From assembly GCF_000165425.1 (NCBI RefSeq), contig NW_001798969.1, positions 233,420 through 297,419 on the forward strand: 64,000 bases of DNA. The letters are read 5' to 3'. The notes beneath the pieces are model-generated. The model had not been told where the DNA came from and ran no database searches. It saw nothing but the letters and a program-made list of their open reading frames with translations. Positions 1 through 64,000 of the stretch are shown one piece after another (the stretch's first letter is position 1; each line of letters starts with the position of its first letter). The translations under genes were made by a program, and so were the position numbers. Origin of the DNA: Paramecium tetraurelia (lineage: Eukaryota; Ciliophora; Oligohymenophorea; Peniculida; Parameciidae).

Positions 1-1441
1 TCAGAGGTTAGCAATGAAATACAGAACACTAATTTGATTGCAGATCCCAATGAAATCAATATTGTTGATCCAAATAATCTTGGAATACCTTAGGATAATC
101 AAATTGATGTTTAAAATATTTTAGAATCAAATGTTGGATTTACTACTGAGACTAACGATCCAAACAATTTAAGCTAAAATGAAGTTGATCCAAATATGGC
201 ATTTGAAGTTCTTACAAATACAGATAATTTATAATCATCTTCGGAATTGGAAAATGGATTTGCTTAAAGTGAAGTTACTATGGAAAAAAATAAAGTGAAA
301 GAAATTCCTGAACCAAAAAACGATGAGGAGCATGGTTCAGGTTAAGGGGAAGAAAAATCAGAAGAGGAATCTGAAGAACATTAAAATGGTACTTAATAAT
401 CCAACCACGGACATTCCTAGGGATAAGATAATTCCAATACTCCAGGATTAGGATCTGGTCATCATACAGATTAAGGAGATGGTGATTAAGGATAAGGAGA
501 TGGTGATTAAGGACATGGTGATTAAGGACATGGAGATTAAGGTCATGGTGATTAAGGACATGGCGATTAAGGACATGGTGATCAAGGACATGGAGATGGA
601 GATTAAGGACATGGTGATGGAGATTAAGGACATGGCGATGGTGATTAAGGACATGGTGATGGAGATTAAGGACATGGCGATGGAGATTAAGGACATGGCG
701 ATGGTGATTAAGGACATGGTGATGGTGATTAAGGACATGGTGATGGAGATTAAGGACACGGTGACGGCGATTAAGGATAAGGTGAGGAAAACCAAGGATA
801 AGGAAATGGAGATTAAGGATAAGGTGATGGTGATTAAGGACAAGGTGACGGTGATTAAGGATAAGGAGACTAAGGATAAGGTGATGGAGACTAAGGATAA
901 GGAGATGGAGACTAAGGATAAGAAGGTGGAGATTAAGGATAAGGTGATGGAGATTAAGGGTAAGGTGATGGAGATTAAGGGTAAGGTGATGGAGACTAAG
1001 GATAAGGTGACGGTGATTAAGGATAAGGTGACGGTGATTAAGGATAAGGAGATGGAGATTAAGGATAAGGTGAAGATAACTAAAATGGAGTTAAGGGAGA
1101 ACTTAAGGCAGTAGATTCAACCACTAGTAAATCATTAGTTTAAGGAAATTGTATTATCATTTATTCTTAATGTAACTTCAAGGGAGAATCCTTAGAAGCA
1201 TGCAATAGTTTAAGCGAAATTGAGTAAATTTATTAATTATCCTAGGGAATTCAAAGCTTAAATTAGATCAATATATATCCCAGATGGATTGGGATTGACA
1301 GTTTATGATGGCGAGAACTTTACTGGTAACCTACATAAATTCAAATCCTCTTAGGAATGTTTGAAAACCCCATTATCATTTGCCCAATTAGCCAATTCTG
1401 GAAATTAGTTGAGAGGATAAAATTTGAGGTCTAGATAGTGA
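1..1441 (+). CDS. Repeat-rich beta/gamma-crystallin-like protein, 5' partial
   Basis: Open from the first base in frame 1 with TAA/TAG read as Gln; it ends at TGA 1439-1441. One 22-nt intron (1224-1245) must be removed to join the frames. From the window edge there are about 472 residues: an Asn/Asp/Glu-rich part with NEVDPN-like motifs, an acidic repeat of Gly-Asp-Gly-Asp-Gln-Gly-His/Gln (about residues 158-360), and a C-terminal domain (about 380-455). That domain has the pattern IIIYSQCNFKG...SIYIPDGLGLTVYDGENFTG, typical of beta/gamma-crystallin Greek keys. In Tetrahymena, the Grt/Igr mucocyst proteins end in such a domain, so a trichocyst or secretory-granule role is a reasonable inference. 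The start and any signal peptide lie outside the window. Convergent with the ferlin gene. Confidence 0.8.
472..1080 (+). repeat. In-frame tandem repeat coding Gly/Asp/Gln/His
   Basis: Degenerate tandem repeat of 12-18 nt units. The left half is built on GAT-TAA-GGA-CAT-GG (Asp-Gln-Gly-His-Gly); the right half on GAT-TAA-GGA-TAA-GG (Asp-Gln-Gly-Gln-Gly). Frame 1 gives a very acidic, glycine-rich stretch likely to bind divalent cations. The other frames give long repetitive Met/Ile/Lys shadow ORFs on both strands, which I do not regard as genes. Confidence 0.9.
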
Positions 1442-1720
1442 AAGCATTATAATATTCATATCACATTATTTCGATCATTCTTTATAGATTAAAATATAAG
1501 AAGTTAAATATCCATTTGTATACAGATTGCAGAGTGTTCTATCGCATCCATTTAGATCTTTTGTAAATGTTTCAACAATTAAATGGTTTTACATCATTGT
1601 TTACACTCGAATAATCAGCTTAATTCAAATCGAGCCAGGAAATTCAAATTGACAGTTTAACAGAATTAAATGTTATTATTATTATTTAAAAGTAAATTCT
1701 TATACATACTAAATAATTGA

Positions 1721-4700
1721 TCAATTAACCAAAATGCCTGGCTTAATGAATAAAATCATCACAACCACTACAGTGATAAAAAGTCCAGCGAAGATTTTGA
1801 CATAAAGCATAAAATTGCCCATACCAAAACCTGCTCCCTTGAAAAAGTCAGCCAACCCTCTTCCCTCAGTTGGTTTAACTAAATAAGGATCTTCATTTGG
1901 CTCATCCTATCCATCTCCAACAGGTTATCCATCAGCTTATTGTTTCGTAAGTATCTTCATTTGAATGAGTACTTAACCTCTGTTTTACCCAGGATAATTT
2001 GGATGAGACAGCTTTATTTTGGTGGGAGGCATCTCATATTTTCCATCCCTTGATAATCTTTTGATAATTCTATGGGTTAAACATATATACTTACGGTTTT
2101 AATGACATAGTAGCTTCTCCAAGGGATTCATTAGAACCAAAGGGTGAAAAGTCATAGACTGTCATCTTTAACCTTGGGAATGGGCATGGAATAACCAGTG
2201 GAAATCTCATACGATAAGAGAAGGATCCATCACCATTGTCACTACCATTGTGTACATCTGTCTCTTTGGCTACTTCAGCATCTTTGCCTGTAGCAGAGGC
2301 ATCCATAGCTACGGTTACCATAATGTCGACAACTTTCTTAGTTGCTACCTTTGGTATTTCAAAAGTTTCCCAAATGATCAGTCTTACCTCGTATTCCTAG
2401 GGTAATGGAGCCTACAATGGAGCAGGTTCAATCTCTCTTGCTATATCAATAGGCAAGACTTCCAGAAACATCTCAACAGTTCCTTAAGAGGCTTGTTGTC
2501 TTCCATCTATTTTTAAATCCTTATACTCAACAGGAACCTTGAACTTCTTATCAAAGTTTTCAATTCTTTATTACAAATCTGTAATTTGTCCTGAAAGATA
2601 TCCTTTACGTCTTTCAGCATTTTGACTATCATCATATTTTAAGGCTTCTTTTTCAGTTTCAAACCTTTCTTTAAAGACAGTGTAAGCTATTCTCTACTTT
2701 AACTTTTCTTCACCAACAACTCTATCTTCAATGTCAATTTGAATGCTACCAATAACAGAATCGAACATCCCTTTACTTTTAATATGTAATTTCATTTTCC
2801 AATCAGTGGGTAATTCTGCATCCAACTCATACATCCTGAAAAAATTAGGACTTAATGTATTTTCAATTGGTCTATCCTGATCAGTGATGTGTTTGATCAA
2901 ATCTTGATTATCATGTCCGCTTTCCCCTATGAAGATTTCTGGATAGGAATCTGCTGAGCAAACAGCTTAAAGTCCAGCCATTTTATGATAAGCGTCTATA
3001 TCTTACTTTTATGCTGCTAAATTGAGACATCTCAAAATGTATAATCTCACTTTTAACCTGTAAGGCTGATTGAAGAATTATAGAAAGCCCTCATCAAATA
3101 GATTAAAGGAATAATCATCTGGCTTATCTGGTACATCCTTTACTGAGGATTTCTTTTTTGAAGTTTTCGACACCTTTGATTTTTTAGATTATTTCTGGTT
3201 ATCAATCACAGTTCCCCCATAATCTGATATTCTAATATCTCCTTTAATAACCGCATCAGTTGGATTCCCAATTAATCCATATTTAGTTGAAGACAATCTA
3301 TATAGAGCAAATCTTCTAAACGGAATCTTGGGAGCTAATTTCTCTTCATATGGACCCTTTAACACTTCTCTACCATAATCATACCCTTCATCCTCATCTA
3401 CTTCATTGGTTCCTTTAAAATAGTTTGTTTCTTTAATCTCTACTCCTTTCAATTTTTCTACCTCTCTCTTAATGAGTAATTTCAATTGATCGAACTTCTT
3501 ATATTTTGTCTTATAAGTCTTTATCATTCCCAACAATTTCTTCTCCTTTTCCTTATTCTCCTTCTTCTTGTCTATAATATCCTCCAATTCAAATGTAAGA
3601 TGTGTCATCTCAGTAACTTCGACATTCTGAACTCCCTTATTCTTTAATGTAGATTTTATCTTCAAATCAGGTCTCTCTGCCATCACACTTAACTTGGACA
3701 TTGTTGAATACTTTTGGGATTTGCCTGATTAATTACTCTACTTTTATTAACTCATCTTTTCAGGTGCAACACTCTACTTCACAGTTTCTTTAGGTTGTGT
3801 TTCCTTTGGCATAACAGTGTCTTTTTGATCTTATTATTTTTATGATTCTGCATCATGGTTTACAATCACATTCTCATTATCTTCCTAAAGGTCCTCATTT
3901 TTGCCTACATTTAACTAAATATCATCAAAATTTTTCCCTTATTCAAAAAAATTCCTTGCTTCATCAATTAAAATTTAATCCTTTGTTTAAGCTACATCAA
4001 TCAATGGAATTGAACAAATGTATCTTTCACTTTTATTGAATGTATCAGATAATTGAATTTCCAATTAAGGATAGAATTTGATGTCCTCTGGTAAAAAAAC
4101 CTTTAAATTAACCAATTTTAAGAAGACTGGATCTTGAATTCCTCCTCCAAACCAACTCTTATCATTTTCTAATAAATCTTTTTAAGCCTAAATAATTTCA
4201 CAAGGCTCACTATTGTAATAACTTGGATTTTCAACACTTGAATCAACCATATTAAATGGAACTGGCACTTAAACCATTAATTTTGGATCTTTCATTTTCT
4301 ATTTTAGATTTCTCACTCCAAACACTGGGAATTGAGCCCATTTTTAAGTGAATCCTTCTTAGGGAATTATGGGAGTTGGGTCTTCTGAAAAAGCTTCTTT
4401 ATTCTTACCCAATTCTCTTAATTTAAATGCTGCCAAAATTCTGCCAGCTGATTAACCTTAATTGATTATATGATGGAATCCAAAGATGGGATCACCTTCA
4501 TACTTACAAACAAGAGCAGGTATGCATATATCTCCAATGTGATTATTACTGAACCATGAATTGGATTTCTTTTGATTTGTAAAAGTTATAATGATGTTGC
4601 TTGCAAATTCAAGATTTTAATCTATTTTCACAATTTTCTCGAATGCCTTATTCCAAATTGGATTCTTGCCTGATTGTGGCTTGTCTAACTCTAAATATTG

Positions 4701-6404
4701 ACCCCCTATTTTCATCACAAAACTTGCCTGGACTTCCTCTGAATATAGATCAGGACACAAATCATACCCTGCGTAAAATTAGGCATACAAGTGATAATAT
4801 ACCTATTGATCTCTCTTGACTATAATTTTAGGTATCTTAAACACAGCGCTTTCAGTTCGAAATATTATGTTAACTAAAAAAAAGCTATGAGGAATATCAT
4901 TGTTATCTGTTTATTTGACACTCTTGAATGTGTACCATTTGGGTCTATTAGTTTCTAAGTCTTTGTCTGAATACGGAATTCTTAAATAGGCCACTCTCTT
5001 GCCCTTCTCATTATGTAAGGATACAATCAAATCAGGAATTTATTAAGTATCCTGTGGTAAATCCAATTTCTCATCTTTGGTTTAAATCTATTTGCCCCAT
5101 GTATAACTAATCCCTTAAATCTCTTTGTTTTCAGTCTAAGCCTTCTGTTTATATTTGCTTTTCTTCTCTGTCTTAATATAGGCTTCGTTTGATTTAAAGA
5201 CTATTCCACCAACTTTGAATTTCACTGTAATCTTTTCTCCACAATCTTTAGCTTCCTAGATCTCATATGTGTCGAATCTCAATAAATATTTTTCAATTAG
5301 TGGTTCTCTCTGAGTTGTTAGTGGAACAACCATTAATTCAGGTTTTTCACTTTGAGTAAGATTTATCGACATCAAGACTCTGCCCATGAAGTCTGTTCCG
5401 ATGATACTCTTTTTGTAACCAAGAAATGCCTATTGAAACCCACCTGGTCTTTCATCTTATGGTATTCCATAGAGATTGAACCATCTGAATGGCATTACTC
5501 CACCTTTACTCTACAAAAAATTGATATTAAAATAATCGTTTTCTGTTGGGACTTCTGGGATCATCGCAATAAAAGTATCTGTTGCCATAGTTCTTCTATC
5601 CCAAACTCTTACCACTATTTTATCGTTGAAAAATGGAAAATGCAAAGGGAACATCAATCGAGACAAGTATTAGGGTTTCTATTGGTTCTTCATTACGGAT
5701 GTTATTTGGGCTGTACCTCCTGCTCTTACAGATATAAAACTATCGAGGGTGGGATAACCCATCAATGCTAAGTCTTCTGCTTTTGCAATGTTAACCATCA
5801 ATTGATAGGATTTTCCCCGAATTTCAGGTTTAGAAACGACAGCAATTCTATTCTTTCTCTCTATTCTCGCTTACAATTATTCTGGATTCAATTGGTCATC
5901 TGGAACACCTCCAAATTCATCAGGTTCTTCCTCCACATTATTCTCGTTCATATCGTGGACAGGCGGACGATCAGTTGGGGATATAACATACGCGGATGAC
6001 AATAAAAACCCTTACGGCTCTAATCCTTGTTTAGGATGAACCAAAGGTAACCAAGTATTAAAGATCTCGTGAGCAGGATTCCTGTAGAGCGTTGAAATTC
6101 CGACTGAGTAAATACCAACAAGTTGATTTTATCCAAATTGTTTTAAATCGTACACTTCTATTTTAATCTCAAAACTCTCGAATTCTATCGAGTTCATTAA
6201 CAACCCCGTGAATGTAAATGATTAGTTAAACACAGCAGTATTTGCAGCCTTTCTAGTCGTGGTTACTTATGGAGGCAAATTACCCACAGATATCTTGACA
6301 AAAGGATCACAAGCCCCAGTCTTATCTCCGCCCTTAAGATCTCTCACTTCTATTACTTACACCTAAACCAAATACTCTTGCCTCTACTGCTACTTATTCT
6401 TCAT
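1721..6404 (-). CDS. Ferlin-family multi-C2 membrane protein
   Basis: Start ATG 6404-6402, TGA 1723-1721; one intron seen (2070-2094, 25 nt), giving about 1552 residues. C2-type domains: N-terminal (about 10-130, EYLVQVQVIEVRDLKGGDKT), second (about 200-310, LMVNIAKAEDLALM), a central one (about 540-620), a late one starting VRLYILRCLNLAA (about 1125), and a last one with YEVRLIIWETFEI (about 1345). A coiled-coil/Lys-rich stretch lies near 935-985. One C-terminal transmembrane helix (about 1526-1548) is followed by a very short tail. This is the tail-anchored architecture of ferlins, which act in Ca2+-dependent membrane fusion and repair. It is shorter than animal ferlins (about 2000 aa). The domain calls come from sequence pattern only; the overall family call is firm. 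Confidence 0.88.
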
Positions 6405-7040
6405 TATAACTATATTATATATATACAATTAATTAATCTAAAACAAGAGCACATCTGTTTTTTATTATAATTAAACTGCATAACCCACTTTATATTGAAA
6501 ACTAAATAACAAGAAATCCATTCAATCTAATTGATAATTCTCGAAAATACATTTTATTATATCTATGTATATTCATTTTGCTAGAATAACCAACCCATTC
6601 TTTATTTTTAAATATTTCTTAGCAATCTCGTTTTTCAGAGTTAACGTGCTTTTATACTTTGTTACTGATTTTCTCTCAATATCTTGGGGATTAGGTCTAC
6701 ACCAAATGTTTTGTCAAGGTAAAAGAATAATCAAAAATCAAGATGTAACTTCGTAATCCCTAAATCTCATGTTAGAATAGTTGAAAAAGTATAATAAACT
6801 TAGATTAACCATATTGAAGAATTAATATACTAATAAAATTGAATTAATTTGAATGATTCTACTATATCAAAGTTATTGGATATGTAATTTCAACTCCAAT
6901 AATATATATAAATTATGAATAATTGATCTGACTTATTTTTAGTTCAGTCTAAGTATTTAAGTTCAAATTAAAAAAGTGATACTTTGATTATATTTGCTTT
7001 ACTATTTCTAAAAGCAAATCTTAAATAATTATTTAATAAA
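6405..7040. other. Intergenic, divergent ferlin/EFHC
   Basis: 636 nt, AT-rich, between divergent starts. A short plus-strand ORF (6565-6756) has no coding features. Nothing else recognised; presumably holds both promoters. Confidence 0.6.
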
Positions 7041-8782
7041 ATGGCGTCGGCATTTCCAAAATTACCAGGTTTTGTGCCAACATAAGAATTGGATGTATAT
7101 TTAACATTAATCCAAGAAACCCAACTTTAGAAAGGTGTCTTCTGTGAAATAGGAACAAAACCGAGAAATAGTAACAATTGAAGTTTTACAATATATAGAA
7201 GCAACTGCCAAATAAAGAATACCCTGTCCCCAGAAAATAGCCTGTTTAAATTCCTCCTTAATCAGGAATGTTTAATCCAGATTACTTAAGCACAACACAT
7301 GCAATGCATATGCCAAAGGTACTTAAATTAAAACAGTATTATGAGAATGTGGCAAATGATTCCGAAGAGCTCTATTAACCAAGTTGGGTTAAGATGGACA
7401 GACACGTTCTGAGATTCAGCGGTTATTTTAAGGAGGCAGTCGTGGAATCAGCCTTAGAGAATTACAGGATTCGCAAATTAACAATCTTTTACTATTTAGA
7501 AGATCACTCCTTGAGTATCACAGAGCCAAAATAAGAAAACAGTGGAGTTCCTCAGGGAGCTTTCTTGAAAAGACAAAAAGTAGCAGTACATCAATATTCT
7601 AAAGGTGTTAAGGGCTGATGGTTCGAAGACATTTATTACACCAGAAGATTTTAGAATCAACCAAGATATTGAAATATTTGGTAAAACGATCAGACTCTTC
7701 GATTGCGATCAATACACTAGAGAATTTTACGAGGTTTCAATTCACTTAATGTTATTAGGGAATTGGTCAATAATAAGCACCATCATTTAATCCAGGATGT
7801 GATTCCTTTGAGACTAAAACAATGACTAAGTATGTACCTCAGAAAGACACAGTCATGAAGGATTATCTTGAACATAAATTGGGTGGTGGCAAAGTAACAT
7901 CATAAAAGCAATTTTTAGAAAATGACCGAAAAGTAAATTGATGATCTATATGTAGGTGCTTAAATTCTATGTCTTCTCAGATATAGATTATGTTTTGCAT
8001 TATTATTTGGCTGATGATACCATCGAAATTAAAGAAATCAATTCAGCCAATTCTGGTAGAGTTCCATTCCCAATGATGTTGAGAAGACAAAAATTGCCTC
8101 GCAAATTCTCACTCAATCAACCGGGATAAACTTATGCAGAAGACTTTATCAGACCACAGGATATTCAATTTGGATAACCATTAATAATTTACAACAGAAA
8201 GTTTTTCATTAAGGGATGTGATCCATTTACAAGATATTACTATCAAGAAAAGTTTAATGTTGATTTTCCATTGGGTGGCCAGGAAGAATATCAATAAGAG
8301 CAGAAATCAAGTAATTATCCACTCTATTTCAGATATCATCATACCACCACACAATGGCATAGGAGATGAATAGGATTCATTGGGATACATTTATAGACTT
8401 TAACCAAAACCTCCAAAAAAGGATTTCTTCAAATGGGTTGACAATCAAGTGAATTTAAGATTTCTGGCTATGTTCAATACAACCAAACCAGAGGATAAAG
8501 ACAGGTACGAAATGCTTAAGATATCAATATAGAGTATTTGTTATAACATACTTCTTGAATGATGATAGTCTTTTGGTTTATGAGCCAACTGTAAGAAACT
8601 CAGGAATCCCAGATGGTAAGTTTTTAGAGAAAAGAAAATACAAAAATGTTCACAATAATAATGAATACTTTATTCCTCGAGATTTAATTGTAGGAAACGA
8701 AGTTGTTATCAATGGTTGGAGATTTCAGTTGCTTGATTGCGATGAATTCACTAAAAAGTGGTACGCTGAAAATTTTAAATGA
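7041..8782 (+). CDS. EFHC1/Rib72-like DM10-domain axonemal protein
   Basis: ATG 7041, TGA 8780-8782. Seven short introns (7095-7116, 7171-7198, 7580-7604, 7734-7758, 7933-7955, 8311-8332, 8505-8532) give 522 residues with every frame joining. The product has three DM10 domains: about 99-205 ([13 protein letters not shown]...[13 protein letters not shown]), about 264-362 ([11 protein letters not shown]...[13 protein letters not shown]) and about 418-520 (VNLRFLAMF...[12 protein letters not shown]). The N-terminal [10 protein letters not shown] matches the EFHC LPG motif. EFHC1/Rib72 proteins sit inside ciliary doublet microtubules at the protofilament ribbon. This copy stops right after the third DM10 domain and lacks the C-terminal EF-hand region of human EFHC1. 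Intron 1 ends in AAG rather than TAG. Confidence 0.92.
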
Positions 8783-8929
8783 AATTATCTATTTTGCATA
8801 AAACATCATATATCCTAGATTTAGATATACGCTTTTTCTTAGTTCTCATTCAATTCCATTGTATTAATTTTAATTCTGATTAAAAAGAAAATATTATAAT
8901 TTGTTATATTATATCTCTGATAAATCAAT

Positions 8930-9790
8930 TCATCTGAGCAATCCATGTTCAGGCAATTCAAATCCTACTTCCTTCTTCACATCCTCTTTTAGATGATCAT
9001 ATGATTAAAATTCGATCTTAATTACTTCATTATATTTCAAGATTTTCTTAAAGGCTGTAAACTCCTTTTCCAATCTAAACCACAAATATTAAATTCTTCC
9101 ATATTCTGTATTTCTGCAAACCACAAATCTACTGTCTCTGACTCCTAAAAATTATTTGCATGTAAACAAATTCAAGTAATCATTATGAATGTCCTCAACA
9201 GAGGCGAATTTCAAGGGCTTCTCAAAATCGTAATAGGTGACCCAATTATCATCGATATGATGTTAAAATTAATAATGAGTCTCGTTTTCTTGAATTCTGT
9301 AGTGTTCTTATGCAAATAAGTCATGAGTTTGAGTCAAATCTTAAAAGTTTACTTTAATGGGGAATCTATAGGATCTTGTTCCAAAACCTGGATCCACTAA
9401 ATATGTTTCATCTTTTATTTAAACACACAAAAATGCATGTGTACTAGGAAGATCTGGGTTGTATGGACTATTTGGCTCTCGAACTTAACATCTAATCAAT
9501 TCCACTTAGAATCCTAAATATTTTAAAATATAGTAAAGAAGAAGTTCGTGCTCATAGCAAAGACCCCCTATCTTTTGAACACACAGTCTCTGCAATATAT
9601 CGCCAAATTCAAGTGAAATTGGTTTCAATTCTTTCAAGTGTAACTCTGAATTTTAGTAAAAATTGTAAATTATTTGTCTATTGGCTATGAAATATAAAGT
9701 CTCAACTGACACAGATAATTTAATATCTGCTGGAAGTCCAACCCCCTTTAGATAAGTCTAATAATCTTCTTTTGAGATTAATTATTGCAT
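8930..9790 (-). CDS. Arylamine N-acetyltransferase, copy 1
   Basis: Intronless, 286 residues, ATG 9790-9788, TGA 8932-8930. The catalytic triad of the NAT family is visible: Cys78 in GGLCYEHE, His118 in LPSTHAF and Asp133 in YLVDPGFG. NATs move an acetyl group from acetyl-CoA to arylamines and hydrazines through the Cys; the natural ciliate substrate is unknown. It is the most downstream of three tandem copies on the minus strand (separated by 298 and 199 nt) and convergent with the EFHC gene. Looks fully functional. Confidence 0.93.
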
Positions 9791-10088
9791 AATAATTCAA
9801 TTAATATTTAATTAGAGTATTTTATTAAAATCCTTAAAATATTTACAAAATTGCTTATTCATTTGATTTAATTGTAATCAATGGTTAGTAAACAGCATAT
9901 TAACTTAAAAAAATAATACCAATTAATTTAGAATTATTTCTTAAACAAAAAAACTAATCACCTTTTGCTCACACTTAAAAATAAATGAATAAATAAAAAG
10001 CATAATCATCTCTAAAATAATTTAGTATAATCATAGGAACATTCATTCATAATAATTATTCATATACATATACATTTAAACTTTCAAT

Positions 10089-10955
10089 TCATTTAACTTC
10101 ATGCTATTCAGGTAAATCAAATCCTAATTCTTTCTTTACATCATCCTTCAATTCTTCATAAGATTTATATTCTGATTTGGTTATTTCATTATTTTTAAAT
10201 ACTTTTTTGATTGATGTGAATTATTTTTCTATCCTAAACCAAAAGAATTAGATTCTTCCAACTTCTGTGTATTTGCAGAGCTAGAATCTATTGTCTCTGA
10301 CACCAGAAAATTTTTCGTATGTAAATAAATAATGATAATCTTTGGTTATTTCTTCAATAGTTGCAAATTGAAGTGGCTTGAAAAAATAGTAATATGTAAC
10401 CCATTTTTCATCAATTAAATGCTAAAATTGATAATGAGTTTCATCCTATATGAATCTATAATGCTCTAATGGGAATAAATCATGAGTCGCGTCTAGATTT
10501 TGAAAATTAACTTTGATTGGAAATCTTAAAGATCTTGTTCCAAATCCAGGGTCTGTCAAGTATGTGTCCTCTCCTATAGTTACATATAAAAAGGCATGAG
10601 TGCTAGGAAACTCAGGATCATAAGGGCACCCAGCTTCTTAAACAAAGCATCTAATCAATTCCACGTTGAATCCTATATGTTTAAGTATATAATAAAATAA
10701 TAGTTCATGCTCGTAGCATAATCCACCTATTTTTTACACACACAACCTTTGTAGGATCTCAGAGAATTCAAGGGAAATAGGTTTTGAATCTTTTCTATGC
10801 AAAATAGTATTTTAATAGAATGAGTAAATGAGTTGCTTATTTGCTAATAGGTATAATGTTTCAACTGAAACTGATAATTTAATATCAGTTGGAAGTCCAA
10901 TGCTTTTTAGATAAGTATTAATATCTTCTTACGAAATTTTGCTTTCTTACTACAT
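10089..10955 (-). CDS. Arylamine N-acetyltransferase, copy 2
   Basis: Intronless, 288 residues, ATG 10955-10953, TGA 10091-10089. The triad is kept: Cys in GGLCYEHE, His in PSTHAF, Asp in YLTDPGFG. Closely similar along its whole length to copies 1 and 3, with many synonymous differences, so the duplication is not very recent. Middle copy of the tandem array; its own short AT-rich spacers suggest separate promoters. Confidence 0.92.
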
Positions 10956-11154
10956 AATAAATAAATTATTAATGATATGGATTACGTAAAGTTGTTGTGT
11001 ATTATTAATTCAAAAATTATCAATTATAAATAAATTCAATTAATATTTATCCTCAAATGTACAAATAATAAATTAATCCATATTAGAAGATACTCAGGTT
11101 TTCATTATTATTGAAATTGTAGATAAATTGTAAAATTAAATGAACTAAAATATA

Positions 11155-12013
11155 TCATCTGATTAAATTCCTGTCTGGTAAGATAAATCCGATTTCTTAT
11201 CTGACATCTTCTTTGAGCTCTTCATAATTAGCAAATTCAATTTTTGTTACTTTATCAAAATTGTGAATTTTCTTGAAAGCTGTGAATTTTTGTTCAAGTC
11301 GAAACCAAAAGAATTGAATTTTTCCAGATTCTGTATTCTTACAGATTTGAAACCTATTATCCCTTCCAACCAAAAATTGTTTGGTTGTTAGAAAGTTATA
11401 ATAGTCCTACTTAATCTCCTCTAAGGTTTAGAATCTGATTGGTTTATAAAAGTGATAGCAAGTTACCCATTTTCCATCAATTAGATGCTATAATTAGTAG
11501 AGGGTTTCATTCTCTGTAATCCTGAAATGCTCAAAGGGAAAGAAATCATGAGAATTATTAAGATTTTGGAAATCAACTTTTAGAGGATATCTCAAGGATC
11601 TAACCCCAAAATCCAATATCTATCAGAAAGATTTCATCCTATAACTTAACATGCATGAAGCCATGAGTAGTTGGGTAATCGGGATTATATGGTCCAGCTT
11701 CCTAAACGAAGCATCTAATCAATTCCACATTGAATCCTATGTGTTTAAGAACATAATAAAGTAATAACTCATGTTCATAACAGAGGCCCCCTCTCTTTTG
11801 AACACATAGTCTCTGTAAGATATCAACAAATTCAAGTGAAATGGGTTTTGATTCTTTTAAATGGGCATCTGTATTGTGATAGAAGGTATATATGAGTTGC
11901 TTATTAGTGAGGAGATATAGTGTTTCAACTGAGACTGATAATTTTATATCAGCTGGAAGTCCAATACCTTTCAAATAGGTCTTAAAATCTTCTTGTGAGA
12001 TTGATTATTACAT
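11155..12013 (-). pseudogene. Arylamine N-acetyltransferase copy 3, frameshifted
   Basis: The frame opens at ATG 12013-12011 with Met-Gln-Gln like its neighbours, keeps Cys (RGGLCYEHE) and His (PTTHGF), and reaches the Asp motif as IDIGF instead of VDPGFG. There one extra base (A run 11608-11611, T run on the coding strand) shifts the frame. Without the extra base the homology resumes as GVRSLRYPLKVDF and continues to a normal C-terminus (PDRNLIR, TGA at 11157-11155). The span is 859 nt, one more than a multiple of three. No intron-like sequence explains it. Either a young pseudogene or a homopolymer sequence error; the Asp-Pro to Asp-Ile change supports real relaxation. Confidence 0.8.
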
Positions 12014-12298
12014 ATTATTAATACTATGTAAAGAAAATCACAAATAAAAGATTGAAAATAATTAATTTCAACGACATTCAATGAATTGAAACAATATATC
12101 ATATAGATTAATTATTTAAAAACAAAAAATTATTAAGTAAAATAAATTAAAACCTATTACTTAATAGTTGTTTGTTAATCTATTTCTGATGTAATTTACA
12201 TTTGTATATTAATGTAAGTGAGACATCTTCAGTAAACACTCTGAATAAGATGTTCATTATAATGCATTTATTTAATTAACTGTTAAGCAGATATATTA

Positions 12299-15146
12299 TC
12301 AATCATCTTCAGGTTGGATATCAAATATACTCTTTTGAGGATTTCCAAATTATTGTTTATATTCCTCAGAAGCACAAGTTTAGGCTATTAAAATAAGAAG
12401 CCTTTCTAATTTGATATGCAATGGTTATTATTAGCGTTATTCCCAACTCATATCAGGAGCAGCTGGTAAGGAGACCTTTTCTGAAATTCTTGCTACTGCT
12501 TCCATGAATTCGATAAATGACATCTAAAAAATCCTATCACTTTCCAATTCATCTATTTACATCATCATTGATAGATTAAAAGCCTAATAAAATAAATAGG
12601 AATAAATACCAAATCAGCATCTCTATCCACGAATCTCTCATCAAATAAACCTGCTATACCGCATATATCGTGTAGTTCATCCAAACACATAAACTTCTTC
12701 TGTCCTGGCTTCACTTTCTTACTACTAAATCGATTATACACCTAATTCAACATTGGCTTAAAGTATTTGAGACAGTCATCGCATTACTCGTTAAAATAAC
12801 GCTCGTCTCTCCACTTTTAAGCATTATATTACTCCATAATGGGTCTACATTGTTGGAGTATCATCTAAACAGATTCTAACATAGAGCTAGCCTATTTTTG
12901 TTTCAAGTATTTGTCATCAGAAACTCTAACCAGAAATTCCATAAATTAATATCTACACAAAGCTCTTTCAGGATTACGGTAATTTCCTTTATATTCAATG
13001 GAGGCTGCACAGGTTGCAATGAATTTTAGATCTAAGTCTGAAAGCTTGAACGTCTTATTGTCGACTAATTCAGTGGCTGATGAAAATTCAGTAATGACAT
13101 TCGATGAAATTGACCAAACATCTCCAGTAGGATTGTAGGAGGAATACCATCTGTAGGTTTCTTTGATCATCTTATAATCCTTCCATAAGAGGTTTTTGGC
13201 TTCATTGAGTTCATCTGGATTCTTAATCACCTTCATGATCTTGCTACAACTCCAATCCTTTTCAAAACATTTTCTTAGGAATTCTTCGTTTTCAAATCGA
13301 AAATCTTTGAACCAAATTGAAATTGGGAAACTCCAAATTCTTTTTTATTTTTTGAGTTTGGGAGGAATATACAAAGGATCTGGAGTCCTTGGCAATATTG
13401 ATGTTAAGGCTTTTAATTCTTTCTTATCCATCAATTGATAATGTCTTAGTTTTTGTATTACATTAATGTTGTCTAATTGGCAAATTACAGTATTGCCATT
13501 AACTTTAAGTTTCAAAATGTGTCCAAAAGCATTTTAATTAAAATTATTGCTCACCATTTGATTATCAATAATAGTAAATAGAAATTACGTCTGTCCTGAA
13601 GGCACCATTAATGGAAGCTTTATATAAGTTGTCTAGTTTCTTTGGAATGTAAACTTGCTTGTAATCTTCAAAATCCATGTGTAGAAACAAGGGATCACAT
13701 TCCCCTTCAGGTGTCCATTCAAACATTTGCTCTTACCAACCTTAACAAATCCAACAGACACTCTCATATCTGAGGGTTGTGATTTAATCCAATCCCTTAA
13801 TTCTTGGAGTTTCACCTAGCGGTTTTTATTGGGAATTTTCATCAATAATTAGAAATCCCCTGGGATCTATAACACCCCAGTTTCCATTGAAATGAAAGCC
13901 ATATATGGTTCTGTTCTGCTTTAGACTTGTTGCTATCAATTTACAATCTTGTAATGTGAATTGATTAGCCGATAAATCACAATGTAACATGATTTTATTA
14001 CCAATGAGAAATTCACATATCTTTTAGGTGCAATTTGATTTTTCGATGATTCCAAAGCAATTCCAACTGCCATCGAAAACGACCATGGTTTTATTTTCAA
14101 TGAGGGCCTCGAAAATCTTCTGACCTCCAGAACCCTTGATTTGATTCTAGAAACGTTATTGATGTAAAATTACCCAATGCAGATATAATTCTTCAAGTAG
14201 GTCCAACTATAATATTGTATCCTTAAGTGTATCTGCCACTTCATTGGTTAAATAGTTCTTGGAGATATTAAGGGATTTCACTTTATTTGTAGTACTCAAT
14301 AAACACTTTAGAATTTTGATGACAAATTTGTCACCCAATTTGTTATCTTCCAAACTGAGAATTTCTATTCTATTTTAAACATGCAATGTTACTTATTCTC
14401 TCTTAATTGTAATTATTAGCACAAGCAATCAACTCCCAATTGTCCAATTTCATTTTTTGATAAATCCAACACTATGGCCTATTTTCCAATTTAACTCAAA
14501 ATGGAGACAGCTCCATTCTATTTGATTCTGTTATTGCTCAAAAAGAATTCTTTGACTCCTTGGTTTTGTCGTAAACCTTCGGATAGCATTTTTATATATT
14601 TGTCACCATAATGATGGTTGTTGATGGTGACTTGTGATTCATTCCCATTCATTTTGACCATTCCTAATTTACAAGGCAGTGCATCAGAGGATTCAGCCTA
14701 TTTGAGCATCTGCGTTTGGATAGACTCATTAATTTTATGATACTCATTTTGTTGTTTAACTTTGTTGAGTACTTTGTAGTGTTAAAAATAGCTTCTTGCT
14801 GATTGAGATCCCACAAGAGGTTTCTGAATTTGATCCTCTAATTTTTGTTCCGGAGATTCCTGTAACTATTTTATTATATCTTTGTCATTCGCTTTATCAT
14901 CCTCTTTTATCAATGGTTACAAAACACTCGAACGCGGAACTCGCTAAAACATTGGTTTCTTGGCAGCTGGACTGTACAATTATGGCAAAGGAGTGTCTTT
15001 CCCTATATATTACAAATACTATGTAGATCGGGGGAGTTGGCAATCGACAAGGCTCTCCTCAACTCTTCTGTTTCATTGGAATGTAAACTTGTGATCTTGC
15101 GCTTCGAATTGTAAATTGAAAATTTATTTGACAACCCTATATGCAT
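12299..15146 (-). CDS. Leucine-rich-repeat protein with CWICxGW motif
   Basis: TGA 12301-12299. Introns at 12584-12609, 13633-13654, 14147-14173, 14370-14392 and an unusually short 17-nt one at about 15013-15029. With all five removed, ATG 15146 gives 910 residues; if the 17-nt intron is not real, translation could start lower down at Met-Phe-Gln-Arg. Order: a polar N-terminus, LRR units (for example VLDLSKNEIGQLG, ILSLEDNKLGD, LNISKNYL, LHWNQIKGSG), then the sequence TIYGFHFNGNWGVIDPRGF, a Cys motif CWICQGW (about 436) and an alpha-helical C-terminal half. I recall the GFHFxGN...CWICxGW arrangement from other ciliate LRR proteins, but no function is known. Divergent from the TMBIM gene by only 49 nt. 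Confidence 0.75.
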
Positions 15147-15195
15147 AATTTATATTTATAAAATATATATGCAAAACAGTTAATAATAGGTTAAC
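15147..15195. promoter_or_regulatory. 49-nt divergent intergenic gap
   Basis: Very AT-rich gap between the ATGs of the LRR gene (minus) and the TMBIM gene (plus). It must hold or overlap both transcription starts if the LRR start is right. No motif recognised. Confidence 0.35.
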
Positions 15196-16051
15196 ATGCC
15201 CCAGTCGAGAATGATTGGTGACCCTGCCTAATCGCAATACTTACAAAATTCAATGGCTCAAGATCCTCAGTTTTTGAGTTATCAAAATTACAGAAACGAA
15301 ATTCAAGAGGAAGGAGAGATTGTAGCTGAAACAGCCAAATTAAGAAAACTGTACTTCCTCATGCTGCTTCAATTCTTCCTAGTGATTGTGTTTAGTTACG
15401 TAAGCCCATTATTAAATCCCACATAGTTGCGACTGGACTCTTTGGAGGATTACTTTGAATAGAATTCCTACTGGATAATTATTCTTTCACTCGGATGTTT
15501 CTTGCTGTCATTGGCTGCTTATTTTACTAATCCGGAGAACACTGCTGTAAATGTAGTACTGTACGTGCTATTTACAATAGTCTTATATTTCTTTTTTATA
15601 TCACTAACTGCAATTACAAACATTGAACAATCCATGATGGTGGCCTTCATGATTTTTGGATAAGTAATTTATGGCATTTTATATTTGTCAAGATATTTTC
15701 ACAATTCCTATCAGTGATGCAGAGCAGAATCGAGATGTATTACCATCAATAATCTCTCTACGTATTAGCAGGCGGACTCATCATTTTCCAATTGTTCATC
15801 ATTTATTCTATCATCCCCTTCTTTGAAATGATCATCACTCTAGTTTCAGGAGTCGTTTTTGGGTGAGTAATTAATTAATACGCTATGCTAGGTTCCTCCT
15901 CATTTACAGCACCTAAAGCAATTTAAGTCAAATCAAGTCTGGCGCTGTCAATGGCAGTGTTAGAGTGTATGTTGATTTACTCGGCGTGTTTTTCTATTTG
16001 AACCAATTGATGGCAGACTTGTTTAGAAAAGAAAAATAAATTGATAAATGA
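15196..16051 (+). CDS. TMBIM/BAX inhibitor-1 (Lifeguard) family protein
   Basis: ATG 15196, TGA 16049-16051, introns 15664-15692 and 15863-15891 (29 nt each), 265 residues. A polar N-terminus of about 45 residues is followed by LRKLYFLMLLQFFLVIVFSY and a run of six to seven hydrophobic helices, ending in YVDLLGVFFYLNQLMADLFRK, the usual C-terminal signature of the Lifeguard/GRINA branch. Family members sit in ER or Golgi membranes and leak Ca2+, modulating cell death and stress. Length is normal for the family. Convergent with the USP gene, 38 nt between stops. Confidence 0.88.
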
Positions 16052-16089
16052 ATAATCAACTATGTAATATGTCAAATGCAAATTAATGA

Positions 16090-18786
16090 TCACCCAAAAT
16101 AAAGTAGAACCTCATCATTTTATCTGTCATTCTAATCCAACAGCTTCTATTCGCTCTTAATCTTCTCATATTGATTGACCCAAAGCTATATTATAAGATC
16201 AACATGCTACCTTAAGTCCATCATTCCTCAATCTCTATAATTATGGTATTTCAGACTCCAAAGACTTGAATTCTAATTGTTTCAACCCAATCTACTGCTC
16301 CCCCTTACTTTGGATTTTGATGATCTGATCTGCCACCTCTGTTGTCTTAGTAATTAACTTGGCTTGCTCACTTGACACTTTCAGATTAGTAAGCACCTAC
16401 TGGAATATCAACTTATCAATAAACTAATTTTGATTGATCTGAATCAAAAGACACTGGCTGATTTCAGTGCAGGCCTAGATGTTGTTGGTTTGAAGAGATA
16501 GATCAACAAAGAAGCATCCTTTAAGCAAGAGAACTTCGTACATTCTTCTCAAATGGCTAGCCAATGCTGAACATGATTTAATTTCCGATGTTGATTTCAA
16601 TATGGTATAGTACTATCTTATTATCTCTGGGTAATTGGTGTTGGTAATATTTCTTAAGGGTAATTACTATAATAATGAATTGATCATCAGATACTCATCC
16701 TTAAGTTTCTTCAAATCATTTTCATAGTTTGTGGTTATCAGATTGGTTTGAGTAAGGAAGTATTTAATGTAATTATTCACTTCTTGAGGTTTATTCAGTT
16801 GATCTTTAATCAACGATATATCTTATTGCACTGTTGTCAATGTCAAATAATACAAGTACACATTTTGATTGACTGAATTCAAAAACTAATCGAAATTGCT
16901 GAATCTCTCGAATTCTCTCTCCAATTGATCCCTATACTTCACCAATCTATTTTTCTATTATTAGATTTATTGTAGAATTATGGGTTTTCTATTTAACACC
17001 TTCTATTCATCCTAGGCAATTAACTATTTATCTTTGTCTTCCTAAAGGACAGACAATAATTTCTAATTGATTTGAATCTTATCTACTTTTAACCATTGTT
17101 CCTATTCATAAATCAACCCAGAGACATTAGAATTTACTCTATTTGACCCAGAGGCATCTTTGTAGACCTAGGCAAAATCTACCTTAGTGACTGTGCTGTC
17201 GTTGCATTTCCACCAAGTTGTTAAGTCCTTCTTGTCTAATATGTAACAATAATAATGTCCACTATTAGCTGATCCATCATGCATTAATACAGATGTCAAT
17301 AGATACATGTTTTAATCAGACTTTAATAGTTTTTTCTTTTGTTCTTAAATTCTTTCCAATTAATCTGTTAATAACTAAACAGTTATCATCATTTTCTCCT
17401 TATATGATTCTAATTGGAATAGCATTTAGTCACTTGGGATAATGTTTGGATTTGCTGTTTTTTCATCACATATGCAAAACCCATCAATAGTAACCAAATT
17501 GTCAATTTATCCTTCGTTTCTTTTGAATAACTTGATAACTCTATTAAAGTTTTCTTCGATCTCATCCTTTGAGTCTCCGAGACTTTTAAGTTGATCTAGA
17601 ATTCTTTGCTCCTCTTCGTCTAACTTTTAGAGTTCGAAATTCTTCTAACCCTAATTAATAGTTTTAAATTGATTGATGTTTAGGGAGGAATTGAAGTTAA
17701 ATTAGGAATTGTTCTTGCATACCGACTTTTACTTTGGATCATAATAAACTCTATTGACGTAGAAGGAGATTAGAAATGGGGCTTGCACTATATTTTAATC
17801 GATCTTAGCTTTGGTTTTCTCCTTGTTATCAGTTTCATATTCATCAATAATTAGAACTCTTGTGTTTAAGAACCCTTTTTCTAGATCCTTATCTGCAGCT
17901 TCAATGCTGATTGATCCGAATGTGGTGTCATTAAACTTGATGATCTCCTTGTCGTTCTCCTTGTAGCTCAGGATTTCTTTGGCTTCCCCGTAGAACATCT
18001 CACAAAATTGTTTCTTTTTTTATTCAAATTCTTCTTCCTTTAAAGCCTATTCGATGGCATCCAAGAAGGAGTTTTATAACTCATTAAAATCGTTTTGGAT
18101 TCCTCTAATGAACATGGCGCTAGGTTTGAATTTTTGGAGGGCCTCGAACAAGTTGTAAGGACTTGTGTAGGATTGATTGGATTCCTGGAGCATCAGGAAA
18201 AGCTATTATAATTATAATAGAAAATTGGAGGCTAGGGATTGGTTGTCTTTTAGTTCGAGTTCAAGGATGAATTTTCTGAATGGCAGGACATTGAATAGAC
18301 TCTGCAACATGGCATTCATGTAACAAGCTAAAAGGTTATAAATTTAAAAGATTTATACTGTTGCCTAAATTCTTGAGGCCTATAGGGGTGGATTTATTGG
18401 TTCTGTCTTCCGAAATAATTGGTTTGGATCTATGAATATTTGTGAATAAATAGTACTGGGCATTTTAATCCAAGGAAAGTTGGATGGCGATTTTTAAATC
18501 TTACTATTCTATTTATTAGAGTTGCAATTTCAGTTGCATCTGAGAATTGAATAAATCCTCCTCATTCATAATTTGGGCATTCTCTTGCTCACTACATTAG
18601 GAATACAGTTGCTTACCTAATTTTAATGAGTTCTTCATGGAATGTTTATTGATTGTTTCCACATTGTTGCCATGCTTTTAAGATGTGAGTCTTTTTGAAC
18701 CCAATCTAGGAGTATTATTGGAATAATTGATCAAATATGGTCGATGTGTGTTTAAAGCTGCGATTTAATTGTTTGTTGGTTCCCAT
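16090..18786 (-). CDS. Ubiquitin-specific protease, USP25/28-like
   Basis: ATG 18786-18784, TGA 16092-16090, introns 16186-16210, 18328-18358 and 18592-18616; 871 residues. The Cys box GLKNLGNTCYMNAMLQSL is at about residue 140. The 31-nt intron falls inside the Thr codon just before the catalytic Cys. The His box SVLMHDGSANSGHYYCYI with WWKCND (about 495) resembles USP25/28. A helical QIEQQDLKIAIQLSL stretch upstream looks like a ubiquitin-interacting motif, and a long coiled-coil C-terminal half follows. It should cleave ubiquitin from conjugates. The ATG lies only 20 nt from that of the divergent TPR gene. Confidence 0.9.
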
Positions 18787-18806
18787 TATATTTTATTATA
18801 TTTAAT
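18787..18806. promoter_or_regulatory. 20-nt divergent intergenic gap
   Basis: Only 20 nt, almost all A/T, separate the start codons of the USP gene (minus) and the TPR gene (plus). Transcripts probably overlap or start inside the opposite coding region. Confidence 0.4.
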
Positions 18807-21051
18807 ATGCAATAACAATCGACACAATAATAATAGAGATAAGATACGGTAGTGCTCAAAGAAAGAGAAGAAAGACGATTTGAAGAGTTTTTTAATAAAT
18901 TTTCCAGGAATGGCACTTCATTGAATTTTGCCGACATCCTCATGTTTGCACTCGATCGCAGTCTGGTTACCAATGGCAACAATTTCAGCATGTTCTTGAC
19001 TCATTTCGACGATGCATTGGGAGATGTAAAAGGGGAAAGAGCACTCAATAAGCCTTAATTTTATTTCTTTCTCAAGTAACTGGCAAAGAAGATCTTTCAC
19101 AATGACCCTCTTCATCTGGAGAAGATGTTAAACGAGATCTTATCTGAGAAAAGTGCAGTTAGAGATCACAATGTGGAGCCCAATCGAATAATTGTGCTTG
19201 ATGAAACTAATAAAAGATTATTGGCTGAATCCTCCATCTAGGCTATCTCACTCTACGAAAGGGAATTAAAGAACATATTCACAATCTACATGCAAGAGAA
19301 CTTGACACATGGCATAATCATGTTGAGATGGAAGGAAATTTGGGTTTAGAATAAAAAGATGAATATGGTATCATTAGTTAAATTTTTAAGAGATGCAGAA
19401 ATCGTACCTCATATTCTCTCTATCGAATAATTGGAGGAAATTCTAATGAAGATTATTCCACCCATCAATAACAAGGAATACGACTTTTTTTAAAAGGGTC
19501 ATTTCATTTAAATTTATGAAAAAAATCTAACAAACTGCAATGATACTGATCCCTAAATCTTAATTCATGAGCTTCAATTGCTTCTCGCCAGAATCTCATT
19601 CGAATTAGGACTCAAAGAAGAAGGAGGAGGAAATCAAAATAATAGAAAGCTCGATGTCGAAAAATATATCAGGAAGTTCTTTGGCGAATTAATGCTATTT
19701 AGAAAGAATGAGAGTATAGAAGGTCCACTCCCCAATTTAAATAGAAAACTTATTAAAAACTTGGAGAAATTCGCTCAAAAACTGCTGAATGATTTAAGCG
19801 ATTTTGAAGATAAGGATTCTTCAGATGATGAACCAGATGGAACAGATGAGTTACAAAGGATAGCAGCATTGTAAGGATCTCTATTATTCGAATAAGGTAT
19901 ATATACATAATCATTGTAAGTGTCACTCAACATCCCTGTAGATTAAGTGATTAAAATGCTAGATAAGGAATTACCTCTGATTCCTCCTTTGCCTTAATAA
20001 GAAAAGCAAATGCCTAAATGGGATCCAGAGAAGAGAGTAGTTATAGGAAATCCAAAACCAGAGTCTCCTAAAAATAAGAATGCCAAACCTAAACCAACCA
20101 AAAAACAGTAGTAGAGAAGAAAAGCTGGAGAACCTGAACCTAGGAAAGTCATTTTTGAATAAAAAACAGAACCTAAATAATCAGAATTTTATATTCAGGA
20201 ACTAGCTGATAAATTGAAATTCGAATAAAAACTTATCTCCGATGTTGAACGCGGTTCTCTCTCAGATGTCTAGGTTGCCCCTGTGCTTATACCAGAAGTG
20301 TTATATCCTCCAAATCCTCCTTTGGATGTATAATTTCTAGTAGAAGCTGCAATCAATTCTCACAATGAAGCTAATTTTGTGTTTGCTATCTAGAATTATG
20401 ATGATGCAAGAGTAAGATTCAATTGATATCATAGAAAAAATGGATTACTTCTACAGGAAGAGATTTAACTGATGGATTAGAACTGTACTTTGAGTTCAGC
20501 AAGGCTACTGTGTATGAATCTGCTGGAAGAGATGATTTAGCTTTAGTGGCTTATTTGAATGCCAGGCAATTTTCAACCAAATTACCCACAAATAACCCTG
20601 ATAAGGCTTTGGCCTATTGCGGACTTGGATCAGTGTTCTATAATACAGAGGAATATGATTGGGCACTTAGAGCATTTTTGAAGGTATTGAATATAGTAAC
20701 TTGCATTAGGCTAGAGAATACAGAGAAAATAGTATTGGTATAGAAACGGTTGACACTGCTACTGTGTACAATAATTTAGGATGCTGTATGTATATGTTAG
20801 AACGCAATAAGGAGGTAATCGATTTAATATTATATCCATAGTCTTATGGATATTTCAAATTGGCTCATGCCATTTTAGAATCTTAGTTGGGTCAATTTCA
20901 TCCAAGAACATTGACTGCAGCTAGGAATATCAATAAATCTAAAAATTGTTGGTTTGAAAACAAGCCAGAGTTTCCTAAATTATGGGTTGAATATGCTTAA
21001 GACCCTTTTGCAGGGGGAAAGAAGAAGAAAAAGAAGAAGGGAAAGAAGTGA
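18807..21051 (+). CDS. TPR protein, probably ciliary
   Basis: ATG 18807 (the frame reads Met-Gln-Gln-Gln-Ser-Thr-Gln...), TGA 21049-21051, introns 20412-20434, 20684-20709 and 20815-20841; 722 residues. The N-terminal two thirds are helical, then a Lys/Pro-rich linker (PKNKNAKPKPTKK), then TPR-like helices: DLALVAYLNARQF, KALAYCGLGSVFYNTEEYDW, TVYNNLGCCMYMLER and YFKLAHAILESQLG. The tail is poly-Lys. The pattern resembles TPR proteins found in ciliated protists and I infer a ciliary or cytoplasmic scaffold role, but I do not recognise a named orthologue. Confidence 0.75.
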
Positions 21052-21146
21052 TCTTTTATATAACTATAATTATTTTTCTTATTAATAGTGTGTTTAAGTT
21101 ATTATAAGAATTGAGAAAATAAAATATTATTAAGAAATTTAATTAG

Positions 21147-21497
21147 TTGCCTTTGAAATCTGCTGCTTTATTTGAAAAGATGGGTCCATTCATCAAAAGC
21201 CAAGGAAATAGGATTAGTTAAAGAAAAACAATGCTGTGTATTACTTTGAGGTGTCAAAGGCAAAAGGAGAAACTCCAGAATTTTGGACTGTTGATATTAC
21301 TATGATAGTCAATTTCCAAGGGAAACGTTGGAACAGCTGATGCCACCTTCACCATGGTAGATGACGATATGATTGCTATGGCTTAAGGGAAGTTGAATCC
21401 TCAATAGGCTTTTATGCAAGGTTAGATGAAAATCAAGGGAAACATGGCTGCAACAACCAAATTCACCCCAGATGTTGCCAAAGGATGCAAAACTTGA
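21147..21497 (+). pseudogene. Decayed SCP-2 (sterol carrier) domain gene
   Basis: Three reading frames in succession give one SCP-2 domain: LKSAALFEKMGPFIKSQG, then NNAVYYFEVSKAKGETPEFW, then GNVGTADATFTMVDDDMIAM...GKLNPQQAFMQGQMKIKGNM, ending TGA 21495-21497. The first shift (about 21205-21221) has no GT-AG intron to explain it. The second could be a 19-nt intron (21290-21308), but that would delete the conserved Val-Asp. The expected start codon reads TTG (21147) and no ATG is in frame upstream, apart from a Met inside the domain. SCP-2 domains bind lipids. I call it a pseudogene with a start mutation and one or two indels. Its stop lies 20 nt from the neighbouring minus-strand stop. Confidence 0.72.
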
Positions 21498-21517
21498 GTA
21501 AAATATTAAGATCCATA

Positions 21518-22316
21518 TCATAATATCACATTCGATTATGAAGTCTTTATAAATTACACAATCTTTCTACTTACTTCTCCTTCGCAAAGTTCTTTGTTAC
21601 CAAACCACTTTATTGATCTTTGGAGATCAATTTCAATTGAATGAGGAGCTTTATTTAATAATTATTAAAACTTATTGACTTTCGGCTCCTATTGGAAAGT
21701 TATTTCAGAGTAATTCTTATTGATATTATTCTGAATTGGACTCCTATTGTAATTTTAAGGAGAAACCCTCTTGTTTTGATTCTATGGAGAAACTCTCTAG
21801 TATTTCGGATTGCTCTGTATCATCAAAGGTCGTTTGCATTATTATTATTATTGAAATTGAGGTAGAATAGGTTTTTGATTTCTCTTCTTGCTTGGTTTCA
21901 TGTTGATGAATTTGGTATCTACTTAGAAGTTCAGGATTGATTTAATTTCCTTTTGAGGTTTCTCTATTTGCTATTGGTTGCCCACCTATATTTTGCCTTG
22001 GTCTCTAAATGTAAGGGATTGCTTTGGAGATTTGGAGAGTTGAGGAGGTAGTTCAATCTGCTGCTTATAATTTCTCTCTATATCGTATTGTAAATTCTGT
22101 TTGATTGAGGGAGGAGGAGTTTGATTGAGTTGATTTCTTTTGGTCTCATTCTATTTTTCATTCGTGGGATAGGTAAACTTGTATTTGGTATCTAAATCCT
22201 TAAAATACTCCTTTAGATACCTCAAAATTGAAACTACCCAAAGATGATCTTTGTGGCACTCTAATGAATTGTTGTTCTTCAATTTGGAATTCGTCTGGAC
22301 ATTATGAAAAATTCAT
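21518..22316 (-). CDS. Gln/Asn/Pro-rich hypothetical protein
   Basis: ATG 22316-22314, one 22-nt intron (22199-22220), TGA 21520-21518; 258 residues. Low-complexity and basic: short repeats QRVSPQNQNKRVSPQNYNRSP, Pro/Gln/Lys-rich stretches and a poly-Gln run. The only part that looks folded is the C-terminus (HSIEIDLQRSIKWFGNKELC). I do not recognise it. It is divergent from the L23a gene (180 nt) and nearly touches the SCP-2 remnant. Confidence 0.65.
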
Positions 22317-22496
22317 ATTGTTTTTATTATAATATTTATATATTTATTTATTTTGGAGATGTTGCAATTTAGATGGATATACAGAGTGGTATTGATTTGA
22401 GAACTGAGCCTTTGAGGAATGGAGGCAGTCCATTTATTTGGTGTTATTTATGAAATAATTAAAAAAAAAGATTGTTTTTTAAAAATAATTTTAAAA

Positions 22497-23001
22497 ATGC
22501 CAAAGGGATAAACAACAAATACATAAAAAGCATAGAAGGCAGCTAAAAATGCAAGAGTTGCCAAGAAGGTTGTGAGAGCTAGAAAGCATTTCCAAAATAG
22601 ATTCCACACAGAAAAGCCATTAGCTTTATCTAGAAAACCCAAATTCACAAGGTTAGGGCAATTATCGAAATAATCATAGATTAACAAGATAACTTACTCC
22701 CGTTTCCAAGGGGTTAGATTTCTAAAATGTGCTTAGACACCCACTTATTACAGAAAAGGACATGAAAAAGATGGAAGATGAAAACACCATGGTGTTCTAT
22801 GTGAATTAAAAATCAACTAAGCCATAAATTAAAAGAGCATTTTAGAAAATCTATGAAGTTAAGGTCAGAAAAGTTAATGTAATAATAATGCTCAATATTT
22901 TAAAGATCCTTAACACTTTCGGTGGCAAGAAGAAGGCCTACATCAGATTGGGTGGAGAGAATGATGCTCTCAACTTGGCCAACAAGATCGGAATTATTTG
23001 A
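22497..23001 (+). CDS. RPL23A: Ribosomal protein L23a (uL23)
   Basis: ATG 22497, TGA 22999-23001, introns 22652-22679 (28 nt) and 22879-22905 (27 nt, ending AAAG); 149 residues. A basic Lys/Ala/Arg N-terminus (KNARVAKKVVRARKHF) precedes the conserved core VLRHPLITEKDMKKMEDENT, VKVRKVN and KKKAYIRLGGENDALNLANK-IGII. This is a large-subunit protein at the peptide exit tunnel that binds 26S rRNA and contacts SRP. Length matches eukaryotic L23a. It is the only ribosomal gene in the window. Confidence 0.95.
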
Positions 23002-23068
23002 GCTCACAAAATAATTTATCAAAGTACAATAATAATATATATTTATTCATTCACTATTTTCTTTAATT

Positions 23069-24682
23069 ATGGGTTAAGTTTAACAGTCCAAATAACACTT
23101 TTTAAAAAATTAGTAAAAATTGGACCAACATCAAAGCAAAATGTAATTGTGAGTTTCAATTTAGTTTTGAGAGTCTAATTGAAGTCTATTCAAATTAATA
23201 GGAATAAGTTGCAGTCATACGTAAGCTATATTAAAATGATGACTAATATCAAATTGAGTTACACAAATTGCAACAATATTAACAATTATCAAACATACCT
23301 GGATTGATCAAATTGTTGGAAATTCATAAATAAGAAGAATAATATCTCTGTAGCAACTTTTACAAAATAGATGCAATCTTTGAATACGGTACTCCATTTA
23401 CCTCTCAACTCCCCTATTATTAATTTATCTAGTAAGTCATGCACACCTTGATTGAACTGCAAAATAGAGACAAATATCACGGTGATCTAATACCATCATC
23501 CTTTCTCTTTAAAAATTAAGTCAAGCTTTTTCTCCCCAATATCAATCACTATAGTCGTCTATTGAATGGATCATCGGAAGATTGCTATTTGTCACCAGAG
23601 TTATTAGAATACTTGGGCCGAAACTCCTATAGACCTGAACATAATAAAGAGAAGAGTGAAATCTTTTCTATTGGTCTTATCACTTTAGAATTGATCTTGC
23701 AAGAGTCAATTCAGAAAATATATAATTTTGAAACCTACACAATCAACAGAGGTAAATTGTAAAGACTATTTTAGATATTTTGAATGATCTATTATCAAGA
23801 GCAGATAATAAATTAATTACTAAAATGTTAGAATTACAACCTGAAAATAGACCTAATTATTTATCAATTTATGAGGAGAGTCTAGTTGAAATGATGTAGT
23901 AGTCAGCTATCAAAATAGAAAATTAGCAACCAAGTGGCTTCATTGAAATACCAATTCAATAAGCAAAGGAAATATTACCCATAAAATAATCCAAAAGCTT
24001 ACATATCAAAACTTAAATCATCTAATCAACTAATACTTTAAAGAAAACTAATCCAACTTAAAGATCTGTTTAAATAATTACTGAAGATAGAACAAAATAA
24101 TTGAAAGCTTAACCAAAATAAACTTAAAAAAATTAAGTAAAAAAGATTCCTCCACCTATTTAAGAAAAAAGTCCTAGTCATCATTTGAAATTGAATTCAA
24201 AATAGAAATCGAATAATTTTGCTAACCTAGAATTACTACAAGTTTAAGAGAATTAGGATTCTAATTTATTATCCCCTTAAAATCAATCAATGTTTCCAAA
24301 CTCTCTATAATATTTAACTCCTTCATAGTCACCCAACAACAGGTATTCATATAAAAAATCTCATCAATCCTCAGCAATCAAACACTAATCTCTTGAACCA
24401 AGTGAATATGCGTTTTTGCATGAGCAAATTCATGTACCATACAATCCTGGATCCAATTTTTTAGATTCCTCAAGGTAACAAGAATTGTTTGATCTTGTTT
24501 CTCCAAAAAGTTAAAGGCAAACCTCAACTTTGAAAGATATTTCCAATAAAAAACTTCAAATCAACCAAACCAAAGCCAATTCAAATTTCAAAGAATGCCT
24601 CTAAAAAAAACCGTAGTTACTCAAAGTATAGAGAGGCAATTCTAAATCTCCGAATGTAGCGAGAATACCTGGGAAGAAATGA
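23069..24682 (+). CDS. Kinase-like protein (probable pseudokinase) with low-complexity tail
   Basis: ATG 23069, introns 23143-23164 and 23752-23774, TGA 24680-24682; 522 residues. The first 270 resemble a protein kinase C-lobe: LIELQNRDKYHGDLIPSSFLF sits where HRDxKxxN should be, YLSPELLEYLG replaces the APE motif and KSEIFSIGLITLELIL matches subdomain IX. There is no Gly-loop or DFG motif that I can find, and the catalytic Asp context is HGD. The remaining 250 residues are Ser/Gln/Lys/Pro-rich and disordered. I infer a catalytically dead scaffold. Its stop is 55 nt before the cofilin start on the same strand. Confidence 0.7.
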
Positions 24683-24737
24683 GAGGAAAATGTGATTTAA
24701 TTAAGAAAAATTTAAATAAAAATTATAAGATTTAATT

Positions 24738-25209
24738 ATGAACGTCGGTACACATGTTAGTGATGATTGCGTAACAGAATTCAACAAGCTCAAATTGGGT
24801 AAATAATATAGATATTTGACCTTCAAATTAAACACTGAGACCAATTAAGTGATTATTACAATATTATCATTAGATTGTTGTTGATCAAATTGGACAAAGG
24901 GATAGTACCTATGCTGAATTTGTTGGTCATCTCTAAAACGAAGTATTTATTATTCACTATTAATATTAGTCAAGATATGCAGTTTATGATTATCAAGCTG
25001 TAACTGATGACGTTCCTCCAAGATAAGTTGAGAAATTAGTCTTCATATTTTGGTCTCCAGATGCTAATTAGCCTGTTAAATAAAAGATGTCATATGCTGC
25101 AGGAAAAGAGGCTTTAAAGAAGAAATTGAATGGTTTATCAAAAGAAATCTAAGCTAATGACCCATCTGAAGTAGAAGAAGCAGAAATGCGTAAATTAGTA
25201 TTGAATTGA
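24738..25209 (+). CDS. ADF/cofilin
   Basis: ATG 24738, introns 24849-24873 and 24943-24969, TGA 25207-25209; 139 residues, normal for ADF/cofilin. The N-terminal MNVGTHVSDDCVTEFNKLKL gives the helix preceded by a Ser; the core has YAVYDYQAVTDD, LVFIFWSPDANQPVKQKMSY and KEALKKKLNG, the actin-binding long helix. ADF/cofilin severs and depolymerises actin filaments. The first intron falls directly before the conserved VVDQ strand. Confidence 0.93.
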
Positions 25210-25994
25210 ATAATGAACATTATTAAATCAATTTCATATTGCATTCAAATTACCCTTTCACAGATTCCTTATATCTATTCCACATTTTTACACATTCCTC
25301 AACTTCAAAGATATCGTTTTCTCAATAACAAAATCATAATTTAACACATAATATTTAAGATGTGCTTAATAATATATGAAGTTTTCCTATAAACAAATCT
25401 CTTGTGCTAAAACTTTGTTACGATGAGATTTATTAATTTTTCTCTTTAATTATAAAAATAAAATGTAATGCATTATTAATGTTAATCCCACATTATTAAA
25501 CTGAATACTCATAAGTCTATGTAAAATTTAAGCATTGCTTAGGTTTTATTCTTAGATGAAGTTCAATCACAGCTACAAGAATTAGATAAAATTTTATAAT
25601 TAAATTTATATATAAATATTGTTCAAATTTTATAAATTGATTTACAAAGAAGGTATTTTGAGAAATTACTGGTTTCTATATAATCAATCAAACAGAGCAG
25701 TGCATTTTAATATGTCTAACCATCATTATTGTTTCAGGCTATATAAGTAATTCGAATAATTCATTATTCTGTAATCATTAATTAATTACACATATGCTTT
25801 TAGGTTACTGTTTGTATGAGTTATTATAGTTAGAATTCAATACATGAGAAATCCATATTTCAGAATGCTTAATTTTATAAACATCAAAAAAAATGATTTT
25901 AATTAAAGTTAATTTTATATTGAATCAGTATATAAAAATTTTGAGTATGTGATATAATTGATAAATATATGAATTAAAGCTTCTGGTTGTAAAT
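25210..25994. other. AT-rich intergenic, convergent
   Basis: 785 nt between converging stops. Very AT-rich with scattered stops in all frames. No domain, RNA structure or repeat recognised. Confidence 0.5.
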
Positions 25995-27774
25995 TCAGAT
26001 ATCAACTCTATTTTCTTAAAGACTCAAATCGTTAAATGAACTAACTTATTGTATCTAAAGAATTGATGTTTACTTCTATGCTTTTTGATTGTCATTTGTT
26101 TCAAAAATCATTTTGACATCCTTATCCAAAAGACTTAAAATACTTTGGTTTATTTTTTAATATTTTTTATGAGTGCTTTCTTTAATCATAGTATAAGAAT
26201 TGAAGGCCTAAATTATCTCCTCTTCAAAGGAAAGTTTATTCAAATCGTATTAATTTTGATTAATACTCTCTTTCATTTTTTCTCTGGCTCCTAATTAGAT
26301 TTTTGGCTTGTGTATAAAATTAAACAATATTTGCTAATCCTCATTTAACAATATTTTCTTCAATTTGTCAATTTCGATTAATTTATTAATAATATAGATA
26401 ATATCGATTTAGTTGTAGATTGACTCAATACTTTATTAAATTAATTGTCTATCAGGCCCACACGTAAATAAATATTGATAAATATATAACTTAATTTATT
26501 AGGCTTTTAATTTAAAGTATTTTTTTAACTAAGCCAATTAACTTGAATTTACAAGTCCTTCAGATTACCCTAAACCTTGCACTTAAGGAACGATCTTTTA
26601 TTAACCATGAGATTTTTCAAAGTAAAATATTTCTGATGCTAAAAATAAGTCACAAGAAAGTTTGTTAAATGGTTTGACAATTGTTCCTACCAAAAATAAC
26701 ATTAATTCTAATAGCCCACCCATTTAGCCAAGAATATCTAATATATTATTATAGGTTCTGTAATATTCGGCTTCTCTATCATCAAGATACAAGGTAATGT
26801 CAATAAATTGAGGTTACTGGATATTAAACACTTACTCAGACTGCCTTTCAAATAATAAAGTTTTATATTCTTTATTATTCTCAAAATAATAAAAAAAGTT
26901 CTCCTTATTATAAAGTGTTGATTTTCTCATCCACACAGTCATTGACTTGTATTGATAGGAAGATATAGAACTACTTATTAGTTTTGATACTAAAGAAAAA
27001 GGATTATTGGCTTTCTACTGATTCAAAACTGAATCTGAAACAAAAAACCCCAAGTATCCTTGAGTTAATTTTTTATCAATATATTCTGGGGAAGCACATT
27101 CTACATAGAATTAAAAAAAAATTACTTCCTCCAGATGTTACATTGTTACATTTCTCAATTTTAAATTAGAGGCTTTTAAAAATTGGGCTTTGTGGAGTGC
27201 CCTAGAGTGATAATGAAATTGAATTCAGATCTTGAGGATCAAGACAAACACTTGAACCTAATAAAGCTTTTGAAATGTTTAATTATTCCTATATTTAGGT
27301 ATTTATTTGCACTGTTGCACAAGATTTTAACGTAAAATTATTACAACTATTGTGAATTTGGTTGTCTGAATCAGTGATTCTTGAACAAGCTTACATTGTA
27401 GCTGTATAAACTAGCTAGTCAGGTTTCTAAACGATGGGTATTCCGTAACTATCGGACAAAACTATGTAAAAGATGAAAGAGTCTTATTCCAGTTTGTATT
27501 CCTATGTTGAAATAAAATAAATTTAAATTACATCAGGAAAAGCTTAATATTGAATATTCTAAAGAACATTAGGACTCTTACGCTCTATCATTTCAATTAC
27601 TAAAGATAAGAAGGAATAGTAGATAAGTGTTAAAATCCCAAGACTCATTAGCATTCCAAAAATTGTATGATATTCATTTTCTTTTTTGATTTATAAGTTA
27701 ATTTGAGATCCAAACATATCGATATTTAATAGTAATTTTCTTAAATTCTTCAGAAACAGGCTACAAAATTTCAT
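25995..27774 (-). CDS. Ciliate multi-pass membrane protein of unknown function
   Basis: ATG 27774-27772, intron 27101-27125, TGA 25997-25995; 584 residues. Near the N-terminus FGSQINLQIKKENEYHTIFG leads into a transmembrane helix (MSLGILTLIYYSFLSLVIEM). A large Cys-containing, probably extracytoplasmic region follows, with CASPEYIDKKL, GYLGFFVSDSVL and a beta-rich YLDDREAEYYRTYNNILDIL. A second helix near MGGLLELMLFLVGTIV precedes a cytoplasmic part rich in Ile/Lys/Gln (IIYIINKLIEIDKLKKILL). I know this arrangement from large 'transmembrane protein, putative' families in Paramecium and Tetrahymena, but no role has been assigned. Confidence 0.75.
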
Positions 27775-28074
27775 AAGTTTTCCAATAATTTATTTAAATA
27801 CTATCTTAATTTTTATCAAACTAACTTAATAAATATATATCTTCTGTTATAATGTCATCAGAAACGAGAATAATTATCAGTAACATTTCTAACATTCAAA
27901 TCGAGCATAAATAACAAAACCTGGAGAGGTAGGGAATTGTTCTCGTTGCAAGTTGAATACGTCATGATAAAATAGAATTTCATGGAGTACAAAGAAATTT
28001 TATAAATTATAAAGTCACAATTATTACAATTACATATTATAATACAAAATGACGACATTATTAATTATAATTTT

Positions 28075-29341
28075 ATGTTTAGATTGAATTAGTTGGCTGG
28101 ACAATTTAAGGAAGTCAAGTTCCTAGCAGATCCACTTGAATATCTTCGATTGTATGACATGCTTGAAAATGACGAAAAGGATATTTGTTTTGCTGTTCGT
28201 AAATTTGCATAGGAAAAAGTATGAGGAATCAATTAATTAGGCGGCACCAACAATCAATAAGTATGTTGAGGCAGCGGAATTTCCCACAGAGATTGTCGAA
28301 GCTTTAAAACCATTGAAATTGATTCATAAAACCAACACATACGTCAAAACTGGTTTAGCTTATTTAGAATTAGCCAAAGTTGATGCTGGTCTGTCAACAT
28401 TCTATTTATTAATGTAAGAATCGAAAACGATTGATTAGTTCATCATTGGTACCTCATAGTATTGAAACATTTGGTTCAGAGGATTAAAAATAGAAATACT
28501 TAACTAGGATCAAGGATATGGATATTTTGGGAGGATGGGCACTAACTGAAAGGGAGTATGGATCTGATGCATCAAGTCTATAAACCACTGTCAAGAAGGT
28601 ATAGGGAGGATACTTATTGAATGGCAACAAGAGATGGATTGGAAATGGAAATAAGGATATTTTAGTTGTTTGGGCCAGAAATGCTGAGAATAATAACATA
28701 GAAGGATTTATAGTGGAAAACAAATGGGCTGGAGTTCATGCCGAACCAATCAAACATAAGTTAGCATTGAGAATAGTTTAAAATTGTTAAATCACATTTA
28801 AAGATGTGTTTATACCTGATGAAAATAGGATGCCAAAAGCTAAAGACTTTTAGAATGGTGTAACTTAGGCTTTGTAGCATTCAAGAGTAGGAGTACCTTG
28901 GATAGCTTTGGGAATATAAGCTGGAGTTTATGAGAATGTAGTTAAATTTATAACGAGAAGAAAATAATTTGGAAAACATATTGCTGGATTTTAATTATAA
29001 TAGGAGAGATTGACAAGGATATTGACAACATTCTAAGCCAGTTTTCTGATGGTTATACAGGTTTCTAGATTGGCATAGGAGAAGAAAGCAACTTTGGGAT
29101 AGATTGCAGCTGTGAAAGCATGGGTTACTGATAAAACTAGAGAAGTGGCTAGATTGGGAAGAGAGATGATGGGAGGAGACGGAATCTTAGTTGAAAATTA
29201 CTGTATTAAGGCTTTAACTGATGCTGAAGTGGTTTACACATATGAAGTAAATTATTAAATTTAGTAATTTCTTAGGGATCTTATGATATTAATAGTTTGA
29301 TTGCTGGTAGGGAAATCACAGGTTTAGCTGCATTTAAGTGA
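28075..29341 (+). CDS. Acyl-CoA oxidase/dehydrogenase, ACX4/glutaryl-CoA DH type
   Basis: ATG 28075 (Met-Phe-Arg-Leu), introns 28219-28240, 28414-28438 and 29247-29275, TGA 29339-29341; 396 residues. FAD-binding and substrate motifs: GGWALTEREYGSDASSLQTT, GGYLLNGNKRWIGNGNKDI, SRVGVPWIALGIQAGVYE and RKQFGKHIAGFQL. The C-terminal signature TYEGSYDINSLIAGREITG holds the catalytic Glu, whose codon is the last before the 29-nt intron. Best match in memory is plant peroxisomal ACX4, in the glutaryl-CoA dehydrogenase clade. It should make an enoyl-CoA from an acyl-CoA. No C-terminal SKL-type peroxisome signal is seen (ends LAAFK), and a mitochondrial location is possible. Confidence 0.9.
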
Positions 29342-29430
29342 TGTTCTAATATAGGAAATTATATATATTATTATTATTTTAAATTTCTAAGGATGATTAC
29401 AATGAGAAAATAAATCATTAAATTATTATA

Positions 29431-31509
29431 ATGAATAAAAAGAGTAAAACTCCTTAACAATAATCTTAACCTTAAAATCAACAAATAAACCTACCTTCTC
29501 CTTTGATGCAGCCGATGTCTTTGCAATCAGGACCATCTCCATCTTAACCGGATACTTCAGTATTAGATGAATCTGGTGGAGAGAGTGTAAAAGTTGCATT
29601 GCGAATTAGACCAATGAACTAATTAGAGTAAGGAAGAGGGGATGAATAATGCATAAAAGCAATATCAGATTCAAATTGTTAACTCTATTATAAGTAATTC
29701 GCGATCTTAATTAGCAAAGAGGAGTAGCAAAATAATTTAGATTCAATTCAGTTTTGGATGAGAGGTGCACTTAATAAGAAGTGTTTTTGAAATGCAATAT
29801 TTAAGAATTGCTAGATGCTGCTCTGGATGGATATTCAGCCACAATATTTGCATATGGTTAAACTGGATCAGGTAAAACTTATACGTAAATTTTCAATTTT
29901 AATATTCAAGCATTTCTGGAGTTGAAGAACGTTTGGCTAGAGAAAAGTATATTTCTGATGAGTCTGAAGGCATCATTCCCAGAGCTACTAGATACTTATG
30001 GTAGATAATGGCACAAAGAGCAGAACAATTCTATGTGAAAGCCTCGTTTACAGAAATATACAACGAATAGTTGAGAGATCTGCTAAATCCTGCTTCTGGG
30101 ATCTTGCATTGCAGATGGAATCTATAAAATGGATTCTTTGTTGAAGATTTGATGATTGTTGAATGCACATCATTCTCTGATATCCAAGCAGTATTGCATG
30201 AAGGAATGAGAAATAGAAAGTAAGGATCTCATGAATTAAACAAAGATTCAAGCAGATCTCACTCAATATTGACTGCTTATTTAATTGGAGAATAGAATAT
30301 AGATGGATAAATCGTTAAAGTATAATATTATTTAATATTTATTATAGAGATATGGAAAGTTTTCATTTGTTGATTTAGCTGGTTCAGAAAGATTGAAGGA
30401 ATCCAAATCCTAAGGGGATATGATCAAAGAAACTGGTAACATCAACAAGTCTCTATTCACTTTGGGTAAGGTCATCAAGTCTTTGAGTGACAAAAAGAAC
30501 AAACTCCCTTACATCCCCTATAGAGATAGTAAATTAACAATGCTCTTGATGGATTCATTGGGGTAATATAAGTGATTTAATATTAACAGAGGAACTGCTA
30601 AGGCGTTGATGATTGCCTGTGTATCTCCTTCTGCTGCTTATTATGAGGAGACGTTGAGTACTATAAATTATGCCACTTCAACTATGAATATCCAAAACAA
30701 ACCAGTAATCTCTATGGGCGAAAAGGATTAAATTATATACAATCTCACCAGAGAGCGAGATTTGTTGAAGATGGAAAATCAGTATCTGAGGGAACAATTA
30801 TAGAGGTAATGTTGATTGTTATTTAGATATACAAATGGATTACCTATAGAAATTCCCAATTTCAATGATAAGAATGGATAAAAGAAATAACTTCCTCCAT
30901 TGTAATCTAGACCCATTAGTCATAATTAAATTCTCAATAGTTAACAAAATGGATTTGATCAATAGGTGAATTCCAATAATAGCAAGATTGATTTGCCAGT
31001 CAACAAAATTTTACATGAGTATTAAATGGAAATCAATAAATTAAAATAAGAAAATGATGAATTGAGAAATGCTCGTGATGTTTCTGTTAAGAATTATCAT
31101 ATTGTTATGAATGAAAATAATGCCTTGTAACTCAAGTTGGAGAATTTAGAATAGATTTTTATTGGCAATCCAATCACAAAGGGCGATCAGGATAAATCAA
31201 AGATTTAAGAAGAATATATGTCTAGTGCATTGTTGATAGAAAATAGCGATTTAAAAAAAAAAGTGGCATCTTTGGAAGAAAAAAATATGGAGTTGGCTTA
31301 AGTATGAAATTCAATTAAAAGTTTAGATAGCTAGGAAAAATCTTAATGGAAAGAGTAGTGACCCGAATGATTTACATGAAATAGTTTAATTGAAACAAAC
31401 AAATAATTAGTTATAATAACGTGTAGAATTTTTATAAGCAAGGGAAAGGGACTTACTCGAATAAATTATGAGATTATAAAGACAACCAAAGGCTTATGCA
31501 GGATTTTGA
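29431..31509 (+). CDS. Kinesin motor protein, KIF12-like
   Basis: ATG 29431, introns 29694-29719, 29885-29910, 30320-30347, 30563-30589, 30806-30826 and 31302-31326, TGA 31507-31509; 641 residues. A Gln/Pro/Ser-rich head extension precedes the motor: [13 protein letters not shown]-loop GQTGSGKT (about 134), EIYNEQLRDLL, switch [11 protein letters not shown], switch [13 protein letters not shown] and [17 protein letters not shown]. After the motor come coiled-coil segments (EYQMEINKLKQENDELRN) and a short tail. The [13 protein letters not shown] segment reminds me of KIF12. N-terminal motor, so probably plus-end directed. Starts 89 nt after the ACX4 stop. Confidence 0.9.
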
Positions 31510-31885
31510 TAATAAATTATATTTTTATCTTTTCAAATACTTCAAAATTTGGATGGACTTACTCACATTTTTGTTCTATTGTATAATATTGACTATTTTT
31601 AGAAAATGGATGCTATCAATATTTATTACCAATTGGTTCTCTTTTCAGAATTTAAAAAGACAATTTATCATAAAATAAAATTTATTCTTTATCATAAATT
31701 CATTTATCATGATTTTTAAATTACATCTTGTTTCCTCTAATTGTAATTGGAGACTGAAAATGTAGAAAGAGATTATAGATAAATATTTTTATATGTTTAA
31801 TTGAATGGAAGAGAACAGTCTAGTTTCTCAAATGAATATTAAATAAATAAGATTCAATAATTAACAAGTCTGTTTAATTATGTAT
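31510..31885. other. Intergenic, convergent
   Basis: 376 nt between converging genes. AT-rich, with a chance ORF overlapping the kinesin end. Nothing recognised. Confidence 0.5.
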
Positions 31886-32507
31886 TCATTATTGGACAAG
31901 AAGCTCAAATGATTCTTCCTGGAATTAAATAGAAAGAGATTTCACAATTGGTGAAAATCCAACTGAATCCAAGTTTGAAAGATTGTCACTCTCTAAATCA
32001 GATTCCTAAAATATGTAATAAATTTTACAGATGTAAATCCCTCTTAATCGAATGGATTCAGAACATTTTGAAGTTTTATCTTTTTTATCTTATCTAATAA
32101 ATCGTTATAAAAATATACCTAAATTGATTGATTCATCATCAGAAAGGTCATATAATGATTATATTCGAATAACTTACAATAATTGGGAGTTGTAAGAAAA
32201 TATAATACTCTGGGATTGGTACCGAATTTATATTACTCTATTGTCACTGTCCTCCCAACTCACTTAATTGCCATTTCTGATTATTGCTTTGAACTCGATA
32301 AGTTAGTCTATATTAGCACTATAATATACTTTCATTCACATCAACAGATATGCTACCAACCCAAAATGGATAAATATCTGGGTTTGTAGATAATTGAAGG
32401 CTATTTGAAGGGTTCCATAACCCTAACTCCTTGACACTTCCCACAATGCAAACAGACTCACATAGAGTAGTTTCACATCTAACTTTAAAATTCAATTTAA
32501 TTGCCAT
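31886..32507 (-). CDS. Small CBM20 starch-binding-domain protein
   Basis: ATG 32507-32505, introns 32006-32028, 32094-32118 and 32308-32329, TGA 31888-31886; 183 residues. The N-terminal 95 residues form a CBM20 domain: LNFKVRCETTLCESVCIVGS, ELGLWNPSNSLQLS, YPFWVGSISVDVNE, then LIEFKAIIRNGNQVSWEDSD and NRVIQI. These match the Gly-Trp-x-Pro and Trp-Glu-Asn-Arg positions that hold glucan. No catalytic domain follows, only an acidic tail. It may tether or sense the glycogen/amylopectin stores of the cell, which is an inference. Confidence 0.85.
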
Positions 32508-32999
32508 AAAACTGAGTTTTTCGAGAAATATTGATGTATTATTTTTAATATTTAAATCGAAAAAATGATCCTTAAGAATCAGCGATTTTTTCTAATATTT
32601 ATAAAAAAAACTTATAAATTAATTACAGATAAGAAATCGAATTCTCTTTTGAATAATCTCTGTGATTTTAAATATATAACAATTTTACTAGAAAGATAAT
32701 TCGGATCCCGCTTCTAATTTTTTTCATTTAATCAAGCTTTTAAACAAAAATTAAAAAACGAGTAATTTCTTAAAAAAAATGATAATTTAACATTTGATTA
32801 TAAAATTTAAAAATTGCAAACAGTTAACTTTTTCAAAACTTAAGTTGAACTCATTCCTTAACCTTTATACACAGTTCAGTCTTCATTTTCTTGAGGAATT
32901 TTTAAAATCAATAAAAAAAACTTTATATTAATTAATTATAATATCATAAAATTTATGTTATATAAATATATATATATATTACATAATTAACAAATTGTT
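32508..32999. other. AT-rich intergenic
   Basis: 492 nt, very AT-rich with poly-A/T runs and a short (TA)n stretch near 32963-32980. No gene seen. Confidence 0.5.
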
Positions 33000-35044
33000 T
33001 CACTTAATCAACGACTAAAAATACTCATTGGTCTTTAACAAAATATCAAATCTCATTCCCTTTTTCTAGTGGATATAATCAAATAATTTGATAAATTCTG
33101 TCCAACAATCTATGTAATGTTATAAATTATGATTTGCCATAAATTCTTATTTGGATTTCTTTTTTTTCAAAAATTAATAAAATTCTTCATTATAATTATA
33201 TTTTTTATAAAAAGGATTTTATTGACCAATATTTATAAATTGCTCAATAAGGCCACGTTAATTAAGCTCAAAATATAATCCTATTAATATTGCATCATAC
33301 TGTTAACCGTAATTTTTACTTATACAACTGATAAAATCTCCAAAATAATCTAATTAACCTAATTTAGAAACACTATTAATCACAAAAAATCTCAAAAGTA
33401 ACAAAATCTTTTCATCTTCCTCTTAATAATGTTCAGACAAATTAATTAATTGTTTTGTTATCAAATTTTCCTTTTTATCTGCAAATGGTGCTATTATCTC
33501 ATCATCCTTCTCATTTTATGGATTATAAAAGTGCCCAAATAAAATAGGTTTATAGGGTGTTTCCAATAATTTTAGATAAATGAAGAAGGGAATAAAATAT
33601 TGAGGTTTAGCATATGACAAAGCAGATGCATATAAAGAACCTTTTTAATTATCCAAATCAATTAAGCCTTATAAATGCAGAAATCTCAAATTTAAATTTA
33701 ATTAAATCAGATCTGAATTTATTTATTATGATTGCTCACCAAGTTCAAATGAAGATTTTCTGGATGTCAATTTTAATGTCTTATAATAAAAATGAATTGA
33801 ACGCAATAAGGTTGGGTTTTTAATTGTCTCTTTAAACAAATTAAAAGAAGTATTCAACTTGATTTAATTCTTTCCTTGGAAATATCCAATATTCAATTTT
33901 TCAAAGGCCATCTAAGAAGGTTCAATAAATTCATATTCTTAGAATTCTAAAGGTTAAAGGAGAGACTGCTCTTTGTAGAACAACCCTATTCCATTACTTT
34001 AAAACACCAAAATTTCAGTTGGTAATTAGATAGCACTGGCAGATGCAGTCTATAACCTCAGTTCATCAAAATTTATATCAATGTATGGAGAATCTTTGAT
34101 TTGTTGCATAAACTAAGTGATCTTAACTGGATCAACCAGAAAGTTAGCAAATTTTTAAACTCTCTATTATAGGGTGAGCTTTCCAGCAAAGAATTATTAT
34201 CCAATATTGTAGAGAACATTAAATTAATCAGACCTTGGTAATTCTGAAAAAGGCTTTGTAAACTTTGTTTGGCTAAATTAATTTAGAATTTGTTCATTAT
34301 AGCCTATGCATTCATTACGAGTGCAATAGTCATGTAATTAATATAATTCTGCTAGAGAATCTAAACTTAATTAGGATTTAGCAGTTAATAGTTTTATGTC
34401 AATCCATTCGAAAGAGTTTTCGAAAATGTTTAAAATCAAATAATTTAATTCCTTGAAACTAAAACACTTCTCCAATAAGGATATCTCTGCTAATATTCTA
34501 AACGATTAATAAGAGTAATTTACCCACTTATTAAATTGTTGGTAAAGAGATAGCGAATTTAACTTCCCGCATCTGGAACAACTAAAAATTGGATTTGCAA
34601 TTCTCTTAGCCAATCAATGATCATTCTTTTGGGTAACAAAGTATCAATAACAGCATCATTATATATTAATTCTCTGAACTGTGCTCTATATAGATTTGAT
34701 AGTATCATTAATTTACTTATTTTTTTCTGATTAGCATTTCATTATAATCTTTGAATTTATTTTCTAATGGATTTACGATGACAAAATAACAATTGGCGTG
34801 ATATTATGTTCTTTTAGCATTTAGAAAAAGTTCACAACATTTAACTTTAATTCATCATAATTAATATCAAAGAGATTAGGAAACTTAATTACTTAATGAA
34901 TTAAATAATCTTGATGAACCCCTAAATAACCTCCATTTAAAGTTTGCAATTGACTAGAATAAAATATACAAAATACTCTCTCTAGATGATATCAAACACT
35001 TCCATAATGTGTCTTAGCTTCTAATTGAGTCTATAAATATTCAT
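33000..35044 (-). CDS. Tentative XPG/FEN-superfamily (MKT1-like) protein
   Basis: TGA 33002-33000. Introns 33713-33739, 34498-34523, 34686-34716 and 34954-34976 give 645 residues from ATG 35044 (an alternative Met is at 35005). Near the N-terminus GGYLGVHQDYLIHQV and NFFQMLKEHNITPIVIL look like the N domain of MKT1/XPG proteins. IIDWLRELQIQFLVVPDAGS then sits where the I domain keeps its P-x-E-A motif, but the acidic metal ligands are largely missing, as in MKT1. The long C-terminal part is helical (LYNIGQQFFAGKLTLQQ, SALSYAKPQYFIPFF). MKT1 proteins regulate mRNAs through partners. The gene is clear; the family call is an inference from pattern. Confidence 0.6.
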
Positions 35045-35367
35045 GTATTAAAATAATATATTAATTATAAAATATTGTAATTAGTTTTTATTCTTACTTT
35101 ACCTAGTTTAAGATTTGAAAGTATAGCGATTATACCTGTAAATTATAAATGAACCTTAATTCTTGATTAATTGAAATTTGTAGGAACACCCACATTTAAA
35201 TTCTAATTATATAGTCATCTCTACTAAATGATTATATACATATTAATGAATAGACTTTGAAATACCTCAAAAATTTTAAGATTGTTTTAAACACAAAAAC
35301 GCAAATTTGATTTTTTTATGAATAATTGTATATAAATATGGATTTGCGATATGATTATTAATTCATT
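35045..35367. other. Intergenic upstream of the MKT1-like gene
   Basis: 323 nt, AT-rich; includes the 3' flank of the adjacent TLDc copy A and the presumed promoter of the MKT1-like gene. No feature recognised. Confidence 0.5.
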
Positions 35368-37669
35368 TCAAGCAAATATTAACATAATAGCCTCAAATTA
35401 CATAATATTTGGCTCAGGTGATCCGAATAAATGATTTTTTGCATGTGCTTATCCATATTGACTAAATTAATAGGCATATCCTAAATTTGATGAACCTTTC
35501 TAAAAATCATTCATGATAATTATATCCTAATACCCATATTGTATCTGGGATTAACAAAATAACATTGTATAACTTTTGTCTTTTTAAGTATAAATTTCAT
35601 CGTGAGTCTACGAAAATAAAAATGATTATTGCTATTCGTCAGTTTGCCAACTTCCACTTATTAAACATTAACAAGGTGAAAATCCACCAAAAATATATTA
35701 AGTTCTTGATTTAAAAATCATTAATAAATTAGACTTTTTATTTATTCTACTCATCAACGCACTGAAAGTATTTTAATTACAATTGTAAGAAGAATCTATC
35801 AAGTATTTTTTTTTAATGGTTCTTCTAGTTCTTTCTTCTATTTTTCTGTAAATTTTTTAGGCATAATCGTTTAACAGTATTCTTGTATCTCCTGTTGACC
35901 AAGACAACTCAGAAAATGAATAAGCTTGCTTTAGTTCTGAGATCTATTCTAAATACTGATTTTTATTCTGTGTTATTTGATTTTTATTCTGTGCTAACAA
36001 ATTATTAAGTTTTTCTATTTGAATTAAACCGTTTTCAATCTCAGTTTTCTATTTTTTATTAAGAAATTCCAAATCTGTAATTTTCTTTTTATATTGATTC
36101 TCTAATAGTAATAATTTTTCATATTATTCTTTAGAAGTTTATAATTCATCAACATTCATTAAACTTTTCAATTTAGCTTGCCTCTCCTAGAGGATTATTA
36201 ATACAAATCTTATTATAATAAAATTGAATCAGATTCTGTTTCCTGTTTTAGCTATGTTAAATTTTCAAGTTTTCCTTTTTATTTTAATGCCTGTTCCTCT
36301 TATTCAAATTTCCTTAAAGAATTAAAGGAATTTTCAAAGAAGGAAAAATATTAATCTTAGATAGAGGATCTTTTAAGAAATTCTAATATTTCTAGGTCAT
36401 TTTGACTGGTATCTTTGCAATCATCACTATAATCTTGGGGCTCTAAATAAATACATGCATTAAAGTTTTAGAGCCATTACATTTAATTTTCTACTAGTAA
36501 GTTTTCTTTAATTAACTCTTCTAATACTTTCTTTTGATTATCGAAAAATTGCCAATCTTCTTAATTTGAAATTTATTCACATCTTTTTTATTAATCAGTT
36601 TAACCAAGAATTTTAACAATTTCATGAAGACTTTGTTTATCTTAATTTTATAATCTAGTTGTTTTCAATTTCTTAAGTTATTCGTAATATTTAGGCTATT
36701 GTTTTAATTAATCATTTAAGGATTAAATCATTTTATTCAATTCATAATTATACTTTTCTTATAATTTTTTAATGAATCCAATTGCTGAACCAAGTCTTGA
36801 TTGCCGTTATGATCTTTTTTCGCTCTGATCTTTAATGTACTCATTCCATTTTTCTTCTGCCTTTATTAATGATATTGTTTTAGCAATAGCATTATTCCCT
36901 CTAATTAAAAGATCTTATGCACATTCAACACATAAAAATGGGTTTGTTTATTCAAATTCTGTTTGATTTAAGTTAAACATAATAATCTCCATATTATGAC
37001 TTTCACATATCAAATTTACTGCTGGGGTTCTCTAAAAATAAACTATATATTTACTTTTTGTTTATCATCAAACAATAAATTAATTTATTACTTCAGTTCG
37101 ATTGTTTATATGCCTGTTTCTTCCTCAATTATTTATTCAGAATTCGATATTAATTATCTAAATTTCAGCATGTATTGGGAAAAATCATAAGTTTTTTTTA
37201 GATCTAAATCAGGAGAAGGAATAACAAATTTACCATCTTCCTCATAACAATTTTACAATAATTTAATACTATCATCCAATATTGTAGGTTCAGGAACTTT
37301 TTCAATTTTTTATTATGTAGCTTTTAACTTTGACTCTATATAATTAAAAACACTTTAAATAGATTTTTAGAATCTTTCTTCAACTAATTTAAACTATGTT
37401 TATAATTTTGTAAAATAGTCTAACTTTTCTTAAGTTTGTTGATTATTAGTTTTCTGTAACTATTCATTTAAAATTTCATTATTTTTGATTGCTTCTTCAT
37501 AAAGAACAATCTTTTTAATTCCAATTTTCTCAATTAAACATTTCACACAATAGTATTTTTTTTGATCATTTTCTTTATTTAACTCCTCTGAAAGGTCCAC
37601 AGCAAGAATTTAATAACCTTTATGTTCATTTTTAATGCATTCCTTTACAACTCCTTCCTTCTGTATCAT
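35368..37669 (-). pseudogene. TLDc family, copy A (one frameshift)
   Basis: ATG 37669-37667, intron 37032-37054, TGA 35370-35368. Order: a Cys/His N-terminus (EGVVKECIKNEHKGYQI...KKYYCVKCLIEKIG), a helical part, a second Cys/His unit (ICESHNMEIIMF...PFLCVECAQDLL), long coiled coils, and a C-terminal TLDc-like domain (KKSNLLMIFKSRTQYIFGGF, SQTHDEIY, SSNLGYAYQFSQYGQAH, LFGSPEPNIM). Near 36183-36192 the frame breaks: QQSSR should run into ERQAKLKSL. Total length minus intron is one base short of a multiple of three, so one base is missing. It also reads through a 12-nt remnant of an intron that copies B and P1 keep. Possibly a young pseudogene or a sequence error. Confidence 0.72.
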
Positions 37670-38379
37670 TTCTTAATAATTGAATATTTTCCATTCAAAT
37701 TCTATTATTAATATTTAATAATAGAATCACAAATTTTATGGAATGGTAATTTTAACATAAAAATTATTTGAGCTTTTATTTGCAACTGATCTAAGGTAGT
37801 AGGATAACGAAGGCTTTGAAAAGAAACAAAATTAAAGCATAAGATCAACATTAATATTCAAAAAAAAATATATTCCTTTCGATGTATATTAATTTTAATC
37901 TTATTCATCTATGTAAATAAGCAAATAAAATAAATGGATTTTTTTCTAAATTATAGAAATGATATCTTTTAATCTTAATGCATGTTATATTTATATACAA
38001 TTAAATATTCATATGGAGTTACTTTTTTATTAAGTAATAGGAATATTATATTGATTTCAAGCAATCAATATATCATTCTATAATTTTAATGGCCTAGTTA
38101 ATATGAGTAGATTATTTTGGTGTTAAAACTTAAACCATTACATTTAAGTAAATAATAATGAAAAGGGTTACTATTAAATTAATATATAAATAAATAATTT
38201 CATACTATTAAAGAAAATAGCAAAATTTAATCAATATATAATTAACTCAAAGCAGATTAGTTAATTTCAAGACCATTTATCTAAGGACATTCAAATTATA
38301 TCATCTATGACTCATAAATATTGTTGATTTAGATTGTTATTTATTATATAATTTGATATGATTGATTATAAATATGATT
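37670..38379. other. Intergenic between TLDc copies A and B
   Basis: 710 nt, AT-rich. About the last 100 nt (38280-38379) match, in reverse complement, the 3' flank of TLDc copy P1 after 61535 (both contain TTTATAATCAATCATATCAA), so the duplicated unit extends past the stop codon. Nothing else recognised. Confidence 0.6.
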
Positions 38380-40604
38380 TCAAACAAATGTTAACATGAT
38401 AACTTCGCATGCTGTGATATTTGGCATAGGGGATCCAAATAAGCGATTTTTTACATTATGTATATTATATTGATTACATTAATATGATACACCTAATTGT
38501 GATGATCCAGATTAAAAGCCTGAATTTATATAGAGATCATTTAACCCAAAGGCGAATAGATCTTTTGTAAAATAAATTGCTTTTGATTTATCTTGAATAG
38601 GATAAAATTCTTTGTTGGTTTAAGAAAATAAAAATGATTATGCTTGTTCATCTATTTGATATGCTCCACTTTATATTAAAAATTAACAAGGACTAAACCC
38701 ACCAAAAATGGATTCAGATTATGACTTAAATACAAACAATAAATTAGACATTTTATCTATGCTTTTGATAAAAATATCTGTATATAAGCCCTAATTCTTT
38801 GAAGAATACAACAAATATTTATTTTTTATTTTTTTATTAGTTCTTTTCTCTAAGTATTAATATAATTCAGATGCGTAATCTTTGGTTAATAATGATATTT
38901 CTCCTTTTACAAAGGAATGGTTTCTTATCTTATATATTTATTCTAATTCTTCAATTTTATCAGAAAGCCAATCAATATCTTTAATCTTAGCTTTTGCTTA
39001 CAATAATTATTCATTCGATTTTTCAACAAGTTCTTCTTATTCCTTTAACTTTTATTTATTCTAATTATCTTATAATAATAATTCATCTAATTATAATTAG
39101 GTCCTTTACAGTTCATCGATCTTCTTAAAGCTTTCCAATTTAGTTTAGTTTTCTTAGAATAATTTATACCATTTTTATTAATTCAAAAGTGCTTCATTTT
39201 GATTTTCCAAATCTTATTATTACAACTTTGTAAGTTTTCCTTTTTGTTATAATTCCTGTTCTTCTTTTTTGAAAGAACTTAAAGAGTTAAATGACATTTC
39301 AAAGAATGATAAATATAAATCTTGAATAGTTGATTTTTTAAGAAATTCTACTAATTCTTATTCATTTTCTGAATCATTTGATCTTTTTGGTTCTAAATAA
39401 ATATAATATTATACATGTATCAAAGTTTTACAGCCACTAAATTTAATTTTCAACAAGTAAGTTTTCTTTAATTAATTCATCTAATACTTTCTTTTGACTA
39501 TTGTAAAATTTTGAATCTTCTTAATTTGAAATTTATTCTTACTTTTTTTATTAATCTGTTTAACCAAGAATTTTAATAATTTCATAAAGACTTTGTTTCT
39601 TTTAATTCTATAATCGAGTATCTTTCAATTTCATAATTTATTCGTATTCCTTTGGTTCTTTCTTTAACTGGTCATTTAAAGATTAAATCATTTTATTCAA
39701 TTCCTAATTATACTTTTCTTATAATTTCTTAATGAGTCCAATAGCTTAATTAAGTCTTGATTACCTTTATAATCTTTTTTCACACTGATCTTTAATGTAT
39801 TCATTCCATTTTTCGTCAGCCTTCTTCAAAGATATTGTATTAGCAACAGCCTTATTACCTCTAGTTAATAGATCTTATGCACATTCAACACATAAAAAAG
39901 GGTTTGTTTATTCAAATTCTATTTGATTTAAATTAAACATAATAATCTCCATTTTATGACTTTCGCAAATAAAATTTAAAGCTGGAGTTCTCTTTTGTTT
40001 ATCATCCATCAGTAAATTAATTGAGCATGTCTATTCTATAGTCATTATTTCTTTGTCTACATCTTGCAATTATTCAAAATTTTCAAAATTAATAAATTAT
40101 TTTTTTTATTTCAATTAAAAATTCTGTAATTTCCTTATAATCTATATTGGGAGAAGGACTTGCTATTTTACCATCTTCCTAGTAACAACTTGACAACAAT
40201 TTAATATCGTCTGTGATAGCAGATTCTTGTACTGATTGTAATTTTTTCTATTCATTATTTATTTATGCATCTAGCTGCTTCTTTAAATCCTCGAACTTGG
40301 TCTAATATTCTCCTTATATCAATTTTATCACCTCAGATAGTTTTTAAAAACTCTCCTTTGTTTATTAATGTTTTTGGACTGTATTCTTTTTTAACTCTTC
40401 ATTCACAAATTTTCCCTTATTTTTTGCTTCTTCATAAAGAATAATTTTTTTAGTTCCAATTTTCTCAATTAAGCATTTCACACAATAGTATTTCTTTTAA
40501 TCATTTTCTTTATTAAATTCCTCTGAAAGGTCCACAGCAAGAATTTAACAACCTTTATGGTCATTTTTAATGCATTCCTTTACAACTCCTTCTTCCTTTA
40601 TCAT
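38380..40604 (-). pseudogene. TLDc family, copy B (one frameshift)
   Basis: ATG 40604-40602, intron 39393-39414, TGA 38382-38380. The same domain plan as copy A. Its N-terminal third matches copy P2 most closely (TKFEDLKKQLD, SVQESAITDDIKLLSS), while from QCEKRLQRQSRLNQAIG onward and into the 3' flank it is nearly identical to P1. One extra T in a TTTT run (about 40077-40092) shifts the frame just before FENFEQLQDVD; length minus intron is one over a multiple of three. The first family intron is precisely absent (KQKRTPAL reads straight through), as in P2. Pseudogene or homopolymer error; a mosaic of P1- and P2-like parts. Confidence 0.72.
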
Positions 40605-41347
40605 TTCTTAATTTATTTATTCATTTTTTATTGTTCTTGTTAGTTATTAAATTTGATTAATAGAATTGCAAAAATATATAGAATGATAGAATTTCAATTT
40701 TATCCCTAAAATAAAATTGAATCAATTTTTAGAGTTCTGGTATGTAGACTACTTTAGAAGGTTTTATATAATTTGAAGATCTAATAATTTGTCTTATGCA
40801 ACTTTTAATAAGATAATAGATCAGATAGAAATGAATTATTACTTCTCAATTTTCAGAATCCAAAATAATAATAATATTGAAGGTTTAATTGATTCAAATA
40901 TAAGTTTAAATAATTTATCTAATTAATCCAAACAATTAATCTCAAAGTTGTCACTAAAGTACGAAAGAAATTATTATATGTATAGAATCGCAAAATTAGG
41001 AAACTTGTTAATTTCATGAATACCAATATTTGCCGCTGTTATCCTTAGAGCAGAAAACAATTATCATCATCGAATTTATTGTGAGCCTTCATCCAAAATA
41101 ATATAATGTTTTAGAAACAGAATTTGTCTGGTTAATTAATTCCATCTTAATATTAACAAATTTTGGAATTAGATCCATAATTGAGAAATTTAAGGAAGCA
41201 ATAAATGAGCTATTTAATATAAAATTAAGATTTTTTCATATTATGATAATATATATTTTCAAACACAATAGAATATTTTTTCTCTTTAAATAATTATGAT
41301 TTTATTGGTTTTTTCATTAAAAAAATTATTACCTAAGATTGATTGAT
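40605..41347. other. AT-rich intergenic
   Basis: 743 nt between divergent starts. No domain, repeat or RNA recognised; presumed promoters only. Confidence 0.5.
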
Positions 41348-41689
41348 ATGTCTCTTTATTGTTCTGATCCATTTGATTGTTCAGATAATTCGTAACATGA
41401 TGAAAAAATCCAATCTAATTAAATGGCACTTTACTAAAATCATGTAATAATATTTTAGATTTCTTAGGGGACGAGTCAACAAGTAAAAATAAAATCTAGT
41501 GATAACAAATTTAAAGTATCCATTAAAGATAAAGAACAAGTGGTTTACAGATAAAATGAAAGCGATTATGACTCTTAAAGAATTTAGAATACTTATAAGG
41601 TATCTTAAACCAATTATTAAAACCCATATAATGGATAAAATTAAGTTGTGACCAAATATAAGGTCACCTAAAAGTCTTAATTTAACTGA
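41348..41689 (+). CDS. Small polar hypothetical protein
   Basis: ATG 41348, intron 41444-41467 (24 nt), TGA 41687-41689; 105 residues. N-terminus MSLYCSDPFDCSDNSQHDEK, then a basic, polar, Gln/Ser/Lys/Asn/Tyr-rich sequence (QVVYRQNESDYDSQ, NQVVTKYKVTQKSQ). No domain, signal peptide or membrane segment. Supported by the spliced frame alone, so confidence is moderate. Unknown function. Confidence 0.45.
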
Positions 41690-42178
41690 ATCAGATAAGA
41701 AAGTGATTCTATATTTATTAATAGAATAATTTAAAATTATAAATTATATTAATCCTCCAAAAATCAATAAATGAATTGAATTATAGCAAAAAATTTAAGG
41801 TAATTGATTCCATGTTATTAATGAAAAAGAATCTTATACATATTGAATGATTTAGGCAATTAAGTTAAATTTGTTTGCACTTCTTTATAGAATATCATTT
41901 AATAATTCATTATCCTGTTTTATATAATGATGTTGAATTAAAGTAACTTATTTATACCAATCAAATGAGTTTTAATTTCTCTGGCTTTGTTGAAAATTAT
42001 AATTTTTTATTCTTATTCTTATTGCTTATTAATTATTAATTATGAATAAGAATATTCAAATATTGAGAATAAAAATACTGTTAAATTGGATAGAGACAAA
42101 TCAATAAATATACATAGAAAGCTTGTAGAAATTAAAATGGACATAATTTATAGTTAATAATAATTGGAAATATTTTAC
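41690..42178. other. AT-rich intergenic, convergent
   Basis: 489 nt. Stops in all frames, A/T runs, no feature recognised. Confidence 0.5.
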
Positions 42179-42918
42179 TCATTCTCCTAAATCTTTATAT
42201 TCTAATGCTCTTGTTAATGGTAATGTTTATGGATAGACTTTTTCTTATTCTAATTCAATTTTGATATCCCCTAGATACAGTTCATTATATTCCTCAATGG
42301 ACATAAATCTTTTGTGCAGCAACATGTTAATATCATCTAAATTGATTGGGACATCGTTTGCTATTTTATTTTGTTATTTGTCTTTTTAAGTTTTTGCACT
42401 GTGTTTAATTCCAGCATTACATACTTGTTAATACAATTCCCAAACTCTCTCTTAACACTAGGCTTCAGTTTTATCCATGTCTGACAATTGTGGGCCAGTT
42501 TAGAATAAGTTTTCACAATACCACCTGTCAAAACACCTTGTAGGGTTGTCCTCATTCACAGTAACAATATTAATCATGCTATAGATGTTCTTTTCCTTTC
42601 TATACTCAGTATACAGATTGCGCATCCAAAGATTCATTACATGTGATTGAGTTTCGACTAGATGTAAACTAAAGAGACCTCGAATTAAGAGAAAGCCTGA
42701 GATTTAACCTTGAGTGTCACTCAACTCTTTAATCTAAAATCAAAGGATAATATAACTTATTTCGTCAAAACTTATTCAACGTCGATTTTTTGAATAGCAC
42801 TTTCACTAAAATAAGTAGCATAAACCATTCTACTAATCGGCACTTGTTTTTCTTCTCTTTTCTCCTTAACAATGTCATATAATGAAACTCTTTATTCGAC
42901 TTGAATTTCTTAATTCAT
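42179..42918 (-). CDS. BLUF-fold protein, TEX47-like
   Basis: ATG 42918-42916, intron 42734-42756, TGA 42181-42179; 238 residues. A BLUF-like fold is suggested by ISRMVYATYFSESAIQ, then DTQGQISGFLLI-RGLFSLHLVE (compare the BLUF 'ItG.L....g.F.Q.LEG'), a helix SHVMNLWMRNLYTEYR, and NEDNPTRCFDRWYC in the C-terminal strand. Where photoactive BLUF domains have Phe-x-Gln-x-Leu-Glu-Gly this has Phe-Ser-Leu-His-Leu-Val-Glu, so the flavin-contacting Gln seems to be absent. That is like animal TEX47, which is linked to sperm and cilia. Starts 48 nt downstream of the MCM8 stop on the same strand. Confidence 0.65.
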
Positions 42919-42966
42919 ATTGATTAATTTATATATATAATTAATTAATATTATACTTCAATCAGA

Positions 42967-45098
42967 TCATCTTTTGTAGTTTAATTCATAAACATTGTTT
43001 CCTCTCATGATGAGCATGCAGTCATAATTTAATTTGCTTATGAAATCACCTAAATCTCCAACTTATAGATTTATCTTTCTGGCAGTGTTCTTCAATTCCT
43101 CCATTGAAAATTCATAGGAATCCTTCTACAATGAAACCTTATGCAATTCATCCAAGAAGATTTAAGTTTGCTTGGGTTTTGATAAGGTACCAATGTTTTT
43201 GGAATTGTTGATCGAACTGGCTTAACCCTTTTTGTTAGTCGATTGATTGCCCAATCCACTGATAAAACAATCGAATCTGCTTTCTTCAAAAATGTCAATT
43301 GCAAATTGTGCATCTTCTTCAGTTACTTCTTATCTCAAGCATAATTTAGCCTTTGCTTGAGACAATCGAATAAGTGATTCTAATTATCTACTTGTAATTG
43401 GCATTCCAAATGCAGTTTGTCTAATTTTCAAGTAATAAGAAGCTATAAGCTTTTAGGCTCCTAAAGTAAGCACCGATTTAATATTTTTTACATGGGCAAT
43501 AATCTTCTTCATCAATTGATATGGCAATTCTTAATTAATTTGATTGGAGTGTAAACGTTCATTTAAAGTTCTATAGGCATTGGGAGTTTTCACATCATCA
43601 GTATTATTGAATTTGATTCTTGAAGTTTTCATATTATGAAAATTCATGATATGTTCAGACAACTTCTAATCTCTTTCCATATCTGGTTCATCTATCAACA
43701 GGTAAATCAAATCAAATCTAGATAACAACGTATTTTAAATTTTCAAGTTTTCGATTAGTGATTTAGTTTTATTAAAATGACCTTATGCTGGATTGGCAGT
43801 TGCTATGATAGTAGTTCTAGCATAGAATTAACACATAACAGCACTTTTTGCTAAAGTGATCGTTTGCTGTTCCATTGCTTCCAACAAAGCATAATGTTGA
43901 CTCTACATTTTATCAATTTCATCCAAACAACAAACTCCATTATCAGCCAATACTAATGCACCAGCATCTATAATAGTATCATCATTCTTATGATTGACTG
44001 AACAAGTTAAACCGCATTGTGAGACAGCAGTGCCTGAAACGTATATCGAACGAGTTGAAAGTAAATGAGCAAATTTCAATAACTGACTCTTTCCTTAGCC
44101 AGGATCACCTACCAATAAACAATGTGAGGCATTTCTGTTACAAGTACTACCTCCTACTAGAGACAAAAGTAACCCAGCTTTTACAATCTCATGTCCATAA
44201 ATACTTGGACAGAAGTTATTAATCAAAGCATAAAACAACTCTCCACTTTTGGCCAGATCATTGACTGTCTTGATTTCATGTCTTGTAAAGCTTTCATTAA
44301 TTTATTCATGTTTAACATGATAGGCTTGTATGTATTTGACATACAGAGAACTCTTTTGTTCATCTTGGATTGTCTTCACTATCCCATGGACTATTATCTC
44401 ATCTCCTGACATAAAACAATTCACATAGAGATCTCTCAATTCCACTTCTATTTACAATTCATTCAGTTTGATTTTCTAGTATAATACAGCATCACTTCTA
44501 TTCCTATCTAGCTTCATAGTATTAGAACTCCCGCATTTATTACATTGATTCACCTTTGGAATAGACCCATCTGAATTAACATAATATTCTAATTTTATTT
44601 TATTTAATTACTTTCATATTCATCGCATGAAATACAAACAAAACAGGCTCTCTCTAATAATAATTTCGATGAACCAGTTGTAATGATGGTTCCCATGATT
44701 GCTATATATTTGCCAATATCTTGTGAGGCTAATTTTTTTGATAAGGGAATATTATGAAGTCGGCAAATCACTTTTTTGTTATTATTTAAACTTGAAATTG
44801 CCAATGAAATTGAGTTAATCCAATCCTGAGGGTCATTTATGAATAAACTTTGAAGTTGTTCACCATCATCAATGAGTTTGAATAATTGTTGGATGTCAAT
44901 CTTGCATTCAATCAAATTTGGAGTATGTTGATATTCAATTATTGAATCATTTTCTTGGAATAATTTGTAAAATAAGATTATCATATTATGAACATTGTCT
45001 TGGAGATCGATTGTTTCTTTAGCAGGTTTGTTGAAATAATCATTCCAAATTGTTAGTAGATGGTTATAATCCTTATTATTTTATACTTATGAAGCCAT
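42967..45098 (-). CDS. MCM8: MCM8 helicase
   Basis: ATG 45098-45096, intron 44589-44611, TGA 42969-42967; 702 residues. Zinc motif CISCDEYE...CNKCGSSN across the intron, OB segment FMSGDEIIVHGIVKTI, Walker A LLVGDPGQGKSQLLKFA (about 325), Walker B CCLDEIDKM (about 383), Arg finger LLSRFDLIYLLIDEPD (about 450), then SEHIMNF, ITSRQLESLIRLSQAKAKL and a winged-helix tail (KINLQVGDLGDFI) that matches MCM8 rather than MCM9 or MCM2-7. MCM8 works in homologous recombination repair and meiotic recombination. Adjacent to a TEX47-like gene. Confidence 0.88.
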
Positions 45099-45603
45099 AG
45101 AATATAATTATTTTAAATAATTCAAATTAAAATTCCCATTATTTTATTTTATACTATCACTTTGTATTGAGTGATTCCTCACTTATATACATTAACCCAT
45201 TTATTCATATTTAAAAAATTAACTAATTAATTGGTAAAATAATAATAATAATAAAATGTTATTGTTTTTCAAATATATCATTATATATACATTCCCCCTA
45301 TTTCATCAATCTACGTTTCAATATTAAAATGTGATTAATCGAAGTCTCATTATATTGACATCAAATAATTTCAATTTATAATTGTTATTTGATTCCCTTC
45401 CATTTAATAATATTATTGTTAGTTTAAAATACTTAAACTTGTGACATAAGATTTTAAATAGTTTTCTTTAGTTTTAACCTGCTAATATAGTAGTCTATTG
45501 GTAATTTGAAAGCCCATCCTTGAATACAATGGTTTCCCTGATATTCAATATCATTTTAGCAGTTTAATTCTTCATATTGAAATCATGATTTTTATGAATT
45601 AAA
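45099..45603. other. AT-rich intergenic, divergent
   Basis: 505 nt between the MCM8 and kinase starts. Contains a short (AAT)n run near 45238-45256. Otherwise nothing recognised. Confidence 0.5.
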
Positions 45604-47070
45604 ATGTAATCTTATGACAAAGCATTATTTAATGTACAAGTGATACGGAAACACTTCTTCAAGGACAAAGTGTACCAATTATATTTATTTGCTGATGAAT
45701 TGGTTATGACTGATGTAAGTTGATCTTCAAACTAGGATCTGACTAAAACTCCAAAATACAATTTAAAAACGAATTTAACAACTACGATAAAGTGGATATG
45801 TGAGAATAAGAGGATAGTGGCTTTTGAATTTTCATATAACGGCAGATTGAAAGAGGTCTATGGACAAAAGTTGAATCTACTCAAAGAGATGCTTGCTGGG
45901 AAAGTATTTTTCAGTCCAGTGTCCACCTTCTACTAATTCCATATGGAAATAGGCAGCGGAATGACTGGATCAGTATATCGGTGTATATCCACAGAAAACA
46001 GCGAGGAGTATTTCGCAATCAAGAAAGTAGACAAGATGAAAATAACCCAAAATGATGGAGCAATTGTATTTAATTCTTAAACCCTAAGCCTCAACTAATA
46101 CATGAGCTCAGTCTATTGAACTAATTATAGCATCCTAGCATTGTTAAATTGAAGGAAACCTATGTGGATCAACAAAACTATTATATCGTGATGGAATACA
46201 TAAACGGGAAGACTTTGTATACAGAATTGTAGAGTAGAAATTACGGACTCTCGGTTAATGAATCGATAAAGATCATGAAAGTAAGATATGGATAGAGTCT
46301 TAGGAATTATTGGAGGCAATTATATACATTCACAATAAGGGTATAATGCACAGAGATATCAACCCTTTGAATATAATGAAAGCCGAAACTGTAAAGCTGA
46401 TTGACTTTGGCTTGGCCAGAAAGGTTAGAAATTAGTTAATATTTCCCTCTTCAGGAACCCCTGGATATATGGCTCCAGAGATCATTAACTTCAATAAGGA
46501 CAAACCCTACGATGAGAAAGCAGACATCTATAGCCTTGGATGTGTTCTGTTTAAATTGTATGAGATCACATTTTAACTCAAAGGTTGACTGGGGAGAATC
46601 TATTTACTACAAAATAGAGCAAATAGACTATATACTAATCAAACAAGCAAGGAGTTTTTGAATTAAAAAAGTAATTGCAACATCCAGAATGCAATTCAAA
46701 TAAAATGGATTAATTGTTCGTATGATCATTAATAAATATATAGATTCTTCTTCCATATATGCTGGAATCTAATCCACAGTCGAGACTAAACGCAAAGGTT
46801 TGTCTAACCATTCTAGAGGAAATCGAAACCAACAATCTCCAGGTTGAAAGACTAATTAAAAAGATCTTAATTAGAAAATAATTGGCTTTCAATACATCTG
46901 AGGACTATTAACAAGATAAAAAGAGTGATGAGAAATCTTAAAAAGGTAAGTTTCGATAATCTATTGATGCATTATCAAAAAGGAGTTTGGATGAAATTTC
47001 AGTGTTTACAAAAAATGTTATGTTACAAAATTAATAACGAGTTATACTTCCTTAGAAAAAATAACCTTGA
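45604..47070 (+). CDS. Protein kinase with N-terminal PH-like region
   Basis: ATG 45604, introns 45715-45735, 46066-46088, 46281-46303, 46558-46583 and 46720-46743, TGA 47068-47070; 449 residues. The first 100 residues look like a PH-type beta domain ([20 protein letters not shown]). Kinase motifs follow: [90 protein letters not shown] and NPQSRLNA. The usual Lys of HRDxKxxN is Asn (HRDINPLN); otherwise the active site is complete. The PH-kinase order resembles ciliate CAMK-type kinases. A basic tail follows the domain. Confidence 0.88.
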
Positions 47071-47380
47071 AACGTTAATGAATCTTTTCTATTTCAAAAT
47101 GTAATTGTTATAGATACAATACAATATGTATAATGCTCAAAAATGAATATATTTTCATCCAAGTTTTCGTCTGCCAATATATCATAAGGATGCCAATTCA
47201 TATCTTTAATTTTCAATTATCTTTTAGCTGTTTCTTAATTTAATTTTTCTATTATTTTCCATTCTATATTTAGTACCTTCTTCAAGCTATAGCTAATTCT
47301 GAACTTAACATCCAAAAATACCTTAATCAATGAGCAAATAAAATTTATAATAATAAAAAATATTTATATATAGTAAAAAT
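47071..47380. other. Intergenic, convergent
   Basis: 310 nt, AT-rich. One frame stays free of TGA past the kinase stop but lacks coding character. Nothing recognised. Confidence 0.5.
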
Positions 47381-47914
47381 TCAGTAGAGCTTCTGTTTTA
47401 ATAAATGAATTGTTGAATATGAATCTTTCCTCATTTTTTTAGGTTTGTTATTTTAGTTTTTTGTAGTTTAAGGCAAGGAAGTTGGACATTTCTTTGGTTT
47501 AAATGGACACTCCACACTTTATCTCTGTTGTTGTATGACTTCCTTTACTTTGATGGTTTATTTTACTTAATTCAACCACCGAATTTGTCTGTCATAGAAG
47601 ACAACATTTTTTGGGGATGAATAAGTGGATTTATGTTTTGAGCTACAGTTAACAACATTTTAATTTTTTTCAGGAGAGCCTGAGATAGTGTTGAAGTTGG
47701 TGTCAATGGAAATCAAGGCTCTTCTTGTTTATTTCTTTTGTTTTTATGCCTGAAGAAGATTGGAGAAGTTTTAGAAGGGATCAACCACATTTTCTTATTT
47801 AGTTGACAGGGGAGTTCGATTTGGCTAATAGTTTTCAGTTTCTTGAATTTACAAGCTATCTTCTCCTATGATTATGTAATCATGAGCTATTTCATATAAA
47901 GCAGACCGAAGCAT
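47381..47914 (-). CDS. Small basic protein with WLxxK...ECPFKPK motif
   Basis: ATG 47914-47912, TGA 47383-47381, no intron, 177 residues. N-terminus MLRSALYEIAHDYIIIGE, a polar middle, then VVFYDRQIRWLNQVKQTIKV, KEVIQQQRQSVECPFKPKKC and a Lys/Asn-rich tail. The sequence 'x-x-R-x-x-W-L...E-C-x-F-x-P-K' recurs in ciliate coiled-coil and cytoskeletal proteins, so a cortical or ciliary role is possible. The frame is short but has clear coding character. Divergent from the next gene by only 26 nt. Confidence 0.65.
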
Positions 47915-47940
47915 TAATTTAACAACTATTTATTAATATT
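47915..47940. promoter_or_regulatory. 26-nt divergent intergenic gap
   Basis: 26 AT-rich nt between the divergent ATGs of the small basic protein (minus) and the MGC-type pseudokinase (plus). No motif recognised. Confidence 0.4.
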
Positions 47941-49752
47941 ATGGGATGTCTATTTGGAAAATAAGAATAAGCGTAAAATAGGTATCAAATGAAAGAATAT
48001 GACAAATTTAAAGTTCTGCAATTAAGTATAAGATATGGTTAATATCATCTAAGTTCAAAGCAGTGAAGAGATGTTTTTAATTTTTAATCTTTAGGTATAT
48101 TTATAACTAAATAGGGCGCATGGTATATGACATTATTAAACTTGTAGGAATCACTGGATTTATCAGAAATGTGATGGCAAACTTCTATCGTTTTTAAGTA
48201 ATATATAAATCATTATATTCTTTTTTAGGTTAGGTGCATTAGGATCAGCAAGTATTCGCCCAATTATTTCCCATAAACAAACAAAATTTCAAATTAGCAG
48301 TAACATATGCTAAATATCCATCAAGTTGAGCAATTTGCCTAAGCCCTTGTTTTACTAAATAATATAATCTGATGAAGCTTTTTTAAAAAAGAATATGATC
48401 AACAAAGAAGAGGTTTTTAATGAACAATACTCGTGTTTTGATGAGTCTGAAATCGAAATGGAATAAGAGCCAGAGATTGACTTGGCGAATTAGTCATTGG
48501 ACCTATCTGGCATAGACAATAATAATAATAATGTATCTCCAATAAAGAAAGCCAATTTTGATGATGAGAATATAAATCATCAAAAGTTGATCTTGGATTA
48601 CTTGGATCATTATTGTCCCCAAACAGAGGAATAATATTACAAATGGTTGATAAGTGAAAAAGTGATTTAATATCTTCAGCAATCCCTATTTATCAATTTG
48701 TGGTTCAATCAGTTGGACTTGGAGGAGAAATTTGTATGGTAGAAATCCAATACAAATGCCTTTGTCAAAAGAAAATTTTAATTGATTGAAAATAAATTGC
48801 TTATTCTTTACGGATCAGAACATCAGGACATCATTGGTATTGAATCATATAATAATAAGAAATCATCCCTTTAGCTTACTCAATCATACAGGAAATCCCT
48901 AAGCAATAATATGTGAATAAATTTGGAATTGCAATTAAATGTGATAAATTGAAGCTGGAGGTTTAACTGTTTTTTGATACTCAGTTGGAATTGCATTAAC
49001 TTTATTGTCCCTATTCTTAGAAATATCAAATTTTAAATAATAATAACAAATAGCATATTGAATGCGTTAACAAATCTTTGGGATTGAAACTATCCATTCA
49101 ATAATTTAAATTAGACAATAGTTCTATTTCAAATTTGATTATTCACGATTCAGTGTCAAATTTTAAGGGAGTTATCAAATGTCATGAAATCCAATTTGAA
49201 AATACAACAACAATTCATTAAATTTGTGAAAACATCCCATTTACTCTTGATGAATATCTATCCCAAATAAAACAATTAAGTGGTATGACACTTGTGATTT
49301 AATTAGAATTCCAAATCAGATTGATAGCCAAATAGTTGTTGGTGATCTTCCATTACGTTCATATGATGGGAGTGATTATAGTTTGTTTGAATCCAAATTA
49401 AATAGGAGTTCTTCCAAATAAACAAGAACCAGATTCGATTGAGAAGGTGGCCATTTGCAATTTCAGTTATTCCACTTATTCATTCAAGTTGTATAATAGA
49501 CAAAAGTTATCGGAGTTTGCTTGTCCTGAGGCAAGCACAGGGTAGATGTTTGATGAATCTGTAGATTCCTACTTACTATACAAATTATTGATGTATATAA
49601 TTAGAGGATAGCAGCTATCTCCAAACTTCAAGGACTTGCTGAATAAGTTGGAGAAGAGAATTCCAATTGAGAAGGCTTTGCAACACGATTTGTTTAAGGA
49701 TGAAACAATAACGAAGAAGGCTATTGAAAACATGGTTATATTGAAGAACTGA
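47941..49752 (+). CDS. Putatively lipidated pseudokinase
   Basis: ATG 47941, introns 47982-48013, 48073-48094, 48123-48147, 48198-48228, 48300-48325 and 48837-48856, TGA 49750-49752; 551 residues, all frames joining. It begins MGCLFGKQ, a candidate N-myristoylation (Gly2) plus palmitoylation (Cys3) signal. A conserved-looking segment CIFITKQGAWNHWIYQKCDG comes next, then an acidic linker. The C-terminal half resembles a decayed kinase: PFTLDEYLSQIK, LIAKQLLVIFHYVHMMGVII, VCLNPNQI where HRDxKxxN should be, no DFG, and FACPEASTG as an APE remnant. It probably anchors to a membrane and acts as a scaffold; both points are inference. Confidence 0.72.
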
Positions 49753-49791
49753 TAATTAAATGAATAAAATACAGCAGATATATTACAAAAT

Positions 49792-51331
49792 TCAATCCCG
49801 TAATTTCAAATCTGATTTCTCAAAGTTTTCTAATTTCGATTTTCTTCTATGATAATTTGCATATATTATTAATGTACTTATAAAACCACTTAATAAAAAT
49901 AATTTATCAATTTTTTCATAGTGGCTTAATATTTCAATACCTTAAGAATATTCTTTCAGATTAGATATGAAGCTATCTGGTAAGCTTGTTTGCAATAAAA
50001 TAACTGTTGATAAAAGATACACTCCAAACACCTCTGCAATAAATAGCACCATAATTTCATAAGGTAATTTCTGTAGAACTGCCATGCCCATAAAAGTATT
50101 GAAGATGTTAACTAAGTTCAAGGAGAATGATCTAACATTGCTGAACATCAAGTAACCCATAAAAATGAATGTCCCATACATAGCAAGAGTCTCATAAGTG
50201 ATTTGATCCAATTCAAATCCAAAAAATGGCAAGATAACTTTTAAAATCCTACTGATTGGATCTATTGACTTCTTCCTTCCCCAAATTGCATTGATTGTAC
50301 TCATTATCATTTTGTAAATACAATAAATCAATACAATCCATGCCAATCTCTTAAGGAATTTGCCATAAAAAGATTTTGATTGATAGTACCTGGTCTCTTC
50401 ATCGATGTAGTCTTTGAAATGATCATACAATTAACTGTGAATGGCCTTCAATTAACGTAGTTCTTCCTTCAAATCTTTTCTTTACTGTGATTCTGTAGGT
50501 GTCTTTTTAAACCAACTCGTTATTCTGGCCCAAAAGAAAGTTGGCTTCTCCTCCCCAATCAGTTTATGTCTATATTGCTCATTGATCAAAACCAATTTCA
50601 CCACTGACTTTTCGATTTCCGCAAGAATGAAATAGATGTTGCTTACAATCGCCTTTTTGCCTTATTTCACCTTGTTAACTATTCTAAATATAGATTTTAC
50701 TATCTAAACTAATCATCTGGAAATATGCCCAAGGACAATACACTGCACCGAATCCTGACAGAATTCCTATCATATATGTTCCTATGTTGGTGATGAAATC
50801 TATTTGGGAAGCCAGCTTAAAATCTATATTAGTGGGATGGAACTTCTACACTAAATACAAAATTATAAGAATTATAGATAGAAATCCAGCAATGCCTTTA
50901 GGAATAGATTGAATACTTACATAGTTTAGGGTATTTGTTAAAGCCCCACCTATGGAATATGAAAATCAATGATAAAGAAGGCAATATGTAAAGCAATAAT
51001 AAAACGTCGCTAAATAAAGTGAATGACCATAATTTTGGTCGAGTTTATGATTGTCCAATCTTGAAGATCTCAAAAATGAACATCCCCAATGCCATAGTAC
51101 TCAAACTAAAGGTTAAACAAAATAAAAAGATCGTGAATTTTGAGTGGATATCATAATCTGGAACAATGAATGACTTAATAATAGATGCAAAATTACTGTC
51201 AGCAACCAATATCCCAAAATCATTGCGGCGATCAAACAGCAGAAGTATATAATCCATCCTAGCCAACTCTCTATATTGAACCAGGCAATCGGGTCTATGA
51301 ACTCATACCAAGCATTTTAATCATTCAACAT
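49792..51331 (-). CDS. Golgi pH regulator/GTG (GPR89) family channel
   Basis: ATG 51331-51329, introns 50896-50920 and 51174-51196, TGA 49794-49792; about 490 residues. Typical pieces: N-terminal helices, LSTMALGMFIFEIFKI, WGFNKYPKL, IGTYMIGILSGFGAVYCPWAYF, then a coiled cytoplasmic part, YKMIMSTINAIW, DPISRILKVILPFFGFEL and four C-terminal helices (VLFIAEVFGVYLLSTVILLQ). GPHR proteins are anion channels acidifying the Golgi; plant GTGs are similar. After CPWAYFQM (about 50700-50720) the frame must shift by one. Spliced length is one over a multiple of three and the only fitting intron (28 nt) would remove the conserved CPW. So a frameshift, sequence error or odd splice is present. Confidence 0.82.
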
Positions 51332-51363
51332 TAATTATGTGTTTATTTAATTAAAATAATTAA
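51332..51363. promoter_or_regulatory. 32-nt divergent intergenic gap
   Basis: 32 AT-rich nt between the ATGs of the GPHR gene (minus) and the Aurora-like kinase (plus). No motif recognised. Confidence 0.4.
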
Positions 51364-52672
51364 ATGAATTACAACTCATATTAATCGTATAAACCGTATT
51401 CTAGAAATCAGCAATAAACCTACCATAATAATCAAATACTCTCATACGTGGAGTAGGTTCTCCAGAAATCTAGAACCAATTACACTTAACACAAGATACC
51501 TGAATCAAACCTCAAATCCAATTCAAATTTGCAAAATATCAACACTGATCCTGATGGCAAAGCTATTTTGAATTCCCCCAAAATAACACCACAAGAATTG
51601 AAAATCGCTTAGAAATAAGACACTACTCCAATTAAAACTATTCCCCTTCATCAATCATAATAAAATATAGACAGATAACCATTAATTCCGTTAATTCCGC
51701 TTATGTAAAATTTAAAAGAATAGTTTAAATAAGTAAACTGTATTTCTTAACTTAGAAATAAGCCTTTTAATAACAGAGTCCACCCAAAAAGACTGAAGAA
51801 CGCTTCAAGAATTTTAAAATAATAAAGAAACTCGGGGATGGCAAATACAGTGAAGTGTTTCTAGCAAGACATTTGTAAACTGGATTTTTGGTTGCATTAA
51901 AAGTTATCCAAAAAAAATAAATGATAGAAGAAATCATGGAAGCCTAATTGGCTTGGGAGATAAAAATCCAGTATTTACTTGATCACCCAAATATCACTAA
52001 ATTATACACCTTTTTTTAAACTTGTAATAACTCATTCATTATCTCATTAGAAACTGAAATCGTTTTGGTTCTAGAGTACTGTTCACATGGCCAATTGCTC
52101 GGTCTACTCTAAAAATAACAAAATCAAAGATTTCAAGAAAAAGAAGCCTCTAATTATGTTCACTAAATCACCTTCGCATTAATGTATATACATAATAATG
52201 ATGTTATTCATCGAGATATTAAACCAGATAATATTCTCTTGAGTTTTGGCTAAGCTAAAATTGCTGATTTTTCATTCTGCGTCTACTCTCCTCATGCTTA
52301 TAGATAAACGCAATGTGGAACTATCATTTATGCTTCACCTGAAATCCTGGAAGGAGATATGTACGACAAAAAAAGTGATATTTGGGGTTTGGGTGTCTTA
52401 ACATATGAATTATGTTTTGGTAAACCTCCATGGAAAGAGCACTAACAAGAATTAATGAAAACTGTAAGTCACATTTTACAACTCTTATTTAGGCTTGCTT
52501 TTTGATACCGTCGTCAGCATCCAAGGAGCTGAGAGAGTTCATTGAAAGTTTAGTTAAAAGATTATCCAGAGAAAGATTAACCGCAAAGCAGGCATACAAT
52601 CACTCATGGTTATAATAAACTTAACAAGCGCTACCATAGTTTATCCAATAAAATGTAACCATATTTAATTGA
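51364..52672 (+). CDS. Aurora-like protein kinase with DFS motif
   Basis: ATG 51364, introns 51733-51755, 52024-52050 (27 nt, in frame, needed to restore TFFQTQTEIVLVLEYC) and 52464-52492, TGA 52670-52672; about 409 residues. A polar Gln/Ser-rich N-terminus of about 150 residues precedes the kinase: IIKKLGDGKYSEVFLARH, VALKVIQK, HPNITKLYTFFQ, VIHRDIKPDNILLS, KIADFSFCVYSPHA, CGTIIYASPEILEG, SDIWGLGVLTYELCFGKPPW. The order and the SPHA...CGT activation loop match Aurora kinases. The DFG Gly is Ser and one of the two Aurora T-loop Thr residues is changed (RQTQCGT against RTTLCGT). Probably a divergent mitotic or ciliary Aurora paralogue. Confidence 0.85.
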
Positions 52673-52707
52673 TGTTTTTTTACTAAGACTTTACAAAAAC
52701 ATAAATT

Positions 52708-53316
52708 TCATAAGTTTTCCATAAACTTTTAAGCTCTTTGGGTGTTTTTCATTGATTACACTCTATCATGTTCTCTTAAATGTTTTGTTAATTCATCTGT
52801 AGTAACAAATCTCATCTTACAATTACTAAATCCGCAACTATATGGCTTTGCTATCTTAATATACTATCCATTTACTAATTCAATTTAATATCTAAATCAA
52901 ATGAAAAGCTACTTACTCTTCTCTTTTGTTGTCCTCTTGCACCGTATTTATTGCAGCTGATAATAATATAGCATCCCTCCCTGATTTATCTATTTTCTTT
53001 AATTGAGTATTGGCATGTTAAACTTCATTCTTATCCATCCTATCATTTGTTCTACGATTTTCAAATAGCATTGATCCAAGGGCAAATTTATTTACTTTAT
53101 ACGGTCGTGTAGTCGATCTAATTACTACATTCATTACTGATCTTGAATAGCAGAGTCAACAGTCTTTTCTTTATTAAATTAATTGGATTTGGATTTCTAC
53201 GATTTTGATTCTGATCTAGATCGAGATCTAGATCTAGATTTGGAAGATTTCGAAGATGAAGATGATGATGAGGAATGATGTTTCTTTTTATGGTGTTTCT
53301 TTGATTTCTTTTTCAT
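52708..53316 (-). CDS. RS-rich protein with one C2H2 zinc finger
   Basis: ATG 53316-53314, introns 52892-52916 and 53118-53137 (20 nt), TGA 52710-52708; 187 residues. The N-terminus is Lys/His then Ser and Arg-Ser repeats (KSRSRSRSRSES), a splicing-factor-like tract. A conserved-looking middle follows (ALGSMLFENRRTNDRMD, DKSGRDAILLSAAINTVQED), then one classical C2H2 finger, CGFSNCKMRFVTTDELTKHL-REH (Cys-x4-Cys-x12-His-x3-His). Probably a nuclear RNA-processing protein by composition; not matched to a named family. Stop 35 nt from the Aurora-like stop. Confidence 0.78.
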
Positions 53317-53509
53317 TTTTATATTATTTTATAAAATTTAATTATCTCTTTCATTTTGCTTATAATTAAATTCTCTAAATATAATTAGCATTTTTAAGAA
53401 CTATTGTAATCCATATGGAATCCTTAAAAAGAATGTGAACTATATTAATAAGCAATATTATTCGTAAAGATATAATTTTTTAAATTAGCATATAATAAAC
53501 ATCACCATT

Positions 53510-54778
53510 TCATTATATATGCAGAATTCCTGTCAATATATTGTAATTTTTGAATTTGGGTTTTGATTGCTAGTTCGAGGAATCTGTAAACTCAATTGGT
53601 TGAGGTAGTGATTTCTTTGATTATTTAGATTTCGGAGTTTAGGCTTTACTTTGATGTATTTATGAGTAGCCTGGACCCTCTTGATGTACGGGGTTTATGA
53701 ACTATTTCGATTTCTTTGATTGTTTAGATTGTTTTGATGATTACGAGAGCGGTGTCTTCAATGGTGTTTGTGCAAGTTACTGCGGTTTCAAAATTTGATT
53801 TGAAATTTGGTTTGGATTATAGGTCTACTCTTGTTGTAGTTGCTATTACATTTTCTAATATTTTAGCATGTCTTAATCAAGCAAATGCAATTATTTATTC
53901 CTTTCTTATGCTTAGTAATTATCTGAATAAATTTGAGGCAGTTTCTATTGACTATTATCATTTAGTTTAATGTTGTATGATTATAAGGATGGATTGTGGC
54001 CCAGTTATTTCCTTTAGTTTGATAATTCATAATTTTCATTTTCATATTGTTTATGCATATTGTAATCCTTTAATTTGTTTTCTAATATCTTCTGTTTTTC
54101 AAAGGCAATCTTTTATTCCACTCTTAGTCTTTCTTCTTGTTTTTTGGCTTGAATTTCCAGTATTTTTCTTTTCTTTTCCTCCAATTACTTGTTTAATTCA
54201 TTTTAGTAAGATTATGCATCTCCTCTCTAAGCTTGAGCCAATTGATCGGGATCAGTTTCTTATACTTTTAATAACTTTGATTTGATTTGTTACTTCTGGT
54301 TCAATTTTTGTTGGATGACAGAATCATAATTTTCGCGTAGTTTTCTTGATTCTTCATCTTTGAGAATTTTGATTCTTTCTAAACTTTTAATCTCTTTTAA
54401 TTTCTCTTACTTGATATCCTCTTATTCGAGTAATAAACTCTGATATGACCTCTCTTAGTTCATTTTTTTTCGAATTAATAAATGATTGAGATTGTCTAAA
54501 CTAGTTTCAATTTGTTTAATTTTTCTTTGTTCCATTTCTTTTAATTTCTTAGATTCTCTCTACCTAAGAGTTTCTAACATCTAAGATTCTAAATGCTAGT
54601 CTTATTGATGTTAAATTATTTTTTATTATTATTTCAATTTCATGTCTGTTTCCAATTCTTCCTTGTATCTTTGCTTCCTCTACTATTAATCATATTTTTA
54701 TTGATTCTCATTTAGTACTTTTTCAGCCATTTATTTCTGAACCATCCCAGCCCACTAATGAGACAGTTATTATGTCAT
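53510..54778 (-). CDS. Long coiled-coil protein
   Basis: A single uninterrupted frame from ATG 54778 (or Met at 54730) to TGA 53512-53510, 422 residues, no intron. Residues 15-270 are an almost continuous coiled coil rich in Gln/Glu/Lys/Leu (SQMLETLRQRESKKLKEMEQ, KKRKILEIQAKKQEERLRVE). The last 110 are Ser/Gln/Pro/Lys-rich with SKQSKQSKKSK repeats. Plus-strand ORFs at 53734-54285 are shadows of it. A cytoskeletal or basal-body role is plausible from composition only. Confidence 0.7.
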
Positions 54779-55058
54779 TTCTAACACTTTTAGAATTAGT
54801 TATTATTATTATTTTAGTAAATAATTAAAAAGATTCCTTCGTAAAATTAATAATAAAATAGAATGATTCTATTTCTTGTTAACTAAAAATATATCATAGA
54901 ATTTAATTCTTAAACCTGATAAAATAATTAAGAGTGAGTTTTGTTTAAAAACAGTTATAATTTTTATATTTTATTCTAATATTTTGTCATTAAATTATAA
55001 AGATGTATAAATGTTTAATAAACAACAATTTGTGTTAAATTAGATAAGATTTTAACAA

Positions 55059-58000
55059 TCACTTAAAAATTTTGGTATTGATTAATTCTCTTTTTACATT
55101 TGCCATGATCTTTTCATAGTCAGATGGATCATATTTCTTTAATATCTTTTAGGCTAAAAAACAAGGTGACCAACTGACCAATACAATTACAATGACATAA
55201 AAGAAGAATTAAAAAGTCATAGCTGAAACCAATAGTTGATTTGGGAACCACATGATGGACAAAATATATATGAAGGCAGATGCAATATTCGATATGATCA
55301 TTACAATGTGCAAAGAATGCAACTAAAATATTACACTCTAAAATTACTTCACTCAATGTTAGAGCATATTGATTAAAAATAAGGGCTGTAAAAGCTACAG
55401 TTTCAATTTCCAAGAAGATATTCTTAAACATAGCCAGAGCCAAAATCATAATTATAACTCCCTGGAATATAGATTTCCAAACCCAAACCATAAATGTCTT
55501 GGCATTGAGATCTCTACCTTTCTGTAAAGACCTATAAAGTGGAGGATATTAAAGTGCTATTTTAATGTCAACATCTTCATCAAATATAATTGAAAATACT
55601 GGAAACATTCTAGCCTTTAATAAATATAGATACGTGTAAATTGTAGAATAACCAAGTAATAATCCGCCACTAAAGATGCTGATAGACAAAAAGTAGAACA
55701 CAAACATAAAAACAGCTTGAATAACTGAAATGATTAATCCTCTATGAATAACAAATTATGATAATAAGGCACTCCTTTTGTATGATAATCTTCCATGCCA
55801 GAGTAAGAGAACATTCAAATATTTGAATTTGATTATCGAAAAATCAGATGCCAATGCAGCCTATTTCCCTTCTTTACCTTCAATTCCAATTCCAACATCT
55901 GCTGATTAAATCATACCAACGTCATTTCCTCCATCTCTAATTTGATTATAATTATGATATCATACCCAATACATGCAACTACCTTCTTCGTATAGAACTT
56001 GATGCACTCTGTAACTTATGCTTTTTGAGTTGGAGAACAACGACAACAAACTACTGATAAACTCTTAGTGGCAATAGTGAAAAATAATTCCTCAAAATAT
56101 GTTAGAGCAGTATTTAAACTAGTTCCATCAATTACGAGTAAATGATTATTAGTATCAACACCAAATGTATTAATTTGTTATTAAAATTTCTCAGGGTCGG
56201 AAGTCTCCTTGATTAAAAATATCTATTAGGTTGGTGACTTTATTCCACTAGATATTGCTATACATATTGCAGTTTCAATCTTATCTCCTGTTAACATCCA
56301 CACATTTACACCTGCATTTCTAACATTTTCCAAAGTAGAACAAACATCTTCTTGTAATTTGTCTTCTACACCAGTAATGCCTAGAAATTCCATATCTTTT
56401 TCTAACAATGAAATTGCCTTCTAAATTGAGGTTTCCCTATTTTCTATTTACTCATTTGCCTAATCAAATTTCATCTTCCAATTTTCATATTCTTATTTTG
56501 TAAGTAATTTTTAAGTGATCACAAGTGTTCTAAACCCTTCTCTTGCTAAGTTCTCACATTCCTCATCTATGAATCCTCTTTAATGTTCTTAGACCAATGA
56601 TTTCATTACTGCATCTGCTCCTTTTACATAGAATATATATCTATCTGCTTCTCTATTATATAAGATGATGCCCATTCTTTTTGTCTCACTTGAAAATGGG
56701 AAGTTGTTTAAGATTTCATACTTTTGTTTCCTTTATATGCAATCCTTTATTGTAATTTGAATCTAATCTCTTGATAATAATTCAATTCCTATTTCTTCTG
56801 CTATCTTCACAAGTGCAATTTCATCAGGAGATGAAGCTTAAAAGGTCTTTGGATTCTCTCCATCGTATATAGGAGTCACGTTATGACACAAACATAATGC
56901 AAACATTAAATCTCTAAACACTTAATCTCTTTCTCTTTTTAGTCTTAATTTAGAGTTATTTTTATTCAAAAAGTTTACTACATCCTATAAAGGGTATTCA
57001 TTTAATTTGCATTATTCAATGAGTATTTTTTTCATTTCTTCTTTGTCTTCCTCTGAAAATTGAGCTGAAGCCAAAGATAATTTTTTAAAGATCATATCAT
57101 TTTAGGTCAAAGTGCCTGTTTTGTCACTTAATAAATATTGAATTCTGCCTAGTGATTCTGGGATATTTGAATTCCTCGTTATGGTTCCTTCAATTTATGG
57201 GTCAATATTTATCTTATATGAATAAACTAATTTGGCAAATTCTAAGTTTACTCTCATAGATATCTATATTTGAATGAAATCTTTACAGGTATAATATTAC
57301 TCAGCAAAACTAAGTATCTTATATATGCTACTGTAACAACGCTGGCTGTTGCTGGTTAACCACTAAAAGCAGTAACTATCCCTGCCATTATAGACATCAT
57401 AACGAATAACAAAAAGCTTAACCAATTTATTTCATCTAGAATTTATATTTATTTATGTACCATCAAGAATACCAAATTTTGTTTTTGGAGTCTTACTATT
57501 CATTGCCATTCGTGTTTCCTTACCATTCAATATTACTAATCCATATATCCTGCCTGTTGCAAGAACTGTGTTTGCCCACATTACATGTTCTAAGGATAAG
57601 GATTCCTTTTGATATCTATAATTGAACAACCCAGAAAATTAATAGATGTTTGCTATAGGTTCCTGACATGTAGCATAACTATTTTAGGATATCAATGAAC
57701 TAGGATCTGCCCCATTTTTAATCAAATTTTAAGTTGCTTTTACTGCTTTTCGTAATTTCCAATCAGTCTCACCATCGAGTTAATCAGTTCTAATAAAGAC
57801 GTTTCCTTATTCATCACTTAAATAATATTTTTCTCTTTTTACTCAGCATATAATACTAGTAAATCTGCAGGTATTCTCTCATTACATTTAACTTCTACTA
57901 TTTGGCCTACTTTAATGTTCCCACTAGTAATTTTTTGAATTCCATTTTCTGTTATTAATCCGTATTCATAATTATTTATTTGGTGATCCCTCATGTGTCT

Positions 58001-58468
58001 TTGAATGTCGTCGTACAATTCCTTCAGTAAAGATATTGCAACTACCAAAGCAAGTGGTCCTAAATAATCAATTAAAAATCCTTTAATAGCATGTGATTAT
58101 ACCAACTTTTAAGAAACTTATGCATTAAGTTATTGTTAAACCTAAATAAAATAAGTTTATAAATTAATGGAATTGTTCAAACAAAACTAAGGGTAAAAAT
58201 GTAAATGCATTGTATTTTGAGTTTTTTATGAAATTGTTCTATTTATTAATTGGATTCACTTTCCCATCCAAGTACACATCTCTCTGGCACTTTTGTATTT
58301 ATATTCCGAACACAAAGTCCTTGAATTGATCAAACTTGTCTTCCTATTCAATTACGACATTTTCTTTTGTTTCTTCAATTGAAAAGGGCTCAAATCTTTA
58401 TTTCAACAAAGGTGAGCGATTCTCTTACTAAATTTTGTCATTTAATAAATTACCTGTTCGCTTTCCAT
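55059..58468 (-). CDS. P4-type ATPase (phospholipid flippase)
   Basis: ATG 58468-58466 ([15 protein letters not shown]), introns 55323-55347, 55937-55965, 57264-57286, 57436-57460, 57817-57842, 58081-58102 and 58428-58453, TGA 55061-55059; 1077 residues. Motifs in order: [52 protein letters not shown] (the DGET loop), [33 protein letters not shown] (phosphorylated Asp, about 407), [37 protein letters not shown] and [12 protein letters not shown]. It moves aminophospholipids to the cytoplasmic leaflet, usually with a CDC50 partner. The QLDGET and IIPISMRV motifs match the ATP9/Neo1 branch better than ATP8. Length is normal for the class. Confidence 0.93.
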
Positions 58469-59300
58469 ATAAATTTAATAATAGTTTTTTCTTAATTTTT
58501 TTTGAGATAATAGGCGATTTTCCTAAAATTTATTAAACTAAAATTGTCAAATTAGAATCCGAAAATTTCTGAGATTTTTATTTAATACCAATAAAAATAA
58601 CTTTTCTAAATAAATAAACTATAAATCAACGAAAAAGATTAAGCAAAAAAATTGATGGGTTAAACGAATAATAAACAGAATTTTGGCTACAGCTTAGAGG
58701 TGTTTTATTCATTCATTTCTAATCCTACCATTAATTTATTTTACCAAGTTATATATAATGGCCTTTTAAATCAATACAATAGAAAACAAATGTACCTCAA
58801 TATAAGAAATTTACTTAATTCTCTTGTTTCTCCTAACATGTCATGTATTTGTTTCTTTCTACGTTCTAAATTTACCAAAACTTTGAAAAACTGATCATTA
58901 GTAAATTTCCAAACACATATTTCAAGCCTATAGTATAAAAATCATTATATTTTCTTGAAATACTAATGTAAAAGCAAAGTTTTATTAAAGATAATTTTAA
59001 TAATTAAAGGTTCAAGTTATATAAAAATATTTTAGATATATTGGAGAGCTGAATAAATCAATTTAGTTTTATTTCAATAATATGTATATATTATGATGTA
59101 CATTTATTCCATACTTTTAATTCAGTTCTTGTCATTAAATGGTAAAATTTGATTATTCTTTGACATCTTGTAAATTTTCTACCAAATTAATATTTCTTAA
59201 ATGAAGAATCAATATAGAATTCTTATTCTATTTTTAATTTCTATTAATCAATTTTTATAATTACCAAGAACTGTAAATAAATGATTAAATAAATTAATAA
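58469..59300. other. AT-rich intergenic, divergent
   Basis: 832 nt, AT-rich. A plus-strand ORF (58700-58894) shows no coding pattern. Promoters only, as far as I can see. Confidence 0.5.
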
Positions 59301-61535
59301 ATGATATAAGAAGAAGGAATTGAAAAGGAATGCATTAAAAATGATCATAAGGGTTGTTAAATCGTCGCCGTTGAACTTTCAGAGGAATTAAATAAAGAAA
59401 ATCATCAAAAAAAATATTATTGTGTTAAATGTTTAATTGACAAAATTGGAGTTAAAAAGATTGTTCCATATGATGATGAAGCAAAAAATAAGGCTAAATC
59501 TGAAGAGTTAAAAAAGAATGCAGTCTAACTGTTAGAGAGAAATTAAAAACTAATATTAGCAGTCAAATCAATAGAGCAAATTGGTTTAACACAATTTGAA
59601 GAATTGAAGAAATAGTTAGAAATACAAATTAATAATTAATAGAAAAAATTGATATCAATTATAGAGATTACCACTACAAACTCAGATTTAGAGCTTGTTT
59701 CGGCTTTTTATTAAGAGGATGGTGGGCTTGCAAGACATTCCCCCATTATAGATTATACTAAAATTACCGATTCCATAATCTAAATATAAACATTATTGTC
59801 ATAATTAGAAAATTTTGAAAAATTGCAAGAAGCAGACCAAGAGAAAATGAAATTTGAATAGCAATGCTACAATGACTTACTAATTGATGAAAAAATAAAA
59901 GTAAGTATATAATTTATTTTTAGAGAACTCCAGCGTTAAATTTGATGTGTGAAAATCATAAGATGGAGATTATTATGTTTAATTTAAATCAAACAGATCT
60001 TGAAAAAACAAATCCTTTGTTGTGTGTTGAATGCACATAAGATCTTATAACAAGAGGTAATAATGCTGTTTTTAATGTTATATCATTAAAAAAGGCTGAA
60101 GAAAAATGGAATGAATACATTAAAGATCAGTGTGAAAAAAGATTATAAAGGTAATCAAGACTTAATTAAGCTATTGGACTCATTAAAAAATTATAAGAAA
60201 AGTATAATTAGGAATTGAATAAAATGATTTAATCTTCAAATGACCAGTTAAAGAAAGAACCAAAGGAATACGAATAAATTATGAAATTGAAAGATACTAG
60301 ATTATAGAATTAAAAGAAACAAAGTCTTTATGAAATTATTAAAATTCTTGGTTAAACAGATTAATAAAAAAAGTAAGAATAAATTTCAAATTAAGAAGAT
60401 TCAAAATTTTACAATAGTCAAAAGAAAGTATTAGATGAATTAATTAAAGAAAACTTACTTGTTGAAAATTAAATTTAGTGGCTGTAAAACTTTGATACAT
60501 GTATAATATTATAATTATTTAGAACCAAAAAGATCAAATGATTCAGAAAATGAATAAGAATTAGTAGAATTTCTTAAAAAATCAACTATTCAAGATTTAT
60601 ATTTATCATTCTTTGAAATGTCATTTAACTCTTTAAGTTCTTTCAAAAAAGAAGAACAGGAATTATAACAAAAAGGAAAACTTACAAAGTTGTAATAATA
60701 AGATTTGGAAAATCAAAATGAAGCACTTTTGAATTAATAAAAATGGTATAAATTATTCTAAGAAAACTAAACTAAATTGGAAAGCTTTAAGAAGATCGAT
60801 GAACTGTAAAGGACCTAATTATAATTAGATGAATTATTATTATAAGATAATTAGAAAAAATAGGAGTTGAAGAAATACTAAGAACTTGTTGAAAATTATA
60901 ATGATTAATTATTGTCAGCAAAAGCTAAGTTTAAAGATTTTGATTGGCTTTCTGATAAAATTGGAGAATTAGAATAACTTTATAAAATAGGAAAACATTC
61001 TTTTGTAAAAGGAGACACTTCATTATTAACCAAAGATTACGCATCTCAATTATATTAATACTTAGAGAAAAGAACTAATTAAAAAATAAAAAATAAATAT
61101 TTGTTATATTCTTCAAAGAATCAGGGGTTATATACAGATATTTTTAACAAAAGCATAGATAAAATGTCTAATTTATTGTTTGTATTTAAGTCATATTCTG
61201 AATATATTTTTGGTGCATTTAGTCCTTGTTAATGTTTGATATAAAGTGGAGCATATCAAATAGATGAACAAGCATAATCATTTTTATTTTCTTAAACCAA
61301 CAACGAATTCTATCCTATATCAGATAAATCAAAAGCAATTTATTGTACAAAAGATCTATTAGTTTTTGGTTAAAGTGATCTTTTTATAAATTCAGGCTTT
61401 TAATCTGGATCATCACGATTAGGTGTATCATATTAATGTAATCAATATAATATACCTAATGTAAAAAATCGCCTATTTGGATAACCTGAGCCAAATATCA
61501 AAATATGCGAAGTTATCATGTTAACATTTGTTTGA
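59301..61535 (+). CDS. TLDc family, copy P1 (intact)
   Basis: ATG 59301, introns 59901-59923 and 60501-60522, TGA 61533-61535; 729 residues. First Cys/His unit (GIEKECIKNDHKGCQI ... YYCVKCLIDKIG, about 6-45), helices, second Cys/His unit (LMCENHKMEIIMF ... PLLCVECTQDLI), then long coiled coils from about 250 to 540. The C-terminal TLDc-like domain runs about 580-729: KMSNLLFVFKSYSEYIFGAF, SQTNNEFYPISDK, AIYCTKDLLVFG, SSRLGVSYQCNQYNIP, LFGQPEPNIKICEVIML. TLDc domains occur in oxidation-resistance (OXR1) proteins and can bind the V-ATPase; Cys/His plus TLDc resembles a ciliate-specific expansion. This is the only copy here without a frameshift. Confidence 0.8.
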
Positions 61536-61985
61536 AATATTATTTATAATCAATCATATCAAATTATAAAATCAGTTTTATTTAACAATTTAAATCAAAA
61601 TGCCCTTCCTATTATATAATTTGAATATCCTACTATTATATTAATTAATTTATTATAATCAGGGATTTTAGTTACATTAACTTATCATCATTTTTTCTAT
61701 TTTCTATAATAATAATAACAAAATATTCATCTATTTATTATTTTAAGAGTCCATCAGAATGAATATACAAATGACTGCATATTATTTATTTAGTATCATT
61801 ATCTATGTTTTATTTTCATTATGCTCCTCTTCAAGGACTTCATTAACTTATAATTAAGAATGGCTTATCAGTTGAAAATCTAAACAAAAGTTCAAAAAAA
61901 TTTTTTGTGAATTCCATAAATTTTTGATTTTATTATTTATTATAAATAATAGAATTTGAATCGATATATATTCAATAATTAAGAA
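61536..61985. other. Intergenic between TLDc copies P1 and P2
   Basis: 450 nt, AT-rich. The first ~100 nt are homologous to the 3' flank of copy B. No other feature. Confidence 0.6.
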
Positions 61986-63180
61986 ATGATATAAAAAGAA
62001 GAAGGAGTAAAGGAATGCATTAGAAATGACCATAAAGGGTTGTAAATTGTAGCTATTGACCTTTCGGAGGAATTTAATATAGAAAATGATTAAAAGAAAT
62101 ACTATTATTGTGTGAAATGTTTAATTGAGAAAATTGGAACTAAAAAGATTGTTCTATACGATGAAGCAAAAAATAAGGCAAAATCTATGAACGAAGAGTT
62201 AAAAAAGAGTGCATTTCAAACACGTCAATAAACAAAGGAGAGTTTTTAAAAACTATCGGAGGTGATAAAATTGATATAAGGAGAATATTAGACCAAGTTC
62301 GAGGATTTAAAGAAGCAGCTAGATTCATAAATAAATAATGAATAGAAAAAATTACAATCAGTACAAGAATCTGCTATCACAGATGATATTAAATTGTTGT
62401 CAAGTTGTTACTAGGAGGATGATAAAATAGCAAGTCATTCTCCCAATATAGATTATAAGGAAATTACAGAATTTTTAAGTTGAAATTAAAAAAATAATGT
62501 ATTAATTTGAAAATTTTGAATAATTGCAAGATGTAGACAAAGAAATAACGACTATAGAATAGACATGCTCAATTAATTTACATATGGATGATAAACAAAA
62601 GAGAACTCCAGCTTTAAAGTTTATTTGCGAAAGTCATAAAATGGAGATTATTATATTTAATTTAGATCAAACAGAATTTGAATAAACAAATCCTTTTTTA
62701 TGTGTTGAATGTGCATAAGATCTATTAACTAGAGGTAATAAGGCTGTTGCTCATACAATATCTTTGAAGAGAGCTGACGAAAAATGGAATGAATACATTA
62801 AAGATCAGTGTGAAAAAAGATTATAAAGGTAATCAATATTTTATTCAGCTATTGGATTCATTACTAAATTATAAGAAAAGTATAATTAGGTATTGAATAA
62901 AATGATTTAATCCTTTGATGACCAATTAAAAAAATACCCTAAAGAATATGAATAACTAATAAAATTGAAAGATACTCGATTATGGAACTAAGATAAGCAA
63001 ACCTTACATGAAATTATTAAAATTCTTGGTTAAACAGATTAATAACAAAAATAAGAATTAATTCAAAATTCAGAAGATTCATAATTTTTTGATTGTCAAA
63101 AGAAAGTATTGGGAGAGTTAATTAAAGAAAACTTACTCTTAGAAAATTCTATTTAATAGCTCTAGAACCATCATTTATGA
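61986..63180 (+). pseudogene. TLDc family, copy P2: truncated and frameshifted
   Basis: ATG 61986. Both Cys/His units are present (EGVKECIRNDHKGLQI, YYCVKCLIEKIG; ICESHKMEIIIF, PFLCVECAQDLL), but a TGA in frame (62480-62482, after TEFLS) interrupts it. One extra base relative to copy B restores the frame (EIKKIMYQFENFEQLQDVD). The homology then runs through QCEKRLQRQS to KENLLLENSIQQL and stops at TGA 63178-63180. The coiled coil and TLDc domain are missing, so the copy is about half length. Both family introns are absent. Span minus the extra base is 398 codons. A decaying partial duplicate. Confidence 0.78.
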
Positions 63181-63688
63181 ATATTAATTCCATTTTTTTG
63201 GAAAAATTTTTCATTCAACAATTATCTTTCTATTTAAAAAAAATTATTCATTTTATTTGTGTAATTATTGGTATAAGTTTCATTATTTATATAAAGAGAT
63301 GAGTACTTTTGAGTTTATTCTTTATTTTCTAATAAATATTACTTTATAAACACATCAATAAAAAATATATAAAATAAAAAACTAAATTATAAATTCTATA
63401 GAACAAAATTTAAAATTCACCGTCACACTGCTCTCTTTTTTTTCAATCAATACTTAAAGTTCAAATCAAAAATAAAAATTTTGATTAGGTTAAATAAATT
63501 GATCAGCTGTTAATAAATTGCAATTAATGAGTTATAATTGCCTAAGAAAACGAAAGAAATTTATTATAATTTTCTCTTAAGAATTATGTTGAAAAGTTCT
63601 TTAGGGCATTCAAATATTCATAAACTAATTGATTTATAATTATCTATAAACACAAAAATCTTACAAAAAATTCAAATCAATTTAATTA
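63181..63688. other. AT-rich intergenic
   Basis: 508 nt with long A/T runs. No sequence matching the missing half of copy P2 was recognised. Nothing else seen. Confidence 0.45.
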
Positions 63689-64000
63689 TCAAAGAAAAGT
63701 ATTCAGGATTGCCTCCTTTAACGTATCAACACTAATCAGGAGTTATTGATCGAACTTTTTAGAATTTACTAACATATGATAAAACTATTTAAAGATTAAT
63801 TTATTAGAAAAATACTATTTGTAAAATTAAAATAAATACTGGAATTTATTGTTTCAATAGGTGGTTCTATATATTTTCAGTATAAATTAATAACCTTATG
63901 AGAAGGTATTTTAATTAGAATTAATCCTAACTAATTCTGGAAATTTAGTTTTTAAAATATTTGAATAAAAATTGATATACTCACTCATGGTATCACCAGA
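63689..64000 (-). CDS. Possible 3' end of a further gene, partial
   Basis: The minus strand entering from the right edge reads SGDTMSEYINFYSNILKTKF then PELVRINSNQNTFSQ. A 28-nt intron-like sequence (GTTATTAA...ATATAG, about 63870-63897) lies downstream. A second open piece (MLVNSKKFDQQLLISVDTLK then EAILNTFL, TGA 63691-63689) looks coding, but I could not join the pieces cleanly. No family recognised. It may be the C-terminus of a protein that continues beyond the window. Confidence 0.35.

Follow-up and report, generated by a model that had tools for sequence, protein, structure and literature searches.

The closest described relatives of the proteins considered here belong to the TLDc/OXR family (Oxr1, NCOA7, mEAK7 and TBC1D24/Skywalker), with which they share a C-terminal TLDc domain and whose structures are their nearest folds. 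The Paramecium proteins differ in adding N-terminal double Cys/His units and a long putative coil, which the established TLDc families are not known to have. The TRIM (RBCC) proteins combine a zinc-binding N-terminus and a coiled coil with C-terminal domains that can be exchanged, SPRY included; the likeness to them lies in the N-terminal, putatively zinc-binding part, the putative coil and the exchangeable C-terminus. Unlike TRIM proteins, the Paramecium module lacks RING and B-box as judged by Pfam and has four-ligand units instead, and it carries TLDc or WD40 as C-terminal domain.

Binding to the V-ATPase has been shown for some TLDc members (PMC11094088, PMC9263379). Duplication of TLDc genes within the genus has already been published as an expansion in Paramecium bursaria, with WD40 genes listed as duplicated beside them (PMC7702705); the section concerned offers counts and an idea about oxidative stress, and the Cys/His module, gene conversion and domain swap do not figure in it. 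A further parallel is the LRR family of Tetrahymena, likewise a young ciliate family in local clusters, for the births of which ectopic recombination or gene conversion was proposed (PMC6564038). That family differs in domain and scale; the main text of the paper does not name TLD, and no inverted pair of pairs of the kind found in the Paramecium cluster was seen there.

Organization of the cluster

The window, that is, the whole 64,000-nucleotide stretch of Paramecium tetraurelia DNA that was analysed, contains four paralogues, with A and B on the minus strand and P1 and P2 on the plus strand. A sequence-only reading of this DNA had placed two copies on each strand about 20 kb apart, and this was borne out, the pairs being about 19 kb apart. 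The Cys/His units that it claimed for every copy are present in A, B, P1 and P2.

35368..37669, minus strand: A, the partner of P2; two Cys/His units, coil and TLDc; frame fully open if 36181-36203 is an intron
37670..38379, minus strand: spacer between B and A, homologous in part to the one between P1 and P2 (61536-61985)
38380..40604, minus strand: B, the partner of P1; one-base insertion within 40077-40092; without intron 1, with intron 2
59301..61535, plus strand: P1; 729 aa, two Cys/His units, coil and TLDc; spliced model without frame break
61986..63180, plus strand: P2, the partner of A; frame broken, without TLDc

The two spacers are homologous in part, collinear BLAST blocks reaching into the spacer from either side. 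Window and cluster both stop at the contig end. In a genome search, the DNA of B (38300-40700) gave no match outside C16.

Gene models of P1 and A

Gene models were obtained with a home-made predictor trained on the open reading frames of the window, and all introns are predictions. As expected for Paramecium, TAA and TAG are read as sense codons, TGA serves as stop, and introns measure about 21-29 nt. The elements located in the individual copies are as follows:

35389..35889, minus strand: TLDc domain of A (PF07534, 56.7 bits)
36181..36203, minus strand: candidate intron of A, 23 nt, GTA..GAG, spanning the whole reported break
37032..37054, minus strand: predicted intron 1 of A, 23 nt
38398..38901, minus strand: TLDc domain of B (PF07534, 82.4 bits)
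39393-39414, minus strand: predicted intron 2, present in B
59331..59432, plus strand: Cys/His unit 1 of P1, C-x4-H ... C-x2-C
59901..59923, plus strand: predicted intron 1 of P1, 23 nt, GTA..TAG, phase 0, immediately 5' of unit 2
59948..60034, plus strand: Cys/His unit 2 of P1, C-x2-H ... C-x2-C
60501..60522, plus strand: predicted intron 2 of P1, 22 nt, GTA..TAG, phase 1
61011..61517, plus strand: TLDc domain of P1 (PF07534, 90.0 bits; TLD E=2.2e-26)

A TLDc-like domain had been suggested in all copies except P2, and the profile search agreed: the matches in A, B and P1 exceed the cut-off of 24.5 bits, and none was found in P2.

By its predicted spliced model, P1 is an intact gene. It had been described as clean, and it has no frame break, but only once the introns at 59901-59923 and 60501-60522 are spliced out. 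The possibility that intron 2 was newly born in P1 and B, A being 10 nt shorter there, was considered and dropped, since C161 has a predicted intron matching that of P1 in aligned place and phase; loss of intron 2 from A is thus as likely as its gain in P1 and B.

P1 had also been taken as the only intact copy. P1 is intact, but A possibly is so too, as a candidate intron lies over its break. The frame of A changes near 36183-36192, where the break had been placed; it had been ascribed to one missing base, but in the alignment with P1 and B the shift is +2. The candidate GTA..GAG intron coincides with this break, so A need not be broken, and on the strength of the predicted intron it is probably an intact gene. 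Among simulated lesions, a rescuing intron fell over a random lesion by chance in 5.6-6.1%. The candidate ends in GAG and could be such a chance rescue (about 6%). The window-wide gene prediction merged A with a downstream gene (33000-37669).

Proposed inverted duplication and gene conversion

Two tracts of elevated identity were located in B:

39058..39775, minus strand: B side of a recent B-P1 conversion tract, pairing with P1 60140-60857
39752..40425, minus strand: B side of a B-P2 tract, pairing with P2 62168-62841 at 88-99% identity

B and P1 are 98-100% identical over some 700 bp, with two stretches, of 342 and 214 bp, that are free of any difference, and the B-P2 tract extends over some 670 bp. 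The copies had been called near-identical, which holds for such parts of the genes but not for the rest of the homologous coding windows, where identity is 46-95%. Along the gene, dS between B and P1 goes from 1.354 in the upstream linker to 0.030 and 0.000 and then to 0.15; between B and P2 it stands at 0.35, drops to 0.05-0.08 across the linker, pre-intron and unit 2 blocks, and is 0.40 beyond them. In a tree of TLDc domains, A, B and P1 form a clade with support 100/99 and a stem of 0.57.

The collinear inverted blocks, spacers included, point to inverted duplication, and the jumps in identity and dS along single gene pairs, which selection on the protein could not produce, point to conversion. 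These comparisons support a history in two steps. A tandem pair would first have been copied in inverted orientation to give B-A and P1-P2, and ectopic gene conversion would then have swapped pieces, leaving B like P2 over much of its 5' half and like P1 in mid-gene.

Probable exact loss of intron 1

The site of intron 1 is occupied by candidate introns in P1, in A and in all nine paralogous genes checked outside the window. It lies directly 5' of the unit 2 motif ICEQH in C161 and one codon off the common site in C43_12133. The site is common to genes of the TLDc, WD40 and SPRY-like types, a clear mark of one N-terminal module with different C-termini.

In B and P2 the intron is missing exactly to the base, and they would thereby have one exact loss in common, set against 11 other genes in which the site is occupied. 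An explanation that falls somewhat short of an even chance is that a message was reverse-transcribed and served as donor in a conversion that gave B and P2 a segment without the intron; the precision of the loss, confined to these two among the copies and outside genes compared, speaks for it, and the retention of intron 2 in B would mean that only a segment was replaced. However, a genomic deletion that removed precisely these 23 bp and reached both copies through common descent or through conversion between B and P2 would also fit.

Frame breaks in B and P2

The breaks in B and P2 were found where they had been reported, B having one extra T relative to P1 and P2 one extra G, at 62479. The homology of P2 to the other copies stops at 63168-63203, near the position of intron 2; the contig runs on for some 800 bp from there, so its end is not the reason why TLDc is missing. 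The 801 bp past this point match only themselves in the genome. In this assembly B and P2 appear recently disabled, with assembly error as a rival explanation. A recent, fast-decaying expansion had been proposed; a local, recent expansion with decay is supported, but "fast-decaying" is an overstatement. A and B have one frame break each over 2.2-2.3 kb, and the dN/dS values, calculated from all aligned coding sequence, are 0.43 for A-B, 0.47 for A-P1 and 0.38 for B-P1, which together argue that A and B were constrained for most of their history.

Errors of consensus or assembly could also underlie the single-base differences of B and P2, the copies being near-identical in parts and close to the contig end; the genes would then be functional, with the truncated P2 perhaps excepted. 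This is less likely than not, though it has several points in its favour. Both insertions lie in the B-P2 tract, in one homologous stretch of about 30 bp, the frame of B is open apart from its one insertion, the cluster reaches the contig end and dN/dS is below 1 across the homologous parts. On the other hand, the extra G of P2 lies outside any homopolymer and the homology of P2 ends well short of the contig end. The size of an IES is far above that of single-base differences.

It is very improbable that upstream introns restore the frames of B and P2, so that nothing is broken. Frame-restoring GT..AG stretches were listed for both (10 for B and 12 for P2), among them an identical 19-nt GTT..TAG and an identical 22-nt GTA..CAG; however, all lie upstream in coding sequence and none of those listed spans the insertion, the intervening protein would be left in a foreign frame, and GTA..nAG stretches of 21-30 nt rescue by chance 18% (3,078 deletions) to 30% (3,718 insertions) of simulated lesions. 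The 19-nt GTT..TAG stretch, picked as an intron by the predictor in B and P2, was discarded because its counterpart in P1 and A is coding and because its form is rare; of P. tetraurelia introns, 91.8-94.9% begin with GTA, and lengths of 21-30 nt account for about 95% (PMC9612004). Nor is P2 at all likely to be a working TLDc-less form instead of a pseudogene: the Cys/His-coil module does exist without TLDc elsewhere in the genome, but such genes, where readable, end in other C-terminal domains, whereas in P2 the frame is broken and nothing past the coil can be recognised as a domain.

The TLDc domain and the V-ATPase

A Foldseek search of the PDB with the TLDc model of P1, a model of low confidence (mean pLDDT 57.1; other models 35.6-47.5), gave a clear result: its first 15 matches are at E 3.0e-6 to 1.4e-3, and 14 of these are, judged by title, either TLDc proteins or V-ATPase complexes that contain one. 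Zebrafish OXR2, NCOA7, Skywalker, mEAK7 and Oxr1 are among the matches. The remaining entry of the 15, 8ar9, bears a methods title. No TLDc was found when solved structures were searched with a single sequence, and a profile of 10 sequences found only Skywalker (E=0.0047).

The C16 copies are set apart from the TLDc/OXR family by the loss of most of the GPxFGxGxD stretch, which five paralogues keep with small variations; V-ATPase binding may therefore be lost in the C16 copies. By analogy with their homologues Oxr1, NCOA7 and mEAK7, the TLDc proteins of this family may bind the V-ATPase; the domain would dock on the pump and thereby shift how it assembles or how active it is. Disassembly of the V-ATPase has been reported to be stage-specific in Tetrahymena mucocysts; in the main text of that paper TLDc is absent, and Oxr1 occurs once, among the references (PMC12752500).

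The Cys/His-coil module and its wider family

The eight putative ligands of units 1 and 2, four in each, are invariant in all six aligned sequences. In the best of five models of unit 2 (mean pLDDT 65.8; the other four 45.6-49.3), strands surround C..H and C..C opens a long helix, with pLDDT about 70-80 in this part, long helices running from C-x2-C onward. The coil that appears to follow the units is judged from sequence and this one helical model. In P1 and seven relatives, none of the Pfam zinc families matched the units at E<=1, and neither RING finger nor B-box was matched at that threshold; Foldseek with the unit 2 model found no solved relative (8 matches, best E 4.1). The coil would self-associate, and the Cys/His hairpins, with zinc bound, would serve to recruit the protein or to position it.

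At least 69 TLDc matches, counted by exon, are present in the genome. Of these, 22 were modelled, and several models miss or misjoin the TLDc exon (for example C205_244094, C75_91410, C212, C128, C43_91950 and C207_91060); trees and alignments were built only from models holding the domain or from re-run ones. The layout of Cys/His units, coil and TLDc recurs in five apparently intact genes on other contigs. For the strongest TLDc loci (L001-L008), none of the eight models shows Cys/His units, though several of these models miss TLDc; the module may not sit on every TLDc gene. Telomere-like repeats were absent from the loci examined; L047 starts with a run of N.

The exchangeable C-terminal domain can be TLDc or WD40, with weaker indications of a SPRY-like domain (E=1.4e-4, 22.3 bits, under the cut-off of 26.3). 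The protein C52 carries WD40 (PF00400, E=7.5e-27) and aligned to the module with an hhalign probability of 99.3% (E=1.5e-20, 337 columns), at 21% identity and in coil-rich sequence; in the model used, the start of which is uncertain, its unit 1 is without the C..H part. The SPRY-like gene C66 has an in-frame TGA between its Cys/His units, and C104, also SPRY-like, gave no clean model across unit 1.

The sequence-only reading had put forward an undescribed ciliate family. The family is real, with members on other contigs, but TLDc expansion is in print (PMC7702705), and "undescribed" applies at most to the Cys/His-coil module and the swapping of its domains; the literature searched gave no account of this module.

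Significance

The cluster is quite probably a young, locally expanding TLDc branch of a Paramecium-type TRIM-like superfamily, shaped by inverted duplication of a pair and by conversion, with a TLDc domain that would act on the V-ATPase. The findings are best read as birth and death of genes in a TRIM-like ciliate superfamily, the TLDc branch of which may regulate the V-ATPase. A wider proposal is more tentative, and we hold it as somewhat less probable than its opposite: Paramecium would have a TRIM-like superfamily of its own, in which one hairpin and coil module is set on TLDc, WD40 or SPRY-like domains, the TLDc branch being V-ATPase regulators and candidates for disassembly on ciliate secretory organelles. 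The module, with its conserved intron 5' of the second hairpin, would then form an oligomerising, recruiting stalk on V-ATPase regulators, and the TLDc branch would have diversified through inverted duplication and gene conversion.

Odd frame breaks become a testable gene-family history, and a defined modular architecture can now be put to the published, unexplained expansion of TLDc genes in Paramecium. Should the V-ATPase be the target of the TLDc branch, the branch would supply candidates for the stage-specific disassembly described in Tetrahymena mucocysts (PMC12752500).

The TLDc domain and its fold

The four TLDc-family paralogues of the cluster on contig C16 (297,419 bases), A and B on the minus strand and P1 and P2 on the plus strand, were all found where the sequence-only reading had placed them. 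The window forms the final 64 kb of C16. The genome searched comprises 69.07 Mb in 231 contigs; its only stop codon is TGA and its introns are about 21-29 nt long, both suggestive of Paramecium. The C-terminal domain had been read as TLDc-like, and a profile search of the genome bore this out, with PF07534 above the cut-off of 24.5 bits in P1 (90.0), B (82.4) and A (56.7) and at least 69 matches genome-wide (counted by exon, a lower bound). The structure model of the P1 C-terminus had a mean pLDDT of 57.1 (35.6-47.5 in the other four models). In a Foldseek search of the PDB, 14 of its top 15 matches were, by title, TLDc proteins or V-ATPase complexes holding TLDc, including OXR2, NCOA7, Skywalker, mEAK7 and Oxr1; rank 4 carried a methods-type title and the first match after the top 15 stood at E 1.0. 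The GPxFGxGxD stretch is eroded in the C16 TLDc copies.

Inverted duplication and gene conversion

The cluster is a tandem pair duplicated in inverted orientation, B corresponding to P1 and A to P2, with gene conversion superimposed. BLAST of the window against itself gave two blocks, both extending into the spacers:

38170-40676 against 61750-59229: inverted collinear block
36465-37894 against 63168-61758: inverted collinear block

Blockwise dS between B and P1 was 0.64 (first Cys/His unit), 1.35 (linker), 0.30, 0.38, 0.03, 0.00, 0.21 and 0.15 (TLDc), and the two are identical over stretches of 342 and 214 bp; between B and P2 it was 0.35, 0.08, 0.08, 0.05 and then 0.40. B DNA had no match beyond C16 in a genome search that skips very common words. 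A, B and P1 grouped together (support 100/99, stem 0.57) in a TLDc tree of 17 sequences, in which only 3 of 14 inner branches were well supported.

Within the B-A spacer, about 275 bp (37894-38170) lie between the BLAST blocks, against some 8 bp at the corresponding place of the P1-P2 spacer, reflecting an insertion or a deletion. G+C is 22-26% in both cluster arms (34001-42000 and 58001-64000) and 27-32% in the sequence between. Other genes of the window include the following:

469-1073: tandem repeat coding stretch in the window's first gene, rich in Gly/Asp/Gln/His (GDGDQGHG-type)
8930-12013, minus strand: tandem array of three genes resembling arylamine N-acetyltransferases, with about 69-71% DNA identity among them (PF00797 in both tested; the third assigned by DNA similarity)
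42967-45200, minus strand: helicase gene resembling MCM8, located between the inverted pairs (matches to PF00493 and to the MCM8 winged helix model)

Reading frames and selection

P1, described earlier as clean, encodes one 729-residue protein, though only once two predicted introns of 23 nt (59901-59923, intron 1) and 22 nt (60501-60522, intron 2) are removed. The frame breaks reported for the other copies stand for B and P2, where none of the listed candidate introns lies across the one-base insertion; that of A may be spliced out. If a 23-nt GTA..GAG stretch coinciding with the reported break is an intron, the reading frame of A runs uninterrupted from start to stop. According to excerpts of PMC9612004, P. 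tetraurelia introns start with GTA in 91.8-94.9% of cases and end with TAG in only 70.5-76.5%, about 95% being 21-30 nt long, so that the candidate is ordinary in kind. When lesions were simulated in five intact genes (9,226 deletions and 11,154 insertions), a lesion-covering rescue intron of this kind arose by chance in 5.6-6.1%, and the case for an intron in A is therefore suggestive, short of proof. For B and P2, rescuing introns exist farther upstream, and equivalent rescue was seen in 18-30% of random simulated lesions. Since no listed intron spans the insertion and upstream rescues are frequent by chance, B and P2 are taken to be broken as assembled here.

Across the full coding sequence, dN/dS in the frame of P1, with gapped codons and stops removed, was 0.43 for A-B, 0.47 for A-P1 and 0.38 for B-P1. 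Past the insertion site, B-P2 gave 0.77, from 11 differences only. The P2 values after P1 coordinate 60500, including one above 1, lie beyond homology, are meaningless and were left out; this non-homologous part also distorts the 'all' values of the pairs that include P2. The copies spent most of their history under constraint, and any decay is of recent date.

The Cys/His-coil module and its introns

The module consists of two N-terminal Cys/His units with putative zinc ligands (units 1 and 2) followed by a probable long coiled coil. Outside the window, five apparently intact genes of 779-819 aa have the same layout as the C16 copies (three on C43, one each on C13 and C161); a sixth, C205_241257 (L043, C205:241257-243700), has an in-frame TGA. 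Five shorter genes carry one unit only (scan of 12 models). The pattern C-x2-H misses unit 1 of P1 and A and unit 2 of C43_96526, because these have C-x4-H. None of the eight models of the strongest TLDc loci (L001-L008) contains the units, a weak negative because several of these models lack the TLDc exon; some TLDc genes may be without the module. Eight putative ligands are invariant in all six aligned two-unit sequences. Against Pfam, the units matched no zinc family at E<=1. In the best model of unit 2, strands flank C..H and C..C heads a long helix, an order that looks treble-clef-like by eye; Foldseek with this model found no relative.

Of 13 genes examined, 11 (P1 and A in the cluster, nine beyond the window) have a candidate intron directly ahead of the unit 2 motif; it is shifted one codon upstream in C43_12133 and abuts the unit 2 residues ICEQH in C161. 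B and P2 are the remaining two, and in them intron 1 is absent exactly. Where this intron is present, it is in several cases a multiple of three nt long and was kept as coding sequence by the predictor; that it is spliced in those genes is deduced from its consensus and location. A predicted intron of C161 corresponds to intron 2 of P1 and B and shares its phase. At this site A has a 12-nt in-frame GTA..TAG (36443-36454, minus strand), 10 nt shorter than the 22-nt intron and read as codons, possibly an intron-to-exon or exon-to-intron transition; the homology of P2 to the other copies stops near it.

Domain swaps

The N-terminus of C43_12133 also matched contigs without a TLDc match. Other genes couple the module to WD40 or SPRY-like domains, and in C52, C66 and C104 the candidate intron ahead of unit 2 occupies the shared position. 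In C52 (L057), the module precedes WD40 (PF00400, E=7.5e-27), and hhalign aligned its N-terminus to the two-unit profile with 99.3% probability (E=1.5e-20, 337 columns, 21% identity); the C..H part of unit 1 is absent from the model, whose start is uncertain. On C29, C81 and C28 (L066-L068), WD40-like sequence was recognized by eye downstream, the C-terminal parts alone being read. C66 (L064) and C104 (L065) have in common, by eye, a C-terminal domain of another kind. That of C66 matched SPRY at E=1.4e-4 and 22.3 bits, under the cut-off of 26.3; the match was gone when a longer model was scanned, and neither contig was among the 12 matches of a genome-wide SPRY search. C66 has an in-frame TGA between units 1 and 2 and C104 gave no clean gene model across unit 1, so both may be broken or hold unplaced introns. 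The in-frame TGAs of C205_241257 and C66, genes otherwise open, may represent decay, error or unplaced introns.

Possible function

No description of the module was found in the listed titles and abstract openings, mostly without subscription papers, of the literature on ciliate TLDc and on TLDc with WD40, SPRY or B-box. Excerpts of one study of P. bursaria already report TLDc gene duplication, and WD40 too (PMC7702705). Beyond the domain order, homology and gene history, which the sequences show, a mechanism may be proposed in which the coil would form oligomers, the Cys/His hairpins would bind zinc and partners, and the TLDc domain, by analogy with its homologues, would dock on the V-ATPase. 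In the excerpts consulted, yeast Oxr1p brings about V-ATPase disassembly (PMC11094088), mEAK7 binds V-ATPase (PMC9263379), and V-ATPase is disassembled in a ciliate as mucocysts mature (PMC12752500). The erosion of GPxFGxGxD in the C16 copies argues against a simply conserved V-ATPase function in this cluster.
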